DNA from: Pelagomonas calceolata
Lineage: Eukaryota; Sar; Pelagophyceae; Pelagomonadales; Pelagomonadaceae
Length of the DNA stretch: 64,000 nt
Direction of reading: 5' to 3'
Assembly (NCBI GenBank): GCA_918797485.1
Contig: CAKKNE010000004.1
Coordinates: 3,844,001-3,908,000, forward strand
Below are positions 1 through 64,000 of this stretch, one piece after another. The number at the start of each line of letters is the position of its first letter. Position 1 is the stretch's first letter. Below the pieces are notes generated by a model, which had not been told where the DNA came from, made no database searches, and saw nothing but the letters and a program-made list of their open reading frames with translations. The translations under genes and the position numbers were made by a program.

Positions 1-1429
1 CAGCGGATCATCGCCGGCAGCACGTAGACCACGAAGCCCCCGAGCAGCGACCCGGCCAGCCCCGCGGGCAGCCCGATGTCGCCCGCCGCGAGCGCGACCT
101 GCGCCGTCAGCAACACCAAGCACAGCGACCCGAGCGTGCGCCGCGCGCCCCGCCGCTTCTGGAGCGACGTCTCCCACGCCGGCGGCAACAACCGCGTCGC
201 GGAATCGTAAAAGCCGGAAAACACGAGCGGAAAGCCGAAGACGATCGACGCGCCCGTCGCGAGGCGCGCGACGCGGGCGAGCGCGTCGGACGCGCCGTAG
301 TTGAGCAGCACGTTCGGGCCTGCGCGTTCGGGGGCGCGTCGACGGCGTCGAGGTGTGGCGCGTCGATGGCGTCGAGAGGAGCGTCGCGTCGCTGGCGTCG
401 AGGTGGCGCCTCGGGCCGGACGCCATCGCCGCGCGAAGGCACAACACAGAAGGCACAAAAAAAGAAAGGACGCGGACGCGAACGCGCCGCGTCGCCGAAC
501 GTCGCCTTGCCCGCCGCCATGACGCCCGCGTACAACGCGACGAGCACCGTGAACGACAGGAACGTGACCTGGCGGAAGCGCCGCCGCGCGCCGCCGTCGC
601 CGCGCGCCAGCGACTCGGCGAGCGGCGGCGCGTTGTAGTGCGCGACGTAGGCCAACCCCAGGTTCGCGGACAGCACCAATGCTTTCGCCGAGACCCCGCA
701 GCAGCCGCCTGTCGCCTCCGACGCCACGGCGCTCGCTCTGTGTATGCCATCCTCAGCATAAGTGCCGTCGACCGCTCGATACAAAATCGCAAAGGCCGTG
801 AGGAAGACGGACGCGCAGCCCATCAACGAGAATTTTGCTAAAGTAGCCAAATCCAATTGACACAAAGGAAACAAGGCCAACAAAGCCACGGCGTAGACCG
901 TGATTGATGGTGGAATATCTAGATATTTCTCCACCAGAGGCCCAAATACATCCCCGACGATGCCGTGGTAGATGACGGCAGCAGCACCGCAGAAGGCCGC
1001 GACGGAAGCGTCCACGGCCCAGGCGTTCGCGCCGACGGCTTCGGACCAGAGCGAGCGCACGTCGGACGCCTGGTAGCGCAACGCATCCTCACCCAACAAC
1101 AGGAACGACCCGCACGACACCGCCCCGAGGAAGGCCACGAGTCCTATGGCGGGGAGGTAGCCCGTGCCCGCGGCGCCCGCCGTCAGCGTCAAGAAGCCGC
1201 AGCCCGCCACGTTATTCACGAGGTTGAAGGACGCGCCCAGGACGTCCGTCCGCTTCTGCACGACGACGGCGCGCGGGTTGCGCGTGACCGTTTTTTTTGT
1301 GCTTCCTCCTCTTACGGTGAGCGCGCCATGTTGCGGGCGCAGGCTCCTCTTGAGGGGTGGGAGGGCGGCGACGCGTGCTATAGCTGCAATAGCTACATAG
1401 AGCACCAGCCTTGCACCGGTGCGCGGCAT
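1..1429 (-). CDS. Amino-acid transporter, AAAP/SLC38-like (partial, one introner-type intron)
   Basis: Multi-pass membrane protein of the amino-acid/auxin permease fold. The ATG at 1429 is chosen because it opens a signal-like segment (MPRTGARLVLYVAIAAIARV) ending in VAALPP; upstream codons in frame look like 5' leader. Family signatures are FNLVNNVAGCGFLTL in TM1 and GLAYVAHYNAPP in the middle. The frame then breaks, and after removal of 320..483 it continues as FGDAA-RPN-VLLNYGASDALARVA, which matches the SLC38 pattern before a C-terminal TM. The intron therefore sits in phase 1, donor GTTCGCGT and acceptor GAACGCGCAG on the minus strand. The gene runs off the left edge. The presequence could direct it to the secretory route or plastid envelope; the substrate cannot be told. 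It is divergent from the EF-P gene. Confidence 0.75.
320..483 (-). mobile_element. Introner-derived intron, divergent copy
   Basis: This intron of the amino-acid transporter carries several copies of the introner core (ACGCCATCGACGCG and GACGCCGTCGACGCG on the minus strand) but lacks clear terminal inverted repeats. The candidate TSD positions (GTTCGCGT / GCCCGAAC) match poorly, so it is an old or divergent member. The boundaries come from restoring the transporter reading frame. Confidence 0.6.
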
Positions 1430-1779
1430 TGCTCCGTTTGCAATTCGCGCTGCTCGCTCGTTTCGAATGGCTTTTTTAGCAGTCTCTACAGCCTTGCAGC
1501 TGCAGCCTCCGACGCGCGCCGCGTCGTGTGATGGATTAGCTTGCAAACCCAAAGCCTCTCCGCCCACCCGAGCGGCCCTACGGTGGAGAGTCGCCCACCC
1601 GAAAGATCCCTCGGCCTTCGACGGATTGTCGTGTCTTCGAGACGGCTGACTCTCCGAGAGCGATTTGGCAGAGGCTGGTGACCAGGCACTCAAGGGCAAC
1701 CGGCTAAAACGCGATCGCTGCTGCAATCCACGTCCGTACGCATCGGTCACAGCACGTATTCTTCACCAACTTACATAAA

Positions 1780-2599
1780 ATGGCGAAACTCCTGGTCCTC
1801 GCCGCTTGCACGAGCGCCCTGGTGCAGCAGCCTGCAAGACGCATCAGCCGGCGCGCAATCAAAGTTCAGGCGCCCAACGCCATCGACGCGATGCTGTACC
1901 CGTAGCTGCGTCTGCTCGATGGCGTGGAGTTGTCGGGCCATCGACGCGACGTTGTCGCCGTCGACCGCGTCGGTTCGATGGCGTGGAGGTTCACTGGTTG
2001 ATTTCCACGCAGGCATAAGCTTGACGCCGCGCATGGGCGTTGTGAAACCGGGCGACTTCAAGAACGGCCTCACCATCGAGCGGGACGGCGGCGTCTGGAA
2101 GGTCCTGAATTTCCAGCAGACGAAGACCGCGCGCCAGGCCGCGATGGTCCGCACGAAGCTGAAGAATCTCGTGAGCGGCACGACCGTCGAGGACACCTTC
2201 CGCATGTCCGAGACCTTCCAGACGGCGCAAGTCGACACGAACGACGCCGTCTATTCTTATGATGACGGCGATTCCCTCGTTTTCATGGACGCCGTCGACT
2301 TCGACGAAATTACCATCCCGAGGGAGTCCATCGAGAACATTGATCTGGTGAAGGACGGCATGACCGTGCAGATCGTGAAATGGGGCGACACGATCGTCGA
2401 CGTGCAACTGCCCACGTCCGAAACGTACGAGGTCACGTACACGGAGCCGGGCCTGAAGAACGCGGCGTCCACGGGCCAGTCCAAGGACGCGACCTTGGAG
2501 ACCGGCGCCGTCATCCAGGTGCCGCTCTTCGTCGAGATCGGCGACGTCGTCAAGGTCAAGTGCGCCGAGCGCGAGTTCATCGAGCGGGCGAAGAAGTAA
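1780..2599 (+). CDS. efp: Plastid-targeted translation elongation factor P, one introner intron
   Basis: EF-P relieves ribosome stalling at polyproline. The gene is 1780..1840 joined to 2013..2599. Exon 1 gives a signal-like start (MAKLLVLAACTSALVQQ). After splicing it reads PARRISLTPRMGVVKPGDF, the start of the KOW-like domain I, followed by the two OB domains (TVEDTFR, MDAVDFDEI, TYTEPGLK, FVEIGDVVKV). The loop normally written KPGKG is TKTARQAA here, so the position of modified Lys34 aligns with Arg and the PG pair is lost. The N-terminus suggests delivery to the plastid through a secretory-type presequence. The intron is GC-AG; the phase-1 junction (AGA C / GC ATA AGC) keeps the frame. 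Start at 1780 is the first ATG and follows an A-rich stretch. Confidence 0.85.
1841..2012 (+). mobile_element. Introner element forming a GC-AG intron in EF-P
   Basis: The 164-bp element 1849..2012 begins CGGCGCGCAATCAAAG (an eroded copy of CTGTGTGGAAATCAAA) and ends TGGTTGATTTCCACGCAG. It is flanked by GCATCAGC (1841..1848) and GCATAAGC (2013..2020), an 8-bp TSD with one mismatch. The intron is the left TSD plus the element: donor GC from the TSD, acceptor AG from the element. It holds the core ACGCCATCGACGCG and its inverted partner CTCGATGGCGTGG. Confidence 0.85.
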
Positions 2600-2676
2600 A
2601 GATTTATGTCTAGTTTGGCTCACGGCGCGTCGATGGCGTATTGTTGCGAGTAGAGAGTCTCGCGCGAGTTCGTTTT

Positions 2677-2699
2677 GCTAGCGTCTGTAAGACACTAGC
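2677..2699 (-). promoter_or_regulatory. Near-palindromic promoter motif, copy 1
   Basis: On the minus strand this reads GCTAGTGTCTTACA then GACGCTAGC. It lies in the gap between EF-P and the SpoU methyltransferase, about 310 bp upstream of the latter's ATG. It is one of two strong copies found between genes of the same direction. Nothing else is recognised in the 2600..3009 gap except an introner-core relic (GCGTCGATGGCGT) near 2626. Confidence 0.6.
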
Positions 2700-3009
2700 A
2701 AGCGGCAGTGAGAGCGCTGTTTTGGCACGCCTCAAACGCGACACCCGTGCAGTGTTAACGCCGCAAAGTTGTGCCAGGACACACAGCGTACTCTACGCAC
2801 GCGTGCGCGAGAGAACGAGCACTGGCGGCAACCAAGCGCTGCGTTTGGACTCGGTACAACGCAAGGCTCTGCCACAGCAAAGCACACGAAGACGGCAGCA
2901 AGGCATTGGATAGTCGCGCGAACATCAGGACGCAGCAGTGCTGCGTTAAGAGCCAGCACGCGCCTCAACACCTGTGGTGCCGGCACGCAACGAAGTGCAT
3001 CGAACGAAG

Positions 3010-4959
3010 ATGAGCGCACCACAAAGCCCCCAAAGCCCGCACAGTCCGCACAAGTCCAACTGGATGCTCGACCAGGACAGCGGCGGCGACGACGACGACA
3101 AAAATACGATCCGCCTGCGCTACCTCTACCGCGGCGAGCACAAGCGCGACGGCCGCGTCGCGACGATCGCGTGCGAGAACGGCACCATAAAAACAAAGGC
3201 CGTCCTCGTCGCGCTCCGACGGGACAGGTCCGTCGACCTGGACCGCTTCGGCGTCGCGCTCTACGATGTGAAGGAAGAGGCCTGGCGGACGCTGACGGAG
3301 TTGGACGACGAGGTCGCCGTCGAGGGCGAGGCGCGCGCCGAGCTCTACGACACGCTCGAGCAAGAGGCAGATGATGCCGCGGCAGAGGCGGGCTACTTCG
3401 GCATTGGGATAGTCCGGGGCAAGACCGCGGGCAACGCGGGCGTGCTCTGGCGGTCCGCGGCGCAGCTCGGCGCGGCGTTCACGTTCACGGTCGGCGCGCG
3501 CTTCGAGAAGGAGGACGACAAGACGGACGCCATCGCGGCGTGGCGCCGCGTGCCGCAGTTCGCGTACGACGACGTCGCGCAGCTCGTGACGGCGACGCCG
3601 CGCGGCGCCGCCTTGGTCGGCGTCGAGATGGGCGGGCAGGCCCTCGAGACCTTCGCGCACCCGGAGCGCTGCGTGTATGTACTAGGTGCCGAGGACGAGG
3701 GCCTGCCGAAATCGGTAAGACGGGCGTGCCGCCACGTCGTGTCGCTGCCGTCGATTCGTTCGGCGTCGTACAACGTCGCGGTCGCCGGCGCGCTCGTGCT
3801 CTACGACCGGTTCATGAAGAGGAGCCGGCCCGTGCCGCCGCCGCTGCCATTACCAACGACGGTCGACGTCGAAGACGAGGCGGCCGAGCCGGTCTACTTG
3901 CCGATCATCCTCGTGCAGCGCGACTCGGCGACGGCGTCGCGCGTCGACGCGCTGCTGGAGCAGCGCCACGGCGCCGCGGTCGTCCGGAAAGCGACGGACG
4001 GCGATTTGAGCACGGAGGAATTCGCGCGGGCGCGGGCGCGGTTCTCGGTCGCGCGGGCCCACGACGCCGGTGCCGTCGCGTGCAGCATCGCGGCGGACCC
4101 GCTCCTCCAGGGCCACGTCCAGCGCTGCCTCGTGCTCGACCGGCGCGCGGCGGATGTTGCTAAAATCGCGCTCGGCGCGGAGACGTACCGCGTCGTCGCG
4201 CAGCCGGCGGGCCTCGCGACGCGCGTCGTCGACCAACTGCCCGAAAGCGTCGCGCTCGGCACCGCAGACGCGACGCACCTGCTCTGCGTCTGCGATTTCG
4301 GGGGCAAGGGCCTCCTGGCCGGCGTCGCGCCGGCCGCCGCGCGGCCGCGGCCTCCGCCGCGCCGGGAGCCGCGCGGCGCGGCCGTCCTGTCCGCCGCCGC
4401 GTTGATCTTCTTCGACCACGCCGTCCCTCGCGTCGGGGGGGCCTCGTCACGCCGTCGACCACGCAGGCGGGAGCTGGCGCGCCGGGGCCTCGTCGCGCCG
4501 ACGGTCGGGCGCTTCGAAGTCGTCGGGAACGTACCCGGCGCCGCGGACTACCTCCAGGCCTGCGGCCGCGCGCACGAATATTCGGACTCGATCGAGGTGC
4601 TGGTCGCGGACGGTCGGCGCCCGGTGTCCCGTCTTCAACTTCTTGCGACGACGCGACTCGCTTTGCCTCGCGCCGACGACGACGAGCGCGCTGACAAGGC
4701 AACCGCGCGCGCAGGCGACGGGCCCGCCCGCGCCGTCGAGGTGGCGTCGCAGCTGCTCCCCCAGCTGCACGGCGTGTTCGTCTGCGTCGTCGCGCCGCGG
4801 CACCGCGTCCGCGACGCGGACCTCGCCGCGGAGCTGGCCGCCGCGCTCCGCGCGGCGCTGCCGACGACGACGCGCGTGGTCGCGCCGCGATGCATGTGGC
4901 TCCTCGCGAACGCGAAGCTCGAGCGGACGCTACTGTGTCGGGTAAACTTAAAATCATGA
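3010..4959 (+). CDS. SpoU/TrmH-type RNA 2'-O-methyltransferase with long C-terminal extension
   Basis: SPOUT-class methyltransferase expected to methylate the 2'-O of a tRNA or rRNA ribose using AdoMet. The N-terminal half contains the family motifs: FGIGIVRGKTAGNAGVLWRS (motif 1), VYVLGAEDEGLPKSVRRAC (motif 2) and LPSIRSASYNVAVAGALVLY (motif 3, knot loop). The first 40 residues are S/P/H-rich. Residues from about 280 to 650 form a low-complexity, Ala/Arg-rich region without a domain I recognise; it resembles a degenerate repeat of the knot fold at best. Start 3010 is the first ATG; the open frame continues upstream only from GTG codons. The stop TGA overlaps the stop of convergent MED6 inside the hexamer TCATGA (4954..4959). 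Confidence 0.75.
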   Translation: MSAPQSPQSPHSPHKSNWMLDQDSGGDDDDKNTIRLRYLYRGEHKRDGRVATIACENGTIKTKAVLVALRRDRSVDLDRFGVALYDVKEEAWRTLTELDDEVAVEGEARAELYDTLEQEADDAAAEAGYFGIGIVRGKTAGNAGVLWRSAAQLGAAFTFTVGARFEKEDDKTDAIAAWRRVPQFAYDDVAQLVTATPRGAALVGVEMGGQALETFAHPERCVYVLGAEDEGLPKSVRRACRHVVSLPSIRSASYNVAVAGALVLYDRFMKRSRPVPPPLPLPTTVDVEDEAAEPVYLPIILVQRDSATASRVDALLEQRHGAAVVRKATDGDLSTEEFARARARFSVARAHDAGAVACSIAADPLLQGHVQRCLVLDRRAADVAKIALGAETYRVVAQPAGLATRVVDQLPESVALGTADATHLLCVCDFGGKGLLAGVAPAAARPRPPPRREPRGAAVLSAAALIFFDHAVPRVGGASSRRRPRRRELARRGLVAPTVGRFEVVGNVPGAADYLQACGRAHEYSDSIEVLVADGRRPVSRLQLLATTRLALPRADDDERADKATARAGDGPARAVEVASQLLPQLHGVFVCVVAPRHRVRDADLAAELAAALRAALPTTTRVVAPRCMWLLANAKLERTLLCRVNLKS

Positions 4960-5574
4960 ATCCTCGTTAGGAGTGCGCGGCTGGACGGCGGCGCCGTCGT
5001 TCAGCCGCATCGAGAGCACGCCCTCGGGGTAGTCGGCCATGTGCGTATCCACGAACGCCCGCAGTTTTAAATCTTCATCGTCGCGCGGCGGGTTCAGCCA
5101 GCCTCTAGATTCAAGCTCCGCGCGCGACCGCGGGGCTGGCGTTTTCTCGGATGCAAGGGCGGGCGCCTCGACGAACGCGCGCCGCGCCTCATCCAACCGA
5201 TCGCACTCGGCGCGCATCTCGCCGAAGGCCTTGGTCAGGTAATTGCCGGCCTTGCGCAACCTCGAAGTAGCGAGCGCGTCGATCGTCGGGCACTGGTAGA
5301 TCGTGCCGTCCAAGACATAAAAGTACGCCTCCACATCAAACCCGTCGCCCGTGGCCTTCTTGCGTCTTTTAGAAATGGCGAGGCAGCGCGGGTTCCGCGA
5401 CCGCTCGAGCGCGAACTCGAGGCCCTCGCCCGTTTCGTAGAACGGCGACCGCTCGAAGTAGGCCAAGACATTGTCCGCGCGCGCGCCGCCAACCTGCTGC
5501 AGCCAGACGGGGTCGAGGAAGCAAGTTGACGGTGTTACCGTCGTCTGGTCGATGGCTGCTGGTGGGGCGTCCAT
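4954..5574 (-). CDS. MED6: Mediator complex subunit 6
   Basis: MED6 belongs to the Mediator head module, which links transcription factors to RNA polymerase II. The protein of about 206 residues carries the family signatures in order: FLDPVWLQQ, VLAYFERSPFYE, then YFYVLDGTIYQCPT and SRLRKAGNYLTKAF. The C-terminal tail after about residue 150 is acidic and variable, as in other MED6 proteins. The ATG at 5574 (MDAPPAAIDQ) is the first true ATG; frame upstream has only a CTG/GTG-type start. It shares its promoter gap with the divergent methyltransferase gene, and the gap holds a near-palindromic motif copy. Confidence 0.85.
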   Translation of the reverse strand: MDAPPAAIDQTTVTPSTCFLDPVWLQQVGGARADNVLAYFERSPFYETGEGLEFALERSRNPRCLAISKRRKKATGDGFDVEAYFYVLDGTIYQCPTIDALATSRLRKAGNYLTKAFGEMRAECDRLDEARRAFVEAPALASEKTPAPRSRAELESRGWLNPPRDDEDLKLRAFVDTHMADYPEGVLSMRLNDGAAVQPRTPNEDS

Positions 5575-5720
5575 TTTTTCTATTGTGGTGGCGGCAGAGT
5601 TGCGCAAGTGCCGTTACGCGTTGTAATCGCAGCGATGCGATGCTCGAGGGAGTCGTTCTGCAGTTATTACAGCTCTACGAGCTTGTATGGTTGCAAACAC
5701 ACCAAATAGCCCAGGGGCTT

Positions 5721-5744
5721 GCTAGTGTCTTACACGACGCTAGC
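5721..5744 (+). promoter_or_regulatory. Near-palindromic promoter motif, copy 2
   Basis: Reads GCTAGTGTCTTACA then CGACGCTAGC. It sits in the 267-bp divergent gap between MED6 and the SAM methyltransferase, about 100-150 bp from both start codons. Confidence 0.65.
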
Positions 5745-5841
5745 CTCCGTGGCACTTCGGCGGGTAACTACGCACGACGCTCCACGAGCCTCGGGGCCGA
5801 TTCGGAGGACGCCGCGGTAATTCGGTCAGGCGCCATTGAAC

Positions 5842-6831
5842 ATGAAACTGTTCATCTCCCTCGCCCTCACTCTCGCGCCGCGCGCGACGGCCCGCTTGGC
5901 GAGGTACGCGCGGAACTCGACGAGTCACCCCGGCCGCTGTGACCGGAACGTGTTTGAACGGGAGTTCTACCTCCTCGCCAAGGGACTCGAGCCCACGTCG
6001 GACAAGGTGACGGCCCATTCGTATGAGACGATGTACGGCACGTTCGTATATCCACTGAAATTCGCGGCCCATACGCCCAGAATCTTAGAGATCGGCCTCG
6101 GTTGTAACATGGATTACGGCCCGGGGGCGTCGGTGAAGGCGCGAAGCGGCGTCGGTCTTCGACTCGAGGTCCCCCCAGGAGATCCGTTGTACCCCCGCAG
6201 ATATGGCGCCAGCTCCTGCCCTACGCCGAGCTCTGGGAGGCTGAATACGACGCCGCGTGCGTCGAAAAAGCGCGCGCGAAGGGCCAGCTCGAGGGTATCA
6301 AGACCGTCACGGGCGACCAGGGCGACTTCGCCGTCCTCAAGCGCTGGGCCGAGGAGATCGGCGGCGAGTTGGACGTCATCATCGACGACGGCGGGCACCG
6401 GTGTGGAAATCAAAGCTTCATTTCGAGACGCGTTACATTCGACTCATAAACCGTCCACAGGCGGACACAAGAACTCCCAGATCGGGCACTCGTTCGACGT
6501 CCTCTGGCCGCTCGTCCGCAACGGTGGGGTTTACGTTATCGAGGACCTCCAGGTCGGCCGGTTCAAGAGTTACGGCGGGGAAAAAATTAACTACGAGGAC
6601 ACGAAGGGCCGGGGCGTCATGGCCGACAAAATCAAGGACTGGATCGAACAGCTCGTAACGATTCCCCGCGTATTCAAGCACACGAAGGGCCGTGGATTCG
6701 AGCACAAGATCCCGGACGACGTCTCCTTCGTCTACTGCCAACTGGAGGCCTGCGTCATCGGCAAGCGCAATCGCCACGTCGAGGGTAGTCGTCCGGGTCT
6801 CCCAGGGCACGACTTCCCGGGGCGGCGCTGA
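5842..6831 (+). CDS. Class I SAM-dependent methyltransferase-like protein, two introns
   Basis: Exons 5842..6132, 6201..6390 and 6461..6831 give about 283 residues. A signal peptide (MKLFISLALTLAPRATA) points to secretion or the endomembrane route. The fold is that of small O-methyltransferase-like proteins: ILEIGLGCN is the AdoMet-binding motif I, VTGDQGD the next acidic strand, and DVIIDDGGHKNSQ followed by LVRNGGVYVIEDLQ the typical later motifs. Intron 1 (6133..6200, 68 nt) is an ordinary GT-AG intron; after it the frame reads GPGASIWRQLLPYAELWEA. Intron 2 is a tiny introner with a GC donor. ATG 5842 is the first ATG. The natural acceptor is unknown; sugar or cell-wall O-methylation is possible. 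Confidence 0.75.
   Translation: MKLFISLALTLAPRATARLARYARNSTSHPGRCDRNVFEREFYLLAKGLEPTSDKVTAHSYETMYGTFVYPLKFAAHTPRILEIGLGCNMDYGPGASVKARSGVGLRLEVPPGDPLYPRRYGASSCPTPSSGRLNTTPRASKKRARRASSRVSRPSRATRATSPSSSAGPRRSAASWTSSSTTAGTGVEIKASFRDALHSTHKPSTGGHKNSQIGHSFDVLWPLVRNGGVYVIEDLQVGRFKSYGGEKINYEDTKGRGVMADKIKDWIEQLVTIPRVFKHTKGRGFEHKIPDDVSFVYCQLEACVIGKRNRHVEGSRPGLPGHDFPGRR
6391..6460 (+). mobile_element. Miniature introner forming a 70-nt GC-AG intron
   Basis: The 62-bp element 6399..6460 begins CGGTGTGGAAATCAAAG and ends GTCCACAG. Flanks are GCGGGCAC (6391..6398) and GCGGACAC (6461..6468), an 8-bp TSD with one mismatch. Only splicing from the GC at 6391 restores the conserved DDGGHKNSQ motif; using the internal GTGTGG donor shifts the frame. 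Most internal sequence of larger copies is missing. Confidence 0.85.
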
Positions 6832-6882
6832 AGAGTAACAACACTAGTACAAAAAACAGCAATTACAAACAAAAGGGATCAA

Positions 6883-8994
6883 TCAAGCGTCCTCGGCCAC
6901 CGCTCGCAGCATCGCCGCGAAGTAGGCCGGCTCGAGGTGGTCGTCCAGGGCGCCGCCCGACGCGAGCGCGGACAGCATCTTGAGCTCGGCCTCGACGTAT
7001 TTAGAGTCGAGCCCGACGGACCCGAGCAATTCGGACGACGAGCTCCCCTGGATCGTATTGACGGACTTTTGGGTCAGCCGCGTCGCCGCGTCCAAAGCGC
7101 TCTGGACATCGAAGGGCTTGACGGATCGCGCCTCGCCCAATGCGTCGTCCAACAACGTGGCGAGGGGGCTCCCGGGCGGCGCCGGCCGCGTCACGACGCC
7201 GCTCAAACCGCCGTCGCCCTTCTTCAGGGGGCACTCTCCTTCATTCTCGCCCTCGACCCAGATTGTAGCGTTGGGCGACACCAAGATCGTGCTCCCGCCG
7301 TGGGCGTAGGAGAAGCCCCGCGGCAACCGAGCGACGATGTCCTGGCCGTTCACTAATCTGGAATGGGTCGGGACGGCCACGTCGAGTTGTGAGGCGAAGG
7401 CCGCGTCGCCGACGCGCGGCGCGCCGAGCGTCACGAGGTTGATAGCTGAAAATTTCGGGGCGTCCGCGACAGCAGCAACAGTAGACGTGCCGAGGAACCA
7501 GGGTTTTGACCGTGGTTTCCGCACGGGCAACGACCTAGTAGCATCTATACCATACGCCACGTCGAAGGCAAATAAAGTCGCCAGCGCGCCGCCGAGCGAG
7601 TGGCCCGTCACTAACAACTCCCAGTCCTCGGGTCTATCGTCGCAGGCTCTCAAAACGAGCTGCTTCAGGCGCATGGCGATGGAATCCAGCGCCCCGCGGA
7701 ACCCGGCGTGCACCGACGGGTCGCCCGCGGCCAGCGGCACGCTATCATCATAATCATCTCGCTCCATTTCAGCCTCGCGCGCCCAGGGCGTCATCAACGC
7801 CGACGCGTCCGTGACCACGTCGCGCGGTTCCGACGTGCCCCGGAAGCTCACCATTAACTTTTTTGATTGCGCGTCCCTCCAGAGCCCCGCCTGCGTGCCC
7901 GTTTTCGCGTGGTCCACGAAGCATAGCGCTTCATAGGCCGAGGCGTCCGCTATTTCACTCCAGTCGACACCGGCTTCCGGTGAGGCGCCCCTCACGACGT
8001 CCTGGCGCTCGTGCAATAAACGCGTGTCCGCGTCGAGATTTATGACATCGTCATCAGTATCAAAAGCCGCATACTTCAAGTCGAGCTCCAGACGGCCTTT
8101 TTTTTCATCATTAAGCATGTTGGCTCTTATACCGGCCGCGGCCATGGCCGCGAGAGCGACCCCTCCTGTCGCCAAACCGGCCGCCGCGCCGACGACCGCG
8201 CCCCCGACCAAGGCGCCGCCATCGAAGGCGATCTTGTCCTCGGCGTCCACGGCCAAATCGACGGTCCACCTTCTTTCCCCACCGGACAGCAACGCCCTTG
8301 ATAAAGGAATTTCGCCGACGCCGAGCAATCGGTCGGCGCTGGCCACGTCCTCGTCAAACACGCGAATAGCCAGCGCCGCCCGCTTCGGGTCCGCCACGTA
8401 CAAACAGTGGTAGTCCTCGGCGGGCCACTCCACGGGGTCCGGCGCGCGCCAGACCGTCTCTGTTCGAGCGACATCAGTGGCGTTCGACGCTCGGGCTCGC
8501 TGCGACCTCTTGGAAACCTTCTCGACGACCGCCAACCGACAGTAGGCGTCGACGCCCGCGCCCGACAGGGCGAGCTCCTCGAGCTTCAGGCCGCCCGTCG
8601 ACGGAGACTTTAAACCGGTGGCGCGGGCGACGCGCACTAACGCGGCCCCCGCGTAGCAGCTCCGGATGAAACTGGTCGAGCGGAACGCGACGTCGCAGCC
8701 GTCCGCGCCGCGCTCCCAGCGCGCGCCCGCCGGATCATTATAACACTCGAAGGCGAAGCCCGCGCAGAGCGCCGCCGTTTTCAACGAAAAGCTCGTGCGC
8801 GTCGGCGCGTCGATTCGTTTTCGCAGCGCGGCGTTTTCTCTTCTCAATCTTCCGCACTCTTCCTCCAGTTCCTCCCGCGTGAGGGCTGCTAAATCTGCGT
8901 CTGGCGTGGCGTGCTGTTTTGGCCTCAGGGCTCGCGGTGGTGGTACCAGAAATGCGTTCGCTGCGGCGAGGGCAACGAGCAGGACGCGACTCAT
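6883..8994 (-). CDS. Plastid-targeted class-3 lipase with C2-like domain
   Basis: About 703 residues. The start (MSRVLLVALAAANAFLVPPP) is a signal peptide with an ANAFLVP step, a good match to the heterokont plastid-import motif. A short coiled coil follows (residues about 35-62), then a C2-like domain (about 110-260; AYCRLAVVEKV, AIRVFDEDVASADRLLGVG with Asp residues that could bind calcium), a Gly/Ala-rich membrane-seeking stretch, and the alpha/beta-hydrolase. Catalytic signs are VSFRGTSEPRDVV, the nucleophile elbow VTGHSLGGALATLF, and VNGQDIVARLP with a later His (SYAHGG). It probably hydrolyses plastid galactolipids or triacylglycerol. It is convergent with the methyltransferase (51 bp) and divergent from WDR12. 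Confidence 0.85.
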   Translation of the reverse strand: MSRVLLVALAAANAFLVPPPRALRPKQHATPDADLAALTREELEEECGRLRRENAALRKRIDAPTRTSFSLKTAALCAGFAFECYNDPAGARWERGADGCDVAFRSTSFIRSCYAGAALVRVARATGLKSPSTGGLKLEELALSGAGVDAYCRLAVVEKVSKRSQRARASNATDVARTETVWRAPDPVEWPAEDYHCLYVADPKRAALAIRVFDEDVASADRLLGVGEIPLSRALLSGGERRWTVDLAVDAEDKIAFDGGALVGGAVVGAAAGLATGGVALAAMAAAGIRANMLNDEKKGRLELDLKYAAFDTDDDVINLDADTRLLHERQDVVRGASPEAGVDWSEIADASAYEALCFVDHAKTGTQAGLWRDAQSKKLMVSFRGTSEPRDVVTDASALMTPWAREAEMERDDYDDSVPLAAGDPSVHAGFRGALDSIAMRLKQLVLRACDDRPEDWELLVTGHSLGGALATLFAFDVAYGIDATRSLPVRKPRSKPWFLGTSTVAAVADAPKFSAINLVTLGAPRVGDAAFASQLDVAVPTHSRLVNGQDIVARLPRGFSYAHGGSTILVSPNATIWVEGENEGECPLKKGDGGLSGVVTRPAPPGSPLATLLDDALGEARSVKPFDVQSALDAATRLTQKSVNTIQGSSSSELLGSVGLDSKYVEAELKMLSALASGGALDDHLEPAYFAAMLRAVAEDA

Positions 8995-9049
8995 GATTAC
9001 AAGCGCCAGGTGTATCAGTATGGCCTGTGTCGCGGCTCAGAGCTTGCTT

Positions 9050-9073
9050 GCTAGTGTCTCACATGCCGCTAGC
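9050..9073 (+). promoter_or_regulatory. Near-palindromic promoter motif, copy 3
   Basis: Reads GCTAGTGTCTCACA then TGCCGCTAGC, with GCTT before and AAGC after. It is in the 311-bp divergent gap between the lipase and WDR12. The rest of this gap shows only a run of short GAC/CAGC-rich repeats (9225..9300). Confidence 0.65.
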
Positions 9074-9305
9074 AAGCAGTGCGAGCCTCAAAGTGAGCCT
9101 GTACGAGCCGCATTACTCACCAATCAGCCCTCTGCGCACGCCGTTGCATCGGTGCTTCACGCTCAGCCGCCTCGTGCTCGTTTCGCTGCGCTAAAAGCAC
9201 CGCTGCACACGCTGCAGGCTGCATCGCTAGACGCCAGAGATCAACCGCTAGACGCCACCGACGAGCCACAGCAACCGATCGACGCGCCACAGCACCCGAT
9301 CAACC

Positions 9306-10457
9306 ATGGAGGTCGACGACCAAATACGAGTGCGCTTCGTCACGAAAACTCAAACGATAGCCGTGCCCGACACGGCGCTCTCGCTCGCGACGGCGTGCGG
9401 CCGCGCGCAGCTCGGCGACGTCGTCAACAAATTACGAGGTGGTTCAAATCTAGACCTCGACTTCCTCTGGGATGAGAAGCTCGTGCAGGGGTCGCTCGCG
9501 CAGCACGCCGCGCGGCACGGACTGAGTACTGAGAACGTCGCGGAGCTCGAATATTTTGAACGGCGCCCCGAGCCCGAGCATGCTGGTTCTACGACCTGCG
9601 GCGACGACTGGGTCGGTTGTCTCAGTGGAGGCGCGAGCGTGCTGGCGGGCTCCTACGACGGCCGGCTCTTCTGGGCGCGCGACGGCAGCGTCGCGGCGAC
9701 GGCGCACGACGGCGCCGTCACGTGCTTGGCATCGTCGTCCTCCTCCATACTATCGGGCGGCAAGGACGCCGCCGTCAAGGCCTGGCGCCTGTCCGGAGGC
9801 ACTATAAAACTTGTGAGTGAGGGCGAGCACGCGCACGCCGTCGCGAGCTGCTCGTTAAATGAAGCGAGGGCCTTCACGGGCGACTGGGGCGGCCTCGTCT
9901 TCGCCTGGAGCCTGCCGCCGGTTGCCGAGGAACCCGCGACGAAGCGCCAGAAGACGGACGCGTGGGCGCCTTCATCAACAACCAAGGCCCACGCCCAGGT
10001 CGTCTCCGGCATGTGCCTCGCAGATCAACAACTCTGGACGTGCTCCTGGGACCACACTACAAAAATCTGGGACGCGGCGACGCTCGAGGAGCGGTTCAGC
10101 GGGAGCTGCTCCGTCGCGCTGAACTGCATTGACGTCCTTAATGAGACCGCAGCGACGGGCGCGCACGACGGCGCTATACTATTATGGGACGCGCGCTGCC
10201 GCGCGACACAAAAATCATTAAGGGGCCACAGCCACCAGAGCGTGTCGAGCGTGGCGTGGCTCTCCGACGCGCGGCTCGTCTCGGCGGGCCACGACGGCCG
10301 GCTCTGCGTCTGGGACGTGAGGGGAGCGGCGACGGAGCCCGTCAGCGTGCTGAGTTGTGCGTTGAACAAGTGCCTCTGCGTCGCGGCCGGCGGCGGCGCT
10401 CTCTTCGCGGGCGGCGACGCGCCCCAGGTGCACCGGTTCTCAGCGCCGGGCGCCTAA
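9306..10457 (+). CDS. WDR12: WDR12/Ytm1-type ribosome biogenesis WD40 protein
   Basis: The N-terminal NLE domain (residues 1-80; IRVRFVTKTQTIAVPDTAL) followed by a seven-bladed WD40 propeller is the architecture of WDR12/Ytm1, part of the PeBoW (Nop7-Erb1-Ytm1) complex that matures the 60S subunit in the nucleolus. WD-like repeats are visible at GGKDAAVKAWRL, FTGDWGGLVFAW, CSWDHTTKIWDA, GAHDGAILLWDAR and AGHDGRLCVWDVR. A basic KRQKTD patch near residue 218 is a likely nuclear signal. Length (383) is near the family norm of about 420. The ATG at 9306 has a good Kozak context (ACCATGG). The 170-bp convergent gap beyond it carries an introner-core relic (CACGCCATCGCCGCG). Confidence 0.85.
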   Translation: MEVDDQIRVRFVTKTQTIAVPDTALSLATACGRAQLGDVVNKLRGGSNLDLDFLWDEKLVQGSLAQHAARHGLSTENVAELEYFERRPEPEHAGSTTCGDDWVGCLSGGASVLAGSYDGRLFWARDGSVAATAHDGAVTCLASSSSSILSGGKDAAVKAWRLSGGTIKLVSEGEHAHAVASCSLNEARAFTGDWGGLVFAWSLPPVAEEPATKRQKTDAWAPSSTTKAHAQVVSGMCLADQQLWTCSWDHTTKIWDAATLEERFSGSCSVALNCIDVLNETAATGAHDGAILLWDARCRATQKSLRGHSHQSVSSVAWLSDARLVSAGHDGRLCVWDVRGAATEPVSVLSCALNKCLCVAAGGGALFAGGDAPQVHRFSAPGA

Positions 10458-10626
10458 GTATTGGACCTGTCTTTTTGCGCGTCCCGCGTCCCGGGCCGCT
10501 GACGCGTCTAGCCTGCGGTACCTTTGCGACTCGACTCGGACTCGCGAGCGCGGTCGACAGCACCTGCTCGTTCGAGTTGTGACTAATTTTCCCCACCGGC
10601 ACGCCATCGCCGCGAATCTAAAAAAA

Positions 10627-11628
10627 CTAGACTTTAGGCGCCGGCGGCAGGTCCGCGGGGCTCGACCGGATCGCCGCCCGTCTGGCGCTGAGCTCATCTT
10701 CCAGACCCTCGACCATGACCGCCAGCGCCGCGTCCACCGAATAGGCCGAGCCCCGCGGTCTCCACAATTGCACGACGACGCCGAGCGTCAGCGTCAGCGC
10801 CGCGGTCATGAGCGCGAACATCGCCGCCTCGACCCGCAGCGCGCCCGCACCCACCGTCGTCGCCGCGCCCGCCGACAGCAGGGGGAACGCGCACACTTCC
10901 AAGATGCCCAGCAAAAATAAGAGGGCGAAGTGCAATGGTGGTAATTTGCGCTGCATCGCGCCGAGCCGCTCGCCCCGCGCGCGCCGCAGCCACCGTACCG
11001 TATCGTAGATGGCGCCGGGCGTGCCGACAGACGTCTGCCACATGATCGCCTCGAGCGGGTCGTCGCGCGGCCGCGTCGACAGCAGGACAGCTGGGGATAA
11101 ATCAGCGCGCTTCAGGTCGCGGTCGACGTAGCGCTGCACGTCGTCCAAAACGCCGGCGTAGGACGGCCGCCCCTGGCAGACCAGCGTCGCCTGCTCTAAT
11201 AAAGCTTTGGCGACGGAGACCTCCTCGAACAAAGCCATGTAGACCATGACCTGCTGGTTGTAGCAGAACGCGTACGTGTTGCCTATCAATAACGAGAAGA
11301 GGATGCCGATAACTGACAAAAAGTTCTGGATGAACTGGCCCTGGTCGCCCGACAGCACGGCGAGCGTCGCGACGCCGAACGCGGAGCGCATGCCGCGGCA
11401 GAGCGCCGGGAACGCCACGAGACTGATGGCGCCGACGGCGAGCGATGGTACCAATAGCACGACGGACGTTTTTATCAGTCGGTCGCGTGCGAGCTTGTCG
11501 GCGTCGCTTGGTGGCGCGATGGCTGTTGCATGGCGCCTCGGCAGTGCTAGTTTGAGGCGGGTGGGTGGTGGTCTGAAGGCGGCGGCTGCTTGCAGCAGCA
11601 GTGCGAGTGCGAGGCGTCGGCGAGGCAT
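10627..11628 (-). CDS. Plastid-targeted multi-pass membrane protein, bestrophin/DUF4239-like
   Basis: The N-terminus (MPRRRLALALLLQAAAAFRP) is a signal peptide ending in an AAAFRPP step, indicating plastid import. The mature part has hydrophobic segments near residues 52-75, 100-120 (VIGILFSLLIGNTYAFCYNQ), 228-250 and 258-285. The central stretch with YNQQVMVYMALFEEVS and a long helical loop resembles the bestrophin-like DUF4239 family of cyanobacteria and plastids, but this is by eye and tentative. Function unknown. It is divergent from the aquaporin gene. Confidence 0.6.
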   Translation of the reverse strand: MPRRRLALALLLQAAAAFRPPPTRLKLALPRRHATAIAPPSDADKLARDRLIKTSVVLLVPSLAVGAISLVAFPALCRGMRSAFGVATLAVLSGDQGQFIQNFLSVIGILFSLLIGNTYAFCYNQQVMVYMALFEEVSVAKALLEQATLVCQGRPSYAGVLDDVQRYVDRDLKRADLSPAVLLSTRPRDDPLEAIMWQTSVGTPGAIYDTVRWLRRARGERLGAMQRKLPPLHFALLFLLGILEVCAFPLLSAGAATTVGAGALRVEAAMFALMTAALTLTLGVVVQLWRPRGSAYSVDAALAVMVEGLEDELSARRAAIRSSPADLPPAPKV

Positions 11629-11691
11629 GTTTTTCGCTTGCTCCGCTGCTGTGTGCGAGCTCGCGCACCGGGCTGAAACCCAGCATAATTG

Positions 11692-11713
11692 CCTAGCGGA
11701 GTGAGATACTAGC
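11692..11713 (-). promoter_or_regulatory. Near-palindromic promoter motif, copy 4
   Basis: On the minus strand reads GCTAGTATCTCAC then TCCGCTAGG. It is 64 bp upstream of the DUF4239-like gene, in the divergent gap with the aquaporin. Beyond it, 11714..12156 holds no confident exon; ATGs at 11862 and 11955 are candidates for the aquaporin first exon. Confidence 0.5.
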
Positions 11714-12156
11714 GCTAACAGTGAGAGATCAATGAGGCGTCTCTACGCGTGATTATAGATCTTCTCAGGAGCAATCGACGCAAGAGTGCGGCGTGAAAAT
11801 CACACAACCACCGGCGTATTTGCACAAAACGTGGCGTAAAAAGGACTACACCTGAGCCAAAATGTCCCTCAGTATCACAGCCGCATTGACGGGCTAGCAC
11901 CGGCGTCAGAACCGCGCCGCGTCCCGCGGCCCCAACAAGCAGTATATCCGATCGATGAAAAAACGATCAAGGTTTTACGCGCCGCGCAGCGACGCCGTCG
12001 GTTAGCGTCGTCAGACGACGTCTCGCAACCACCGCCTTGACTGCTCGCGGGCGCCGGGCTGAAACCGCGCCCTGAGACCGGCGGTCGTCGCGGAACGCCC
12101 GCGGAAACGCTGGAAATTCTCTCACCACCTCACCACGCCGCCGCCAGAAACGCCAG

Positions 12157-13233
12157 GATCTCCTCACCGCGCCAAACCCCTCGCAGAGTTCGTCGCCCAG
12201 GCGCTCTTCGTCTTCACGTGCACGGGCGCGGCGTGCGGTCAGGCGACGCCGTTCTCCTCGACGAACCCCTTCGACGGCTCCAAGGGCGCCAACTCCGCCG
12301 TCGGCATCATCGACGACGGCTCCTTCGTGCCCGAGGACCTGCCGGTCCCCTTCGTCCAGTCCATCGCAATGACCTTCGGCTTCACGATCACTGCCCTCGC
12401 CTACGCCATGGGCTCGAAGTCGGGCGCCCAGATCAACGGCGCGGTGACCTGGTCCGCCGCGGCGTCTCGAACTCAACTGCGCCGCCTCGATGGCGTCACG
12501 TTGTGACCGTCGGTCGCGTCCTCCACGCCATCGACGCGACGCGACTCACTCCATGCGCGCAGGGGCCTAGCCGTCGCCGGCGAGCTCTCGCCCATCCAGG
12601 CCGTCGCGAACATCTTCATGCAGTGCTGGGGCTCGGTCCTCGGCTCCGGCTTATTATCCCTCGTCTACCGCAAGTCCTCGGACCGCACGAACGGCTTGGG
12701 GTCCAACCGCGTCGGCCCGGGCTTCTCGCCGCGCCAGGCGTTCCTCGGCGAGGCCATCATGGTCTTCATTTTGATGTATGTGGTCCTCGAGACGGCGGTG
12801 AACAAGAAGAACAAGGCCAACGCGGCGCTCGCGCCGGTCGCCATCGGATTTGCGGTGTACATCGGCCACACGATGCTCATCCCCGTCGACGGCTGCTCGC
12901 TCAACCCGACGCGCTCCTTCGGCCCGGCCCTCGTCTCGTACATCCAGAACCGCGGCCCGAACTACTTCCGCGACTTCTGGTGCACGGGCGGTGTCCGAAA
13001 CTGTATTACGACGGGCGGGGCGCCGCGTCGATGGCCTGATACGGCCGTCGACAGCACGCGTCCGCGCCGACGCCGACGTCGTAAATCCACGCAGGGTCTT
13101 CGTCATCGGCCCCGTCACGGGCGCCACGGTCGCGGCGGCCTACTACAAGGTGATCAATGCCATGCAGGACAAGGAGGCCGAGAACGAGCCGGCCGCGGAC
13201 CGCGCCGAAGACGTCAAGCCTGTCGAGGCCTAG
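12157..13233 (+). CDS. Aquaporin/MIP-family channel, two introner introns, 5' end unresolved
   Basis: Exons up to 12451, then 12563..12979 and 13095..13233. TM1 is AEFVAQALFVFTCTGAAC; TM2 is PFVQSIAMTFGFTITALAYA. The first pore box, spliced, reads QINGAVTWGLAVAGELS, so the usual NPA is NGA. The second is SLNPTRSFGPAL, with NPT for NPA. The last TM reads FRDFWVFVIGPVTGATVAA once intron 2 is removed. A 30-residue acidic tail ends the protein. Both introns are GT-AG with the same phase and a TG|G junction. The first coding exon was not resolved: the open frame reaches back to an acceptor near 12156 with no in-frame ATG. The altered boxes make the substrate uncertain (water, glycerol or another small solute). 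Confidence 0.75.
12452..12562 (+). mobile_element. Introner-derived intron 1 of the aquaporin
   Basis: A 111-nt GT-AG intron with the paired core TCGATGGCGTCA and TCCACGCCATCGACGCG, and an eroded left end (CGGCGTCTCGAACTCAACTG). The 8-bp flanks (GTCCGCCG and GGGCCTAG) match poorly, so the insertion is old. Boundaries come from restoring GAVTWGLAVAG. Confidence 0.7.
12980..13094 (+). mobile_element. Introner-derived intron 2 of the aquaporin
   Basis: A 115-nt GT-AG intron ending AAATCCACGCAG, with a left-end relic CGGTGTCCGAAACTG and part of the core (GCGTCGATGGCC). The flanks GTGCACGG and GGTCTTCG no longer match as a duplication. Removal restores FRDFWVFVIGP. Confidence 0.7.
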
Positions 13234-13434
13234 GCGTCCGTGGACCCCCCGCGCTCCCTTCGCGGTCGAGCGCTCCCTTACACCCCCCTTGGGCACAGTA
13301 GCAGCTGTGCCACCATCTACTCTGACTAACGTTCACAAAACTTTACTCTCGGGCCAAACCGCCACGCCATCGGGCGCGACACACGCGCACACATCGACGC
13401 TTGCGCCGGTGTCGCGACACGTACACACGACGAG

Positions 13435-14301
13435 CTAGACCTCGACGCTCGCGCCGGCCGGCGCGGGCGGCGGCGAGGGATGCCTCGTCCGCAGACAGCT
13501 CCCGGCGCGTTGCCGCAACGAGCGCACGGCGTTATCGAGGCCGAGGAGCTTGACGAAAAAGCCGACGACGTGGCGAACAACGGAGACGATGTCGCCCGCG
13601 CCCGACGCCGCGCGGACCTCGTACGCGTCGCCTGACAACACGTAGCCCGGGAGCTGCGAACACCGCGCGTCGACGGCGGCGGCGGCGCTTGCCGAGGGCA
13701 GCGCCACCGCGAGCCAGCCAGTCACCTCCAGACTTCCCACAACAAGCCCCCCCAGGTGCCCCACGAACGAGACGTTCGGAATAACGACCTGCATCGCGAC
13801 CAGCAACGCCCAGGGGTAGAGCCGCGCCGGCACCTCGATCACGCCGAAGACGCTCCGCCGGCCGCCGCCCCGCGCGGCCTCGCACGCCGCCAACGCAAAA
13901 ATGACGCCCGAGAAGCCGAGCGCGTGCTGCCGCGCGAAGGACTCGTCGCGCGTCAGAAATGTCAGCAGGAGCGACAGCGCGCACGAGACAAGGCCGGCGA
14001 GCGGCACGGCCCAGAGCGTGATCGAGAGGAGCCGGACCGTGCCCGCAGACCGCTCCAGCGCACCGCTGATGGCCGCCGTCGAGGCCACGTTCATCCCAAG
14101 ATGCAAAAGGCCGCCATGGAGGAACGACGACGTGACGATGCGGTAGAATTGGCCCTCCGCGACGGTCGACGCACTGATCGTAAATCGGCGCGTCGACGCC
14201 GCGTCGAGGCACAGGAATTGGAAGACGGCTGCGGCCAAGAGCAGTGCGCAGATCGATGCGGTGCCTAGGCCGAGCCTCGCGGCCGCATGGATGTAACCCA
14301 T
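13435..14301 (-). CDS. Rhomboid-family intramembrane serine protease
   Basis: About 288 residues with six or seven TM segments. The N-terminal TM (SICALLLAAAVFQFLCL) is followed by FYRIVTSSFLHGGLLHLGMNV, the conserved rhomboid loop and TM2. The catalytic serine is in GFSGVIFAL and the catalytic histidine in VSFVGHLGGLVVG, so the dyad is intact. The layout resembles RHBDD1-type rhomboids of the ER or Golgi. A cytosolic tail of about 75 residues ends in a Pro/Ala-rich stretch. It is divergent from the first of two tandem paralogues. The convergent gap 13234..13434 contains a core relic (CCACGCCATCGGGCGCGAC). Confidence 0.8.
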   Translation of the reverse strand: MGYIHAAARLGLGTASICALLLAAAVFQFLCLDAASTRRFTISASTVAEGQFYRIVTSSFLHGGLLHLGMNVASTAAISGALERSAGTVRLLSITLWAVPLAGLVSCALSLLLTFLTRDESFARQHALGFSGVIFALAACEAARGGGRRSVFGVIEVPARLYPWALLVAMQVVIPNVSFVGHLGGLVVGSLEVTGWLAVALPSASAAAAVDARCSQLPGYVLSGDAYEVRAASGAGDIVSVVRHVVGFFVKLLGLDNAVRSLRQRAGSCLRTRHPSPPPAPAGASVEV

Positions 14302-14373
14302 GACTGGAGGAGGTGCTGATTTGAGCTATAGCTGCCGTTTAAGCGGGCTGCCATGCCAAAAAAGGCATGGCTT

Positions 14374-14396
14374 CCTAGTGTGTTACGGACGCTAGC
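14374..14396 (+). promoter_or_regulatory. Near-palindromic promoter motif, copy 5
   Basis: Reads CCTAGTGTGTTACG then GACGCTAGC, in the divergent gap between the rhomboid (start 14301) and the tandem paralogue A (start 14593). Confidence 0.6.
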
Positions 14397-14592
14397 TGCG
14401 GCTTGTGCCGGCTTTCCACACCTTGGGTGGCCTTATCGATTCTTTCTCGGTCCTGGCGACGAAGCAGTTTACTCACACAACTGATCTGCACGCGCGTGCC
14501 ACTCGCTAGCCGCAGCGCTTCATCACACGCCTAGTGCGCCACCAGGGTCACAGCCTCTCGCTGTGCCTCTCGCTGTGCCTACGTCCGCAGCG

Positions 14593-15357
14593 ATGCCCCG
14601 CAAGGCCGCAAAACGCGCGCGCACGGTCGTAGAGCGCGACTGGCGCGCCACGCTGTTCGTCTGGCGCGGCGAGCTCGAAATCGGCGGGTCCCCGGACACC
14701 GGTCCGCAGATCTCGTGGCGGGGCGCGTGGCTCGGCGCTGATGACGACACTATGCCGTCGGACGCCGCCCTGAAAGCGAGCGAGAACACGTTCGAACTCA
14801 AAACGGAGCCGTTCGATCACGAACAGATCCAAGAAAAGGCCAACGCGACCCTCGTGGGGACGGAATTCGAGGGCGAAGAATGCGGCGGAACCGAGATTGT
14901 GTTCGAAGCCATCGACATGATCCTTGGTGGTATGGACGAAGAGGATCCCGAGGGCCGCAAGGCCTTCTTCCAGCTGGATGGCTTGTTCGAGATGCAATTT
15001 GGGGGCTCGTACAAGCTTGACAACGGCTCTGGCCTGGAGGACACCTCGGACGACACGCACCGCTGGGAGGTGCGCTCGTGGCCGAAGGCGGCTCCGGGAG
15101 AGGTCGAGTGCGCGACTCATGCCGCCGTCGCAGCCGTCGGCACGACGCCCTTCGGTCGCTTCGTAAGCCTCGGCGCCATCGATGGCAGCACGATGACATT
15201 GGCGCGCCGCTACATTGCCGACGACGACCCGCGCGCGGCCTGGGCGTCGCCCGCGGCCGTGCTCGATGCATGCCTAGATGACGCGCAGCTAGAAGAAGAA
15301 GAAGAGCTAGCCCTCGCGGACATCCCGGCCAAGCTCCCGTGGAAGGTGGACGCGTGA
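14593..15357 (+). CDS. Lineage-specific protein of unknown function, tandem paralogue A
   Basis: I do not recognise the family. About 254 residues starting MPRKAAKRAR, a basic stretch that could be a nuclear signal. Shared with the next gene: RDWRATLFVWRGE, ISWRGAWLG, a Phe-centred NTFELK segment, GGSYKLDNGSGLED with HRWEVR, and a conserved C-terminal module (FGRFVSLG, TLARRYIADDDPRAAWASPA, DIPAKLPWKVDA). The repeated W-x-G-x-W pattern suggests a beta-rich fold. The open frame upstream of 14593 starts at GTG only, so this first ATG is preferred. It is 151 bp from paralogue B, which has its own leader. Confidence 0.65.
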   Translation: MPRKAAKRARTVVERDWRATLFVWRGELEIGGSPDTGPQISWRGAWLGADDDTMPSDAALKASENTFELKTEPFDHEQIQEKANATLVGTEFEGEECGGTEIVFEAIDMILGGMDEEDPEGRKAFFQLDGLFEMQFGGSYKLDNGSGLEDTSDDTHRWEVRSWPKAAPGEVECATHAAVAAVGTTPFGRFVSLGAIDGSTMTLARRYIADDDPRAAWASPAAVLDACLDDAQLEEEEELALADIPAKLPWKVDA

Positions 15358-15535
15358 CCTAAGCGCTTGTGTTTTCCCTAGGAGCTCTAATTCTAGGACC
15401 ATCAGATGATTTTCGCCTCAACGCGCGGGTTTACACGTTTGCCGCGCTTACACTGCTTGCCGCGCTCTGAGTGCCAAAGCGCAAGCGCTCGTCCTGTGAA
15501 CCATTCAATTGTCCCTCAAAAGAACGATCCGAGCG

Positions 15536-16417
15536 ATGGCGGAGCCGAAGCTGTCGATCAAACAGATGAAGGAATCGATACGGGAGGCGGGCTTCCCCAC
15601 CGCGGACCTGCTTGAGCGGGCCGACATCGACGCGCGCTACGCCGAAGCCGTGGCGCGCCTGGCCGAAGCCGAGCAGCTCAAGACCGGAGAAAGGCTCGCC
15701 AAGCGCCCGCGCACCGAGCCCGCCGAGCGCGACTGGCGCGCGACGCTCTTCGTGTGGCGCGGCGAGGTCGAGGCCGACCCGAGCATTCAAGTGAAGCACG
15801 CCGACTGCGGCGCTCCCACTCCGTCGATCACGTGGCAGGGCGCCTGGCTCGGCACCGATGACGGGACGATGCCGACGGAAGCGGCCTTGCAAGCGAGCCC
15901 CAATACGTTCAAGCTCAAGGTCAGCAAGTTCGACGAGGAGAAGATACGCGAAGGGAGTTCCTGGGTCGGGGAGCCTCGCAGGAACAAAAACGATTACTTA
16001 GGGACTGCTGAGCTTATGGACTATATCATGATGACTTCCTTTGGAACCGACCCGGACGAGGACGACGAAGATTGGGGCAAGCCGGACCGTCTGGGTGAGA
16101 TGAAGTTCGACAAAGGCTCGTACAAGCTCGACACCGGCAACGGCCTCGAGGACGTCAAGGACGTCGAGCACCGCTGGGAGGTGCGCATGCCCGCCGTGGC
16201 CGCCGTGGGCACGACGCCCTTCGGGCGCTTCGTCAGCCTCGGCGTCATCGAAAGCGGCGGTATGGGGCACATGACCTTGGCGCGCCGCTACATCGCCGAC
16301 GACGACCCGCGCGCGGCCTGGGCGTCGCCCGCGGCAGTGCTCGATGCCTTGCTCGGCGAGGGACCGCTCGCCCTCGCGGACATCCCGGCCAAGCTCCCGT
16401 GGAAAGTGGACGCGTGA
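15536..16417 (+). CDS. Lineage-specific protein, tandem paralogue B with SAP-like N-terminus
   Basis: About 293 residues. It matches paralogue A from RDWRATLFVWRGE to the last codon but adds about 65 N-terminal residues that look like a SAP-like helical motif (LSIKQMKESIREAGF, then LLERADIDARY). Such motifs often bind nucleic acid or serve as protein contacts. The central acidic loop (TDPDEDDEDWG) differs from paralogue A. The 3' 150 bp are nearly identical to those of A at the DNA level, more so than the middle, suggesting gene conversion. Start 15536 is the first ATG (MAEPKLSIKQ). Function unknown. Confidence 0.65.
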   Translation: MAEPKLSIKQMKESIREAGFPTADLLERADIDARYAEAVARLAEAEQLKTGERLAKRPRTEPAERDWRATLFVWRGEVEADPSIQVKHADCGAPTPSITWQGAWLGTDDGTMPTEAALQASPNTFKLKVSKFDEEKIREGSSWVGEPRRNKNDYLGTAELMDYIMMTSFGTDPDEDDEDWGKPDRLGEMKFDKGSYKLDTGNGLEDVKDVEHRWEVRMPAVAAVGTTPFGRFVSLGVIESGGMGHMTLARRYIADDDPRAAWASPAAVLDALLGEGPLALADIPAKLPWKVDA

Positions 16418-16506
16418 GCTCGGCCGGACCCCCAAGCCATAAGATACTGTGTCACTCGGTTAAGTTAAATACCAACAAGAACAACACCCCTCGTGCGTGG
16501 GAAGTG

Positions 16507-18579
16507 CTATCGGAGGACGTTGTAGAGCGAGAAGAGGATGAGCAGCACCGCCGCGGACGAGTCGATGTACGCGAGGTGCGCCGCGCGGCCGATGACCGTA
16601 TCTAAATTCGTCTGGGCGAACCGATAGTCGAGCGTGAGCCGCACGACCGTCGTCCGCTTTGACGCCGTCGCGGATTGCTGCATGACCGGCGACAGGAGGT
16701 TCGTGGCCATCTGCCGGTACGCGTCGCCGCCGCCCTTCTTGTCGACCTCCGCCGGCCGCGGGATCGTGGCCTGGGCCGTGTGGAGCGGCACGTAGGAGTC
16801 CTGCAAGGACCCGACGAGGACCACGAACCGAAATCTCTCGAAGCCCGGCTGCTTCGAGAGTCTGTGCATGAAGGCGTCCTCGGCCTTCGGCGCGTCCAGC
16901 AACTGGAGCTCGTCCATGAACTGGGACTGGTGCAGATGCTGGAGGGCCCACATGCCGCCACTGATGAGCGTCGAGGGCACGAACATGTTGCCGCAATGGG
17001 ACGACGATAAAGAAACAAAAGCGTGGAGCTTCGGGAGGTAGGGCTTTAATACTGGAGACGCCAGCGCCGTGCGCACGATCATGGAGCCCGCCGAGTGGCC
17101 CACGAAGCTGAGTCGGCCCATACCTGGGTCGGCATCTGACAAATCGGGACACCGGTGCTTGATGAAGTTGTGCACCTCGTGTGCTAACCTTTGACCCATG
17201 GGCCCCATCGAACCGCCACTATTGTCCTCGTTGGACTGCGGAGACAACACAATAGCACCGGGAAAGAGTAGGAGAGCGTACGCCCTTAGTAAACGCATAT
17301 CAAATGAAGACGCGTACCAGCCGTGCTGCATCACTATTAAATGAGGCCCGCGGTAGTTCGATGGAGGCGCGTCCGGAGACAATAGCGCCTCGGTGTCGTT
17401 CCGCCTCCGGTAGACGTGCGCGGCCGCCGCGGGGAGCCGGGCCGGCTCCTTGAGCAACGATTTGTCGCAGATGCTCGGACTTTGGGTTGGTTGCGACCGC
17501 AGCTCCTTGAACGAAGTCCGGAACTCGTCGGTCTCGCGCGGTTGCAGTAATTTCTGAATGCGGACCTCGGTGCTCCTCAAGCGACCCCCCCACCACGCGC
17601 GCTGGTCGCGCAGCCACGTCGTTTGTAGAGTTTCGCACAACGCTTTTCCGTCGCGCGGTAGTAGGGCCACGAAGCGGCCCCACAACAGGAACAGCTTTTT
17701 GGCGACGGCGGCGTTGTCCCTTTCTATAGCTTTCGATACACTACCAGCGTCGACCAATGTTGTCGTAGCGACGGTCTGCTCCCGCTCCTTAAGTGCAGAA
17801 CAAGTGGCACTTAACGAAGCGAGCATCGGTTGCGTATAGCGCCGATGAGTCTTCGGCGCATCACTGTTATCCCGCAGCAGCTCCTCAAAAGAAGATATGG
17901 TCGACTCCACGCTCGCGTCGGCGCGGTCGTAGACGCGCTTGCGAAATTTTAAGTGTAACAAAGCGCAGTGGACCGTCACGTCGAGTTGACAGAAGTGCAT
18001 CGAACTGAAGGTCACGGGAAAGTAGGCGTGCACTTGATTGGTGGTCGGGTCCCGTCGTACTCTTAAAGTTTGCGTTGCTACTCTAGAGAATGTGGGAGAC
18101 AAAGAGGGCTTCTCGGCGGCGACGGCCGAACTCCGACGGGGCGAGGTCCTCGACGGCGGACTTCCGGGTTTCTCGAGTTCCGCCATCAACAACTCCAGCG
18201 TGATGTCGATGGGTTCGTCGTTCGCGAAGATTAACCGGTCACCACTATCCTTCGCCTCTATCAATAATTGGAACTGGGCACCCTCGTTAAGTTCTAGCCT
18301 CTCGTCCCTATATTTAATAACGAAGGCTCGCGTCGAGAATTCTGACGACGAATCGACGACTTGGGCCGCGGGCAGGTCGCTCGCATGCGTTTGCGGGATC
18401 TCCTGATCCCTTACAAAGGTAGACAGCACACTTGGCTTCGAGTAGCAGCCGTGCGGGATCGCTTGCTTAGTGTTGCACTTCACGGCCGCGCGCACCATGT
18501 AGATGCCCCGCGAGAACAGGTCCACGTTCCGGAAGCGGTGGAGGTGGACGACGACGTCGAGCGTGCCGTGCGTTGCCAT
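16507..18579 (-). CDS. FAM135-like putative serine esterase (DUF3657 plus DUF676 lipase)
   Basis: About 690 residues. The start MATHGTLDVVVHLHRFRNVD followed by LFSRGIYMVRAAVKC matches the N-terminal FAM135 domain, which fixes the ATG at 18579 against an upstream open frame. The C-terminal third is an alpha/beta-hydrolase: HLIVMQHGWYASSFDMRLL is the oxyanion strand, LSFVGHSAGSMIVRTAL the nucleophile elbow with Ser, and VLVGSLQDSYVPLHTAQ carries the acidic residue. A final hydrophobic segment (LLILFSLYNVL) could anchor to membrane. Substrate unknown. It is convergent with paralogue B (about 90 bp) and divergent from the CAP gene. Confidence 0.75.
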   Translation of the reverse strand: MATHGTLDVVVHLHRFRNVDLFSRGIYMVRAAVKCNTKQAIPHGCYSKPSVLSTFVRDQEIPQTHASDLPAAQVVDSSSEFSTRAFVIKYRDERLELNEGAQFQLLIEAKDSGDRLIFANDEPIDITLELLMAELEKPGSPPSRTSPRRSSAVAAEKPSLSPTFSRVATQTLRVRRDPTTNQVHAYFPVTFSSMHFCQLDVTVHCALLHLKFRKRVYDRADASVESTISSFEELLRDNSDAPKTHRRYTQPMLASLSATCSALKEREQTVATTTLVDAGSVSKAIERDNAAVAKKLFLLWGRFVALLPRDGKALCETLQTTWLRDQRAWWGGRLRSTEVRIQKLLQPRETDEFRTSFKELRSQPTQSPSICDKSLLKEPARLPAAAAHVYRRRNDTEALLSPDAPPSNYRGPHLIVMQHGWYASSFDMRLLRAYALLLFPGAIVLSPQSNEDNSGGSMGPMGQRLAHEVHNFIKHRCPDLSDADPGMGRLSFVGHSAGSMIVRTALASPVLKPYLPKLHAFVSLSSSHCGNMFVPSTLISGGMWALQHLHQSQFMDELQLLDAPKAEDAFMHRLSKQPGFERFRFVVLVGSLQDSYVPLHTAQATIPRPAEVDKKGGGDAYRQMATNLLSPVMQQSATASKRTTVVRLTLDYRFAQTNLDTVIGRAAHLAYIDSSAAVLLILFSLYNVLR

Positions 18580-19022
18580 GGTTCCGTCCTGTGGTGGCTG
18601 TGATGTGTAAGGGGTGGCTGTGATTTGTGGGCTGCCGGTCCGCGTCGAGGGCTGCTGGGTGCGGGCCGCCGGTCCACGTCGAAGGCTGTTTTGGGAGCGG
18701 GTCGTGGGCAACGGGGGCTGCCCCGCCGACGCGAAATCCCGCCAGCAAAAATCCACAGGCGAAATTCGAAAAAACCCGCATAAGTTGCCGCGCGCGGGTT
18801 TCTGTGCGCGGCCTCAGACCCCTACGATGGCGGTCGGATGTGTTGTCTCGAGGCCTCCCGACGGCTCGCCGTGCCGCGCGCCCCGCACGCTATGGCTGAA
18901 ATTCTTGCATGCACTCGCGCGCCACTCGGAACCACAAGCGCGTGGGCGGTGCCGTAGGGGCTCGTCTACGACACTTCTTGCATCGATCTCGCGCGCGGCG
19001 GGGCTGCCTTGGGGGTTCATCC
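18580..19022. other. Divergent intergenic gap without the palindromic motif
   Basis: The gap separates FAM135 and the CAP protein. It contains two short direct repeats: GTGGCTGTGAT near 18591 and 18612, and GCCGGTCC(G/A)CGTCGA(G/A)GGCTG near 18632 and 18669. No near-palindromic motif or convincing ORF is seen. Confidence 0.4.
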
Positions 19023-20108
19023 ATGGCGCGCCTCGTTGCCACCATCGCGCTGGGGTGGGCATCCACGGTCGCCGCGTACGAGCACGGAACAAGCACCGGC
19101 ATTGACGGCTGGCTCGAAGACCACAATTACTTCCGATGCCTGCACAACGCGGAGCCGGTCAGCTGGGACTACGGCCTCGAAGAAAAGGCCCGGTACCTCG
19201 CCGACCAGCAGACGATGTCTCACACGCCGGACGTGTACAACGTGAAACCGTCGTCCGGGGAAAACATCGCCATGGGAGGCGGCACGTTCACGTGCGGCGA
19301 CTACACCGGTCCCTACAACCAGAACTGCGCCACGTACAATTGGTATCACGAGTACACCGACTGCTGGAGCCCCGTTACCGGCTGGCAGCCGGGGATGTGC
19401 ACCATCGGCCACTTCACGGCCATGGTCTGGAAGGGCGTCACGAAGATCGGCTGCGCGTCGAGCGGCAACTACCACGTCTGTGAGTATGGAAGTGATAGAT
19501 GCATGGACGGCATCGACGGCGGCTGCTCCAGCCCGTCGCCGCCGGGCGTGCCGAACTTTAACTCGGGCTCGTGCGGCGACGAGTGCGTCGAGGCGGCCGT
19601 CAACACCGAGACCGCGTGCAAGGCGACGAACGACGTCCTCCCCGATCCCTCGGGAGACGCGGGGAGCTTTTCCTCGTGGTGGTGGCCAGTCTCCTCGAAC
19701 AAGGGCGGCGAATCTGGCGTCCTCTGGAAGGGCTTGCTTGCGTGGGCCGTCGTTAGCTGTGTGGAAATCAAAATTACGGCGCGTTCGTGCTGAATCGTCG
19801 CGTCGTCCTCCACGCCATCGACGCGACGCCTGCTCGATGGCGTGGCGATGCCGATTCCTCACCGCTCGACCGAGCCAGCGCGGCCGCGTCGTCGCCGAGA
19901 AATGACTTAGGGAAAGAATTGTCGGGTGCACCCGACGCACTGGTTGATTTCCACACAGGTCGTTAGTGTCATTTGTTTTGCCATCTTCGGCGCCGACGCC
20001 GCGGGCAAGTACCACATCTGCGAGTCGAGCGAAGCGGCCAAGCCGGCTGGTGGCGCGCCGCCGGCAGGCGACGGCGTCGTCGAGGAGCAGCCGGAAGCCT
20101 CCGCCTAA
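19023..20108 (+). CDS. Secreted or membrane-anchored CAP/PR-1 (SCP) domain protein, introner intron
   Basis: Exons 19023..19748 and 19959..20108 give about 291 residues. A signal peptide (MARLVATIALGWASTVAA) precedes a CAP domain: LEDHNYFRCLHNAEPVSWD, GENIAMGG, CWSPVTGWQPGMCTIGHFTAM, and the CAP signature HFTAMVWKGVTKIGC then GNYHVCEY. Two of the usual zinc-site His residues are present (HNYFR, GHFTAM). A Cys-rich tail and a C-terminal TM follow; the TM reads LLAWAVV-SVICFAIFGA only after splicing, so the intron splits the membrane anchor. CAP proteins act outside the cell, often binding sterols or acting in defence. The protein ends 13 bp before the stop of the convergent neighbour. Confidence 0.85.
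19749..19958 (+). mobile_element. Full-length introner with perfect 8-bp target duplication
   Basis: The 202-bp element 19757..19958 begins CTGTGTGGAAATCAAA and ends TGGTTGATTTCCACACAG, so the ends are inverted repeats of at least 15 bp. It is flanked by GTCGTTAG at 19749..19756 and again at 19959..19966. The intron is GT-AG with GT from the left TSD. Removing it restores GCC-GTC-GTT-AGT-GTC exactly. The inside carries a 12-bp hairpin, CCACGCCATCGA and TCGATGGCGTGG, with a short loop. Confidence 0.95.
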
Positions 20109-20121
20109 TTAGCAGTATGAA

Positions 20122-20931
20122 TTAGAACCCCGGCGGCGCGCCGCCCGACCCGCCCCCGAGCCACTGCCCGAGCAACGCCCCGAGGCTGTCGCCCACGAGC
20201 AGCGCCAGCGACACGCCGATGAAGGCGGTGACAAGCGAGACGGCGCCGAAGATCACTTTCGCGGGCGCCGTGAGATCGGTGCCCTCCTCGTTTAAGATAT
20301 CAACGTCCATGCCCTCGGCCATGTCTCGCAGCTCGGCCAGCGCCTCGAGCCGCTCGTCGTCGCCGTCGTCGGCCGGGACGGGGACGAACGCGACATTTAA
20401 ACCCCTATCATTGAGTTTGGCGTAGGTATCGTAGGCCGGCTCGAAGGCGTACGTGTCGTTGAGGCTGTCGAACCGGTCGATCAGGGCCGCGCCGTTCCGA
20501 TGGGCGCGCTGCATGATCCTCTCGGCCTCCTTGACGCCTGCGCGATCAAGCGCGGCCTGCACGTCCTTGCGCTTGTTGATGGGGTCGTTGAGCAGGACCA
20601 GACCGACGGCCGTGGCATTTCTATCTCGGCACAGCGTCAGCACCTTTTGCCGCTTTTGGGCATTCTTGGCCTTATCTTTTTCTGCTCGCTCCGCGGCCTT
20701 CTCCGCGTCGCGCTCTTTTGTGAGTTTATTCTTTTCCGCCGTCGCGGCGGTGAGCAAGGCTTCCTCGACCTTAATCTCCTCGCGGAGCTTCGCGGCGGCG
20801 GCTTGCAGCTCCTCGACGGATTCGTGTCGCACCGTAACAGAAGCCGTGCGCGGCGGTCGCGGCAGCACGAATGCCGTCGTCCTCAGCAGCAGGATGAAAC
20901 CGAGGTAGGAGCGCCGCATTTGTTGATCCAT
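20122..20931 (-). CDS. Plastid-targeted coiled-coil membrane protein, unknown function
   Basis: About 269 residues. MRRSYLGFILLLRTTAFVLP at 20919 is a plausible alternative start; its AFVLP step resembles the heterokont plastid signal. Residues about 45-105 form a charged coiled coil (Lys/Glu/Ala-rich, up to DKAKNAQKRQ). The middle, CRDRNATAVGLVLLNDPINK then IMQRAHRNGAALIDRFDSL, is globular and not recognised. A C-terminal TM (AVSLVTAFIGVSLALLVGDS) is followed by a Gly-rich tail. The true ATG is 20931 or 20919; the open frame further up uses GTG. It is divergent from the nucleotide-sugar transporter. Confidence 0.6.
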   Translation of the reverse strand: MDQQMRRSYLGFILLLRTTAFVLPRPPRTASVTVRHESVEELQAAAAKLREEIKVEEALLTAATAEKNKLTKERDAEKAAERAEKDKAKNAQKRQKVLTLCRDRNATAVGLVLLNDPINKRKDVQAALDRAGVKEAERIMQRAHRNGAALIDRFDSLNDTYAFEPAYDTYAKLNDRGLNVAFVPVPADDGDDERLEALAELRDMAEGMDVDILNEEGTDLTAPAKVIFGAVSLVTAFIGVSLALLVGDSLGALLGQWLGGGSGGAPPGF

Positions 20932-21039
20932 TGTGGTGGACGCCACCAGGAGTGCACAAGAAGTCTCTACGACAGCAGTCTGATGATGGAAGCTGGCTAA
21001 GACCGGGACAACTCAGCCCAATCCTTTGGGGCTGAAGAT

Positions 21040-21063
21040 GCTAGTGTCTTACATGCCGCTAGC
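21040..21063 (+). promoter_or_regulatory. Near-palindromic promoter motif, copy 6
   Basis: Reads GCTAGTGTCTTACA then TGCCGCTAGC, in the 361-bp divergent gap between the coiled-coil gene and the nucleotide-sugar transporter, 109 bp from the former. Confidence 0.65.
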
Positions 21064-21292
21064 GCGAATATTGAGCCCATTTTTTTTGGCAGCCGCACAC
21101 AGCACGTCTCGAGCGCTAGATTCGAAAAAAACACATCCCTGCGATTGCCATTTAGGGCCCGCCTCGCACGAGCTAGCTGCCGAGTCGTGCCGCCTCCCAG
21201 CTTGCGCCTACCCTGGGAGGGGCTTGTCGGCACTGAGGCTCTGCACGGCACGACACCGGCACTGAGGCGCTGCACGGCAGGACGCCAAAAAG

Positions 21293-22822
21293 ATGGCCAT
21301 GCGCTACGAGCTCTCGGCTGTCTTACGAGAGATCTGGACGAGCCGCGCGCTCGTGCCCGGCGCCTGCGTCTTCGCGTACATCGTCGCCAGTCTACTCATA
21401 GTCGTGATGAACAAGGTTGTCTTAGATACGTACCAGTTCCCGTCGACGACCATCATCCTGTCGCTGCAGCTCGCGGCGACGCTCGCGTCGGTCGTCGGCT
21501 TCGTGCTGTGGGTCGGCTGGCCGCGCGAACGACGTAGAAGGGTCTACGGCGCGGTGCAGACGAAGGGTCCAAGTGATAGGACCCTGGTCAAGGCCGCGGC
21601 CCCGCCGTTAGCGCTACTCTTCTTGTTAGACGTGGCCCTCGGACACGTCGCGTCCCGAGCATTGGGTCTAGATGCCTTCGCGGCCTTCCGGCGCTTCAAC
21701 ATCCCGATCGCGATGCATTTGGAGGTCTTCATGCGCATGGCGCCCTGGAATCGGAAAATAGCCGCGGCGACGTGGGTCATGGTCCTCGGTCCCTTGATGG
21801 CTGTCCTGCTCGGCCGTGGGCGGAGCACGTCGGCCTACGAGACGGCGGCGGGGCTGCCGTCCGATATTTTGGACCAGGCGCACGTGTTTGGGGCGGCGTC
21901 CACGGACCGCATCGTATCCCGAGGAAACGCCACGCGCTACGTCATTACACAAAAGTCGCACGGCGCGGCGCGCTTCGAGGCTTTGAGTTTTGACGGCTGT
22001 GCTGCTGCTTTATGTTCCGCGTGCGTCGCGGCGTTACGAGTAGTTGCTTTGAGACATGTCCTCCTGCGCCACCGGAGTCAAGCGGACGCGGCCCAGGGTC
22101 GGGTCTGGACCGAGCGGCCGCGCGGGATTGGGGTGGAGGAGGAGGCTGCTAGAGCGTTGTTAGATGATGATACATCGCAGGACTCGGATTCGGATGTCGA
22201 GCTACCTATCAGGCCAATAGCACCTCCAGAAAAACCGATCCCGTCGACCTACGCCTTCGCCGGTCTGTTGTTGGCGGTGACGACGGCTTTATGCTTGCCC
22301 TGTGTCGTCGTAGCGGGCGCATTCCTCGAAAGGACGGGTGTCGAGAAGGCGCTGACGGATACGACGCTGTCCTTAGGCTTCCTGATGAGGTTCCTCTTCC
22401 TCATCTTGTTAGGACCGACGCACGAGGTTGCTATATATGCTTGTGTGCTGCACAACCCAGCTTTAACAACGCTGGTGGCGTCTGGATTCAAATACACGGC
22501 ACTCGGCGCCTACCACGCGTTTTTTCTGGTCAACTTGCCGGGCGAGGCCGAGCAGGACGAGTGGGACTACCTCGGCACGGCGGTCACTGCATTAGCGTCG
22601 GCGGTGTATACGGTGGAGTGGTTCCGAGCGGCGACGCGGCCCGCGGCGGGCCCCTCGGTGGCCGTCGGGTTGCACGCGCCGCCTCCACAATCGCCCGAGG
22701 AGGACGCGCGCAAGCCGCGGCGTATTCGAAGTTCGGACCAGTTCGAGTCGCCCTGGTGGGCGCGGTCGGCTTCCGTCGAGCTCGTGGACCGGGGGCGGTT
22801 CGGGTCCGTCGTGCGGCTGTGA
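21293..22822 (+). CDS. Drug/metabolite superfamily nucleotide-sugar transporter (SLC35D-like)
   Basis: About 509 residues with 8-10 TM segments. SLLIVVMNKVVLDTYQFPST in TM1-2 and AFRRFNIPIAMHLEVFM in the middle are typical of SLC35D-type UDP-sugar transporters of the ER or Golgi. Unusual features are two hydrophilic insertions: a loop of about 60 residues (around 175-235) and an acidic loop (DDDTSQDSDSDVELP, around 290). The C-terminal half (KYTALGAYHAFFLVN) keeps the pattern only loosely. The cytosolic tail is Pro/Arg-rich. ATG at 21293 is the first in frame. It could instead be a triose-phosphate-type carrier; the sugar is not inferable. Confidence 0.65.
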   Translation: MAMRYELSAVLREIWTSRALVPGACVFAYIVASLLIVVMNKVVLDTYQFPSTTIILSLQLAATLASVVGFVLWVGWPRERRRRVYGAVQTKGPSDRTLVKAAAPPLALLFLLDVALGHVASRALGLDAFAAFRRFNIPIAMHLEVFMRMAPWNRKIAAATWVMVLGPLMAVLLGRGRSTSAYETAAGLPSDILDQAHVFGAASTDRIVSRGNATRYVITQKSHGAARFEALSFDGCAAALCSACVAALRVVALRHVLLRHRSQADAAQGRVWTERPRGIGVEEEAARALLDDDTSQDSDSDVELPIRPIAPPEKPIPSTYAFAGLLLAVTTALCLPCVVVAGAFLERTGVEKALTDTTLSLGFLMRFLFLILLGPTHEVAIYACVLHNPALTTLVASGFKYTALGAYHAFFLVNLPGEAEQDEWDYLGTAVTALASAVYTVEWFRAATRPAAGPSVAVGLHAPPPQSPEEDARKPRRIRSSDQFESPWWARSASVELVDRGRFGSVVRL

Positions 22823-23060
22823 CGGCTTTCTTTGCCGCTTAAGTTTATTGTGTTATAGTCTGCGATTGTTGTGTCAGACACAGCGAATACGTGGCGCCTG
22901 TGAGATCGCGACGCGGCGGGCAGAAGCTCGGGCCGCAGGCTGCCGCGCCGTGGCAGCTCGCGCGCTGAGACGTTGCATCGCTGCCCTTCCACTGTATAGT
23001 CAGAAACGAGTGCCAGGAGATCGTGCGCGAGCGCTTGCGACCTTGCGTGCGGTGCAAACG

Positions 23061-23855
23061 ATGCTCAGGCGCCAGAGCAGTCTGGAATGTGCCGCGGCAG
23101 GGGGGGCGTTGGCAGCTCTTTGGCTCTACCTGAGACGCCGCCGGCGCGACATCACACTCACCTACCTGGATGCCAAGGGCAGCGCCGAAGCAACGCGACT
23201 GGCGCTCACGATCGGTCGCGTGCCCTTCCGTGACGAGCGTCTGAGTTACGCCGAGGTAGCGTTGTTGCGTGACGAGCTGCCCTTTGGGCAGGTGCCCACG
23301 CTACGCGTCGGCGACGAGATGTACTGTCAAAGCGCGGCGATCTTGAGATACGCCGGCCGCTGCGCGGGACTGTTCCCGTCCGATCCAGAATCGCAGCTGC
23401 GCTGCGAGATGGTGCTGGAGTGCATCGCCGAGATTGGACGCGACCTGCTGCCGCTCTGGTATAAGTCGGTGCTACGCCGCGACCCGACGACCGGCGCGCC
23501 CGGCGTGCCGCTGACCCAGGCGCAGGTCCAGAAAGTCCGCAATAGCGTCTCGACGAGCTATATGCCCGTTGGCTTTCGACGACTCGAGAAAATCCTGGGC
23601 GAGCGCACTTATTTCTGCGGCGAGCGCCTGACCATTGCGGACCTCGCGTTCTTCGTCGACGCGACGCAAATCATGGAAGGGACGTTCCTGGCCGACACGG
23701 GCGTCGGACCTGCCGTATTGCTGGATTGTCCGAACCTGCGCGCGCTCCGAGAACGAGTCGCAGCACGCGACGACGTCGCCGCGTACTACCGCGCAGAGGC
23801 GACTCGTCCCACGCAACGAGCGGCGCCGATGCGACGGGCCTCGCCGTCGGCGTGA
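23061..23855 (+). CDS. Membrane-anchored glutathione S-transferase
   Basis: About 264 residues. An N-terminal hydrophobic segment (ECAAAGGALAALWLYL) is followed by basic residues RRRRRD and a GST fold. The thioredoxin-like half reads ITLTYLDAKGSAEATRLAL, with LPFGQVPTLRVGD (cis-Pro) and CQSAAILRYAGR, where the S/A pair binds the glutathione gamma-glutamyl group. The C-terminal helical half has GERLTIADLAFFVD, a folding N-capping motif. A Tyr in TYLDAKG fits a sigma-class-like active site. The conserved region starts just after 23061, so this ATG is preferred over the longer open frame. The 238-bp gap upstream shows no motif. Confidence 0.8.
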   Translation: MLRRQSSLECAAAGGALAALWLYLRRRRRDITLTYLDAKGSAEATRLALTIGRVPFRDERLSYAEVALLRDELPFGQVPTLRVGDEMYCQSAAILRYAGRCAGLFPSDPESQLRCEMVLECIAEIGRDLLPLWYKSVLRRDPTTGAPGVPLTQAQVQKVRNSVSTSYMPVGFRRLEKILGERTYFCGERLTIADLAFFVDATQIMEGTFLADTGVGPAVLLDCPNLRALRERVAARDDVAAYYRAEATRPTQRAAPMRRASPSA

Positions 23856-24036
23856 CGGAGAGTGCGTCCTCCTTTTTTTGGCCCCCCGTTGAATTTCTAC
23901 GTTCTTTTCTAATTTAAGTACAGACATTACAGAGGCGGCGTCGCGTCGTCGACGGCGTGATGCCAACGAGGCCGTCCCGCGTCGCGATTTGCGCCTCGGG
24001 TTGGTCGCCGCCCGCGCCCCAGGACACGGGGTGAGT

Positions 24037-24615
24037 TCAGTCCAGCTTCGGCGCGACGCCGTCGAGCCTCGTCGCCTCGCGGAGCCCCGCCGGCCCGAAG
24101 CGCCCCGCCGCCGCGCGCCGCTCGCGCTTCGCCGTATGCGCTTCGACGGAGTAGGTCCGCGCGAGGAACAGGATCATCTCGACGAAGAGCATGCCGATGC
24201 CGCACACGAGCGCCACGACGATCCGGTGCTTCTCCGGCACCTTGTGCTTCGCGAGGCGGTAGCCGACGGCGCCGACGCCGACCGGCGTCATGACCATGTT
24301 CGCGGACACCGTGAAAGAGTGTTTGAGCGACGTCGCGACGCGTTCTTCCGGTCGAATTGGTCTAGGCGCGACGGACTCGACCATCTTGTCGTAGGCTCTT
24401 CGCTCGGCGCGCGCTTGTAGTATGTTCCGCCGCCGCGCGACGGCCTCGCTCGTTGTCTTTTGCGGCGGCGGCGCGAAGACGAGTGTCGAACCGCGTAGTG
24501 TGTCTCGTAACCGACCAGATCCATTCGTCGTTTCGTACTCATGCACCAACTCGTCGACGCGTTTTAGGGTTGTCTTGGTTTGGAGCTTGAGGCCCTCCAC
24601 TGGTGGCGCTGCCAT
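24037..24615 (-). CDS. VMA12: VMA12/TMEM199-type V-ATPase assembly factor
   Basis: About 192 residues. The N-terminal cytosolic part carries LRDTLRGSTLVFAPPPQK and then RRRNILQARAERRAYDKMVE, which fits the VMA12 pattern of LRGS, a PP pair and a helical R-x-x-Y-x-x-M segment. Two TM helices follow (SANMVMTPVGVGAVGYRLA and HRIVVALVCGIGMLFVEMIL), with a conserved E before LFLAR. In yeast Vma12 helps assemble the V-ATPase V0 sector in the ER. ATG 24615 is first in frame. It is divergent from the F-box-like gene. Confidence 0.7.
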   Translation of the reverse strand: MAAPPVEGLKLQTKTTLKRVDELVHEYETTNGSGRLRDTLRGSTLVFAPPPQKTTSEAVARRRNILQARAERRAYDKMVESVAPRPIRPEERVATSLKHSFTVSANMVMTPVGVGAVGYRLAKHKVPEKHRIVVALVCGIGMLFVEMILFLARTYSVEAHTAKRERRAAAGRFGPAGLREATRLDGVAPKLD

Positions 24616-24768
24616 GCTGTATAGCTGGAATTGCTGCGCTAGGGCTGTATAGCTGGATTTGCGGCGCTAGGATTGTGAAAGCTATGCTCTGGAATGTGTC
24701 CCTTGTGTATGCTGCGCTTCAGGCGTGCGCTAACTGTCCGTAAGGCGGACCGCCGCAGCTTGGTAATT

Positions 24769-24791
24769 GCTAGTGTCTTACTGCCGCTAGC
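24769..24791 (+). promoter_or_regulatory. Near-palindromic promoter motif, copy 7
   Basis: Reads GCTAGTGTCTTAC then TGCCGCTAGC, one base shorter in the middle. It lies in the 212-bp divergent gap, only 37 bp from the F-box-like ATG. Confidence 0.65.
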
Positions 24792-24827
24792 TGTGGAAAT
24801 GCCAAAAAGCGCTCGGAAAACGCATAA

Positions 24828-25796
24828 ATGGATTCTCGCACGCGACAACGTGTGGAGGGCAGCGCCCGACCTGGTAGCATACCGCTGCGCCCGGAACTGG
24901 TCGAGTTTATGAGTGCGCGGTGCCTCAGCCGCTACTCCAGGTGCAGCAAAGTTGTGCGCGCCGACGTGCGCGAGGCCAACGCGTGGCAATTGCTCGCGGC
25001 GCGGCAAGCGCCGCTCGCGACGCCGCGAATCGCTCGCGACGCCTTGGAGATCGACGCAATATCGCGCGTGCGGTCGCACGTGCGCCGGCGGCTGCTCGCG
25101 GACGCTCTGGAGAATACCTCCGCGCCACGACTTAATCCAAACCACTTTGAGGATTTTACATTTTTTGTGCGCCTACGCCAGGATGATGTCGTGATTTGGG
25201 AGGGCGACCTACTTCATCAGCGAGCAGCAGCTGGAACTCCTTCTGACAACGGGTGCCTTCATCTTCCTTTGGCCGAAGTTTGGGCCACGATAAAGCAATC
25301 AGGTTCGTGCGCGGAGCTGACAACTTGGCTCGCACAGACAGGCACATTGCTGGAACAAGATCAGGCTGTCTTGGGACGTCTCTCGATAACTTTGGTCGCA
25401 ATTCGAAAATCAGACGAAGCAGTGGTCTCGCTTGGGCACTTTTCCATTCTAAGTTGGGATCAAGTATTCGGGACCGGCAACCCAGATCAGTCGTTTAAAT
25501 TTAATAGCTCTCCACATGTTCCTTTGTTTGCTTCGCCAGGCCATCAATTTCGGGCTGACTTGTGGCTAGGAACTTTACACGGCACGACTGGTGGAGGCAC
25601 ATTAGACTACCTCGATCTCGAGATAACTCATTCTGTGACGAGGGAAACTGCTCACAGTGGAGAACTATCTACACATTCGATGCGATATCTGCTGACGTAT
25701 CTCGCTGGAGTCCAGCCCTTCGAACGCGCAGCAGCGCTGAGGACGATCCAAAGCTGGGGGAGTATTGATTCCGACTCGGAGCCGGACTCGGATTAA
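24828..25796 (+). CDS. F-box-like N-terminal domain protein, unknown function
   Basis: About 322 residues. After a basic leader, PLRPELVEFMSARCLSRYSR then VVRADVREANAWQLL has the spacing of a degenerate F-box (Leu/Pro start, Cys-Leu, Trp end), which would bind Skp1; this is tentative. The rest (FTFFVRLRQDDVVIWEGDLL, VLGRLSITLVAIRK, LWLGTL) looks beta-rich and is not recognised. The tail is acidic and Ser-rich. Codon use is clearly more A/T-rich than neighbouring genes from about 25130 onward, as in the MYND-family genes at 44116 and 63076. It ends 38 bp before the stop of convergent citramalate synthase. Confidence 0.55.
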   Translation: MDSRTRQRVEGSARPGSIPLRPELVEFMSARCLSRYSRCSKVVRADVREANAWQLLAARQAPLATPRIARDALEIDAISRVRSHVRRRLLADALENTSAPRLNPNHFEDFTFFVRLRQDDVVIWEGDLLHQRAAAGTPSDNGCLHLPLAEVWATIKQSGSCAELTTWLAQTGTLLEQDQAVLGRLSITLVAIRKSDEAVVSLGHFSILSWDQVFGTGNPDQSFKFNSSPHVPLFASPGHQFRADLWLGTLHGTTGGGTLDYLDLEITHSVTRETAHSGELSTHSMRYLLTYLAGVQPFERAAALRTIQSWGSIDSDSEPDSD

Positions 25797-25834
25797 ACTC
25801 TAGGATTAAACGTAACCCAAGTTAGACTCGAAAC

Positions 25835-27691
25835 CTAGCGCGCCGTCCGCACCTCGCGCGGCATCGCCTGGACAGAAGATGAAGCCTCGTCGTCGGACGA
25901 ATAAATGGGCGGCGCGTCGTAGTCGACCTCGCAGAGCATGCACGAGTCCGCGTACTCCACAATCCCAAATTCAAACCCGTCCACGAGCGCGTTCGCCGAC
26001 GCGGAGATGACGTTCCGGTCCACACTGACAGTCGTCCAGACCTTGCCCGTAATTTTTTCTTTGAACGTGCATTCGACGCGCGTGGCCGCTCTCGTGGCCG
26101 AGTGCGGATCTAAAATGCGCACCTTGTAGTCCACCAGCCTGATCGAATCGACGAAGGGGAACGTCGGGGCTAAACTCCGTACCAATGCTGCTGCGAGCGC
26201 ATCGACCGGTCCCGACCCCTCGGCGACATCTAATCGGTCCTCGTCGTCGCCGTCGGCGATCCTCACTTTGACGGTAGCTCGGGCTCGTTGGGCTGTACGA
26301 CGGCCACCCTTGGCCACGGCACGCGACGCGCTATCTAGATTTTCATCTGACGTCGTCACGCTGTAGTCGAGCACCGTAAAGGGCGAGCAGTAGCCCGGCG
26401 ACGCATGTAGCAACATCAAATGGACCGAGGCTTCCGCGCCTTCAAACGAGTAGCCCAAATTCTCCAGCCGCTTCACGCGCTCGAGAATGGCCGCGGACCT
26501 TTCCCTCCACTTCGCCTGGCCGAGGTCGGTCGCGTCCTCGTGCTCCCTTACCAACCCCGCCTTTTTTAGGGTTGACCAGATGTTCGCTCTACCACTAAGT
26601 TCCGAGACCAGTACCCTTTGCTCGTTGCCCACGCGCGCGGGGTCGACGTGCTCGTACGCCTTTGCGTTTTTCGCGAGCGCCGAGACGTGCAGGCCGCCCT
26701 TGTGCGCGAAGGCCGACGCGCCCACGTACGGTTGGCTCTTGCGCGGGATTAGGTTCAGCGTCTCGTCGACGAAGCGCGCCGAATCGGCAAGCAAGTGTAA
26801 GTTCGACGAGCAGGCCACGTCGATGCCTTCCGGAGCTATTTGTGTACCTTTCAGCGCGAGGGCGCCGATGATCGCATTCAAATTGGCGTTGCCCGTCCGC
26901 TCGCCGACGCCGTTCGCCGTGCCCTGGACGAGGGAAGCGCCGCCTCTTACAGCTGCTAATGAATTGGCGACCGCCACGCCCGAGTCGTCGTGCGCGTGGA
27001 CTCCTACAACGATATTAGATGGCACGGCATCAACGACGGCGGCCGTGGCCCGTTCGACGTCCCAGGGCAGGTGCCCGCCGTTCGTGTCGCAGAGAACGAC
27101 CGCCTCGGCGCCCGCCTCGACGGCAACGCGCGCACATTCGAGACTGTAGGCTTCGTCGCCGTCCGCTGCTCGTCCGCCAAGGAACCCATCATAAAAATGC
27201 TCGAGGTCGACGTGCACTTTCAGGCCTTCTTGCCTTAGGAACTCTACGGACGACGAAATCATGTCCAGGTTGTCTTCTCTAGATGCTCCAAGAATGTCAG
27301 TAGTTTGCCAGCTCGAGGCCTTGCAGACGATGCACGCCGTCGGCGCGCCGGACTCTACAAGTGCTCTTAGTTGAGGATCTTGGTCGGCCGTCGCCGAGCG
27401 CTTCGAACGTGTCGACCCGAAGGCCACGAGCTTTTGTTTTGCTTCGCTTGACAATTCGGTCTTAGCGCGGGTAAAGAACTCGGCGTCTTTTGGATTGGAG
27501 CCGGGCCAGCCGCATTCCAGATAATCGACGCCGAAGGCCGCGAGCTTCGACGCGATCTTGAGCTTGTCGTCGACGGAGCAGGAGACGGCCTCGCCCTGCG
27601 TGCCGTCTCTGAGGGTTGTGTCGTAGACGAAGATGCGCCGCGGCGTCGGCGCGAGGGCCGCAGCAGTTGTCGCTAGCAGGAGGCCTCGCAT
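25835..27691 (-). CDS. cimA: (R)-citramalate synthase, plastid-type presequence
   Basis: About 618 residues. CimA condenses acetyl-CoA with pyruvate to citramalate, the first step of the threonine-independent isoleucine route. A short hydrophobic leader (MRGLLLATTAAALAPTPRR) precedes the HMGL-like barrel: IFVYDTTLRDGTQGEAVS (metal-binding Asp), ECGWPGSNPKDAEFF (a CimA-type rather than LeuA-type signature), VLCDTNGGHLPWD, VGVHAHDDSGVAVAN (His-x-His), and AFAHKGGLHVSA. The C-terminal half is a LeuA_dimer regulatory domain, where isoleucine would bind. The ALAPT step suggests plastid import. ATG 27691 is chosen because the leader starts there; the open frame upstream starts at TTG. It is divergent from Hub1. 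Confidence 0.85.
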   Translation of the reverse strand: MRGLLLATTAAALAPTPRRIFVYDTTLRDGTQGEAVSCSVDDKLKIASKLAAFGVDYLECGWPGSNPKDAEFFTRAKTELSSEAKQKLVAFGSTRSKRSATADQDPQLRALVESGAPTACIVCKASSWQTTDILGASREDNLDMISSSVEFLRQEGLKVHVDLEHFYDGFLGGRAADGDEAYSLECARVAVEAGAEAVVLCDTNGGHLPWDVERATAAVVDAVPSNIVVGVHAHDDSGVAVANSLAAVRGGASLVQGTANGVGERTGNANLNAIIGALALKGTQIAPEGIDVACSSNLHLLADSARFVDETLNLIPRKSQPYVGASAFAHKGGLHVSALAKNAKAYEHVDPARVGNEQRVLVSELSGRANIWSTLKKAGLVREHEDATDLGQAKWRERSAAILERVKRLENLGYSFEGAEASVHLMLLHASPGYCSPFTVLDYSVTTSDENLDSASRAVAKGGRRTAQRARATVKVRIADGDDEDRLDVAEGSGPVDALAAALVRSLAPTFPFVDSIRLVDYKVRILDPHSATRAATRVECTFKEKITGKVWTTVSVDRNVISASANALVDGFEFGIVEYADSCMLCEVDYDAPPIYSSDDEASSSVQAMPREVRTAR

Positions 27692-27921
27692 GGCGAGCGA
27701 TGCCGCTGCCAGCAATTGCTCTTCGGCTGCCGGCGAGCCTACTCCGCCTGGCACTTCTCCCGACTCGTGCTGCCAGGCTGCGTATGGCGCTCGTTTCTGC
27801 CCAAGCACCAGCTGCTACTGTAACCAGCTTGCAGACGAAACTGCGCGCAAGGATGATCAGGAACGGTGCGGAGACGTCGTTTGAGCGACCTTGTTCAGTC
27901 GGCGGCGTTTCTTCCTGCTTT

Positions 27922-27945
27922 GCTAGTGTGTTACAGGTCGCTAGC
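27922..27945 (+). promoter_or_regulatory. Near-palindromic promoter motif, copy 8
   Basis: Reads GCTAGTGTGTTACA then GGTCGCTAGC, mid-way in the 442-bp divergent gap between citramalate synthase and Hub1. I see no other feature in that gap. Confidence 0.65.
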
Positions 27946-28133
27946 CCATCCATTTTTTACAAACAACTACAGCTATCGCTAGACCGACACGGCAACAGAG
28001 CGGAGCGTCTTAAACGCATCTCGCAGCCAGTTCGAGCATCCCTGCGAAGCGCCACCGCCGCAGAGCCAACAGCGGCCTCAAACACCACCACACTCATCAA
28101 TCGTCGCCGCGCGCCGTCGCCGCTGCAAGAGAA

Positions 28134-28306
28134 ATGATCGAGGTCATCTGCAACGACCGCCTCGGCAAGAAGATTAGGGTGAAGTGCAACGAGGACGACA
28201 CGATCGGCGACCTGAAAAAGCTCGTCGCGGCGCAGAGCGGCACCCGGCCCGAGAAGATCCGCATCCAGAAGTGGTACACCATCTTCAAGGACCACATCAC
28301 GCTCGA

Positions 28307-28342
<36 letters not shown>

Positions 28343-28355
28343 GTACTACAACTAG
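28134..28355 (+). CDS. UBL5: Ubiquitin-like protein 5 / Hub1
   Basis: At 73 residues this is full length. [40 protein letters not shown], and the ending GMGLELYYN are nearly identical to human UBL5 and yeast Hub1. The protein lacks a C-terminal Gly-Gly and ends in the Tyr-Tyr-x motif, as the family does. Hub1 binds splicing factors such as Snu66 non-covalently and influences use of non-canonical 5' splice sites in yeast. In this genome, where several introns use GC donors, that is suggestive but unproven. The next gene starts only about 66 bp downstream on the same strand. Confidence 0.95.
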
Positions 28356-28421
28356 GCCGCGCCGCCTACTCAATTCGCCCCTCCTCATTTGGATCCCTGT
28401 AAACGCAAGCACTCTTCAACT

Positions 28422-29408
28422 ATGCGCTCCAGAACGGCCGCGGCGCCGACGTCGCCGCCGCGAAAGGCCGCGCCGGCGACGTACTCGCGCACTGATCATA
28501 TAGCCATGGTCGTGCTCGCGACCGTCGGCTGTCTGCTCCTGCTCGCGCCGCAGCGCGATCCCGTGTTCACGCACGCGGTGCCGCGGCCGCCGGCGCGCGC
28601 CCGCAATGCGAACTGTAGGATTCTCAACAGCACCCTCAAGCTCTCGTCCTGCGACGACAACTACGATGAGAATTACGTCTATCCCCTCCTCATCACGGGT
28701 GTGGGCCGCTCCGGCACGCGGTTCGCCGCCAAAACTTTAACGGCACGTGGCTACGACGTGGCGCACGACGACGCGCGCGTTGGCAGAGTAGGTGCTGCGT
28801 CGTGGCCGCTCGCGATCCGCGAGGGGGCCTACGCCTACCAGCTGCCCAACTTCGCGCAAGTCAATGCGGGCTTCCGCGGCCCGAATCCGCGGTGGCGCGT
28901 CCGCCGCGTCTTCCACCAGACTAGGGATCCCCTCAAGACCGTGCTATCGCGGGCGAACTCGGTGGGAATGATGGTCTCGCCCTGGAGCTACTCGGACCCG
29001 CTGCTGTTCCGCGATGGCCTGGGTTACTGCCCCGGGTTTCCCCCGGCGAGCGAACTGGAGGCGTGGCGCCGCGACCGGCGCGCCGTCGAGGGGGGCGGCG
29101 CCCCCTGGACCCAAGATATGCGGCTTCGAGTCGCGTTGTTTCACTACGTCTTCTGGAACGACTGGGTCCGGGCCTACGCCGACTGGACGTACAAAGTGGA
29201 AGACTTCGACGCGGACGAGATAGCAAGGCGCGCGGCGCTGGGCCCGCCGCGGCCGCCGGCGCGCCCCATACCCGCGGCGGCGGCGGAGAACTCGCGCGCG
29301 ATGGACCCGGCGCTCGCGAGCGTGACCTGGGCGGACCTCGAGCGGATTTCGCCGGTGGTGTGGCGGCGCGCGACGCGGCTGGCGAGGGAGTTTGGCTACG
29401 ACTACTGA
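28422..29408 (+). CDS. Type II membrane sulfotransferase-like protein
   Basis: About 328 residues. A cytosolic basic leader, one TM (HIAMVVLATVGCLLLLAP) and a lumenal domain give the Golgi type II layout. LLITGVGRSGTRFAAKTL is the P-loop-like 5'-PSB motif that binds PAPS, and VRRVFHQTRDPLKTVLSR is the 3'-PB motif with R-x-x-x-x-x-x-x-S-like spacing. Two Cys (CRILNSTLKLSSC) near the TM could form a disulfide, and an N-glycosylation site NST is present. ATG 28422 is preferred; the longer frame starts at TTG. The acceptor may be a polysaccharide or glycoprotein. Confidence 0.65.
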   Translation: MRSRTAAAPTSPPRKAAPATYSRTDHIAMVVLATVGCLLLLAPQRDPVFTHAVPRPPARARNANCRILNSTLKLSSCDDNYDENYVYPLLITGVGRSGTRFAAKTLTARGYDVAHDDARVGRVGAASWPLAIREGAYAYQLPNFAQVNAGFRGPNPRWRVRRVFHQTRDPLKTVLSRANSVGMMVSPWSYSDPLLFRDGLGYCPGFPPASELEAWRRDRRAVEGGGAPWTQDMRLRVALFHYVFWNDWVRAYADWTYKVEDFDADEIARRAALGPPRPPARPIPAAAAENSRAMDPALASVTWADLERISPVVWRRATRLAREFGYDY

Positions 29409-29802
29409 GTTTAAGGGGGCTATTTGTGATCTCTCATCTGCGTAGAAGGCACGACGCGGCGATGGCGTCTGATCCTACCGATCGCGTACAGATAGCGCGG
29501 GTAATTCGCGCGTTGCGAAAGGGTATCGATTTCTCGCTCGGCCCAGTCTCTACGTTAGTCTATGCGATTATCCGTTGTGCGTCTAGGACCCCCGATGCTA
29601 GTATGTCTGTAGTCTAGGTCAAGTTCCCAGGCAGATCGACGCGCCACCTGGCTCTGTGCGCGCACTGGCCTCACGCGTTCGATCCGCGGCTGCCAGAAAG
29701 CTCTGCGCATCCCATTTAGCCGTCCACGAGCGCGTGACGCGCGCGGCGCCTGTGTGGGCTCATACCGCCCAGGAAAGCTCTGCTGGACGCGCCGCGTGCA
29801 CG
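29409..29802. other. Intergenic gap, no supported gene
   Basis: A gap of about 390 bp between two same-strand genes. It contains a 52-codon ATG ORF (29462..29617) with no recognisable domain and no near-palindromic motif. The stretch CGGCGATGGCGTC near 29458 partly matches the introner core. Confidence 0.35.
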
Positions 29803-30690
29803 ATGGACGCCGACACCGTCCAGGCCCTCCGCGACGCCAAGGCCTTGTTCGACGAGGGCATCCTGAGCGAGCAGGAGTTCAAGGAGAAGAAGGCCGAGTT
29901 ATTGCAGCCCAAGGCCGCGCCCGTCGCCGCGAAGCCCAAGCCCAAGCCCAAGCCCGCGCCGAAGAAGAAGAGCGAGGCCAAGCCCAAGGCCGAGAAAAAG
30001 CCCAAGAAGTCCAACGCGTCCAGCGACGGCAGCGAGAAGGAGAAGAAGGCCCCCCGGGTGGCCGAGCTCACGCTGCAGGACGCGGGCGAGGACGGCGTCC
30101 TGGTGACGGGTTCTGGTACCTTCCGCGCGAAATCTCTGCTCGCGTCGCTCGGCGGGAGCTGGTCCAAGAAATTGAAGGCGTGGGTTTTTGGTGCCGGAAC
30201 GGCCCACGCGACGGCGGCGGCGCTCAAGGCGTCGACGGCGCCTTCGATCAATCTGACGGTCGAGGAGGGCGGCGCCGGCGCGGCGAAGCGGCGCGAGTCG
30301 TCGCTGGCGTCGGCCAAGGCCGAGGCGCTCGCGGCGGCGGCCACAGCTGGTGCCTCGGCGACGCTCGAGGTCTGTAAACACAAGCGCGCGGTCCTCGTGA
30401 AGGGCGACACGAAGAACGTGAAGCCCGTGCTCCAGGCGCTCGAGGGCTCCTGGAACAAGGGCCTCGGCGGCTGGGTCTTTCCGATGAAGAAGCGGGAGGA
30501 GGTTTTGGCGGCGCTGCGCCAGGACCCGACGAACACGATTAACGAGGACCCGGCTTTAGTCGCCGAAGCCGCCAAAGCCGTCAAGGCCGAGCCCGTCGCC
30601 GAGAAGCGCAAGTCCGTCGACGCGGCCGACGCACCGGAGGCGAAGCGCCAGTCGCTCGACGGCGAGCAGCTGTACCCGCCGAGCGCGTGA
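29803..30690 (+). CDS. SHOCT-like plus duplicated W/F-motif domain protein
   Basis: About 295 residues. The start MDADTVQALRDAKALFDEGI then LSEQEFKEKKAELL matches the short helical SHOCT oligomerisation motif. A Lys/Pro/Ala linker with PKPKPKPAPKKK follows. Then a module appears twice: LLASLGGSWSKKLKAWVF (about residue 112) and VLQALEGSWNKGLGGWVF (about residue 205), each a beta-beta-alpha-like unit of about 60 residues with a conserved G-x-W and W-V-F. The basic, KR-rich ends suggest a nuclear or nucleic-acid-binding role. I do not know the family. ATG 29803 is chosen because upstream frame codes for Arg-rich leader only. Confidence 0.6.
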   Translation: MDADTVQALRDAKALFDEGILSEQEFKEKKAELLQPKAAPVAAKPKPKPKPAPKKKSEAKPKAEKKPKKSNASSDGSEKEKKAPRVAELTLQDAGEDGVLVTGSGTFRAKSLLASLGGSWSKKLKAWVFGAGTAHATAAALKASTAPSINLTVEEGGAGAAKRRESSLASAKAEALAAAATAGASATLEVCKHKRAVLVKGDTKNVKPVLQALEGSWNKGLGGWVFPMKKREEVLAALRQDPTNTINEDPALVAEAAKAVKAEPVAEKRKSVDAADAPEAKRQSLDGEQLYPPSA

Positions 30691-30759
30691 CTCCGTGAGC
30701 GTGCCTCCCTGAAGACCTAAGTGGCATTGCTTGTGAACACTTATCCCCCCAGGGCCATC

Positions 30760-31750
30760 CTAGGGTGTCGCGACTGCGCGCAACTTCTCGCGGCGAACCG
30801 CGTGCACGGCTCCGTCGATTACGACGTTTATCCGCCCACGCGCGGCGACGTCCAGAGGCGTCGGCACGACGACAACGTGCCGGCCATTTAGAACGAAGTT
30901 CGAAATGGTCGGGTGGAGACCATGGAGCTCGACGGTCGACCAGCCGGAGGACGAAAGGGCGCACCGTGAGGCGCGCCTTCGCTACGGCGTCGTCGGAGCT
31001 TCTCATCATTTCCTCAAGCGAAAAGCGCGCGGGCAGGTCGGTGGCGTGTGCCCCTTGAACTTCCACCTGTCGTGAATCGTAGACTCGCAATTCCACCGGC
31101 CGTGCCGACGTGTTCTTGAAATCGAGCAACAATGACGGTGTGCCGCGTTCAATCACGAAGCGGACCGGCCTACCCGTACCTCCATCGAAGAGCTCGAGGA
31201 CGCCTCCCATCCGCCCGGACGCGTCGAACGCAGCGATTTCGGCGTCGCGGGCGCGCGCGGCAGATGACTCCACCGCCGCGGCGGTGAGGGCGCGACCCGG
31301 GTAGTGCTGCTCGAGCGTGAGCATGTCGTGAGAACAGCTCTCCGCCAGGGCCGCGCGCAGGGTCATCATTCGCGCCTCCGCGTCGAAGCGCTCCACGAGG
31401 ACGCCGTAGATCCGCACGCGCACGCCTTCGTCGCTGTGCCGCGCGATGCGTCCGAGCCACTGCGCCGCCGCTCCTCGGACGCCTTGCGACGAGTCCTCGC
31501 GGAGAGCGCGCAAGAGGTAGGGCTCCGCGAGAGAACCGAGTGCTTTTGCGTGCGAATTCACCGCCAGGAGTCGTCTTTTGGCCTTCTTGGCGTAGCGCTT
31601 GGGGATGCTCCGCCGGAGACCGACGATCACGCCCGCCTTCTGCGCGAAGGTGCGGCCGACCGCCTTCAGTGAAGGGTAATCCTGCACCGCCACAAAATCA
31701 CCGATCTTCTCGAGGGCGCGGTCGGTGCTCGCGAGGGTTGTGTGCGCCAT
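30760..31750 (-). CDS. HEAT-repeat protein with an apparent frame break near its 3' end
   Basis: The start MAHTTLASTDRALEKIG leads into helical repeats: LAVNSHAKALGSLAEPYLLR, ALREDSSQGVRGAAAQWLGR, YGVLVERFDAEARMMTLRAA. A beta-rich part follows (FVIERGTPSLLLDFKNTS, VELRVYDSRQVEV). The long frame would run on into Arg/Ser-rich nonsense overlapping the neighbouring gene. In the +1 frame from about 30960, a protein-like sequence appears instead (SGWSTVELHGLHPTISNF, LNGRHVVVV, INVVIDGAVHAV) ending at TAG 30760. I infer a frameshift in the sequence or gene around 30950..30990, or a missed short intron. Function unknown. Confidence 0.55.
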
Positions 31751-31836
31751 TTTTGTAGAGAACTTTAAGCTTGTGTAGTGCGCTCTTCCCCTAGCTCCGC
31801 CGCGTAGTTGATTTTTGTCGTAAAAGGGATTGGCTA

Positions 31837-31860
31837 GCTAGCGCCATGTAAGGCACTAGG
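31837..31860 (-). promoter_or_regulatory. Near-palindromic promoter motif, copy 9
   Basis: On the minus strand reads CCTAGTGCCTTACA then TGGCGCTAGC. It lies in the 193-bp divergent gap between the HEAT-repeat gene and CIA30, about 85 bp from each start codon. Confidence 0.6.
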
Positions 31861-31943
31861 CAAGCGCATTGCCAAGCCTTGTTTGCAGCTCAAAGTTGTG
31901 TACGAGTCGTCTCTCTTGCCCACCACACGAAACCGCTGCAACA

Positions 31944-32579
31944 ATGCAGCGCTTCGGCCGCTTCCTGCGTTTATTTGACGGCAAGCCCGACGCTCTCCCA
32001 CCAATTAAACCCATCTTTACCTTTGACGGCAGCAGCACAGCCTACAGCGCAAGTGTGCACACGGATCGCGAGTGGGGCGGGCGGAGCCGAGCGACGTTCC
32101 GCGTGGGAAACGCGGGCGCGTCGGGCAGCGGCGTCTGCGGCGTCTTCGAGGGCTTCATCGACAAGACGCCGTCGGTGGTACCTAATGAGGAGGGCGTCAC
32201 GGGCCGCCACGGCTTCGCCATGCTGCAGTTACACACTAATGAGGACGAGGTCGGCTGCGAGGAGTACGACGCGCTCGCGCTCCGCGCCTCGGGCGACGGG
32301 CGGCTGTATTCCGTGTCGCTGCGCAACGCCGTGCCGCTGGCGCCGAACATCGCGTACCAGGGCTTCCTGGCGCGCGAGCGGCGGGGCTGGCGGACTTATG
32401 AATTACCCTTCACGTCCTTCGCGGCGACGCGCGGAGGGCGGCTGCTCGGCCAGCCGCGGGTTTTGGACGTGGCGCGGTTCTCGTCGCTCTCCATCGCCGT
32501 CGCGGACGATTTGGAGGGGCCCTTCCGGCTCGAGATCCGGGGCGTCGAGGCGCTGCGCGAGGACGACGGGCTCGGGTAA
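31944..32579 (+). CDS. CIA30 domain protein (complex I assembly factor NDUFAF1-like)
   Basis: About 211 residues. The CIA30 fold is a jelly-roll found in mitochondrial complex I assembly factor NDUFAF1 and in plastid and cytosolic relatives. Visible signatures are FDGSSTAYSASVHTDREWGG, FRVGNAGASGSGVCGVFEGF, YDALALRASGDGRLYSVSLR, and YELPFTSFAATRGGR with VARFSSLSIAVADDLEGPF. A short N-terminal basic helix (MQRFGRFLRLFDG) may be a mitochondrial targeting sequence. ATG 31944 has a good context (ACAATGC) and begins the conserved part. It ends 63 bp before the stop of convergent PhnN-NRK. Confidence 0.75.
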   Translation: MQRFGRFLRLFDGKPDALPPIKPIFTFDGSSTAYSASVHTDREWGGRSRATFRVGNAGASGSGVCGVFEGFIDKTPSVVPNEEGVTGRHGFAMLQLHTNEDEVGCEEYDALALRASGDGRLYSVSLRNAVPLAPNIAYQGFLARERRGWRTYELPFTSFAATRGGRLLGQPRVLDVARFSSLSIAVADDLEGPFRLEIRGVEALREDDGLG

Positions 32580-32642
32580 GTGCTGTTGTTGTGACGTGTC
32601 GCGTCGACGCCGTCGGGGCGGGAGAACACCAGAACAAATTAC

Positions 32643-33839
32643 TCAGCTGGGGGCGAGCGCGCGCAGGATGCGCTCGACCTGTGCCGACCGGTCGTCCGCG
32701 TGCGCATCGACTCGATGGATCCGCCCCGATACCGCCTCGATTCTCTCAAGCCCGTGCTCCTTCCAGCGCGCCGAGACGTAATCGCCCCAATAAGCTGCGT
32801 ACTCGTCCGCGGTCACGCCCCGGTCCTGATACGACTTCTTGCCGAGGTGGCCCGACCGTGTCCACTTCCGTCGCCAGAGCACCTCCTGCTTGGCGGGGTC
32901 GTCGTATCCGTCGTCCAGTAGAATCAAGGTGGAACAGCGATCGCGCACGCGTTCGGCGCCAGCGCCTAGCAGGAGGAGCCCCTCGACAACAACAACGCCG
33001 CCGCCGCCGGCGTCGACGACCGCCTCGACCGCCGCGTCGACGGCGTCCGCGCACGCGGCCCAATCCACCGAGTCCGGATGATTTAGGTCCGCGTTGCCGC
33101 GCACCTGGAAAGCGTCAGGCACGCCCGCTGGCCACCGGATGTCCGCGGCGAGGTCAAAACGCGGGCACGCATCGCGCGGCAGGTAAAAGTCGTCGGCCGC
33201 GATGACGGCCGCCGCGGGGAGCTCTGCGCACAGGGTAGACTTTCCCGAAGCCGAGCAGCCCACGAGCCCTAGAACCGGAACGCAGTACTCCTCCGGCCGT
33301 CTCAACGCGGCGACGAAGCGATCGACGCCTTCTGCGAGGCTCTTGTCGTTCGTGATACGCACCACCGGCCAAAAGCGCGCGTCGGGCGGCGCGTAGGCCG
33401 TGGCGCGTTGCAAGCGCGCCTCGGCGTCGTCGCCGTCGCGGGCGCGCGCTGTCAGTCGCTCGCGCAGCGCTTCGCGCGACGCCGTCACGAGCAACACGTA
33501 GACGTCGGCGCGGTCCGCGTATTTGTCGCGCGCTTCCGCAAAGGTCCCCCGCGACACGTTCAGGACGATCGTGCGGCCCGCGGCGAGTACTTCCTCGAGC
33601 GCCTTCGCCGGGATGCCGTAGTCGGTCGTGCCGTGCGCGCTCCAGCGCAGCGCGTACTCTCCGGTCGCGAACTCGTCGGACGACACGGACCTTTCGAGTG
33701 CCGAGCACTGGTCCGCGGCGCGAGTGACGTCGCGGACCACGAATGCGACGTCCGCGGCCTTCTCGCGGGCGCCGGCGAGCAGCGCGTCCTTGCCCGCACC
33801 GCTCGGCCCGCCAACAAGAAAAATCTTGGGACGAGGCAT
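32643..33839 (-). CDS. Fused kinase: PhnN-like ribose-1,5-bisphosphokinase plus NRK/uridine-kinase-like domain
   Basis: About 398 residues with two P-loop kinases. Domain 1 (1-180) has IFLVGGPSGAGKDALL (Walker A), FVVRDVTRAADQ, YALRWSAHGTTDYGIPAKAL and IVLNVSRGTFAEA, closely matching PhnN, which converts ribose 1,5-bisphosphate to PRPP in phosphonate use. Domain 2 (190-395) has LGLVGCSASGKSTLCAELP, VIAADDFYLPRDACPRFD and VVVVEGLLLL, typical of nicotinamide-riboside or uridine kinases. Fusion would link PRPP and ribosyl metabolism. ATG 33839 (MPRPKIFLVGG) is the first true ATG; no clear targeting peptide. Confidence 0.75.
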   Translation of the reverse strand: MPRPKIFLVGGPSGAGKDALLAGAREKAADVAFVVRDVTRAADQCSALERSVSSDEFATGEYALRWSAHGTTDYGIPAKALEEVLAAGRTIVLNVSRGTFAEARDKYADRADVYVLLVTASREALRERLTARARDGDDAEARLQRATAYAPPDARFWPVVRITNDKSLAEGVDRFVAALRRPEEYCVPVLGLVGCSASGKSTLCAELPAAAVIAADDFYLPRDACPRFDLAADIRWPAGVPDAFQVRGNADLNHPDSVDWAACADAVDAAVEAVVDAGGGGVVVVEGLLLLGAGAERVRDRCSTLILLDDGYDDPAKQEVLWRRKWTRSGHLGKKSYQDRGVTADEYAAYWGDYVSARWKEHGLERIEAVSGRIHRVDAHADDRSAQVERILRALAPS

Positions 33840-34232
33840 GCGTGGCGGCGCCAACGCTGCCGCGCCGCAGGCGAGCGCAACGACGAGCAGTGCGCGAGTC
33901 GTTGTCCCTATTGCAGTGTGCAGCGGCAGTGTATGGCTTGAGCGGCGCGAACGCGCGACGCAAGAGTGCTCAAGCGTTGCATACGGCGAACTATCGGTGT
34001 GGCGGTACTATACGCGAGCTATGCCCAGCCCTAGCGCTACTGCGCGCGCACCAGCCCTCTGCTCTCCCTCATCTCCCTCCTGCGGAGAGCAGCGTCGACT
34101 CAGTGGCCTCGCCCGCGGCGCGTCGTGGGCTATAGCTCTAACTTTGCGTCTCAAGCGTTGCGCAACGACTGCGCCACGCACGAGTGCGCGAGCAAACCAC
34201 TGTCAAGAGCTGCACGCCGTAGATCAAAAGGA
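33840..34232. other. Divergent intergenic gap, no motif seen
   Basis: The gap separates the kinase fusion from formiminotransferase. It contains GC-rich sequence without a near-palindromic motif, a repeat of note or a supported ORF. Confidence 0.4.
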
Positions 34233-35135
34233 ATGCAGCGAGAGCTCCTTTCAGCGGCCGTCTACATCTCCTCCGGCGCCGCGAGCGTCGCGACCCAGGC
34301 CGCGCGCGCGGCGGCGCGGGCCACCACCCGCGCGTGCGTCGTCGACACGTTCGCGGACCCCGCTTACGCGCGGTCGTCGGTCAAGATCGTCGGTCCGAAA
34401 GACGACCTGCTGGAGGCCACGCTGGCCGCCGCGCGCGACGCCCTCGACCGCGTCGACTTGAGGGAGGAGCCCGCGCCGGCGCCGCACCCGCGCCAGGGTG
34501 CTGTGGATATGGTCTCGTTCATGCCTTTGACGGAGCGGCGCGACGACGACCTGTTGGAGGCCTGCGACGCGCTGGCCTGGCGGTTCGGCGAGGCGTTTGA
34601 AGGTGTGCCCATTCTCATGTACGGCCCGCGGGCCGGAAGGTCGCTCGTCGAGGCGCGGCGGGGCACGTCCTTCTTCGCCTCAACCAAAACGGAGGGTCCG
34701 CCGTCCCTGACCCTGGCGCCCGACTTCGGGCCCTCTGACGTATCTCCGTCGAAAGGCGCCGCGGTCGTCGGCGCGCAGCCCTACGTGACGAACTACAACG
34801 TGGCCATTGACGGCTCGTTGGAGGCCGGGCGAGCGGCGGCGGCGGCGGTGCGCGCGCGCTTCGGCGTCCAGGTCATGGCGCTGCCGCACGCGGAGGGTTT
34901 GGTCGAGGTGGGGTGCAACCTCCAGGCCGGCGGCGCCCGCGACAGCCCGGCCGTCGGCGACGTCCGGGCGTGCATCGAGGCGAGCCTGCCGCCGTCCTGC
35001 AGCGTGCGGAAGGCCTACGTCATAGGCCTCGCGCCAAACGACGCGCTTGCACGCGCCGTCGACGCTCTTTCTCGCGATGTTTCGGAGCGGTCGACGTTTC
35101 CGCGGGTCCACGAGGCGTGCGGGGGGCCGCCCTAG
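34233..35135 (+). CDS. Glutamate formiminotransferase (FTCD N-domain-like)
   Basis: About 300 residues. The enzyme moves the formimino group from formiminoglutamate to tetrahydrofolate in histidine breakdown. The opening ELLSAAVYISSGAAS is a weaker form of the usual CVPNFSEG strand. PAPHPRQGAVDMVSFMPLTE matches the conserved H-P-R-x-G-A-x-D-x-x-P-F loop, with Ser for Pro before Phe. PDFGPSDVSPSKGAAVVGAQ and YVTNYNVAID match the G-A-R-x-x-L-x-A-Y-N-V block. There is no cyclodeaminase domain, so it is the single-function form. ATG 34233 begins the conserved part. Confidence 0.7.
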   Translation: MQRELLSAAVYISSGAASVATQAARAAARATTRACVVDTFADPAYARSSVKIVGPKDDLLEATLAAARDALDRVDLREEPAPAPHPRQGAVDMVSFMPLTERRDDDLLEACDALAWRFGEAFEGVPILMYGPRAGRSLVEARRGTSFFASTKTEGPPSLTLAPDFGPSDVSPSKGAAVVGAQPYVTNYNVAIDGSLEAGRAAAAAVRARFGVQVMALPHAEGLVEVGCNLQAGGARDSPAVGDVRACIEASLPPSCSVRKAYVIGLAPNDALARAVDALSRDVSERSTFPRVHEACGGPP

Positions 35136-35213
35136 TCGTTAATTGTTGCTGTTGTTTTATAGCCGCGCCCGGCATTTTCGCTCCACGAGTGTCGATGAAG
35201 CCCGTGCGTGTAA

Positions 35214-35230
35214 TGTTACGGTGCTAGGAC
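35214..35230 (+). promoter_or_regulatory. Second upstream motif TGTTACGGTGCTAGGAC, copy 1
   Basis: An exact 17-mer shared with 37529..37545 and, in reverse, 56159..56175. Here it lies about 255 bp upstream of the GlcNAc-transferase ATG, in the same direction, 24 bp before a degenerate near-palindrome (35255..35277: minus strand GCTAGTGTGTCTCA then ACACTAAAC). The rest of the 35136..35484 gap shows nothing else. Confidence 0.45.
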
Positions 35231-35484
35231 TAGATGAAGCCGCTAAAAAAACCGGTTTAGTGTTGAGACACACTAGCTCGATCAAAATTTTGGACAGTCG
35301 AGGCGTAGCTAGTGCTGCTTAAGGCTGCATTGCTGCAAGTGCCACCCACGCGAGCGCTACGCATACATACATACGCAGCAAATCGCGCTCCAACCCAGGA
35401 CGCTGCGGCTGTTTGCATTGCGATAGCTATATCAGGCCTAATCAGGCTGCCCGGCACGGCGTCGAGGATCGTGCGCAACCAAAA

Positions 35485-37494
35485 ATGTCGGACTCGCTCC
35501 TGCGCCAGACGGCGCGCGCGCGGCCGCGCAAGGTGCCGCGGCGGCTCCGGCACGACGGCACTTATGCGCGGGCGACGAACACGTACAACCTCTTCCTGGT
35601 CATGACGGTCATCGCCGTCGCCTTCTTTTTCCTCCTTGCCAGCACGCTCCACGGCAGCGGCCTCGAGGCGGCCGAGCGCGGCGACTTCTCCCGCGGCGGG
35701 GGGGACCACGGCCTGCACGCGCTGCGCCGGAATCGCGCGCACGTGCCCCACGTGCCCCACGTGCCCCACGTGCCACACGTGCCCCACATTCCCGCCGCGC
35801 CGGAGCCGGCGCCGCCGCCCCGGCGGCCCGTCGACGACGCGCCGGTGCCGCCGCCGAAGCTTGATGTGTGGGAGGACCCCGTCCTGCGGAAGGACGACGC
35901 CGCCATCGCGGCCGAGCTCGCGCGGCCCGACGACGCCGAGGCCGCGGCGTCGAAGCGGCGCGCCCTCGCCGTCGACGCGCGGAAAGCGGTAGAGGCCGAG
36001 ATGAAGGCGAGCGCGGGGCCCCTCAAGGCCATCCCCGCGGACAGCCCCTACAAGCCCTGGGCGCTCGACGCGAAGAACCAGCGCTGGCGGCTCCAGGCGA
36101 TGCACCCCGGCGAGAACCCGAGCGCCGCCCCGGCCGACGCCTGGATCTCAAAAGCGGAAGAGGCACGTAAAAAAATCAATGGCAAGCCGCCCCTCCCACG
36201 AAAGGAACCGCCCGTAAATCAGGACGGCACGCGCACGTATCAGATAGCGGGCATGCGGCGGGATTTACCTTATGGTGAGCCCGCTTCGACGATCTTCATC
36301 GTGACGGCGTCCTACCGCGACCCGGAAGTAGCCTCCACGATCGCGCGGGCCTTCATGCGCGCGGCGCACCCGGAGCGGATCGTGGTAGGCGTCCATGCAC
36401 AAAACGCCGAAGGTACTAACGAGCCCGAGCGCGACCCTATTGCGGGTCTCGAGCAGGCCGGCGTCAAGTGCCCGGACCACCCCGTCTGCGACGCCGTGTT
36501 AGATGGGAGGGTCCGGGTGTCGCGGCAGCTTTGGAGTCGGGCGGAAGGGCCGACCGTCGCGCGGCACTACGCGGAGAGGCACTACCAGAACGAGACCTAT
36601 GTGATGGGCGTCGACAGCCACTGCCACTTCGTGCGAGGCTGGGACAATGTTCAAATAGACATGTTTAGGAGGATAGGAAATGATCACGCGATCATCACCG
36701 CGTATCCGGCGAGTTACGGACCCGCGAACCAGGGCGGCGACGGGTCCGAGCCCTTCGAGCCGCCGACCGAGGTTCCTTCGATAGGCTGCATACGACGCAC
36801 GAGGCGCGTGAACGTGCACAACACGATTTCATTTAAACATGACATGTCCACGTGCTCTACGCCCAGCGAACCAAAGCGCGTCGCGTTCTTCGCGGCGGGG
36901 TTCTCGTTTGCGCGGGGCCATCGGGTATTACGGGTGCCCTACGACTGGCACACGCCCTACATTTTTGATGGGGAAGAAATTAGTTTGGGCGTCCGGGCGT
37001 GGACGTGGGGCTACGACCTCTACCAGCCGGACCGGAACATCATCGGGCATTTGTATATTCCCGCTGGGTCACCATTGCGCCCGGTCTTCTGGACGACGGA
37101 CTGGGGCAAGCGCTGGCCGTGCCAGTACCGGTCGTTGCTGCGCATCCAGGAGCAGCTCGATTTACATAAAGTGCTGACGCCGCGCGAGTCGCTGGGCCCG
37201 GTAGATCGCGACGACTGGGCCCAGTACGCGGCCGGGCCGCGGCGGTCGCCTTCATCGTTTTTCGAGTGGGCGAAAGTGCCTGTTGTGAATGAGTGGGGCG
37301 ACAAGTGCCAAGGGCCCAACGGTCGGACGGGGCGCCAGTTCTGCTACACGGCGGACCTGGGCCCGGACTTCGCGCGCGCCGGCGGCATGCCCTACGTGCC
37401 GTGGCGCGCGGGCACGGACGGCGCGTGGCCGCCGCTCGTCAGGTCGGCGCGGTACCCGCCGCCGGCCGCGGAGCACTGGCACGGACCAGCTTAA
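35485..37494 (+). CDS. Golgi type II GlcNAc-transferase-like glycosyltransferase (PF11397-like)
   Basis: About 669 residues. The leader MSDSLLRQTARARPRK is basic, then a TM (LFLVMTVIAVAFFFLLAS), then a stem region with a short tandem repeat (VPH five times, ending HIP) and Pro/Ala-rich linker. The catalytic domain starts near residue 265: STIFIVTASYRDPEVASTIA, PERIVVGVHAQNAEG, then YVMGVDSHCHFVRGWDNVQI, which matches the D-x-H acidic motif of the GlcNAc (Skp1-type) family. FFAAGFSFARGHRVLRVPYD, IFDGEEISLGVRAWTWGYD and IIGHLYIPAGSPLRPVFW also fit this family. A Golgi location and a secreted or surface glycoprotein acceptor are inferred. Confidence 0.75.
   Translation: MSDSLLRQTARARPRKVPRRLRHDGTYARATNTYNLFLVMTVIAVAFFFLLASTLHGSGLEAAERGDFSRGGGDHGLHALRRNRAHVPHVPHVPHVPHVPHIPAAPEPAPPPRRPVDDAPVPPPKLDVWEDPVLRKDDAAIAAELARPDDAEAAASKRRALAVDARKAVEAEMKASAGPLKAIPADSPYKPWALDAKNQRWRLQAMHPGENPSAAPADAWISKAEEARKKINGKPPLPRKEPPVNQDGTRTYQIAGMRRDLPYGEPASTIFIVTASYRDPEVASTIARAFMRAAHPERIVVGVHAQNAEGTNEPERDPIAGLEQAGVKCPDHPVCDAVLDGRVRVSRQLWSRAEGPTVARHYAERHYQNETYVMGVDSHCHFVRGWDNVQIDMFRRIGNDHAIITAYPASYGPANQGGDGSEPFEPPTEVPSIGCIRRTRRVNVHNTISFKHDMSTCSTPSEPKRVAFFAAGFSFARGHRVLRVPYDWHTPYIFDGEEISLGVRAWTWGYDLYQPDRNIIGHLYIPAGSPLRPVFWTTDWGKRWPCQYRSLLRIQEQLDLHKVLTPRESLGPVDRDDWAQYAAGPRRSPSSFFEWAKVPVVNEWGDKCQGPNGRTGRQFCYTADLGPDFARAGGMPYVPWRAGTDGAWPPLVRSARYPPPAAEHWHGPA
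35744..35794 (+). repeat. 9-bp tandem repeat encoding VPH units in the glycosyltransferase stem
   Basis: The unit GTGCCCCAC (codes Val-Pro-His) is repeated about five times, the last variant GTGCCCCACATT. Each copy contains CACGTG-like sequence. It encodes the lumenal stem and may vary in length between strains. Confidence 0.8.
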
Positions 37495-37528
37495 GTGTTT
37501 TTGTGATTCTCCCGACGACCCGTCGTGT

Positions 37529-37545
37529 TGTTACGGTGCTAGGAC
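37529..37545 (+). promoter_or_regulatory. Second upstream motif TGTTACGGTGCTAGGAC, copy 2
   Basis: Same 17-mer, about 160 bp upstream of the small membrane gene at 37704 and in its direction. It is followed 20 bp later by a degenerate near-palindrome at 37566..37588 (GCTAGCGTAATCG then ACGTACTAGC). Confidence 0.45.
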
Positions 37546-37565
37546 TGGTCGCAGAGTTTGCGGCA

Positions 37566-37588
37566 GCTAGCGTAATCGACGTACTAGC
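37566..37588 (-). promoter_or_regulatory. Degenerate near-palindromic motif
   Basis: The GCTAGC-type arms are intact but the centre differs from the other copies (minus strand GCTAGTACGTCG then ATTACGCTAGC). It sits 116 bp upstream of the small membrane protein. Confidence 0.35.
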
Positions 37589-37703
37589 CCAGGACCAGTG
37601 GGCAAAAATAGCTGCTTTGTCGCGGCTTATCGGTAGACACGTTGTAAGCTCTCGTCTACTGCGCATCGCTTGCCGCCGCGCTGCATAATAGTGCCTCAGA
37701 GGG

Positions 37704-37901
37704 ATGTCTAATTTGAGTGCGGCGGGAGCCCTCACGGCGTTTGGCAGCGGCATCATGCTTGGCTTCGGCTGGGCGCTTCTCAACAACGACCGGTTCCAGG
37801 ACGCAAAGGACGTCGCGCGCACGACGATCGGCGGCGGCTTTTTCGTCGCTGGTCTGTACGTCTGGGCGCCAGCGGGCATAAGGCGCGTGTGGCTAGAATG
37901 A
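37704..37901 (+). CDS. Small predicted membrane protein, 65 residues
   Basis: Two short hydrophobic segments (AAGALTAFGSGIMLGFGWAL and TIGGGFFVAGLYVWAP) separated by a charged loop (NNDRFQDAKDVAR). Codon use fits the region and the Gly-rich segments look like a real small membrane protein, perhaps of mitochondria or ER, but I do not recognise it. Its stop codon TGA overlaps the ATG of the following sulfotransferase (ATGA at 37898..37901), which is unusual for a eukaryote. Confidence 0.5.
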   Translation: MSNLSAAGALTAFGSGIMLGFGWALLNNDRFQDAKDVARTTIGGGFFVAGLYVWAPAGIRRVWLE

Positions 37902-38872
37902 TGCGCCGGCTCTTAGTCACGCTGCTGCTGGCGCTGAGCTCAGCGGATGACGCGTGCGCCGTCGATCCCTGGATCAAGCCCGGCCGCTCCGGGGAACGAG
38001 TGCCATCACGTCTATTCGCGCCTTACGTCGCGCCACAACCTGCAAAGAGCGCTGCGAAAACGTCCATCGTCTTCGTCCACATCTCCAAGAGCGCCGGCTC
38101 GACGATGAAGAAAGCGCTCGCGGACGCCGCGCGCCGAACGAACCGCCGGCCGCCGATCACGCTATTTCGGCGGACCTGGCCGCGGTTCCTGGCCGCCTGC
38201 GCCAAGGGCCGCGCCGCGTGCCGCGCGGACTTGTACGCCGGGACAAATGCGTTTGGGGCCTGCGAATACGTCGAGGCGGCGGCGCGACGACGCGGCGAGG
38301 ACCGGCGGTGCGTCTACGCGACGGTTCTGCGGAACCCCATCGACCGCGTGGAATCATCGTGGCGGTACTTCTGTCTCAACGGAGCGGAGCGCCGCAAGGG
38401 CTGGACGAACGCCATGAAACGAGCCGGTAGGTGCTCCTATTCGCTCGAACGGTGGGCGCAGACGCAGTCGATGCTGAGCGTCCTCGAGCTGTCCACGAAC
38501 CAAGCACCCGTGGCGCGCGACGCGCCCGCCAACCAGTCTCTAAAGTGCGCGCCGCTCGCGGATGGCCCCGCCGCCGTCCGGCGGCGGCCCCAAGCGTACC
38601 TCGAGGCGGCCCTGGCCAACGTCGTCGGGCCTGACGCGCCGTTCCGCGCCGTCGTCGTCGAGGACCTGGCGGACGGCCTGCGCCTCCTCGCGCACGAGCT
38701 CGATTTGCCCCTCTCCGCGACGCACGCCTCGAGCGTCGAGAACGCCGGCGCCGGCGCGCGCGCTGGCGCCGTCGAGCGAGCCGCGGCGGCGGGCGCACTC
38801 GCGCTCGAGGTCAAGCTCTACGAGCGCGTGCGCGTGGAGGCGTTGCGGCGAGCGTCGGCTCTGGGGCTCTGA
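37898..38872 (+). CDS. Secretory-pathway sulfotransferase (Sulfotransfer_2-like)
   Basis: About 324 residues. A signal peptide or anchor (MMRRLLVTLLLALSSADDAC) leads into the catalytic domain. IVFVHISKSAGSTMKKAL is the 5'-PSB PAPS-binding loop of the family (F-x-H-I-x-K-x-x-G-S-x-x), and RCVYATVLRNPIDRVESSWR carries the 3'-PB R-x-P-x-x-R-x-x-S motif. Paired Cys near residues 90-130 may be disulfides. It likely sulfates a polysaccharide in the Golgi. The start overlaps the preceding small gene. Downstream, an introner copy sits in the 3' intergenic region. Confidence 0.75.
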   Translation: MMRRLLVTLLLALSSADDACAVDPWIKPGRSGERVPSRLFAPYVAPQPAKSAAKTSIVFVHISKSAGSTMKKALADAARRTNRRPPITLFRRTWPRFLAACAKGRAACRADLYAGTNAFGACEYVEAAARRRGEDRRCVYATVLRNPIDRVESSWRYFCLNGAERRKGWTNAMKRAGRCSYSLERWAQTQSMLSVLELSTNQAPVARDAPANQSLKCAPLADGPAAVRRRPQAYLEAALANVVGPDAPFRAVVVEDLADGLRLLAHELDLPLSATHASSVENAGAGARAGAVERAAAAGALALEVKLYERVRVEALRRASALGL

Positions 38873-38988
38873 CGAGGGCGTCGCCGGCCCACCTAGCCCG
38901 CCCGGACTAAGAATCATTGTTGTGAAACGATTCAAACGAACGAGAACGAGCGTCGGCCAGGTGTCACGGTTCGGTCCGAGTCACGCAG

Positions 38989-39148
38989 GCCTCGCGTCGG
39001 CGCAAGTGTCGGCTAGGTTGCCTCGCGCACCCTGCACGCCATCGACGCGATGCCTGCTCGACGGCGTGGCGGTGCGGTTCTCTGAGTCTGACCGTGCGAC
39101 GAGTCCGAGTCACCCCGCTCACTGGTTGATTCACGCACAGGCATCGCG
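38989..39148 (+). mobile_element. Introner copy outside a coding region
   Basis: A relative of the 19757..19958 element, with the shared run GCACGCCATCGACGCGATGC, then CTGCTCGACGGCGTGGCGG. It ends ACTGGTTGATTCACGCACAG at 39140. Candidate TSDs are GCCTCGCG (38989..38996) and GCATCGCG (39141..39148), 7 of 8 matching. It lies between the sulfotransferase stop and the rhomboid stop. Just before the left TSD, GAGTCACGCAG resembles an element right end, so a nested or repeated insertion is possible. Confidence 0.7.
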
Positions 39149-39278
39149 CGGTACCCCCGCTAGCAAGCAAAGCAAAGCACGCGAGAGAGAGTATGGTGCT
39201 ACTTAGAAATTCGGGACGCGCACGCTCGCGTCGCGGGGCGCGGGGGCGGACTTGGGGCCACCGCGCGCGGGCTCGGAC

Positions 39279-41541
39279 TCACTCGTTCGTGGAGAAGTAG
39301 TGCTTGTACTCGCCGATCATGCCGGTCGTAAACTTGCTTCCGTCCGCGAAATTGTCCCTGTCGTCCGCGCAGCTGGAGCCCGTGACCTGCTTCATGAAGC
39401 CCGAGGCGCACGCGCTCACGATCTCGGCGCGGACGTCGTTGCACTGCTGGAAGGGGTTCTTCATGTTGTCGTAGACCGACGCCGGGTCCTTGGACTTCAG
39501 CCGGTACTGGTACGAGTTCTTGTCGTCCTCGAGCACGCGGTGGCAGTCGAAGACGTGGTAGTACTTGTAGGAGCGCTCGATGTCGCAGTCGAACATCTGG
39601 AAACAGCACGGGATCTTGTTCTTGTCGCCGTAGCCCCACATGCTCAGCGGCGCCGGCGGGTCCTTGACGACGTACCAGATCACGCCTAACACGACGAAGA
39701 ACGCGAAGCAGAAGCGGCAGAACCAGCGCATGTACACCTCCCACTCCTCGATCTCAAAATTCGTCATGAAGCCCACGCCCATGAGGAAGCCCGCGAGCGC
39801 GCCGCCGGCGTGCGCCGCGAACGACTTGCCCGCCGTGTTGAGGCACCACCACGCGACCACTTCCGAGCCGAAGAGCATGCCAAACACGAGCACGCGCATC
39901 TCGCGCGGCACCGCCGAGTGCTTCATGTCGTTCCAGTTCAGCATCATGTGGGCCACGTGGATGCCGAACAGGCAGTAGACGCCCCCCGAGCACCCCACGA
40001 CCGCGATGTACGGATCCGACAGCGCGCACGCGAGCGCGCCCATGATCACGCCCACCTCGTAGATGAAGAAGACGATGGCGCCATGCACGAGCTCGATGGG
40101 AATGCCGAAGATGAGCTGCAGCACAATATTAAAAATGATGTGCTCCAGCCCGGAGTGCACGAGCTGATAACTTAGTGTCATGTACCAGAACTGGCGTCTA
40201 TCATTACAATAGGGCCAGTTCCGCACGGTCTTGAACCAGAGGTACTGCGGCCCGGCGACCGGCGTCGTGGCCGTGATCTCCTGGTTGTTGGCCTCGGCCA
40301 TCTTCGGCGCCCAATACGCGAAGCAGATGACCTGGCAGAGGCTCACCAAGATCATGAGGAACGGGAAGTTGTCCGTCGACGACACGGCCTCTTCCACGCA
40401 GAGGTGCTCCCGGTGGACCTTCTCGATGACCGTGGCGTCGGGCAGGCCCTTGACCGACGGATTCAGGTGCGGCCCATCCGTCTGGTGGTAGGGGCCCGAC
40501 TTGTAGTCCACGGTGTACAAATTCGTGGCCTTGTCGTAGGCGCTGACGACGCCGATGACGTACTGGCCCTCGTGCCAGGCCCGCGTCGGGAAGCGCATGT
40601 AGCCGCGGGGGATCTTGACGCGGAACGGGTAGTCGCGCACGGGGCGCCCCTGCGCGTCGACCTTGTGGGGGTCGAAGACCGCGTGGGCCGGTTCGATGGA
40701 GTGCGCGTAGGCCACCTCGACCGTCGCGCCGACGACGATCCTCGAACCCGAGCCGTGCGAGCCGTGCTTCGTCTCCGCATATAGTAAATGGGCATTGTGC
40801 AGCGCCGCCGTCGCCTTGGCCATGCCCGACGCGTCCTTGCGCTTCCCCTGGCGCGGGTTGTGGCCCTTGTGGCCCTCCTGCATGTGGTGCTTCCTCGCGA
40901 GCTCGAAGCCGCGCACCGCCAGGTGGTGGCCCGGCGCCGAGTTGCAGGTCAGGTCCAGGGACCAGCCGTCCTCTAAGATCAGCGAGAAGGTCAGGTCCAC
41001 GTCGGCGGCTTTCGCGCCGGACGGCATCGGCGACTTCGCGAGCGTCGCCGTCGGGTGGACCGTCTTGCCGATCGTGGCCCTACTATAGGTCCGCACCTCC
41101 TTGAGCTCCTCCCAGGTGAAGGACGTGCGCGCCTTCGAGCAGCAGAGGCCGTCCCAGGCCACGCCGTCGTCGCCGGCTTCCCCCGACCCGCGGATGCAAA
41201 TCTTGTCTTCCCGCCCGTTCTCGAGGTGGCGCCGGATCGGAATGCCGTCGTGCAGATGCTTCATGAAGCCCGCGAGCTCGAGCATCTTGCCCTTCGTGTA
41301 CTCGTGCGCGTGCGCCGTGTCGACGCGGTTCGCGGCGTTGTGCTGGAGGTCGGTCACGGGCTTCTTCTGCGTCGGTGTGGGGTATTTTTGTGGGGAAGGG
41401 GGATGCGGCGTACGGGTGGCGGTGGCGCGGCGCGATTGAGGCTGCCCCCTGGACATAGCGCGCGGGGGCGGGAGAAACGGGGGCGCTGCGGCGCACGTCC
41501 TCCTCGGCCTGCGGCGCCTCCTCGTCGAGTTCCTTCTCCAT
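39279..41541 (-). CDS. Large rhomboid protease with PH-like and SH3/Tudor-like N-terminal regions, one intron
   Basis: Exons 41497..41541 and 39279..41366 (minus) give about 710 residues. Exon 1 codes MEKELDEEAPQAEED; a 130-nt GT-AG intron (41367..41496) follows, and the protein continues KKPVTDLQHNAANRV. Residues about 60-190 resemble a PH-like fold (TFSLILEDGWSLDLTC, AVRGFELARKHH). VVGATVEVAYAHS with YVIGVVSAYDKATNLYTVDY looks SH3/Tudor-like. The rhomboid core has Trp/Tyr-rich TM2 (YQLVHSGLEHIIFNIVLQL), catalytic VVGCSGGVYCLFGIHVAHMM and SFAAHAGGALAGF, so the Ser-His dyad is intact. A Cys-rich tail of about 110 residues ends the protein. Location probably plasma membrane or endomembrane. 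Confidence 0.75.
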
Positions 41542-41815
41542 TTTTGCGCGTGCTGCGCTGCGCGCGCCCTCCCGCCGGGCAGATGCGCCGCCTTCTCGCG
41601 AGTGGAACAGGGCCGGGAGCTGCCTGGGAAAGCTACTAGGATTTGGTGGGGCATGGCTGCCCCGAGAGTGGTACACGGACGGCTCCGACGGGGATGCCTG
41701 CCAACCTTCCACCAATGTCGACGGGGCCCTTCGTGCGGGATTCAAGACAAAAAGCGCCCGCCGGCACAGCCCAAATAGCGTGGCTGCGCGGCGCCGGCGA
41801 GCGGGCAGCCCCGCC

Positions 41816-42383
41816 ATGCCGTCCCTCGAGGACGACGAGGACGCCAAGGCCGTGAAGCAGGACGACGGCGACATCCCGCCCATCGTCCAGAAGGTATGTG
41901 TATTTATATGTAGGCAGCCCTCATGATAACGTATAGGCCATCACCTACTGCTGGTCGAACGGCTTCTTGGACGTATTTAGGAAGTACTTCCGGGACAACG
42001 CCGAGCCCTTCATTGGGTACCCGCCGAAAAGGGACATGGAAAGCGCCGAGCACACGCTCGAACATTGGGACCTCTTCCAGACCTACCTCAAGCTGTACGA
42101 AGATACGCTGAACGAATGGTTGGAACGGGAAGGCGTAGAAAACGCCCAGTTTTATAAAGATGTCCAGCACGTCCAGGACACGACGACCGACCCAAAAGTA
42201 CAAGAATTCGTCTACTGCCTTCTTGCCAGTTGCGACTACGACTCCTTCTACAGCGTCATGGTGAGGGAGGCCATGAAGCTCGGCGCGTCGTCCAAGCCCA
42301 TCTTGCGGGCACCGGAGACGGCCGAGGCGAAGAACGCGGACGACGATGGTTCAGGTGCCAAGGGCGACAAGGGGTCCAAGTAG
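41816..42383 (+). CDS. BART-domain protein (ARL2BP/CFAP36-like), one small intron
   Basis: Exons 41816..41893 and 41937..42383 give 174 residues. The 43-nt intron has a consensus GTATGT donor and TATAG acceptor and no introner core. The helical BART domain reads ITYCWSNGFLDVFRKYFRDN, then HTLEHWDLFQTYLKLYEDTL, NEWLEREGVENAQFYKDVQ and EFVYCLLASCDYDSFYSVM. BART proteins bind ARL2/ARL3 GTPases and act at mitochondria or cilia. The start is acidic (MPSLEDDEDAKAV) and the tail Asp/Gly-rich. It is divergent from the large rhomboid, with 274 bp between them and no near-palindromic motif. Confidence 0.75.
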
Positions 42384-42605
42384 GTCTGTTGGAGGAGCCT
42401 TTTAATTTGCTTTGCTTAATTTGCTTGGCCCTGCCGAGGCGTGTCCCAACCACCCCTTCCACGCCGTCGCCCGGGCGTGTTCCCCCACGCCATCGCCGCG
42501 ACGCATCCAGAAGACAACAGTCCTTATACACGTGTGGGAAGGTGCGAGAGGGGACGGAACGTGAGCCTCGTGGGCGACGGTCCCGTCGGGTTGGTGTGGG
42601 GGTAT
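42384..42605. repeat. Intergenic relics of introner core
   Basis: Downstream of the BART gene the cores CCACGCCGTCGCC (near 42460) and CCACGCCATCGCCGCGACGC (near 42487) occur about 25 bp apart, without recognisable ends or TSD. No gene is seen. Confidence 0.4.
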
Positions 42606-42923
42606 CTAGTTGACGGCCTGGGCCTGGGCGTCGTCCGAGTGGAGGAGGCCAAGGAGCTCCGACGCGCCCACTTCGGCCGAGTGCGTGTGCACGAGGGGCG
42701 GCCGCTCGGCCGGCGCGACGGTCGGGAACCACGAAGACGCCGCCGGGAGCGGGTACAGCTCTGTCGAGTGGATGGAGTCCATGGAGTCGAGCCGCGCGAC
42801 GCCGGCCCAGGGGTACGGGTGCGGGTCCGCGGCCGCGGGCATCGGCGCGCTGGCCATCTCATGCGGGGACTCGTAGGGCATGGGCGCCAAGAACTGTTTA
42901 GTAGCGCGCGTCGAGATCCTCAT
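42606..42923 (-). CDS. Possible small hypothetical protein
   Basis: A 105-codon ATG ORF with balanced composition (MRISTRATKQFLAPMPYESP, LDSMDSIHSTELYPLPAASS, HTHSAEVGASELLGLLHSDD). It is less Arg/Pro-biased than the other frames here. It lies downstream of the LON-domain gene on the same strand, with no promoter motif in between. It could be a real Ser/Pro-rich small protein, an exon of a longer gene, or chance. An alternative on the + strand ends at 42993 with an acidic tail. Low confidence. Confidence 0.25.
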   Translation of the reverse strand: MRISTRATKQFLAPMPYESPHEMASAPMPAAADPHPYPWAGVARLDSMDSIHSTELYPLPAASSWFPTVAPAERPPLVHTHSAEVGASELLGLLHSDDAQAQAVN

Positions 42924-43002
42924 GGGCGCCGAGCCGACGATGACGTCGTTCCTCGTCGAAGATCTGGAGGAGGTCCTCGAGCTCAGCGACTAATACAAGT
43001 AA

Positions 43003-43833
43003 TTAGGATCCCTCGTCGTCGTCGCCCCAGGACAGGTTGAGGGACTTGAGCGACGCCTTCGCCGCGAGCTCGGCCTTCTGCCGCTCCAGCTCGCCGCGCG
43101 CGGCCGCGAGGCGCTCGGCGCGCGACGTCGACGCGAGCATCTTGAGCTTGACGTCGGGCGGCGCGCCCTCCAACGCCAAGAACGAGAGGAGCTCGTTGCG
43201 GTCGCAGTCTCCCGGCCTAGCGCTAGATGCGAGCTCCGCCGCGCGCTGCGTCAGCGACGTCGTCCGCCGCGTGACTTCGTCGGGGCTGTTCATCGCGCGC
43301 GGGTCGACGGCGAGCTCGTTCTCCCGGCTCGCAGCAATATCGTGGCGCGACGACAATTCGTCGACCTCGTCGGCGAGTTCCGACACGACGTCGACGGCCG
43401 CGGCCTCGTTCGCGTCCGACGAGGGCGCGTTCACGGCGTCGGCGTCCTCCAAAACCCCAACGTCCGCGACCATGAAGGGCTGGTCGTTGTACCGCTCCAC
43501 ATCCGAAATCGTGCAGCGCGCGACGCCGCGCACCGTCACCCCGACGCCCACATCGAGCCGCTCCCACGCGTCGACGCGGGCCCGCGTCGCGCACCTTAGG
43601 AGTGCGGAGTCGCCCGCGAAGAATCCTAGAACTACATCGTCGTCGCACTCGCGCGTGCAGTACTCGAAGAGGCTGAGGAACCGCGCCTCGTACAGATGCA
43701 AGTAGCGACTCTGCCCGGGTATCAGCACCTCGTCGGCGCCGAAGGGCATGAGCGGCAGGCGCTTCGTCGTCGTCGCGGCGAGCGCGTTGACTTGCGCAAT
43801 TGCGAGGAGCGAGAGGACTCGTCGCGGCGGCAT
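43003..43833 (-). CDS. Plastid-targeted LON substrate-binding domain protein
   Basis: About 276 residues. The leader MPPRRVLSLLAIAQVNALAA suggests import through a signal peptide with an N-A-L-A step. The domain resembles the PUA-like N-terminal region of Lon proteases: KRLPLMPFGADEVLIPGQSR, YLHLYEARFLSLFEYC, then VVLGFFAGD and VGVGVTVRGVARCTI. There is no AAA+ or protease domain, so it is the stand-alone form seen in plastids of plants and algae, where it may bind substrates. The C-terminal third is helical and charged (RAERLAAARGELERQKAELA). It is divergent from the MYND gene. Confidence 0.7.
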   Translation of the reverse strand: MPPRRVLSLLAIAQVNALAATTTKRLPLMPFGADEVLIPGQSRYLHLYEARFLSLFEYCTRECDDDVVLGFFAGDSALLRCATRARVDAWERLDVGVGVTVRGVARCTISDVERYNDQPFMVADVGVLEDADAVNAPSSDANEAAAVDVVSELADEVDELSSRHDIAASRENELAVDPRAMNSPDEVTRRTTSLTQRAAELASSARPGDCDRNELLSFLALEGAPPDVKLKMLASTSRAERLAAARGELERQKAELAAKASLKSLNLSWGDDDEGS

Positions 43834-44013
43834 CGCTTTGTGTGCTATGAGTGCTCTCCCGATGCACGTGGCTCAGATGAGGCCACAGCTATGGCTACAG
43901 CGCACCGCAGTCCTGAGAATATGTCAGTAGGGAAGCGTACGCGTGGCGTGAGTACTCTGGGCTTGCGCGTGGGCTGCGTGGTGAGAGCTCAGAGAGCTGT
44001 GGTTGCTGTGCTT

Positions 44014-44037
44014 GCTAGTGTGTTACAAGCCGCTAGC
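44014..44037 (+). promoter_or_regulatory. Near-palindromic promoter motif, copy 10
   Basis: Reads GCTAGTGTGTTACA then AGCCGCTAGC, with CTT before it. It is in the 282-bp divergent gap between the LON-domain gene and the MYND gene, about 80 bp from the latter's ATG. Confidence 0.65.
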
Positions 44038-44115
44038 TAACTTTTTCATCGTCCCTCTGGCGCGCGCGCCGCCTCGTAAATTTTATAGGGGCGTCCCCTG
44101 CCAGTGCTCGCGAAT

Positions 44116-44859
44116 ATGGGGAAGAAGAGTCGACGCGAGCGAGGAAGCAATAGAGAGTATTTAAGGAAAAAAGCAGATGAAAAAGTAGATGCCGTCGAGG
44201 AGGCCGATCCCGAATATAACAATCTAGAAAAGCTACCCAAAGGACTCGCGCAATTGGCTTTAAAATACCGCTTTGGCGGGGCACATCTACTCCGCGGAAA
44301 TTTGCGCAGCGTCAAAATTTGTAGCGGGTTAGTGGTCGGAATGCGCAAATCACGAAGCTACCAAAGGGGCGAACTGTTTGACGGAGATACGCAAATTTGG
44401 GCTGCACGGGACGCGATAGCGCTTAATGAATCGGATGGTGATGCCTTGGATGAGTACATAGGCGCGGTCGTCGGACTACAGTTTCCAAGGATGATTGGTA
44501 ACTGGGAAATTGGCGGTGGCCTCATTGGTGTGCTGAAATCCGTGGATTCCCAATACGCCCGCTTGAGCTTAAAGACCGTTGAGAGTTGGCCCCGCGTCCG
44601 ACCCCACTGGAAGCGGTTCCGGCGACGCCTTTGCGATTATTGTCCAGCGTGCGCCCACCTTACCGAGCCACGCTTCCTAGTTTGCAGCGGCTGCGGCAGG
44701 AAACGATACTGTTGCGAGGAGTGTCAGCGCGCGCAATGGCCTGCTCACCAGAATGATTGCCTTAAGTGGCAAAAGAAGCGCATATTACAGCAAAAGGTCG
44801 AAGCGTTCGAGCGATTCTCCATGGGGCAAGCGGACGCAGATGCGGACGCGCCTCGCTAG
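44116..44859 (+). CDS. MYND zinc-finger protein
   Basis: About 247 residues. A basic leader (MGKKSRRERGSNREYLRKK) is followed by a region with LPKGLAQLALKYRFGGAHLL and RSVKICSGLVVGM, not recognised. The C-terminal third is a MYND-type zinc finger: CDYCPAC, LVCSGCGRKRYCCEECQRAQ, then WPAHQNDC, with Cys and His spaced C-x2-C, C-x2-C, C-x3-C, H-x3-C. MYND fingers mediate protein contacts. ATG 44116 is second in frame after a weaker one at 44104. Codon use is more A/T-rich than neighbours. Pelagophytes carry large MYND families, and a second truncated one lies at the right end of this window. Confidence 0.75.
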   Translation: MGKKSRRERGSNREYLRKKADEKVDAVEEADPEYNNLEKLPKGLAQLALKYRFGGAHLLRGNLRSVKICSGLVVGMRKSRSYQRGELFDGDTQIWAARDAIALNESDGDALDEYIGAVVGLQFPRMIGNWEIGGGLIGVLKSVDSQYARLSLKTVESWPRVRPHWKRFRRRLCDYCPACAHLTEPRFLVCSGCGRKRYCCEECQRAQWPAHQNDCLKWQKKRILQQKVEAFERFSMGQADADADAPR

Positions 44860-44892
44860 TTTTGTAAGAATCGTTCATTAACAAAACACAAG

Positions 44893-46695
44893 TCAAAGAT
44901 ACCCCAACCCCGAAAGCACGGCCCGCCACGCGTCCGACCGCCCGACCGGCGGCCGCGCGGTCGCGGCCGTCAGGACCACGGACGGCGACGCCCCGCCGTA
45001 GACGCCCGCCGCGGCGGCTTTCAAGGATTCGACGGCGCGCGTCGACTCAGCCGGAGAGAGCTTGTCGCCCTTGGTCAGCACGAGCACGTGGGACGCGCGG
45101 CCCGACTTAATGGCTTCGGAGCCCGCGACTGTTTCCAACGTAGCCAAGTCCGCCTCCGGCAGCGTGGCATCCAAGCACCGCCGCGCGTCGACGAGCTGCA
45201 GCACGACCTTCAGCGGCTCGCGCACGTCCAAGTAGCGCAGGACCAGGCTCCGCCACGAATCCACTTTCCCGACGGCGCTACCCGCACTTTTCCCCTCCAA
45301 GGCCTGCGTCACGTTGTCCACCGCGAAGCCCGCGCCGGGCACGTCCACGAGCCTAAACCCCGCCGTCTGCGGCACGTCGACGTCGTAAAAGCAGAACCGC
45401 CGCGTGCGCCCGGGCACCGGGCTCGCGGGAGCTAACGCGCGCCGCCCCAGCAGCGCGTTCGCGAGCGACGACTTGCCCACATTCGACCTCCCTAACAGCA
45501 CGACCTCTGGTGCGGCGGGCGGCGGGAGGCGCTGCATCGAGTCCGCCGTCGGGCCTCTTTCCACATTTCGGACCAACGCGCGGTTCACGTGCTCGTGGTG
45601 GGCGGCGTCCTTCTCTTCCACAAAATCGTCTATCGCAAGCACCTCGCGGTAGCAGCCGAGGGCCGCGAGGTGGCGCAGGACCTCGTTCCGCGTATAAATA
45701 TCGCTATTTGCGCAAGCCGCGACGCAGGCCTCGACGACGTCCGACGGCGCGAAGCCGCCCTCCCTTAGAGCGTCGAGCACGCCGCTCGCTGTTGCAGAAG
45801 GGTACGGCGACGCTTCGATGGTCTGCGCGGTCGGCGCGGCGCGGCCCTTTTGTGCCCTGCGCGTGGGATACGTGAGTCGCGTCGATGGCGTAGAGACACT
45901 GATATAAAACCAGCCCGCCGCGAGCGCCGCGCCCGGCCCGCCGAACGCGCCGAAGACCTCGCCGTCGACCCATCTCAAATCAATTGGCGTCTGCCGGACC
46001 ACAGCGGAAGCCCGACTCGGATCCGCGTCGAAGAGCGCCCCAACGACGCGCGCCAACGCCTCCGCGGCGCCGGCCTCCGCGCAGACGGCCGCGACCGCCT
46101 CCTCGAGATCGACGCCGTCCTCGAGGCACGCCGCTTCTGCGGCTTCTGCGCGCTCGCGCGCCGCCATCAACTCCGCCTCGCGCGCCTCCGCCTCCCGCTC
46201 GACGAGCTCCGCGCCGGCCCGGACCAGGGCCTCATCTTTAAAAAGCGGGACGCCCTGCGCGCCCGAGTACTTGGCCTCGACGGCGCTGATTAATAACGGC
46301 TCGCGGCCCGCGTACTTATGCAGTAAGTCGTCCACATCCTTCACCTTGTCGGGGTTGTAGCGCTCGTAGAGCTGGATCAGTTGATCGCGGCACTGCGACG
46401 CAAAGTCCTCTTCGACTGGCTCAACCGGTGCCTCCGGCTTCTTGGGCTCTGCCTTGCGCCGCGGCTTCTTCTCGAGGAAGGCGGGCCGCTTGATCTGTTT
46501 GCGCGGCGCGTCGACGGCGGGCGCGTCGATTGCCACCGCGTCCTTCTTGCGCTCGCGGCGCCGGCCGCGGCGCGACCGGGATTCGTCGTCTTGTTGAGCT
46601 TGTAACGCTGGGCATTTCACGCGTATTGTTGTTTTGGGCGTGAAGGCGGCGGCTGCTTGCAGTGCGCCGCACAGCAGGATGGTTGTGAGTTGCAT
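44893..46695 (-). CDS. Plastid EngB/YihA-type GTPase with long N-terminal region, short introner intron
   Basis: Exons 45911..46695 and 44893..45856 (minus) give about 582 residues. The leader MQLTTILLCGALQAAAAFTP is a signal peptide with an AAAFTP step (plastid). A Lys/Arg-rich stretch and helical region follow (about 30-290; QLIQLYERYNPDKVKDVDDL). The C-terminal GTPase has EVVLLGRSNVGKSSLANALL (G1), PVPGRTRRFCFYDVD (G2 region), RLVDVPGAGFAV (G3) and HVLVLTKGDKLSP (G4). EngB acts in assembly of the large ribosomal subunit, here the plastid one. The 54-nt intron (45857..45910) is a multiple of three without a stop, so it could also be retained. It is divergent from the cyclophilin. Confidence 0.75.
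   Translation of the reverse strand: MQLTTILLCGALQAAAAFTPKTTIRVKCPALQAQQDDESRSRRGRRRERKKDAVAIDAPAVDAPRKQIKRPAFLEKKPRRKAEPKKPEAPVEPVEEDFASQCRDQLIQLYERYNPDKVKDVDDLLHKYAGREPLLISAVEAKYSGAQGVPLFKDEALVRAGAELVEREAEAREAELMAARERAEAAEAACLEDGVDLEEAVAAVCAEAGAAEALARVVGALFDADPSRASAVVRQTPIDLRWVDGEVFGAFGGPGAALAAGWFYISVSTPSTRLTYPTRRAQKGRAAPTAQTIEASPYPSATASGVLDALREGGFAPSDVVEACVAACANSDIYTRNEVLRHLAALGCYREVLAIDDFVEEKDAAHHEHVNRALVRNVERGPTADSMQRLPPPAAPEVVLLGRSNVGKSSLANALLGRRALAPASPVPGRTRRFCFYDVDVPQTAGFRLVDVPGAGFAVDNVTQALEGKSAGSAVGKVDSWRSLVLRYLDVREPLKVVLQLVDARRCLDATLPEADLATLETVAGSEAIKSGRASHVLVLTKGDKLSPAESTRAVESLKAAAAGVYGGASPSVVLTAATARPPVGRSDAWRAVLSGLGYL
45857..45910 (-). mobile_element. Very short introner-derived intron (54 nt)
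   Basis: On the minus strand it runs from GTTTTATATCAG to CCCACGCGCAG and contains TACGCCATCGACGCGACTCA. The TSD is no longer clear. The junction is TG|G, as in the two aquaporin introns. If not spliced, the frame stays open and adds 18 residues. Confidence 0.55.
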
Positions 46696-46841
46696 GAAAG
46701 TGCTCTTTGTGTGCGCTTGCTGGCACAGGTCGCCAGTTGTGGCGCGGTGTGTAGGCGATCAATTATACACAGCGAAGCCCTCAGACAGCCGTTTAGAGGC
46801 TGATGCGATGAGCACTGCAACCAAGTCAAAAACGCGAGTTA

Positions 46842-46863
46842 ACTAGCGTACTGACACACTAGT
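46842..46863 (-). promoter_or_regulatory. Near-palindromic promoter motif, copy 11
   Basis: On the minus strand reads ACTAGTGTGTCAG then TACGCTAGT. It lies in the 332-bp divergent gap between EngB and the cyclophilin. No other feature is seen in the gap. Confidence 0.55.
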
Positions 46864-47027
46864 AATCACACAACTTTGTGGAAATCCGCCACATAACGCG
46901 CCCGTGGTGCCTCAAAATAGGCTCGGTCGCTGCCTTCAGCACCCCTTCTCCATCACACCTCCCGTCCGTGCCGTGCGCGCGCGCGAGAGACAGCATAAGC
47001 ACAGCAGCAGAGAGGTGGCCGGGCAGC

Positions 47028-48269
47028 ATGGAGCTCTCCTCGGCCGACCAGATCGAGCAGGAGTTCGCCGACGAGCTCCAGAGCATGTCGCTGCAGGAGA
47101 AGAAGGAGGCTGCCCTCAGCAAGCCCAGCCTCGCGCGTGGCTTCTCGGAAATTGATCCGAACAACGAGGCGGCGGCCCGCGGCACCTCCGCACAAAAGCA
47201 GGGCTCCTTCAGCGCGCGGCAGCTGCCCGACGAGCCGTCGTACCGCGTCGCGCTCCAGTCGCGCTACGGGTCCGTGGCACCCCCGCTCGCGCGGACCTTC
47301 ACGGAGCGCGACCCGTCGTCGCCCGGTTCTCCCCCGCCCCCGAAGGCGGCGCCGGCGCCGAAGCGGACCTTCACGGAGCCCGAGCGGCCCTTCCCGCCGA
47401 CGGAGCCAGCCAATAAGGAGGCGCTCCTCAAGGCCGCGCGCGATGCTATTGAGGTGGAGGCGGCCGAGAAGAAGGCCCCAGCTGCGAAACCGGCCCCGAA
47501 GCCGGCGCCGAAGAAGGCGGCCCCACAGAAGAAGAAGCTCACAGCCCGCGAGCGGACACAAAAGCGCATGTCCAAGGGCAAGCGCGTGACCCAAAAACTC
47601 AAGCGCCGCTCGAAGCAACTCTTCCAGGTGTCCATGTGGATGCTGCTGGTCGCGGCGTTCGTCGCGGGCTTCCTCTACATTCGACGAAGGTGGGCCGAGA
47701 CGCCGTCGATCATACCGCTCGAGGACGTCTTCGGGGCGCCCTTCAACAAACATGTGGAAATGGAGGTGACCATCGACGATAAACAAGCGGGGAGCCTGCG
47801 CTTCGAGCTTTTGGACCAGGTGGCGACGGAGACGGCCCAGGCATTTTCCGACAGATGTAAGGGAGGCGCGCACGACGGCAACGAGTTTTATCGGATCGTG
47901 CCGGGCTTCGTCATGCAAGGCGGCGACGACTCCGAGGACCGCGAGGACCTCACGGTCAAGCCTTTCAAGCGGGGCCTCCTGAGGCACGACCGGCGCGGTC
48001 TATTGGTCATGGTAAGGGCAGGCCCGTACCAGATGACGTCGCAGTTCTTCGTCACCCTAAAAGACGCGCCGATGCTCGACGGGCGCCACGTGGTCTTTGG
48101 GGCACTCGCGGCCGGCGCAGACGTTCTTGAAAGAATCGAGACCCAAGGAAACGCCGAGGGCGCGCCGTTGAAACCGGTGCGGATCGCGTCGTGCCGCGTC
48201 GTCGAGAGCGCGGGCGGGACATCTCCGTTATTCCCGGCGGCGGAGAACTACGGGCGGGTGGAGCTCTAA
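47028..48269 (+). CDS. Membrane-anchored cyclophilin-type peptidyl-prolyl isomerase
   Basis: About 413 residues. The N-terminal 180 residues are disordered, with repeated [RT]-F-[ST]-E motifs (RGFSEIDP, RTFTERDP, RTFTEPER), then a Lys/Arg-rich stretch and one TM (MWMLLVAAFVAGFLYI). The C-terminal cyclophilin domain has EFYRIVPGFVMQGGD (with the catalytic Arg), TSQFFVTLKDAPMLDGRHVVFG, and HDGNEFYR. The usual Trp is His here, which can weaken cyclosporin binding. It is type II, facing the ER lumen or outside. ATG 47028 is chosen because a longer frame upstream codes Arg/Ser-rich leader. It ends 10 bp before the stop of the convergent PH gene. Confidence 0.8.
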   Translation: MELSSADQIEQEFADELQSMSLQEKKEAALSKPSLARGFSEIDPNNEAAARGTSAQKQGSFSARQLPDEPSYRVALQSRYGSVAPPLARTFTERDPSSPGSPPPPKAAPAPKRTFTEPERPFPPTEPANKEALLKAARDAIEVEAAEKKAPAAKPAPKPAPKKAAPQKKKLTARERTQKRMSKGKRVTQKLKRRSKQLFQVSMWMLLVAAFVAGFLYIRRRWAETPSIIPLEDVFGAPFNKHVEMEVTIDDKQAGSLRFELLDQVATETAQAFSDRCKGGAHDGNEFYRIVPGFVMQGGDDSEDREDLTVKPFKRGLLRHDRRGLLVMVRAGPYQMTSQFFVTLKDAPMLDGRHVVFGALAAGADVLERIETQGNAEGAPLKPVRIASCRVVESAGGTSPLFPAAENYGRVEL

Positions 48270-48279
48270 ACACACTTGA

Positions 48280-49295
48280 TTACTCCATGTCGTGGTCGAT
48301 CGAAGGTATCCTTCCTGGCCTAATCCGGGGCGGCGTCCGCGGCCGACCGAGGGGGTCCACTCCTCGGCTCGATGGCGTGGAGGTCGACGCCGCCTTCGAG
48401 GGACTCGTCGTCACCGGCGGCCCGAACTTCACGAGCAGAGAGAAGCCGTCGTGGCACAGCTCCCGCACTTCGTTGTCGGGGAGCTCTAGGTCCACAGAGC
48501 GGTCTTTGGAAATCAGCGACAAGCAGCGATCCTCCGCTACGTTGGACGGTCTCGGGCGTCCGGCGAAGGTCCGTCGCACCTCCGTCACTTCCGCGACTTT
48601 AACCCCTCCTCGCTCGGACAACCGGAACGACGGCCGCACTGCCGTCCACACCTGTGTAGAAATCAACAGTGTCGCGTCGATGGCATGGAGGTCGACGAAC
48701 GCGCCGTAAATTTGATTTCCACACAGGTCCATACGATCATGTCCCCGTCCAGGCGCACCAACCGATCCTTCGGACCGCCGCGCCGCCCGTGCTTGCGCAT
48801 CTTGAAGCCGTCCGCGAGCATCACCAAAAACTCGTCGAGGAACCGGCGCTCGGCGCTCCGCACGTTCACGACCGGCGACGGCGGCCGTCGTCGCATTGGC
48901 GTGCCTCGGCCGCGCGGGTCGGACGGCGACCGCACCGTGGCGGCGACGAGGAAGGTGCGCGGCGCCGGCGTCGGCGACGGCGGCGACGCGTTGGGGCCGC
49001 TCGCCACAGGCGTGGGGCTGCTCCTCGCAGGGAGGTTGTCGGAACTCGCCCAGGCGGCCGCGGCGGGCGACGGCGCGCGGGCTTCGATTGGCCACGGACC
49101 CTGGCGCTGCGGCGAGCTCGGCGGCGGCTCCGGCCAGTCGTACCCGCGAGAAATGGATGGCTCGTCCGAGGTTGTTGGACCCGTGATGTACGCAAGCGCC
49201 GCCGAGAGCTGATTGCTGGCTGATGAGGATGCCTGCTCCTCGCTTGGCTCCGCCTCAGCGCTGCCCAAGCCAAGACCGCAGAGCAAGGACTCCAT
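48280..49295 (-). CDS. PH-domain protein with a small introner intron
   Basis: Exons 48735..49295 and 48280..48651 (minus) give about 310 residues. The N-terminal 150 residues are Ser/Pro-rich and disordered. The PH domain begins near residue 150 and reads RRFLDEFLVMLADGFKMRKH, KDRLVRLDGDMIVWTAVRPS, RLSERGGVKVAEVTEVR and CLSLISKDRSVDLELPD, like the PLC/plant PH type with the final Trp replaced. The intron splits the D-G-D-M-I-V-W-T strand and its removal keeps the frame. The C-terminus contains a run (AASTSTPSSRGVDPLG) coded by an introner-like core. Role likely membrane phosphoinositide binding. The ATG at 49295 (MESLLCGLGLG) is the first true ATG. Confidence 0.7.
48358..48388. repeat. Introner-core-like sequence within coding DNA
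   Basis: On the minus strand GGCGTCGACCTCCACGCCAT then CGAG matches the internal part of the introner 48652..48726 (TTCGTCGACCTCCATGCCAT then CGACG). It lies in the last 110 nt of the PH gene's coding frame, so a fragment of an element may now code for protein. Confidence 0.4.
48652..48734 (-). mobile_element. Miniature introner (75-bp element) in the PH gene
   Basis: The element 48652..48726 has ends CTGTGTAGAAATCAAC and TTTGATTTCCACACAG (plus strand). The flanks are GTCCACAC (48644..48651) and GTCCATAC (48727..48734), an 8-bp TSD with one mismatch. On the gene strand the donor GT comes from the TSD (GTATGGAC) and the acceptor AG from the element. Removal gives DGDMI-VWTAVRP, in frame. Confidence 0.85.
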
Positions 49296-49696
49296 TGTTG
49301 ACTGTCGCTGCCCCGTCGACGCGGGCAGCCGATTCTGGTAGCCCTTTGGCACTGCAAATTGGCAGCCAGTTGGTCTCGGTGCCTCATGTCAAACTTCGCC
49401 GCGGAGGCGGCGCACGAAGCCTGCGTGAGCCTCTGTATGAGTCACTGGAGTGGTGAAGGAGGGCAGGAGATGTCCAGGGACGTTTCGACAGACGCAAAAC
49501 CCGCCACTCCAAAAACGCGCCGTTCGACCGCGCGACGCTCCGTACGCGCAGCGCCGACCATCAGAGAGGTTCTCACGCCGTCTGTACGGCAGAAATAGAC
49601 CGCGCACTCGCCTCGCTGCGACTGGCCCGGCTCCAAACGGTGCCGGACACGCTGTGAACAGATTAGCGCTTAGCGTCTGTTACAAGCTCGTACACC
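49296..49696. other. Divergent intergenic gap with a weak motif match
   Basis: The gap separates the PH gene and CAP-G. Near 49668..49690 the sequence GCTTAGCGTCTGTTACAAGC weakly resembles the near-palindromic motif. No gene is seen. Confidence 0.35.
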
Positions 49697-52600
49697 ATGG
49701 GAAAAGGCGCGGGAAAAGGCGCCTACGGCGCCGCAGTGGCGCAGGCGGACGAGGAACTACGTGGGATCATGTGCGGCGCGCAGCGTTCGAAGCACACGCA
49801 CGAGCGCGGCGTCGAGAAGTGCCTCGCGCTCATCAAGACGACGCCCGAGGTCTTCGCGGATAACGCGACGGAGGGTGGCTTCTTTGAGTGCGTCACGCGC
49901 GTACTAGTGGCCAAGAAGCGCGACGGTGGAGTGGAAAGGTGCCTCGCCTTCGTCGCGCGCGTCTGCTCGGGCGCGGTTTTGGCGGGAGACGACCAGCAGG
50001 GCGACGTCGCGCGGCGGTCGCTCCTCTGGCTCGCCAAGGCCTGCGGCGCGGCCGACAAGACGGCAAGAGGGCGCGCTTTGGAGGTCATCGCGCTCGTGCT
50101 CGAGCGGTTGATCGGCGAGGACGGCGCCGAGGTCGACGAGCAGGTCTGGACGGCGTTGAGTGACGCCGTCGTGCCGCGCGTCCACGACAAGGTCGCGGGC
50201 GTCCGAAGGGCCGCCTGTCTTGCGTTGAGACGGCTCCAGGAGGACAACCAGCCCGCGACGCACGCTTTGGGGCGAGCTCTAGCGAGAGACTCGTCGGCTG
50301 AGGTACGAGCCGCGGCAGCTAGAGCTTTAGATCCTTCGAAGAAGACCGTCGGACTATTATTAGACCGGTGCCGCGACGTCAACGCGACCGTGAGAAAAGC
50401 GGCCTTCGACGCTCTCAGACTGAAAGTTGGTTTACGAGGCGTCCCGAGAGACAGACGAGCGCCGGTGTTGGCGCGCGGTTTGCGCGACCGCGACGCGGCG
50501 GTGAGAGCATCGGCGACGATGACTTTAGCCAGGTGGTTCGTCTCCCCGAAAGTGGGCGCGGACGCGACGAAATTACTTGAACTCTTGGACGTGGAATCGC
50601 AGGCGTCGCACGCGGCGTTAGCTTTGCGCGCTCTCCATGCGGCGGCCTGCGCGTTGGCGAACGACGATCGCCGGGAAGCGACGCCGGCGTGGCTGAGGGG
50701 CGAGGCGGAACCGGAGACCTGTGCGGAAACGAGACGACGGGATGCGTTTGATGCGTCGTTCTATTATGATGCTGTTGATGAAGATGGGCAGAATAGCTAC
50801 GTGGTCGCTCTGGAGAGTGCCCTGGAGGTGGCTGACAGAGAAGATACGTTACTCCTCCAGAAGAAGGAAGGTGCCGAGTTCAAGAAGCGGGACCCGGCTT
50901 CATTACGATTGAGGAATGCCTTACTCCCCTCGAATGACGAGGAGAGCTGTTTACCGGAGAACGCTTCGACTTTAACGCCGGCGGCGGCGCTGTGGCTGCG
51001 GTGCCGAGTTTTATTAGAATTAGAACCGTCGGCGGCTCGATTGACGCCGTCCAATCTCGAAGACGCCCTGGCCAAGTTCTCGGATGGTGATGATTTGGCG
51101 AGGCTGTGTTCCACGGCCGGCGAACAAGCTGCTCAGGAGGAAATGAAACATAGAGAAAACGACGGCGAGTCCGAGAATTCAGACGACGACGAAGATTTAT
51201 CGTTTGCGAGGACCTTCGTCGCGGCGCAAGTGTTAGATTGCGCGCGGTTGCTCGTGGACCACAAGGCTATTGACGAAGCTGGGAAGGTGAGGGTCGCGGA
51301 CGCGATCGATGGGGACTTCGTGCGGACGCAGAAACCTTTGGCGGAGTGCCTCGCGGCGCCGGCGGCGAGGTGCTTGGCTGTGGCGCGGGGCCTGGGTGCT
51401 GGTTTTACGGAGGACGGCGCGTCGCTGCACGCGGCGGTCGAGAGCGCTCTGAACCGCGGCGAGACGCGACGAGCTTTAGCTGTGGCTGCCCAATTATTGG
51501 CCGAACCTAGATGCTTCGCACCACCTAGATCTGCAGCGCAGGACCGTTTCCTGGAGGAGATCTGCGACGGCGACGACGCGCTCGTGCCGCGGTGCTCGAT
51601 CTCGCCGGACGCTGATGATAGAGAATTAGCTGTCTTAGCTCTAGGAAGAAGGATGCTTTTAGGTGATGCGAACGACTCGAAGCGCATCGCGCCGCACCTC
51701 TGGCGCTTCGCGCTCAACAGTCGTGAGGGTTTAGATGTGCGGGGGCGCGCCGTCTGCGCGCTGGGCGACGCGGCGTTAGCTTTTGGGTGTGCGAAGTGCG
51801 CGCCGGACGAATCAGACTTCGCTACTTCTCTAGCCAAGTTGTTAGATGAAGGTACGGCCGCTCCTTTACGGGCGGTCGCCGCAGAGGGCGCCGCGAAGTT
51901 ACTCTTAGCTGGGAGGCCGTTGTCTGTCGACGACGCCGAGACCCAGGAAGCCCGAGTTGGTGCGTCCCTATTAAGAGCGTTCCTCGCCTGCGAGAATGAT
52001 AATGACGAGGACGACGACGACGACGACATGGCGGCGGCGCTGGGTGGCAAGCGGCGCCTCCAGCAAGTGTTATCGGTATTCTTCCCGACGTTAGCTTCGA
52101 CAAGGCCTGTGAGTGTCTCTCGATCCATCGAAACGGCTCTAGACGACGCGTCGACGCCGCAGCAGGCGGCCTCGTACGTCGCGTCGTTGCCCGGCCAACA
52201 GTTCGCGGCGCCCTACGCGCTTTGTGCTTCCGCATTGGCGGGCACGTCCCTTAGGAGAGGAGAGGCCCTGACGACGATGCGCGCGCCCGACGACCAGGGC
52301 GAGGCGGCTTTATTGAGTGTCGTCGCGGCCGGCGTCGCGCGCGCCGCGGCCGAGGCCGGCGAGGCCGTGGCGGCCAAGGCCGCGACGAAGTTCGCGGCGG
52401 CGTGTTCCTCAGTGGCGAAGGGCACCGAGGCGGACGCGTCCAAGGACGCCAAGAACTTGTTGGTGTCTCCGTTCGTCGCCGACGCCGAGGAAGCGCCCTT
52501 GCCGCCGCCGCCGCCTAAAGCGGGCCCGAAGATCATCGCGCCGAAGGCGGCCTTCGACGGTACCGATAGCGAGCCCGGGACGGCCAAGGAGGCTCCAGTT

Positions 52601-52759
52601 GTTGAGGCCGCCGAGGCGCCGAAGCTATCCCTCGCCGAGGTGAACAAGTTCACGGTGCCCAAGCTGAAGGCCGCGCTGAAAGAAAGGGGCCTGCCCGTGA
52701 CGGGTCTCAAGGCCGTCCTCAAGGCGCGGCTGCTCGAGGCGCTCGGCTACGACGCCTGA
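49697..52759 (+). CDS. Condensin subunit CAP-G (HEAT) with C-terminal SAP domain
   Basis: About 1020 residues and no intron. HEAT repeats run through the first 330 residues (VVPRVHDKVAGVRRAACLAL, ALARDSSAEVRAAAARALDP, RDVNATVRKAAFDALRLKV, LRDRDAAVRASATMTLARWF), the hallmark of CAP-G, the condensin HEAT subunit that compacts mitotic chromosomes. The middle is acidic (ESENSDDDEDLSFAR and a DDDDDDD run coded by a GAC repeat near 52010). A second helical-repeat block with AVAAEGAAKLLLAG follows. The C-terminal 40 residues (LAEVNKFTVPKLKAALKERG then LKAVLKARLLEAL) form a SAP DNA-binding motif, not expected in CAP-G. ATG in a strong context (CACCATGGG). It could instead be another nuclear HEAT protein. 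Confidence 0.65.
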   Translation: MGKGAGKGAYGAAVAQADEELRGIMCGAQRSKHTHERGVEKCLALIKTTPEVFADNATEGGFFECVTRVLVAKKRDGGVERCLAFVARVCSGAVLAGDDQQGDVARRSLLWLAKACGAADKTARGRALEVIALVLERLIGEDGAEVDEQVWTALSDAVVPRVHDKVAGVRRAACLALRRLQEDNQPATHALGRALARDSSAEVRAAAARALDPSKKTVGLLLDRCRDVNATVRKAAFDALRLKVGLRGVPRDRRAPVLARGLRDRDAAVRASATMTLARWFVSPKVGADATKLLELLDVESQASHAALALRALHAAACALANDDRREATPAWLRGEAEPETCAETRRRDAFDASFYYDAVDEDGQNSYVVALESALEVADREDTLLLQKKEGAEFKKRDPASLRLRNALLPSNDEESCLPENASTLTPAAALWLRCRVLLELEPSAARLTPSNLEDALAKFSDGDDLARLCSTAGEQAAQEEMKHRENDGESENSDDDEDLSFARTFVAAQVLDCARLLVDHKAIDEAGKVRVADAIDGDFVRTQKPLAECLAAPAARCLAVARGLGAGFTEDGASLHAAVESALNRGETRRALAVAAQLLAEPRCFAPPRSAAQDRFLEEICDGDDALVPRCSISPDADDRELAVLALGRRMLLGDANDSKRIAPHLWRFALNSREGLDVRGRAVCALGDAALAFGCAKCAPDESDFATSLAKLLDEGTAAPLRAVAAEGAAKLLLAGRPLSVDDAETQEARVGASLLRAFLACENDNDEDDDDDDMAAALGGKRRLQQVLSVFFPTLASTRPVSVSRSIETALDDASTPQQAASYVASLPGQQFAAPYALCASALAGTSLRRGEALTTMRAPDDQGEAALLSVVAAGVARAAAEAGEAVAAKAATKFAAACSSVAKGTEADASKDAKNLLVSPFVADAEEAPLPPPPPKAGPKIIAPKAAFDGTDSEPGTAKEAPVVEAAEAPKLSLAEVNKFTVPKLKAALKERGLPVTGLKAVLKARLLEALGYDA

Positions 52760-52799
52760 TCCTTCCCCATTCCCTCCCCCCGACGTAACAAACACACTC

Positions 52800-53881
52800 T
52801 TACGTAGCACCACCACGCTTCTTCTTCTTCTTGAGGCCTCCTTTTTTCTTCCGTCCTTTGGACACTTCGGCGGCCTTCGCGCGCGCCTTCTTCGAGGCGA
52901 TGGCCATGCACTTCTCGTTGTCCATCTTTTCGTCTTTTCTACAGGTGTAGACCTGTGTGGAGATCAAGTTTCGGACGCCCCACGCCATCGACGTCGCGAT
53001 AACCTAACTCACTGGTTGATTTCCACACAGGCACAAACGTAGTAGACGTCCGTCGGCTCCTTGAGCTGGCTTACTTTGTAGGGGTTGACCTCGTTTTTGG
53101 GGATCGCGTGGACCTCGCAGAACCAGGCCAGGTGCTCCTCGTCCTCCGGATCAATGTTTTCGAGTTTCTCCAGGCGCGTTTCGGGCAGACCGTAGGAAAC
53201 GCAAAAGAACAACCCAGAAGGTTTCAAAATACGGTCCATTTCTTGTAAGTAGGCTCGTACCTGCTTTTGCGGTTTTTGCGCACAATACAAGGCATCGAGT
53301 AAAGCTTTATCCAAGACCACATCAAAGATTTGATTGTCGAACGTCGCTTCCAGGTCGCAGGCGTTGCCCTGGCGCCACTGCACGCCGCCCAGATCTTGCC
53401 CTAGTATTATTTTCGGGAAGTCGTCCGCGGTCAACCGTTGGCCCTTCTTCAACTTCTTCTTCTTGAGAGAGACCGGTGGACCAGATATGTCCGCATACCT
53501 CGTCTGCATCTCGTCGATGCAGATACGCGAGATGTCCAGGTTCATGATCGACTTATACCCATCGGCAGCCATATCTGCGGCCATCTCCGACGTCCCGCAG
53601 CCGATCAGACAGATATTATCTTCCTTGTTCAGGAAATTGTCCAGCAACCCCTTCAGCGCGTGGTAGTCGTGGTACCACTCGAAGGGCTCCGCATTTTTAA
53701 AGTAGCGCTCGTCCCAGAAGCGGTCGAGGCCATACATGCACTGGTCGCCCGGGGCCGGATCATATTGAGCAGCGTCGTTCTCAAACCTTCCAGTCTCCCA
53801 GTTGTACCTCAGTTCCGGGTTATAATTGACATTGAAGGGGAAGCGCTTGGCCGTCGGGCCCGTTTTTTTTACTATTGCCAT
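52800..53881 (-). CDS. EEF1AKMT4/METTL13-type protein lysine methyltransferase-like, small introner intron
   Basis: Exons 53039..53881 and 52800..52952 (minus) give about 331 residues. FWDERYFKNAEPFEWYHDYH and ICLIGCGTSEMAADMAADGY (motif I) with IMNLDISRICIDEMQTRY match the family that methylates eEF1A. FDVVLDKALLDALYCAQK is the D-K-G/A-T-like post-motif, and LKPSGLFFCVSYGLPETR a later strand. Splicing gives TDVYY-VYTCRKDEK, the expected end of the domain; the tail is Lys-rich (GRKKKGG, LKKKKKRGG), probably nuclear or nucleolar. Start 53881 (MAIVKKTGPT) is the first true ATG. It is convergent with CAP-G (40 bp) and divergent from the RMDN-like gene. Confidence 0.75.
52953..53038 (-). mobile_element. 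Miniature introner (78-bp element) in the methyltransferase gene
   Basis: The element 52953..53030 has ends CTGTGTGGAGATCAAG and GGTTGATTTCCACACAG with the core CCACGCCATCGACGTCGCGA. The 8-bp flanks GTGTAGAC and GCACAAAC now match at 4 of 8 positions. On the gene strand the donor is GTTTGTGC and the acceptor CACACAG; removal restores TDVYYVYTCRK, so the site is clear. Confidence 0.8.
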
Positions 53882-54252
53882 GGTGCTCTGTGTTTGCGGC
53901 TGCCCCCTGCTGTCCAACCTTCTGCGCTTTGTGTGCGGCCTCCGGGCAGCTCTTCGTGGGCGCCGGGTGCGTCCCTGCGTCTCCGGAGGCGCGTGGGGGC
54001 CGCTTTACGGCTGCCCCAGCGCCTGGCCGCGGCGCTCGAGCCGCCGAACCCGCGCTGTCGACGTCGCCCCCAGGGCAATGTTCTAACGCCTACCCGAGTC
54101 TTAACGTACGCCTCTGAGTATTCTAGTTTCGTGCGGGTGCTGGCAAGGCTTGATGAGGTGTGTGTTTTTGCACGCTGCTCTCCCACGCACACGCGTAACA
54201 ATCGTTGCCAGTGACCATTGCAAAAGACTCACACCAGTAGTGCTGCTGCACG
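53882..54252. other. Divergent intergenic gap without the motif
   Basis: The gap between the methyltransferase and the RMDN-like gene holds Cys/Pro-rich reading frames that look like chance and no near-palindromic motif. Confidence 0.4.
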
Positions 54253-55221
54253 ATGCGAATTTGTGCAATCCTCATCGCTCACGTCGCGACAACACATGCA
54301 TTGCATGCTGTCACAGTCACACCTCGAAGGCACGGCGTCGTCTGCCATGGCAAGAAGACGAACGCCCTCCTGGGCGCTTTGAGAAGGGTGCCGCTCGTGA
54401 AGCGCGTCGTCCCACAAAAGAAACACGCGCCGCGGACGCCGCCGCCGCCGGAGACGTCGGTCGAGGCGGCCCCCGAGATCGCCGAGTTGATTGATGCCGA
54501 GGCCGACGAGGCCGCGAAGGTCCTCGAGGCGGTCGTCCAGCAGGTCGTCGAGCGCGGCGTCGCCGTGCCGTACGAGACCGTCGAGAAGCCGGAGGAACCG
54601 AAGCCCGAGCCAGCACCGGAGGAGAGCCAGATCGAGAGGTTTGATCGGCTCCACGCCTCGCCGCTGGACCGCACCGACGAGCTTCTCAAGGGATTGAGGG
54701 ACGCGTCGCGCGACTCGAACGCGGTGGATGTCGACGTCGAGTGGCGGTATGCGCGCGCCTGCTTAGATGCCGCAAATGCTTTACCAGAGAAGGATCCCAA
54801 GAGGGAGGGCCTGACCTTCGAGGGCTTGCGGGCGGCGGAGCGCGCGGCGGCGCTCGCGCCGGACAATGGCCTGGCGCAGAAGTGGCTCGGCGTCATGCTC
54901 GGGTCTGTCGGCGACTTCCAGACGACGAAGGAAAAGATCCAGAACTCGTACAAAGTGCGGGAGGCGCTCGACGCCGCATACAAACTGCGACCGGACGACG
55001 CGACGGTCGCGCTGGCCCTGGGCCAGTGGTGTTTGAAAGTCGCGGGCGTGTCGTTCGTGGAGCGAGGTTTGGCCCGAGCGATCTTCGGCGGGTCGCCGCC
55101 GGAGTCGACGTACGCCGAAGCGCTCAAGTTCTTCCGGAAAGCTCAGGAGCTCAAGCCGGCGTCGAAGACGAAGGCTCTCATCAAGCTCGTCGAGGGCAAG
55201 ATGAGGAATGGCGGGAAGTAG
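54253..55221 (+). CDS. RMDN-like TPR protein with signal/presequence
   Basis: About 322 residues. The leader (MRICAILIAHVATTHALHA) is a possible signal or plastid presequence. A Pro/Glu-rich spacer with EEPKPEPAPEESQ follows. The conserved part fits the regulator-of-microtubule-dynamics TPR family: VEWRYARACLDAANALPEKD, AERAAALAPDNGLAQKWLGV, KIQNSYKVREALDAAYKLRP, DDATVALALGQWCLKVAGVS, then FGGSPPESTYAEALKFFRKA. Family members occur on mitochondria and ER or plastid membranes. Function is not established. It ends 24 bp before the stop of the convergent RecA-like gene. Confidence 0.65.
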   Translation: MRICAILIAHVATTHALHAVTVTPRRHGVVCHGKKTNALLGALRRVPLVKRVVPQKKHAPRTPPPPETSVEAAPEIAELIDAEADEAAKVLEAVVQQVVERGVAVPYETVEKPEEPKPEPAPEESQIERFDRLHASPLDRTDELLKGLRDASRDSNAVDVDVEWRYARACLDAANALPEKDPKREGLTFEGLRAAERAAALAPDNGLAQKWLGVMLGSVGDFQTTKEKIQNSYKVREALDAAYKLRPDDATVALALGQWCLKVAGVSFVERGLARAIFGGSPPESTYAEALKFFRKAQELKPASKTKALIKLVEGKMRNGGK

Positions 55222-55245
55222 TTTGTAAACTTAAAATGTAACATC

Positions 55246-55887
55246 TCACTCACACAGTACGATACCCCTCATACCGTCATCTCTAATTTTCGCCCTCGGT
55301 CGTTCGCCGGTGCCGCGGAGCACGCCGTCGTCTAAACAACGCGTGCGCGGAAAGTGGCGCCGCAACACAATGCGCGCTGTTTCAGGCGCGCCGCTCACCG
55401 CAAGCACGCAGCCGCATTCTAGAAACGTCGCGGCCGCGTCCGCGAGCTTGGCGAGGATCGCGAGGCGATGCAGCGCCGCGGCATCCCAGGCGCCCTCCGT
55501 CGTAGAAAGAGCCGCGACGTCGTCGATTATTATCAGCGTCGGCCGCGCGTGGTCGCCCGGCCAGGACTGGCAGTTGTTCAAGATCCACGCAACGTCGGCG
55601 AGGCCCGCGACGTACTTTAAACGGACGCGGTCAAGCACTGGGCTGTCGGCGTGCCCGCGTAAAGTTGTAGTAGGCGGCGCGTCGGCCTCGTCGCGCAGCG
55701 GCGGCGGCGGCGCCGCGGCGTCGTCGCGCCGCCGGCAGAGCAGCAGCGGCGCCGCGGCGGCGTCGCGTTCCGCCGCGCGCCGCGCGAGGGCGAAGGCGAC
55801 GCCGCTCGTCATTCGCGGCGAGCCGCCGACAACAGCGAGGCGGGCTGTCGAGCAGTCCTTTCGGAGCGGTTCGTCGAGATAATCCAT
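55246..55887 (-). CDS. RecA-like ATPase-fold protein, possibly SWSAP1-like
   Basis: About 213 residues. RLAVVGGSPRMTSGVAFALA sits where a Walker A would be but lacks Lys, so ATP binding is doubtful. RVRLKYVAGLADVAWILNNC is a helical segment, and PTLIIIDDVAALSTTEGAW matches a Walker B strand with Asp pair. The rest is helix-strand (LAILAKLADAAATFLECGC then VLAVSGAPETARIVLRR) as in RecA-fold proteins. Shu-complex helper SWSAP1 has this size and layout, but the match is weak. The N-terminus MDYLDEPLRKD is at the first ATG. The upstream gap holds a near-palindromic motif. Confidence 0.45.
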   Translation of the reverse strand: MDYLDEPLRKDCSTARLAVVGGSPRMTSGVAFALARRAAERDAAAAPLLLCRRRDDAAAPPPPLRDEADAPPTTTLRGHADSPVLDRVRLKYVAGLADVAWILNNCQSWPGDHARPTLIIIDDVAALSTTEGAWDAAALHRLAILAKLADAAATFLECGCVLAVSGAPETARIVLRRHFPRTRCLDDGVLRGTGERPRAKIRDDGMRGIVLCE

Positions 55888-56111
55888 TGATTTGTGCGGT
55901 CAAGGAGCCAACCTTATTTGTGCTGTCAAGCACCCAACCTTGGTCTGTGGCCTCTGGGGCACAGTGGCCTTGCTGCGCTGTAGGCGTCCTTTAGTCGCTT
56001 GGGTGATTCGCGAGGCGCTCTATTTCAAGCGCGGACAAGCGTGGAAGCTCAAAATCCTCCGCGCGCAAGGGGGGTTAAGTGTTTATCCCCCATGCCGCGC
56101 GCGCAGCAGTT

Positions 56112-56135
56112 GCTAGCGGTCTGTAACACACTAGC
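56112..56135 (-). promoter_or_regulatory. Near-palindromic promoter motif, copy 12
   Basis: On the minus strand reads GCTAGTGTGTTACA then GACCGCTAGC. It sits 225 bp upstream of the RecA-like gene, and 23 bp after the 17-mer at 56159..56175 in that gene's direction. Nothing else is seen in 55888..56320 apart from two copies of CCATCATTCGT (56148 and 56188). Confidence 0.6.
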
Positions 56136-56158
56136 AAGCGCCCCAAAATCCATCATTC

Positions 56159-56175
56159 GTCCTAGCACCGTAACA
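56159..56175 (-). promoter_or_regulatory. Second upstream motif, copy 3 (reverse)
   Basis: The exact reverse complement of TGTTACGGTGCTAGGAC, pointing at the RecA-like gene 272 bp away and followed by the near-palindrome. The same order and spacing occur at 35214 and 37529. Confidence 0.45.
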
Positions 56176-56320
56176 ATAACTAATTAAATCCATCATTCGT
56201 TACCGTATCGCCGAAATTCTCCTTCAGGGGACTCCGTGCGTACCTACTATTATTATGATGAGCCTGAGGCCTCCCCCCGCGCGGGGCGCTACTAGGGACT
56301 ACTAGTAAGACAAATAAAAC

Positions 56321-59300
56321 CTACCTACTCGGCGACACGCCAAGCCCCCGGTGGATCCGCCGCTGGTCGTCCGGCGACAGCTGCGCGACGACGTGACCCA
56401 AAGCCCCGGCCGGCGTCTGCGACGGCTCGAAGCCCCACCGCTTCACCGCCTTGTCCGCGTTCAGCAGCGTCAGCCTATTGGACCCGTCCGGCTCCAAGAC
56501 CACGCCCTCGTCGAGGCGGACGAGGGGCATGCCCGGCGCGCCGAGGCGCCGGTGGACGGCCGGTGATAACGTGAGCGTCCGCTCGCCGTTGCGCAGCTTC
56601 TCGAGATCAACGAACAGATTCCGCAATAGCGCCGGCAAACACGGCCCGTCCGCGGCGTCCATGACGACGTCCGCGGGCCCGCGCGGCGCGTCGCTCCCCA
56701 AGAAGCAGTGGTATGCGAGTCGCGGCGTGACACACACCCGGTAGAGCTCCCGCGGTTGCAATAGAGCACCCTTCAACCGCACGTCGCCGATGCGCCGACC
56801 AGGCGGTTTCGACGGGTCGAACCAGATCTGAAAACCGCTCGAGCAGTGGGGGAAAATATCGCAGTAGGCCGGGTACCGCGACAGGGCCCGTTCCAAGGCG
56901 CCCCACAGTTGGGCGCCCGTCGCTTCCAGCACCATAACCCCAGCACCATGGGTAGCCATCTGCTTGATCTCATTCACGTCGTGCATGTCTCGCGAGTAGG
57001 CCGTCGTCGGCCGCTGCTCGATATCCTTGATATGTAATGAGGTCGTGCGCATGACTCTAACCTTGGCCTCGCCGCCGGGGTAGCTCCTATCCCTCCCGGG
57101 ATCCGGGAGCGGTGCCAAAGCCGCGAGTTCGGCCACGGTCAATGCATGGCCTTCCGGCAGTTCACCCAAAGGCCGTAGAGCCGCCCCATCCACAATCGCG
57201 CAATCTGCCGCGGTCGCCGCACACGCGACGTCGGCCGCCACTTCGGCGGCCGACGCGCCGTAGTGCGTCTGCGCGAGGTTGCGGCCACCTTTCAACGCTT
57301 CTGCGGAGGCGTCGAGCGGTTTTCGTAGCTCGACCAGAGTAGCTAATAAACCCTTCGCCACCAAATCGCGCGCCTTGCCGACCAACGTAGCGACGGCGTC
57401 GCCGTTCCGCCACCTATTTAACACGGTAGCCCGGCCCGCGCCGACGGCGACCGTCGTCAAATCAACTTCCCTAACGATCTGCACCATTCTTTGCGGTTTC
57501 GGCGCCTCCACATGAGGTAAATGCAAGCGTAACCTCGCGAGGCGCTCGCAGTTCGCCGGCGCTCGGATGACCCAGGTCGCGCGGTCCCGCGGGAAGTCGT
57601 ACCTACAAGCGTTCACGCCGAAAGTTGATCTACGAGAACCGGAGACGACCACACAATCAGCGTAGCCCTGGCAGGCCTTGGCGACGAGCGCCCCGGGCTC
57701 GTCGAAGCGCGCGCCGCCGCCCACCGACGCTAATACTATGACAACATCAGCGCCGGCTTCTCTGAGGAGTTGCACCTCGCGCGCGGCGGCCTCCGGGGCT
57801 GCGCTTACATGAGCGGTCCCGACGTCGTCGTCGTCAATCCCCTCCTCGTCGTGCATGGGACCCGCGCCCGGGAGTGTGGCGGCCGACGCGGACAGGGAGT
57901 TTTCTCCGGCCACTCCAACAATGCCGATCTTGCGGCCGTGCCACGGGACCAGTTGCGAACGCATGGCATCCGCAACAGGCACGCCCCGATCATCGTGGCA
58001 GTTCGCCAACAGAGAAGGGAAGTTGCAGCCCCGATAGACGCGCGCGGCGTTCGGCAGGCCATAGTCGAAATCCCGCGCGCCGACACAAGCGGCATGCACG
58101 CCTAACTCATTGAGGATGGGCACCAAATGCTTGCCCTTCGTCACTCCCGACTCCACCGATGCGGCAAACGCGCCACCACATAACAGTAAGAGAGGTTCCA
58201 CGTGGTTCTTCTTCTTCGCGAGGTCCCGCTCCAACTGCACCAAGGACGCAAACCTCTCAAAACGAGAAACTTCCCGATGCGGCGTCGCCGGCCTGAGCTT
58301 CAGATCAGCTTTTTGTCTCACACCATCCACGGAACCCAAATCCCCAAACAAGAGCAGTGTCAACCGTTCTGTGGCGGTGACGCCGGACAGAGGCCCCGAG
58401 AAGAAGGGCGTCTTGGGCTTGGGAATTTCCGGTTCCTGGAGGAAGACCTCGGCCGCACTGGGACCCTTGTCTCGGTCTTCCTGGAGATCTTCTCTCTCAC
58501 CAAGCAAGTCTTCGTTTTGTTTCATAGCAGCACTGCGCGACGCTTCGCGCGTCTGCGCCCGTTGCGCTGCCGTCGGTAGGCGTCTCCCTAACAACCTCAG
58601 GAAGGTCTCCTTGTCCAGCTCCCAGGCCTTTAGGTCCGAAGAGGACGTTACTGTAGTCTTTTCAGTAGTGTAATTTAACAAAGCTTCGTGGCCGTGGTAT
58701 TGGTCCGGTCGCAGGACACCGACCTCGTCACCGTCGTCATCAACGACACAAGCACCTTGCTCGACGACGAAGAATCGCTCCGGCTGGTTGTCCTGGAACG
58801 CGAGACCGAAGCCCGGCCCGGTCTTGAGAGGAGCAAAGGCCGTCACGACCTGGTCCAAGAGCTCATCACTAATACCGTCGCAGAAGGGCGCCGCGGCCAT
58901 GATCTCGTAGAGCCAATTGGAAATCTTGCGCGGCTTGTAGTGCATGGGCGCCTTCCAGTCGTCTTCTCCGTCACTTTCTTCTTCTTCCACTGGTACCGGC
59001 GACAGGGATTCCTCCTTGCCGACCCAGGGCGGCATGTCCGGGCGCTCCTCGTTGTAGTGGACCTCCTTTTGAACCGGTTTCGGGGGAGACGGTTCCGGTG
59101 AAGACACTTCCTCCAAGTCAAACTCGGGGCCTACTGTTCTCCTTAATGTTTCCGCATCGAGCGCCCAGGTGATGCATGCATCTGAGGCTATGAGAGAAGC
59201 CTCCAAGGGTTCATCTTTGAGACAAGCTACTTCGCCATAGTATTGCGCATGTGTTTTACAGTCAATAGGACCTTCACTTTCAGTAGTAACATCGCAAGCA

Positions 59301-61603
59301 CCTACTTCTACCACGTACATATCTTCTGCGGATTCATCCTCAACAAGTAACACCTTGCTCGGTTCGCACCGGACCATGCGACAGGCATTCACTAAAACCC
59401 AGATCGCGGCCTCGTCCAAATGCGAGCAGAACGGCGCGTTCGAGAACACTTCATATAAGAAATTTTTCTGCTGCTTCTTCTTGTAGTGCACGGGCGGCTT
59501 GAACTCCTCCTCGGCCACTTCCTCGTAGTCGTCGACCACGGACTGCGCGGCCGCGGTTTTTGGTCGCGCCTCGTCGTCGGGCTTGGCCAAGTCCGACAGC
59601 CACGTCTGCTCGTCCTCCTCTTCCTGCGCTTGCCTCAGGAGCTCTTCGGCTCGGTCGAACTCGTCCAGGGCTTGTCTAGCGTCTTGGGCTGCCTTTGCTG
59701 CGGCATTCGCGGCGGCCGATGCTGCTTGAGAGGCTAAGCGTGCCGTTTCGACGGCTCGGTCCGCGGCGTTATCTAAAGCGTCTTGGGCTGCTTTTGCCGC
59801 GGCGGCGGCGGCGTCGCGCGCCTGCTTTGCGGCCAGAGCCGCTGCTTTAGCGGCTTCTGAAGCCGCTTCCGAGGCTAAGCGAGCACACTCGACCGCTCTA
59901 TCCGCGGCGTTATCCAAAGCACCGGAAATGAGGTCGCGGATGAACTGCGCCGCCCGTGCTGCCTCCGCTGCGGCGTCGGACGCCGCTTGCGACGCGAGAC
60001 GCGCGCACTCGACCGCGCGGTCGGCCGAATTATCAAGCTCGTTAGCCTGGTCGAAGGCGAAGGCCGCCTCTTTGCAGGCTTTGACGGCCTTCGCCGCTCG
60101 AGCTGCCGCGAAGGCCGCCGCCTCCGACGCGAGGCGCGCACATTCCACGGCTCGATCGGCGGCGTCGTCCAAATCGCCCGCGAACGCAAAGGCCCGTGCC
60201 GCATTGGCAGCGTTCCGGGCGGCGTCCGACGCCTTTCGAGCGGCGTCCGACGCCGCCTCCGACGCCAAGCGAGCGCATTCGACGGCCCGATCCGCCGCGT
60301 CGTCCAGTGCACCCTGTTGTATCTTCTCCTGTATAACAGTCTCGCAGAACTCATCGAACAAGTCCACGACGGCTCGATCAACGCATTCGTCGGCCACGGC
60401 CTCTTCCAGATACTCGTCGAAGAGCTTCGCGATACATTCCAAACAAGCAGCATTGGCCCGAGCAGCTAAAACGCCCTCCGCCTCTAAAGCAGCGTCGACC
60501 GCATTGTTCGCCGCCTCGTCCTCGGGATGCGGCGGGGTTGGTGGTGGGACATCTAAACCCGCCATGGGGTCCGGAGGGGGTTTATTTGCAGCGACTTCCG
60601 CGGCCGCCTCGGCGAACGCGGCGGCGATGGGGTCCAACAATTCGGCCGTCGACGCGTCGTCGTCGCCCTCAAACAACGGTTCCGGGATGGTGGTAGGCAG
60701 GTCTTCCGCATTGATGAGCTTCTCGGCAAATTCTGCCGCTCGCTCCTGGTCGACGAGCATCTGCGCGTGGGCCTCCTGGGCATCTGCTTCCGCTTGAGAC
60801 TCGGGGGGTAAGCCTAGCGCGTGTCGGTCGTTGTTCGATGCGGCCTTGGCTAGTCTTCGCAACGCATCTAGTACCGCGGGCGGCCGACACCCGGGTGCCA
60901 ACAATCTACGAGACCAGGCCACGAACCTTTCTCTCTCAAGAGTTTTCTCCTTCCTCTCCTTCTTTTCAACCAAGACAGATTGATCATCATCATCCGCTGT
61001 GGCGATCACGTCTTTCATACCAACATGTCCAACCTCTTCGTCCTCGGACTCGTCGGCACTATCATAGTCATCGGGAGCGTCCCACTTCCTCAGAGCTAAT
61101 TTGGCGGCTCTGTCTAGACCCTCCAGGCCCATGTAGATCTTCGAATCTTTCTCCCGGAACAATTCAGAGACGTGGCCCTCCTCCGTGAGCTTGAGGAACG
61201 CTTCCAGGGCTCGCGCTAGCGTCAGCAGACATACCGAGAGTTCGTGGCAGTTCAAGGCCCCGCGTTGCCTTAGATCAAATAAGTCGAAGATCCGCCTAGC
61301 TTTGCACCCCACGCCGTCGCCGACACCATGTAACGCGACCGGTCTGCTCACGACCACGACCCCACAGAGAAACGCCAAAGCATTGACCTCGCCGAACCGG
61401 CCAATGCCCTTCTCCGTCTGCAGTCGCGTCGCGCGCATCTCGGCCTCGCGCGAACCTCCGAGTAACTTCGACAGAGCAGCCGTGCTAATCATGAAGTCGC
61501 CCTCGCACTCGTCGCGATGTTTATGAACTATTCTATCCACATCTCCCACACTTAACAAGGGAAAGCAGGAGTAGGGCTCGGGCAGGCTCACCGTGGCGCC
61601 CAT
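56321..61603 (-). CDS. Giant multidomain protein: EF-hand, Ala-rich repeats, two degenerate cNMP domains, pseudo-5'-nucleotidase
   Basis: About 1760 residues and intronless. MGATVSLPEP at 61603 fits an N-myristoylation signal (Gly2, Ser6); the open frame above it has only GTG. RRIFDLFDLRQRGALNCHEL near residue 105-135 is an EF-hand-like unit. An acidic helical region follows. From about 59640 to 60330 a 40-50-residue Ala-rich module, headed DDAADRAVECARLASEAAS, repeats five times. Two cNMP-binding-like domains come next (NFLYEVFSNAPFC and NWLYEIMAAAPFC as starts; YYGEVACLKDEPLEASLIAS lacks the phosphate-binding Arg). The C-terminal 650 residues look like a UshA/CD73 5'-nucleotidase, but GNHEFD reads GARDFD and GHTH reads GSRRST, so catalysis is probably lost. 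Likely a membrane-linked signalling scaffold. Confidence 0.65.
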   Translation of the reverse strand: MGATVSLPEPYSCFPLLSVGDVDRIVHKHRDECEGDFMISTAALSKLLGGSREAEMRATRLQTEKGIGRFGEVNALAFLCGVVVVSRPVALHGVGDGVGCKARRIFDLFDLRQRGALNCHELSVCLLTLARALEAFLKLTEEGHVSELFREKDSKIYMGLEGLDRAAKLALRKWDAPDDYDSADESEDEEVGHVGMKDVIATADDDDQSVLVEKKERKEKTLERERFVAWSRRLLAPGCRPPAVLDALRRLAKAASNNDRHALGLPPESQAEADAQEAHAQMLVDQERAAEFAEKLINAEDLPTTIPEPLFEGDDDASTAELLDPIAAAFAEAAAEVAANKPPPDPMAGLDVPPPTPPHPEDEAANNAVDAALEAEGVLAARANAACLECIAKLFDEYLEEAVADECVDRAVVDLFDEFCETVIQEKIQQGALDDAADRAVECARLASEAASDAARKASDAARNAANAARAFAFAGDLDDAADRAVECARLASEAAAFAAARAAKAVKACKEAAFAFDQANELDNSADRAVECARLASQAASDAAAEAARAAQFIRDLISGALDNAADRAVECARLASEAASEAAKAAALAAKQARDAAAAAAKAAQDALDNAADRAVETARLASQAASAAANAAAKAAQDARQALDEFDRAEELLRQAQEEEDEQTWLSDLAKPDDEARPKTAAAQSVVDDYEEVAEEEFKPPVHYKKKQQKNFLYEVFSNAPFCSHLDEAAIWVLVNACRMVRCEPSKVLLVEDESAEDMYVVEVGACDVTTESEGPIDCKTHAQYYGEVACLKDEPLEASLIASDACITWALDAETLRRTVGPEFDLEEVSSPEPSPPKPVQKEVHYNEERPDMPPWVGKEESLSPVPVEEEESDGEDDWKAPMHYKPRKISNWLYEIMAAAPFCDGISDELLDQVVTAFAPLKTGPGFGLAFQDNQPERFFVVEQGACVVDDDGDEVGVLRPDQYHGHEALLNYTTEKTTVTSSSDLKAWELDKETFLRLLGRRLPTAAQRAQTREASRSAAMKQNEDLLGEREDLQEDRDKGPSAAEVFLQEPEIPKPKTPFFSGPLSGVTATERLTLLLFGDLGSVDGVRQKADLKLRPATPHREVSRFERFASLVQLERDLAKKKNHVEPLLLLCGGAFAASVESGVTKGKHLVPILNELGVHAACVGARDFDYGLPNAARVYRGCNFPSLLANCHDDRGVPVADAMRSQLVPWHGRKIGIVGVAGENSLSASAATLPGAGPMHDEEGIDDDDVGTAHVSAAPEAAAREVQLLREAGADVVIVLASVGGGARFDEPGALVAKACQGYADCVVVSGSRRSTFGVNACRYDFPRDRATWVIRAPANCERLARLRLHLPHVEAPKPQRMVQIVREVDLTTVAVGAGRATVLNRWRNGDAVATLVGKARDLVAKGLLATLVELRKPLDASAEALKGGRNLAQTHYGASAAEVAADVACAATAADCAIVDGAALRPLGELPEGHALTVAELAALAPLPDPGRDRSYPGGEAKVRVMRTTSLHIKDIEQRPTTAYSRDMHDVNEIKQMATHGAGVMVLEATGAQLWGALERALSRYPAYCDIFPHCSSGFQIWFDPSKPPGRRIGDVRLKGALLQPRELYRVCVTPRLAYHCFLGSDAPRGPADVVMDAADGPCLPALLRNLFVDLEKLRNGERTLTLSPAVHRRLGAPGMPLVRLDEGVVLEPDGSNRLTLLNADKAVKRWGFEPSQTPAGALGHVVAQLSPDDQRRIHRGLGVSPSR
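59640..60330 (-). repeat. Coding tandem repeat, five Ala-rich modules
   Basis: Five units in the giant protein share DNADRAVEC/TARLAS-type heads (for example DDAADRAVECARLASEAAS, DNSADRAVECARLASQAAS, DNAADRAVETARLASQAAS) followed by variable Ala/Lys helices. DNA identity between heads is high, suggesting recent amplification. Confidence 0.8.
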
Positions 61604-61846
61604 TGTGGTAGCCTCCGGCGCCACGCACGCGTCCTGCGCGTTTGTTTGTTAAGCTGTTGGACCGCGAGGCAGCCCCGCGTGCGTGCCGTGCCCAAGCGGG
61701 CAGCCCTATCGCGCGCAGCGCTGGCTGTTGGCCCAAGCCGCTGCGAATTTGGCGCTAGGGTGTCGCTCCCACGGATGCCTCGCCAGGGCTCGCTGACGAC
61801 GGGTCCGTGCCGGGCTCGTAACGGTGCTTCGGAGTCGTATGACGGA

Positions 61847-61868
61847 GCTAGCGGCGTGAGACACTAGC
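61847..61868 (-). promoter_or_regulatory. Near-palindromic promoter motif, copy 13
   Basis: On the minus strand reads GCTAGTGTCTCAC then GCCGCTAGC. It lies mid-way in the 505-bp divergent gap between the giant protein and SFT2. No other feature is seen there. Confidence 0.6.
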
Positions 61869-62108
61869 AATCACAAAGCAGCAGCAAAAAAAGGCCGAGC
61901 CGACCGCTGTGTTAACGCAGCGATCGGCAGACGCAGTCGAGGAGTTCGCTTCTCTAGCATCTGTCCTCTCCCGAAGCCCGTCGCTCCGGTGTGAGCCGCC
62001 GCAGTTTGCATTCGCAGCTCCTAGCTGGTGCGCCTAGGCTCTGTCCGAGCGGCACCAGGCGTCACCCTGGCGAGCCAACGCCGCGGCGCCGCCGCACAGA
62101 ACACGGCC

Positions 62109-63053
62109 ATGGCCGAGGAGGGCCGCGCGAGCCCGCCGACGAACGCCATCGGCGGCTGGAATCCGTTGGACAGCTCCGAGCTGCCGTCGTGGGACTCGAT
62201 CGCGTCGGCGACGCAGCGCGGTCTCGACGCGGCCGCCGCGCGCGCGGCCGAAGCTAAACAGAAGTCGCTGGAGCTGACCGCGACGGCGCGCGAGAACTTG
62301 TCTCCGCACCTCGCGAAGCTCGACGAGGCGACGGCGTCGGCGCGGACGCGGATCGCCGAGGACGCCTCGAACCTCGGGCGGCAGCTCTCGACAGCCTTCA
62401 CGCCACCTGCACAAGACGTGGAGAACCCTACCGTGGAGGACGAGAGCGGCGAGCAACCGGCGTCGTGGTGGGCCTCGCAGCCGCCGCAGGAAGGCGAGGA
62501 AAACGCGTCTCTGTTAGATAAAATGTCGTCCTTCGCGTCGGAGACGGGCAACAAATTGGCCGGGTCCTTCAAGGACGCGACGGAGGACCGCCAGGAGTGC
62601 GGCCTGACGCGGACGCAGCGGTTCCGGTGGTACGTCATCCTGTTAGGTGTTTCCACGCTGTTCTTCGGGCTGGCCTTGCAGTTCATCCCTTTGGCCGTCA
62701 TCAAACCGACGAAATTTGCGAGTGCGTTCTGCATCGGCACGATCTGCTCCGTGGCAGCAAAATTTATGCTCAATGGACCGAGGACGCAACTGCGGCTCAT
62801 GGTCGAGTGGCGCAAGCTGCCCTACTCGCTGGCGCTCGTCGCGTCGACGCTGCTTACTTTATATGCGTGCTTCGTGCTCGGCAACTTTTTCCTGGTCGTC
62901 GTCGCGTCGGCGTCGCAAGTTTGTGCATTACTGTACTACCTGTTCGGTGACACGCCGGGCGGCATCGCCGGCGTGAAGTTTCTGGGGAGGGTCATCGTGA
63001 AGACTTTTAGATTGATCCTGTCGCCGTGTATTGCTGCACTAAATGGTGATTGA
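62109..63053 (+). CDS. SFT2/GOT1-like vesicle transport membrane protein
   Basis: About 314 residues. The N-terminal 175 are cytosolic, Ala/Asp/Ser-rich and partly helical (AAAARAAEAKQKSLELTATA). Four TM helices follow: WYVILLGVSTLFFGLALQFI, SAFCIGTICSVAAKFMLNGP, LPYSLALVASTLLTLYACFV and FLVVVASASQVCALLYYLFG, with the F-W/R-Y pre-TM and final F-G-D-T-P/G-G typical of SFT2. SFT2 acts in fusion of endosome-derived vesicles with the Golgi. The start ATG 62109 has a good context (GCCATGG). It ends 22 bp before the stop of the convergent TPR gene. Confidence 0.8.
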   Translation: MAEEGRASPPTNAIGGWNPLDSSELPSWDSIASATQRGLDAAAARAAEAKQKSLELTATARENLSPHLAKLDEATASARTRIAEDASNLGRQLSTAFTPPAQDVENPTVEDESGEQPASWWASQPPQEGEENASLLDKMSSFASETGNKLAGSFKDATEDRQECGLTRTQRFRWYVILLGVSTLFFGLALQFIPLAVIKPTKFASAFCIGTICSVAAKFMLNGPRTQLRLMVEWRKLPYSLALVASTLLTLYACFVLGNFFLVVVASASQVCALLYYLFGDTPGGIAGVKFLGRVIVKTFRLILSPCIAALNGD

Positions 63054-63075
63054 TATATTATACTTCTACGTAGTA

Positions 63076-63692
63076 TTAAGCCTGAGACCTGAAATCAGGT
63101 TCCTCCCCATACCTGTTACGGAGGTCGATGGTATAGCGAATCATCCGTGCGAACGTGATATGGACTTTGAAACTCTCTATCGCCGGGTGTGCCGGGCCCA
63201 GAATCCTCTTCGCCGCCTGGGCGTTATCTTTGAGTATAGCCACAGCCTCTACAATATCGCCTCGGGAAGAGACTGGGTTTCTATAGATGGCCTGACCGAG
63301 GCTCAAGTAGAGCCTTAGGGTCACTTCGTGGGCAGAACCGAGCACGCGCTCCACCAGTGGTAGATGCGCGCGCAGCAAGGACTCCACCTCCACAAATTGA
63401 CGTTGAAGGAGAAGTGAGTCCGTTAATCCGTTGAGTGCGGAGCCAGTCCGTATTGCATCGGATCTACTGAAACGAGCGTAATGTGCCTCACCGTAAAGCT
63501 CCTCCGTCATCGTAAAGGTCTCGCGATGCATTTTCAGGGCTTCGGCATCTCGGCGCAACAGAGAGAGACAGAACGCGATATTTGTGCGCGACTGCACTCT
63601 GTCGAGCAGTAGCGAGTCTCACATCGCACACAAGATGGGATGTCGTCGTGGGTTAGTGGCGCGGCGCACGCTGCACAATGGAGGAGGTCCAT
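63076..63692 (-). pseudogene. Truncated MYND-TPR family gene with a frame change
   Basis: An N-terminal MYND half (MDLLHCAACAAPLTHDDIPS then CVRCETRYCSTEC) begins at ATG 63692 and then shifts frame near 63608. In the second frame a kinesin-light-chain-like TPR region follows directly (VQSRTNIAFCLSLLRRDAEA, ALNGLTDSLLLQRQFVEVES, LVERVLGSAHEVTLRLYLSL, AVAILKDNAQAAKRILGPAH). Relatives in pelagophytes place a long middle region between the two, so this copy looks internally deleted at a junction shared by TGCAGTCG, and its second half has no ATG. Codon use is A/T-rich like the other MYND gene. It may be a pseudogene or a rare frame-shifted product. Confidence 0.55.
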
Positions 63693-63848
63693 CTCAGACT
63701 GGTACTGGGATAAATGGGCGATCAGACCGCGAGCAAAAGCGATCGAGTCGTCCTGTAAAACCCGTTTTAATCGCGCACACGCGACGCGCGCAATGCTCTG
63801 CTCGGCACCGTAACACAGAAAAATACTACTCGTCACAATTTATACAAG

Positions 63849-64000
63849 TCACCGTGGTAAGCGGATCGTTTCGAGCGCAGCCGCGGGGTCGTCGCTCTCG
63901 AGGGCCTCGAGCATCTTCGTCATCAACGCCTTCTGGCCGATTCGATAGGTCAGCGCGTGGAAGAGCCGTACCGATTCCACCCGCCACTCTCCGTAGCCTA
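63849..64000 (-). CDS. C-terminal end of an unidentified protein (partial)
   Basis: An open frame runs from the right edge to TGA at 63849: VRLFHALTYRIGQKALMTKM then LEALESDDPAAALETIRLPR. Composition is helical and protein-like. Too little is present to name it. It is same-strand with the MYND-TPR fragment, 157 bp upstream of that gene's start. Confidence 0.35.
   Translation of the reverse strand, partial: GYGEWRVESVRLFHALTYRIGQKALMTKMLEALESDDPAAALETIRLPR

Follow-up and report, generated by a model that had tools for sequence, protein, structure and literature searches.

A recurrent near-palindrome in the promoter gaps of Pelagomonas calceolata, a putative general regulatory factor site

Thirteen copies among the genes of a 64-kb window

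The window, by which we mean the whole stretch of 64,000 nucleotides analysed here, comes from Pelagomonas calceolata, an alga that is globally abundant in the ocean. It contains exactly 13 matches, at up to 3 mismatches, to the left half-site CTAGTGTNTTAC followed by 2, 3 or 4 bases and CGCTAGC. Among 50 dinucleotide shuffles of the window, 49 give no match and one gives a single match. These are the sites that a sequence-only reading of this DNA had listed; all are present, with starts within 1 base of those quoted, and both orientations occur as it had claimed (7 on the + strand, 6 on the - strand). A further weak candidate at 37566-37587 (PWM score 14.7) is left out of the 13. No tRNA or known RNA family was found in the 64-kb window.

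Our gene caller puts nine of the copies in divergent gaps, four in tandem gaps and none in CDS. The exact copies in called divergent gaps are 5722-5744 (+, gap 4), with a Med6-like gene (4954-5607, -) as one flank; 14375-14396 (+, gap 3), with a rhomboid gene (-) as one flank; 21041-21063 (+, gap 4), whose flanking genes have no Pfam match; and 27923-27945 (+, gap 4), flanked on one side by a 2-isopropylmalate-synthase-like gene (HMGL plus LeuA dimer domains, -). Copies with one mismatch are found at 9051-9073 (+, gap 4), between a class-3 lipase/C2 gene (-) and an NLE/WD40 gene (+); at 31837-31859 (-, gap 4), with a CIA30 gene (+) as one flank; and at 61847-61867 (-, gap 2), between a cyclic-nucleotide-binding-domain gene (-) and a Got1/Sft2-like gene (+). 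Two of the 13 are weak, with 3 mismatches and a gap of 2 each: 11692-11712 (-), with a bestrophin-like gene (-) as one flank, and 46842-46862 (-), between a GTPase gene (-) and a cyclophilin gene (+). The four copies called tandem are all exact. Those at 2677-2698 (-, gap 3; tandem by our own gene call) and 56112-56134 (-, gap 4; upstream of the gene at 55246-55887, -) stay in that class. The copies at 24770-24791 (+, gap 3), next to a Vma12-like gene (-), and 44015-44037 (+, gap 4), next to a gene with a LON substrate-binding domain (-), face open reading frames missed by the caller, respectively 24828-25796 (+), without a Pfam match, and 44104-44859 (+), with a MYND finger. Once these two are added, the earlier figure of 11 copies in divergent gaps is reproduced. 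Each of the 13 has at least one called start codon downstream, also as claimed. The 14 flanking genes in the window with a Pfam match are mixed, with mostly general and unrelated functions.

The consensus is TTGCTAGTGTSTTAC-N(2-4)-CGCTAGCT, near-palindromic and 21-23 bp long. The arms are GCTAGTG...CGCTAGC; TTAC is fixed to the left arm only, and the spacer to the right arm has mostly 2-4 bases, which bears out the earlier description of dimer-type arms around an asymmetric centre. The spacer of about 3 nt given there, counted from TTAC to CGCTAGC, holds for 3 of the 13 window copies; in 3 others it has 2 bases and in 7 it has 4. The left half-site occurs 40 times inside full sites and once outside. 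The columns of a weight matrix sum to about 34 bits, a value somewhat too high, since CTAG...GCTAG matches served as its seed and it charges nothing for the variable gap. Scores separate sharply in 314 kb of sequence, with 62 sites at 18 or above and only 7 more between 6 and 18, against 0 and 3 in the reversed sequence. Past the motif we find no homology between copies beyond short flank preferences.

Placement, genome-wide number and conservation

Gene models for the 314 kb (242 kb of CDS) are our own simple HMM calls, with imprecise starts. The 62 strong sites fall into 43 divergent gaps, 17 tandem gaps, 1 convergent gap, 1 predicted intron and no CDS, so that 60 are confined to promoter-side gaps, that is, divergent or tandem ones; the enrichment in divergent gaps has a binomial p of 2e-30. 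The absence from coding DNA noted by the sequence-only reading is thus seen both in the window (0/13) and across the 242 kb of CDS (0/62), while the absence from convergent gaps holds for the window copies (9 divergent, 4 tandem) and has the one exception among the 62. The equal density in convergent gaps and coding DNA that would have counted against that reading is not seen: there are 1.57 sites per kb in divergent gaps, 0.83 in tandem gaps, 0.10 in convergent gaps and 0.00 in CDS (66 sites with score of at least 10). A strong site is present in 42 of 67 divergent gaps. The other 25 are no shorter (median length 417 bp, against 397 bp with a site), and the site is therefore not needed for divergence. 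Within divergent gaps it prefers the middle, the mean of |relative position - 0.5| being 0.12 against 0.25 if uniform (43 cases). Orientation is free, 8 of the 17 tandem cases having the site in the direction of the gene and 9 opposite, and on the left-arm side the called start codon lies anywhere from 56 to 410 bp away.

Genome-wide, we count approximately 3,900 copies at up to 2 mismatches, or about one per 8 kb by our own arithmetic. For gaps of 2, 3, 4 and 5 the counts are 435, 924, 2,315 and 248 (the last out of 3,922 matches), against 3, 0, 1 and 0 for reversed-pattern controls; a few sites have perhaps entered under two gaps. The exact form occurs 1,102 times, against 0 control matches. 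Its 23 occurrences in the 314 kb would scale to 2,377, and the corresponding local extrapolation of 6,406 sites in all is too high because the 314 kb is denser than the genome mean; we use the genome counts instead. Two of the copies, at 165734 and 165768 of the joined C1 stretch, form a close pair.

In a Pelagomonas relative, the site is kept in 6 of the 7 orthologous gaps compared, with diverged flanks. Orthologous sites were sought in the relative first and then in P. calceolata, with the relative's copies L009, L042 and L043 left out. In the six conserved pairs, 15-18 of 18 arm positions are identical, compared with 25-43 of 120 in site-anchored ungapped flanks; in two pairs the pattern ran on to a further GCTAG, which makes their values (16 and 15 of 18) a little too low. 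One of the six is flipped in orientation between the relatives. One copy in the relative has some 14 further bases in common with a number of genome places. A collection of viral contigs contains no copies. A collection of genome contigs gives 4 loci, all in two MAGs labelled as marine 'Spirochaeta', in which a Pelagomonas relative is apparently present as a contaminant. When up to 3 mismatches are allowed, the two MAGs yield 5 and 1 matches and the controls 3 and 6, so that only the exact or 1-mismatch matches (4 and 1) carry weight.

Signals on either side of the site

Out-of-frame ATGs are depleted outward of the site. Beyond 30 bp we find 33, against 106 expected by composition and approximately 79 as the mean of the five other A/T/G permutations; the antisense control CAT is at 140 against 128 expected. 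Between 0 and 30 bp there are 17 ATGs, against 26 (composition) and approximately 15 (permutations). The onset of the avoidance is fixed only to about 15-45 bp, because at 15-30 bp both ATG (7 against 13.4) and the CAT control (7 against 13.6) are low, and scattered starts would give the same profile. As the avoidance sets in some 30 bp out from the site, this is probably where transcripts start on either side. The 17 sides without a gene have 20 ATGs against 22.7 (10 against 17.9 within 100 bp, 10 against 4.8 beyond), numbers too small for a control. No convincing position-specific initiator is found.

A CpG trough lies 132-160 bp out on both sides of the site (z of -8 against jitter). Its minimum falls at 147 bp in each half when 103 gene sides are split into even and odd ones, and again in 16 extra sides. 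The 17 sides without a gene have their deepest trough at 70 bp instead; their contrast at 147 bp is -0.045 (z -2.4). At 315 bp there is a second, weak trough (CpG z -3.2, CA+TG z 0.7); the surrounding centres at 305, 310, 320 and 325 bp have z of -0.7 to -1.75, and those at 300 and 330 bp are slightly positive. There is no third trough at 483 bp. We rejected two other origins for the trough at 147 bp. It is not a by-product of a second promoter word, GGCAGCC/GGCTGCC, as it is unchanged after masking (0.132, 0.082, 0.139), and it is not a start-codon effect, as it disappears on alignment to the start codon and does not shift between near (66) and far (37) start codons. The accompanying rise is in CA more than in TG (z 4.4 and 1.9), so that methylated-CpG decay is the likelier cause but not a certain one, and an element at the trough that contains CA would be a less likely cause. 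Between site and trough we do not find a ten-base AA/TT periodicity (best period 15.4), and genome-wide CpG autocorrelation gives no clear nucleosome repeat.

The trough at 147 bp hints at phased, methylated chromatin, and together with the weak one at 315 bp it would be compatible with a site depleted of nucleosomes and phased arrays to either side. The genome has a DNMT5-like gene, in which matches to a DNMT domain, PF00145 (2768699-2769859 of C1, +), and a SNF2 domain, PF00176 (2772110-2772451 of C1, +), in the same frame by arithmetic, are part of one open frame of 2,236 aa. Linker-confined CpG methylation has been reported for Aureococcus, not Pelagomonas (PMC9998398). In yeast, the Reb1 site is 82 +/- 33 bp from the +1 nucleosome (PMC8163753), a spacing without a simple fit to a whole nucleosome between the motif and a linker at 147 bp.

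A putative general regulatory factor and its known counterparts

We favour, with a probability of roughly 0.7, the reading of the motif as the binding site of a putative general regulatory factor acting at compact bidirectional promoters, probably a protein that lands there and opens promoters shared by two genes. One sequence-specific and probably dimeric nuclear protein would bind the motif as double-stranded DNA, each subunit contacting one of two inverted GCTAGYG half-sites. One subunit would also read TTAC, hence the asymmetric centre. From a position close to mid-gap, in gaps some 400 bp long, the factor would keep a short nucleosome-free stretch open, and transcription would start outward on both sides, some 30 bp from the bound site; in tandem gaps the site would serve one gene. 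As orientation is immaterial, the factor would set the place and openness of a promoter, not its direction.

A more ambitious version, which we put forward tentatively and would not yet bet on, is that one factor organises most divergent promoters, fixes the two starts some 30 bp to either side and sets nucleosome arrays on both sides, which DNMT5-type linker methylation would have written into the sequence as a mirror-image CpG decay at 147 (perhaps 315) bp. If true, chromatin architecture could be read from sequence alone. On this reading the motif is also over-specified, with its approximately 34 bits where about 14 would be enough to pick out 3,900 places, possibly as a result of very effective selection in so large a population. 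The motif further offers a test of a general question, namely whether positioned chromatin leaves a CpG scar that can be read around barrier sites. Practical uses of the motif would be as a promoter predictor for gene annotation and in two-gene expression cassettes for P. calceolata.

The sequence-only reading had left the choice between a core promoter and a common transcription factor site, and we favour the latter because orientation is free and the distance to the start codon varies. A directional core element of the TATA or initiator kind, nearly palindromic so as to serve both sides, is unlikely. The probable start about 30 bp outward is at the usual TATA-to-start distance, and the 21-23 bp footprint and the presence in 42 of 67 divergent gaps also speak for such an element. 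It fits badly with free orientation (the tandem cases, and the flipped conserved pair) in spite of the asymmetric centre; the flanks contain few TATA[AT]A words (7 within 400 bp on 140 sides); and core promoter elements have an information content far below the column sum of about 34 bits.

An ordinary specific transcription factor with a large regulon, such as one for light, cell cycle or growth, would account for a high-information dimer-type motif that is absent from 25 of 67 divergent gaps. We consider it improbable given the mid-gap preference, the unrelated functions of the 14 Pfam-matched window genes, and approximately 3,900 copies, many between two genes, in a genome of 16,667 genes (PMC9481584). 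Just as doubtful is an insulator, replication origin or DNA-modification site that lies in open divergent gaps without a promoter role. In its favour, the CpG pattern is symmetric, chromatin-like and hinted at on the 17 gene-free sides (z -2.4 at 147 bp, deepest at 70 bp), and adenine methylation of the CTAG type has been reported in a virus that infects Aureococcus, a related alga (PMC12700378). Against this, tandem gaps are half as dense in sites yet frequently have one, convergent gaps are nearly empty, ATG avoidance begins close to the site, and one site per 8 kb or so is dense for origins. A short mobile or repeated element (a MITE remnant or similar) spread into promoter gaps, which the very high copy number, near-uniform sequence and one close pair might suggest, we reject as highly improbable, since long shared flanks are absent (the relative's copy with some 14 shared bases aside), orthologous places are kept while flanks diverge, gaps are discrete and none of the 62 strong sites is in CDS. 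An RNA-level hairpin in the 5' UTR is also rejected, as both orientations are used and the transcripts would begin outside the site.

Among the literature matches listed, the motif is not named in titles or abstract beginnings, and those listed for consensus pieces are unrelated by title; we found no description of pelagophyte promoters, and the words promoter and motif are absent from the main text of two Pelagomonas papers, PMC9481584 and PMC13284251. The oomycete INR and FPR are, as the motif probably is, a stramenopile promoter element near the transcript start. In the analysis of PMC3599244, TATA boxes were not detected in oomycete promoters, and INR+FPR is a directional element of 16-19 nt at the start site, jointly well conserved in about 13% of genes. 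The Pelagomonas motif differs in being near-palindromic, orientation-free and upstream of the inferred starts. The motifs of NRF1, ZNF143 and Drosophila M1BP and DREF are palindromic or long and occur at promoters of the bidirectional or housekeeping kind. The animal CGCG element TCTCGCGAGA is similar in this respect (PMC6192621). Judged without a motif library, none of these has a nameable sequence resemblance to the motif, and they belong to another lineage. CTCF shares the long strict site, and its phased chromatin on both sides would match the arrays that the CpG trough hints at in Pelagomonas. It is an animal protein and mostly not an element of promoter centres. Preferential linker methylation has been described at CTCF-organised arrays (PMC5728721).

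The yeast Reb1, Abf1 and Rap1 sites are likewise short sequence-specific promoter sites, thought to hold promoters open. The consensus of these general regulatory factors differs from the Pelagomonas motif, which is much longer, stricter (about 34 bits) and, within divergent gaps, strongly prefers a central position. Around Reb1, nucleosomes are phased symmetrically to either side (PMC8163753). The yeast factors also limit divergent noncoding transcription (PMC9481977), whereas in Pelagomonas both directions are mostly coding.

Form and abundance of the motif

The motif is a near-palindrome with a left arm GCTAGTG followed by TTAC, a variable gap (mostly 2-4 nts), and a right arm CGCTAGC. All thirteen copies reported by the sequence-only reading (at 2677, 5721, 9050, 11692, 14374, 21040, 24769, 27922, 31837, 44014, 46842, 56112 and 61847) are present in the window (63.8% GC). 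With up to 3 mismatches and gaps of 2-4 there are no more, and 50 dinucleotide shuffles of the window give one chance match in total. The genome-wide search it proposed covered 32,445,274 bases in 8 contigs; an extract of PMC9481584 describes the strain RCC100 as having 16,667 genes, a GC content of 63.6% and, besides its plastid and mitochondrion, six nuclear contigs totalling 32.4 Mb. We find thousands of copies, with reversed-pattern controls near zero. The exact CTAGTGTNTTACANNNCGCTAGC has 543 + 559 copies (0 + 0 when the pattern is read backward). Allowing two mismatches at most, we count 435, 924, 2,315 and 248 copies for spacings of 2, 3, 4 and 5 between TTAC and CGCTAGC (controls 3, 0, 1 and 0), and gap 4 with up to 3 mismatches gives 2,555 versus 22.

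A gapped weight matrix was run over 314 kb (the window, C1:1,000,001-1,200,000 and C2:1,000,001-1,050,000). It identifies 62 sites scoring at least 18 and 69 scoring at least 6, against 0 and 3 in the reversed sequence, so sites are either strong or absent, and a weak tail is hardly present. The matrix columns add up to about 34 bits; by our own arithmetic, selecting 3,900 places among 65 million needs about 14 bits. Of the left arm joined to TTAC (CTAGTGTNTTAC), 40 occurrences are inside full sites and one is elsewhere in the 314 kb. Few places have two equal halves: there is 1 of CTAGTG...CACTAG and there are 2 of CTAGCG...CGCTAG, every one of them counted on both strands, against 55 matches to the asymmetric arm form (reversed control 2). 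The left flank favours CAAGC, reading outward, and the flanks also favour short T or A tracts.

Ordering the exact sites of contig C1 up to 3.10 Mb, we find no exact site on either strand in 342 kb (2,585,325-2,927,312) and no exact gap-3 site in 2,545,233-2,963,179, the region being motif-free with respect to exact copies only. A 2.0-kb sample from it has 47.7% GC, and a DNMT5-like gene is located inside the 342-kb interval. The extract of PMC9481584 describes one low-GC, probably centromeric region per contig, with only slightly fewer genes; promoters located there may rely on different signals and do without the motif. In the first 260 kb of C1 and C5, the motif appears at near-equal coordinates (112203/112264, 145549/145624 and 254972/254904), consistent with the large duplicated contig ends mentioned in the same extract.

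Position relative to genes and to probable transcription starts

Genes were called with a small purpose-made HMM (44, 119 and 26 genes in the window, C1 and C2 stretches). The 66 sites scoring at least 10 fall 45 in divergent gaps (67 gaps, 28.7 kb), 19 in tandem gaps (52 gaps, 23.0 kb), 1 in a convergent gap (67 gaps, 9.9 kb) and 1 in an intron (8.7 kb), with none in the 241.8 kb that we call as CDS; at scores of at least 18 the counts are 43, 17, 1, 1 and 0. The earlier observation on the thirteen window copies, none of them in coding DNA or convergent gaps, extends to the 314 kb for coding DNA and, with one exception, for convergent gaps. A strong site is present in 42 of the 67 divergent gaps and absent from 25. 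Sites are located close to the gap middle. In the 43 divergent cases, the called start codon lies a median of 166 bp away on the side of the left arm and 190 bp away on the side of the right arm.

In a Pfam scan of 27 window proteins, 20 have a match, and 14 of those flank a site: Med6, lipase, NLE/WD40, rhomboid, bestrophin, LeuA-like, CIA30, LON domain, MYND, GTPase, cyclophilin, Vma12, cNMP-binding and Got1. Such mixed functions, in a small sample, argue against a narrow regulon. The one window protein searched for homologues has 6, among them one from the pelagophyte Chrysophaeum taylorii. Both orientations occur, as the sequence-only reading had noted, and in tandem gaps they are balanced relative to the gene (8 same, 9 opposite), which speaks against a TATA- or initiator-type element. 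Other words are enriched upstream of genes, in the promoter gaps of the same three stretches: GGCAGCC/GGCTGCC (69 and 58 versus about 15 expected each), broadly positioned relative to the motif, and TTGCAAA (16 versus 2.5).

For 101 gene sides, we counted out-of-frame ATG on the outward strand from the site to the called start codon, against a composition-based expectation. We observe 10 versus 12.6 at 0-15 bp, 7 versus 13.4 at 15-30 bp (the control CAT is low too, 7 versus 13.6), 2 versus 10.8 at 30-45 bp, 5 versus 11.8 at 45-60 bp, and 0 versus 15.5 at 60-80 bp. Beyond 30 bp, the total is 33 versus 106 (CAT 140 versus 128), an expectation that is too high, the mean of the five other A/T/G orders being about 79; within 30 bp, ATG matches that mean more closely (17 versus about 15). 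This avoidance suggests that transcripts probably start 15-45 bp outward on both sides of the site. The 17 gene-less sides, too small a sample for a verdict, have 20 ATG versus 22.7, unevenly distributed (10 versus 17.9 within 100 bp).

Conservation in a Pelagomonas relative

Two MAGs that GTDB files as 'Spirochaeta', MED672 and ERR599032_bin.133, include contigs resembling a Pelagomonas relative (L009-L012, L038, L042 and L043), as collinearity confirms for L011, L012 and L038. These three belong to MED672 and run parallel to C6 and C4, with aligned blocks of 80-94% identity (70% in one block starting just before a site), from which we infer that they derive from a relative of Pelagomonas. 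The site is kept in 6 of 7 orthologous gaps compared with RCC100; three of the six were picked for an exact match in the relative, and among the remaining four pairs 3 are conserved. In the six, the arms are identical at 15-18 of 18 letters, and site-anchored ungapped flanks match at 25-43 of 120 positions, a figure depressed by indels. In one (a C6 stretch versus L011) the copy is flipped and the gap length differs, a case of site turnover or inversion without loss. The seventh gap has a site in the relative and no pattern match in RCC100.

Judging by its ORFs, L009 seems chimeric, with bacterial genes on either side of a eukaryote-like, motif-bearing stretch, and both reference MAGs look contaminated or misassembled. 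Short segments common to the relative and Pelagomonas (L011:299-455; L012:1432-1545, 2251-2400 and 5889-5998) have many similar copies (about 70-97% identity) throughout the Pelagomonas genome; they may be introner elements of the kind that PMC9481584 names.

CpG trough and comparison with known systems

Moving outward from the site edge, CpG drops from 0.131 per base to 0.081 at 132-160 bp and then returns to 0.138 (140 sides); in 119 of the 140, this dip stands out from random jitter with a contrast of -0.055 (z -8.1). The minimum is at 147 bp in the even half and the odd half of 103 gene sides, and in 16 extra sides. In the 17 gene-less sides the deepest trough is at 70 bp, and the contrast at 147 is less marked (z -2.4). 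There is also a second, weak trough at 315 bp. The trough is not a start-codon effect, its position being independent of start-codon distance, nor a by-product of another promoter word, since it persists when the word is masked. CA+TG rises at the trough (z 5.4), CA more than TG (4.4 and 1.9). A CpG drop with a CA+TG rise would be the expected trace of methylated-CpG decay in a positioned linker. A nucleosome placed between the site and the 147-bp trough would adjoin the factor; alternatively, the trough would be the edge of a nucleosome-free region, and the first nucleosome would then lie about 170 bp away. Pelagomonas has a 2,236-aa open frame in which DNA methylase and SNF2 domains occur together, the combination found in DNMT5; an extract of PMC9998398 ties DNMT5 to the methylation of linkers in Aureococcus, also a pelagophyte.

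A putative factor-bound element of bidirectional promoters explains where the sites lie and how many there are, as well as their symmetry, free orientation and conservation. Such an element would work similarly to the site of a yeast general regulatory factor, a likeness rather than a membership, known here from the DNA sites.
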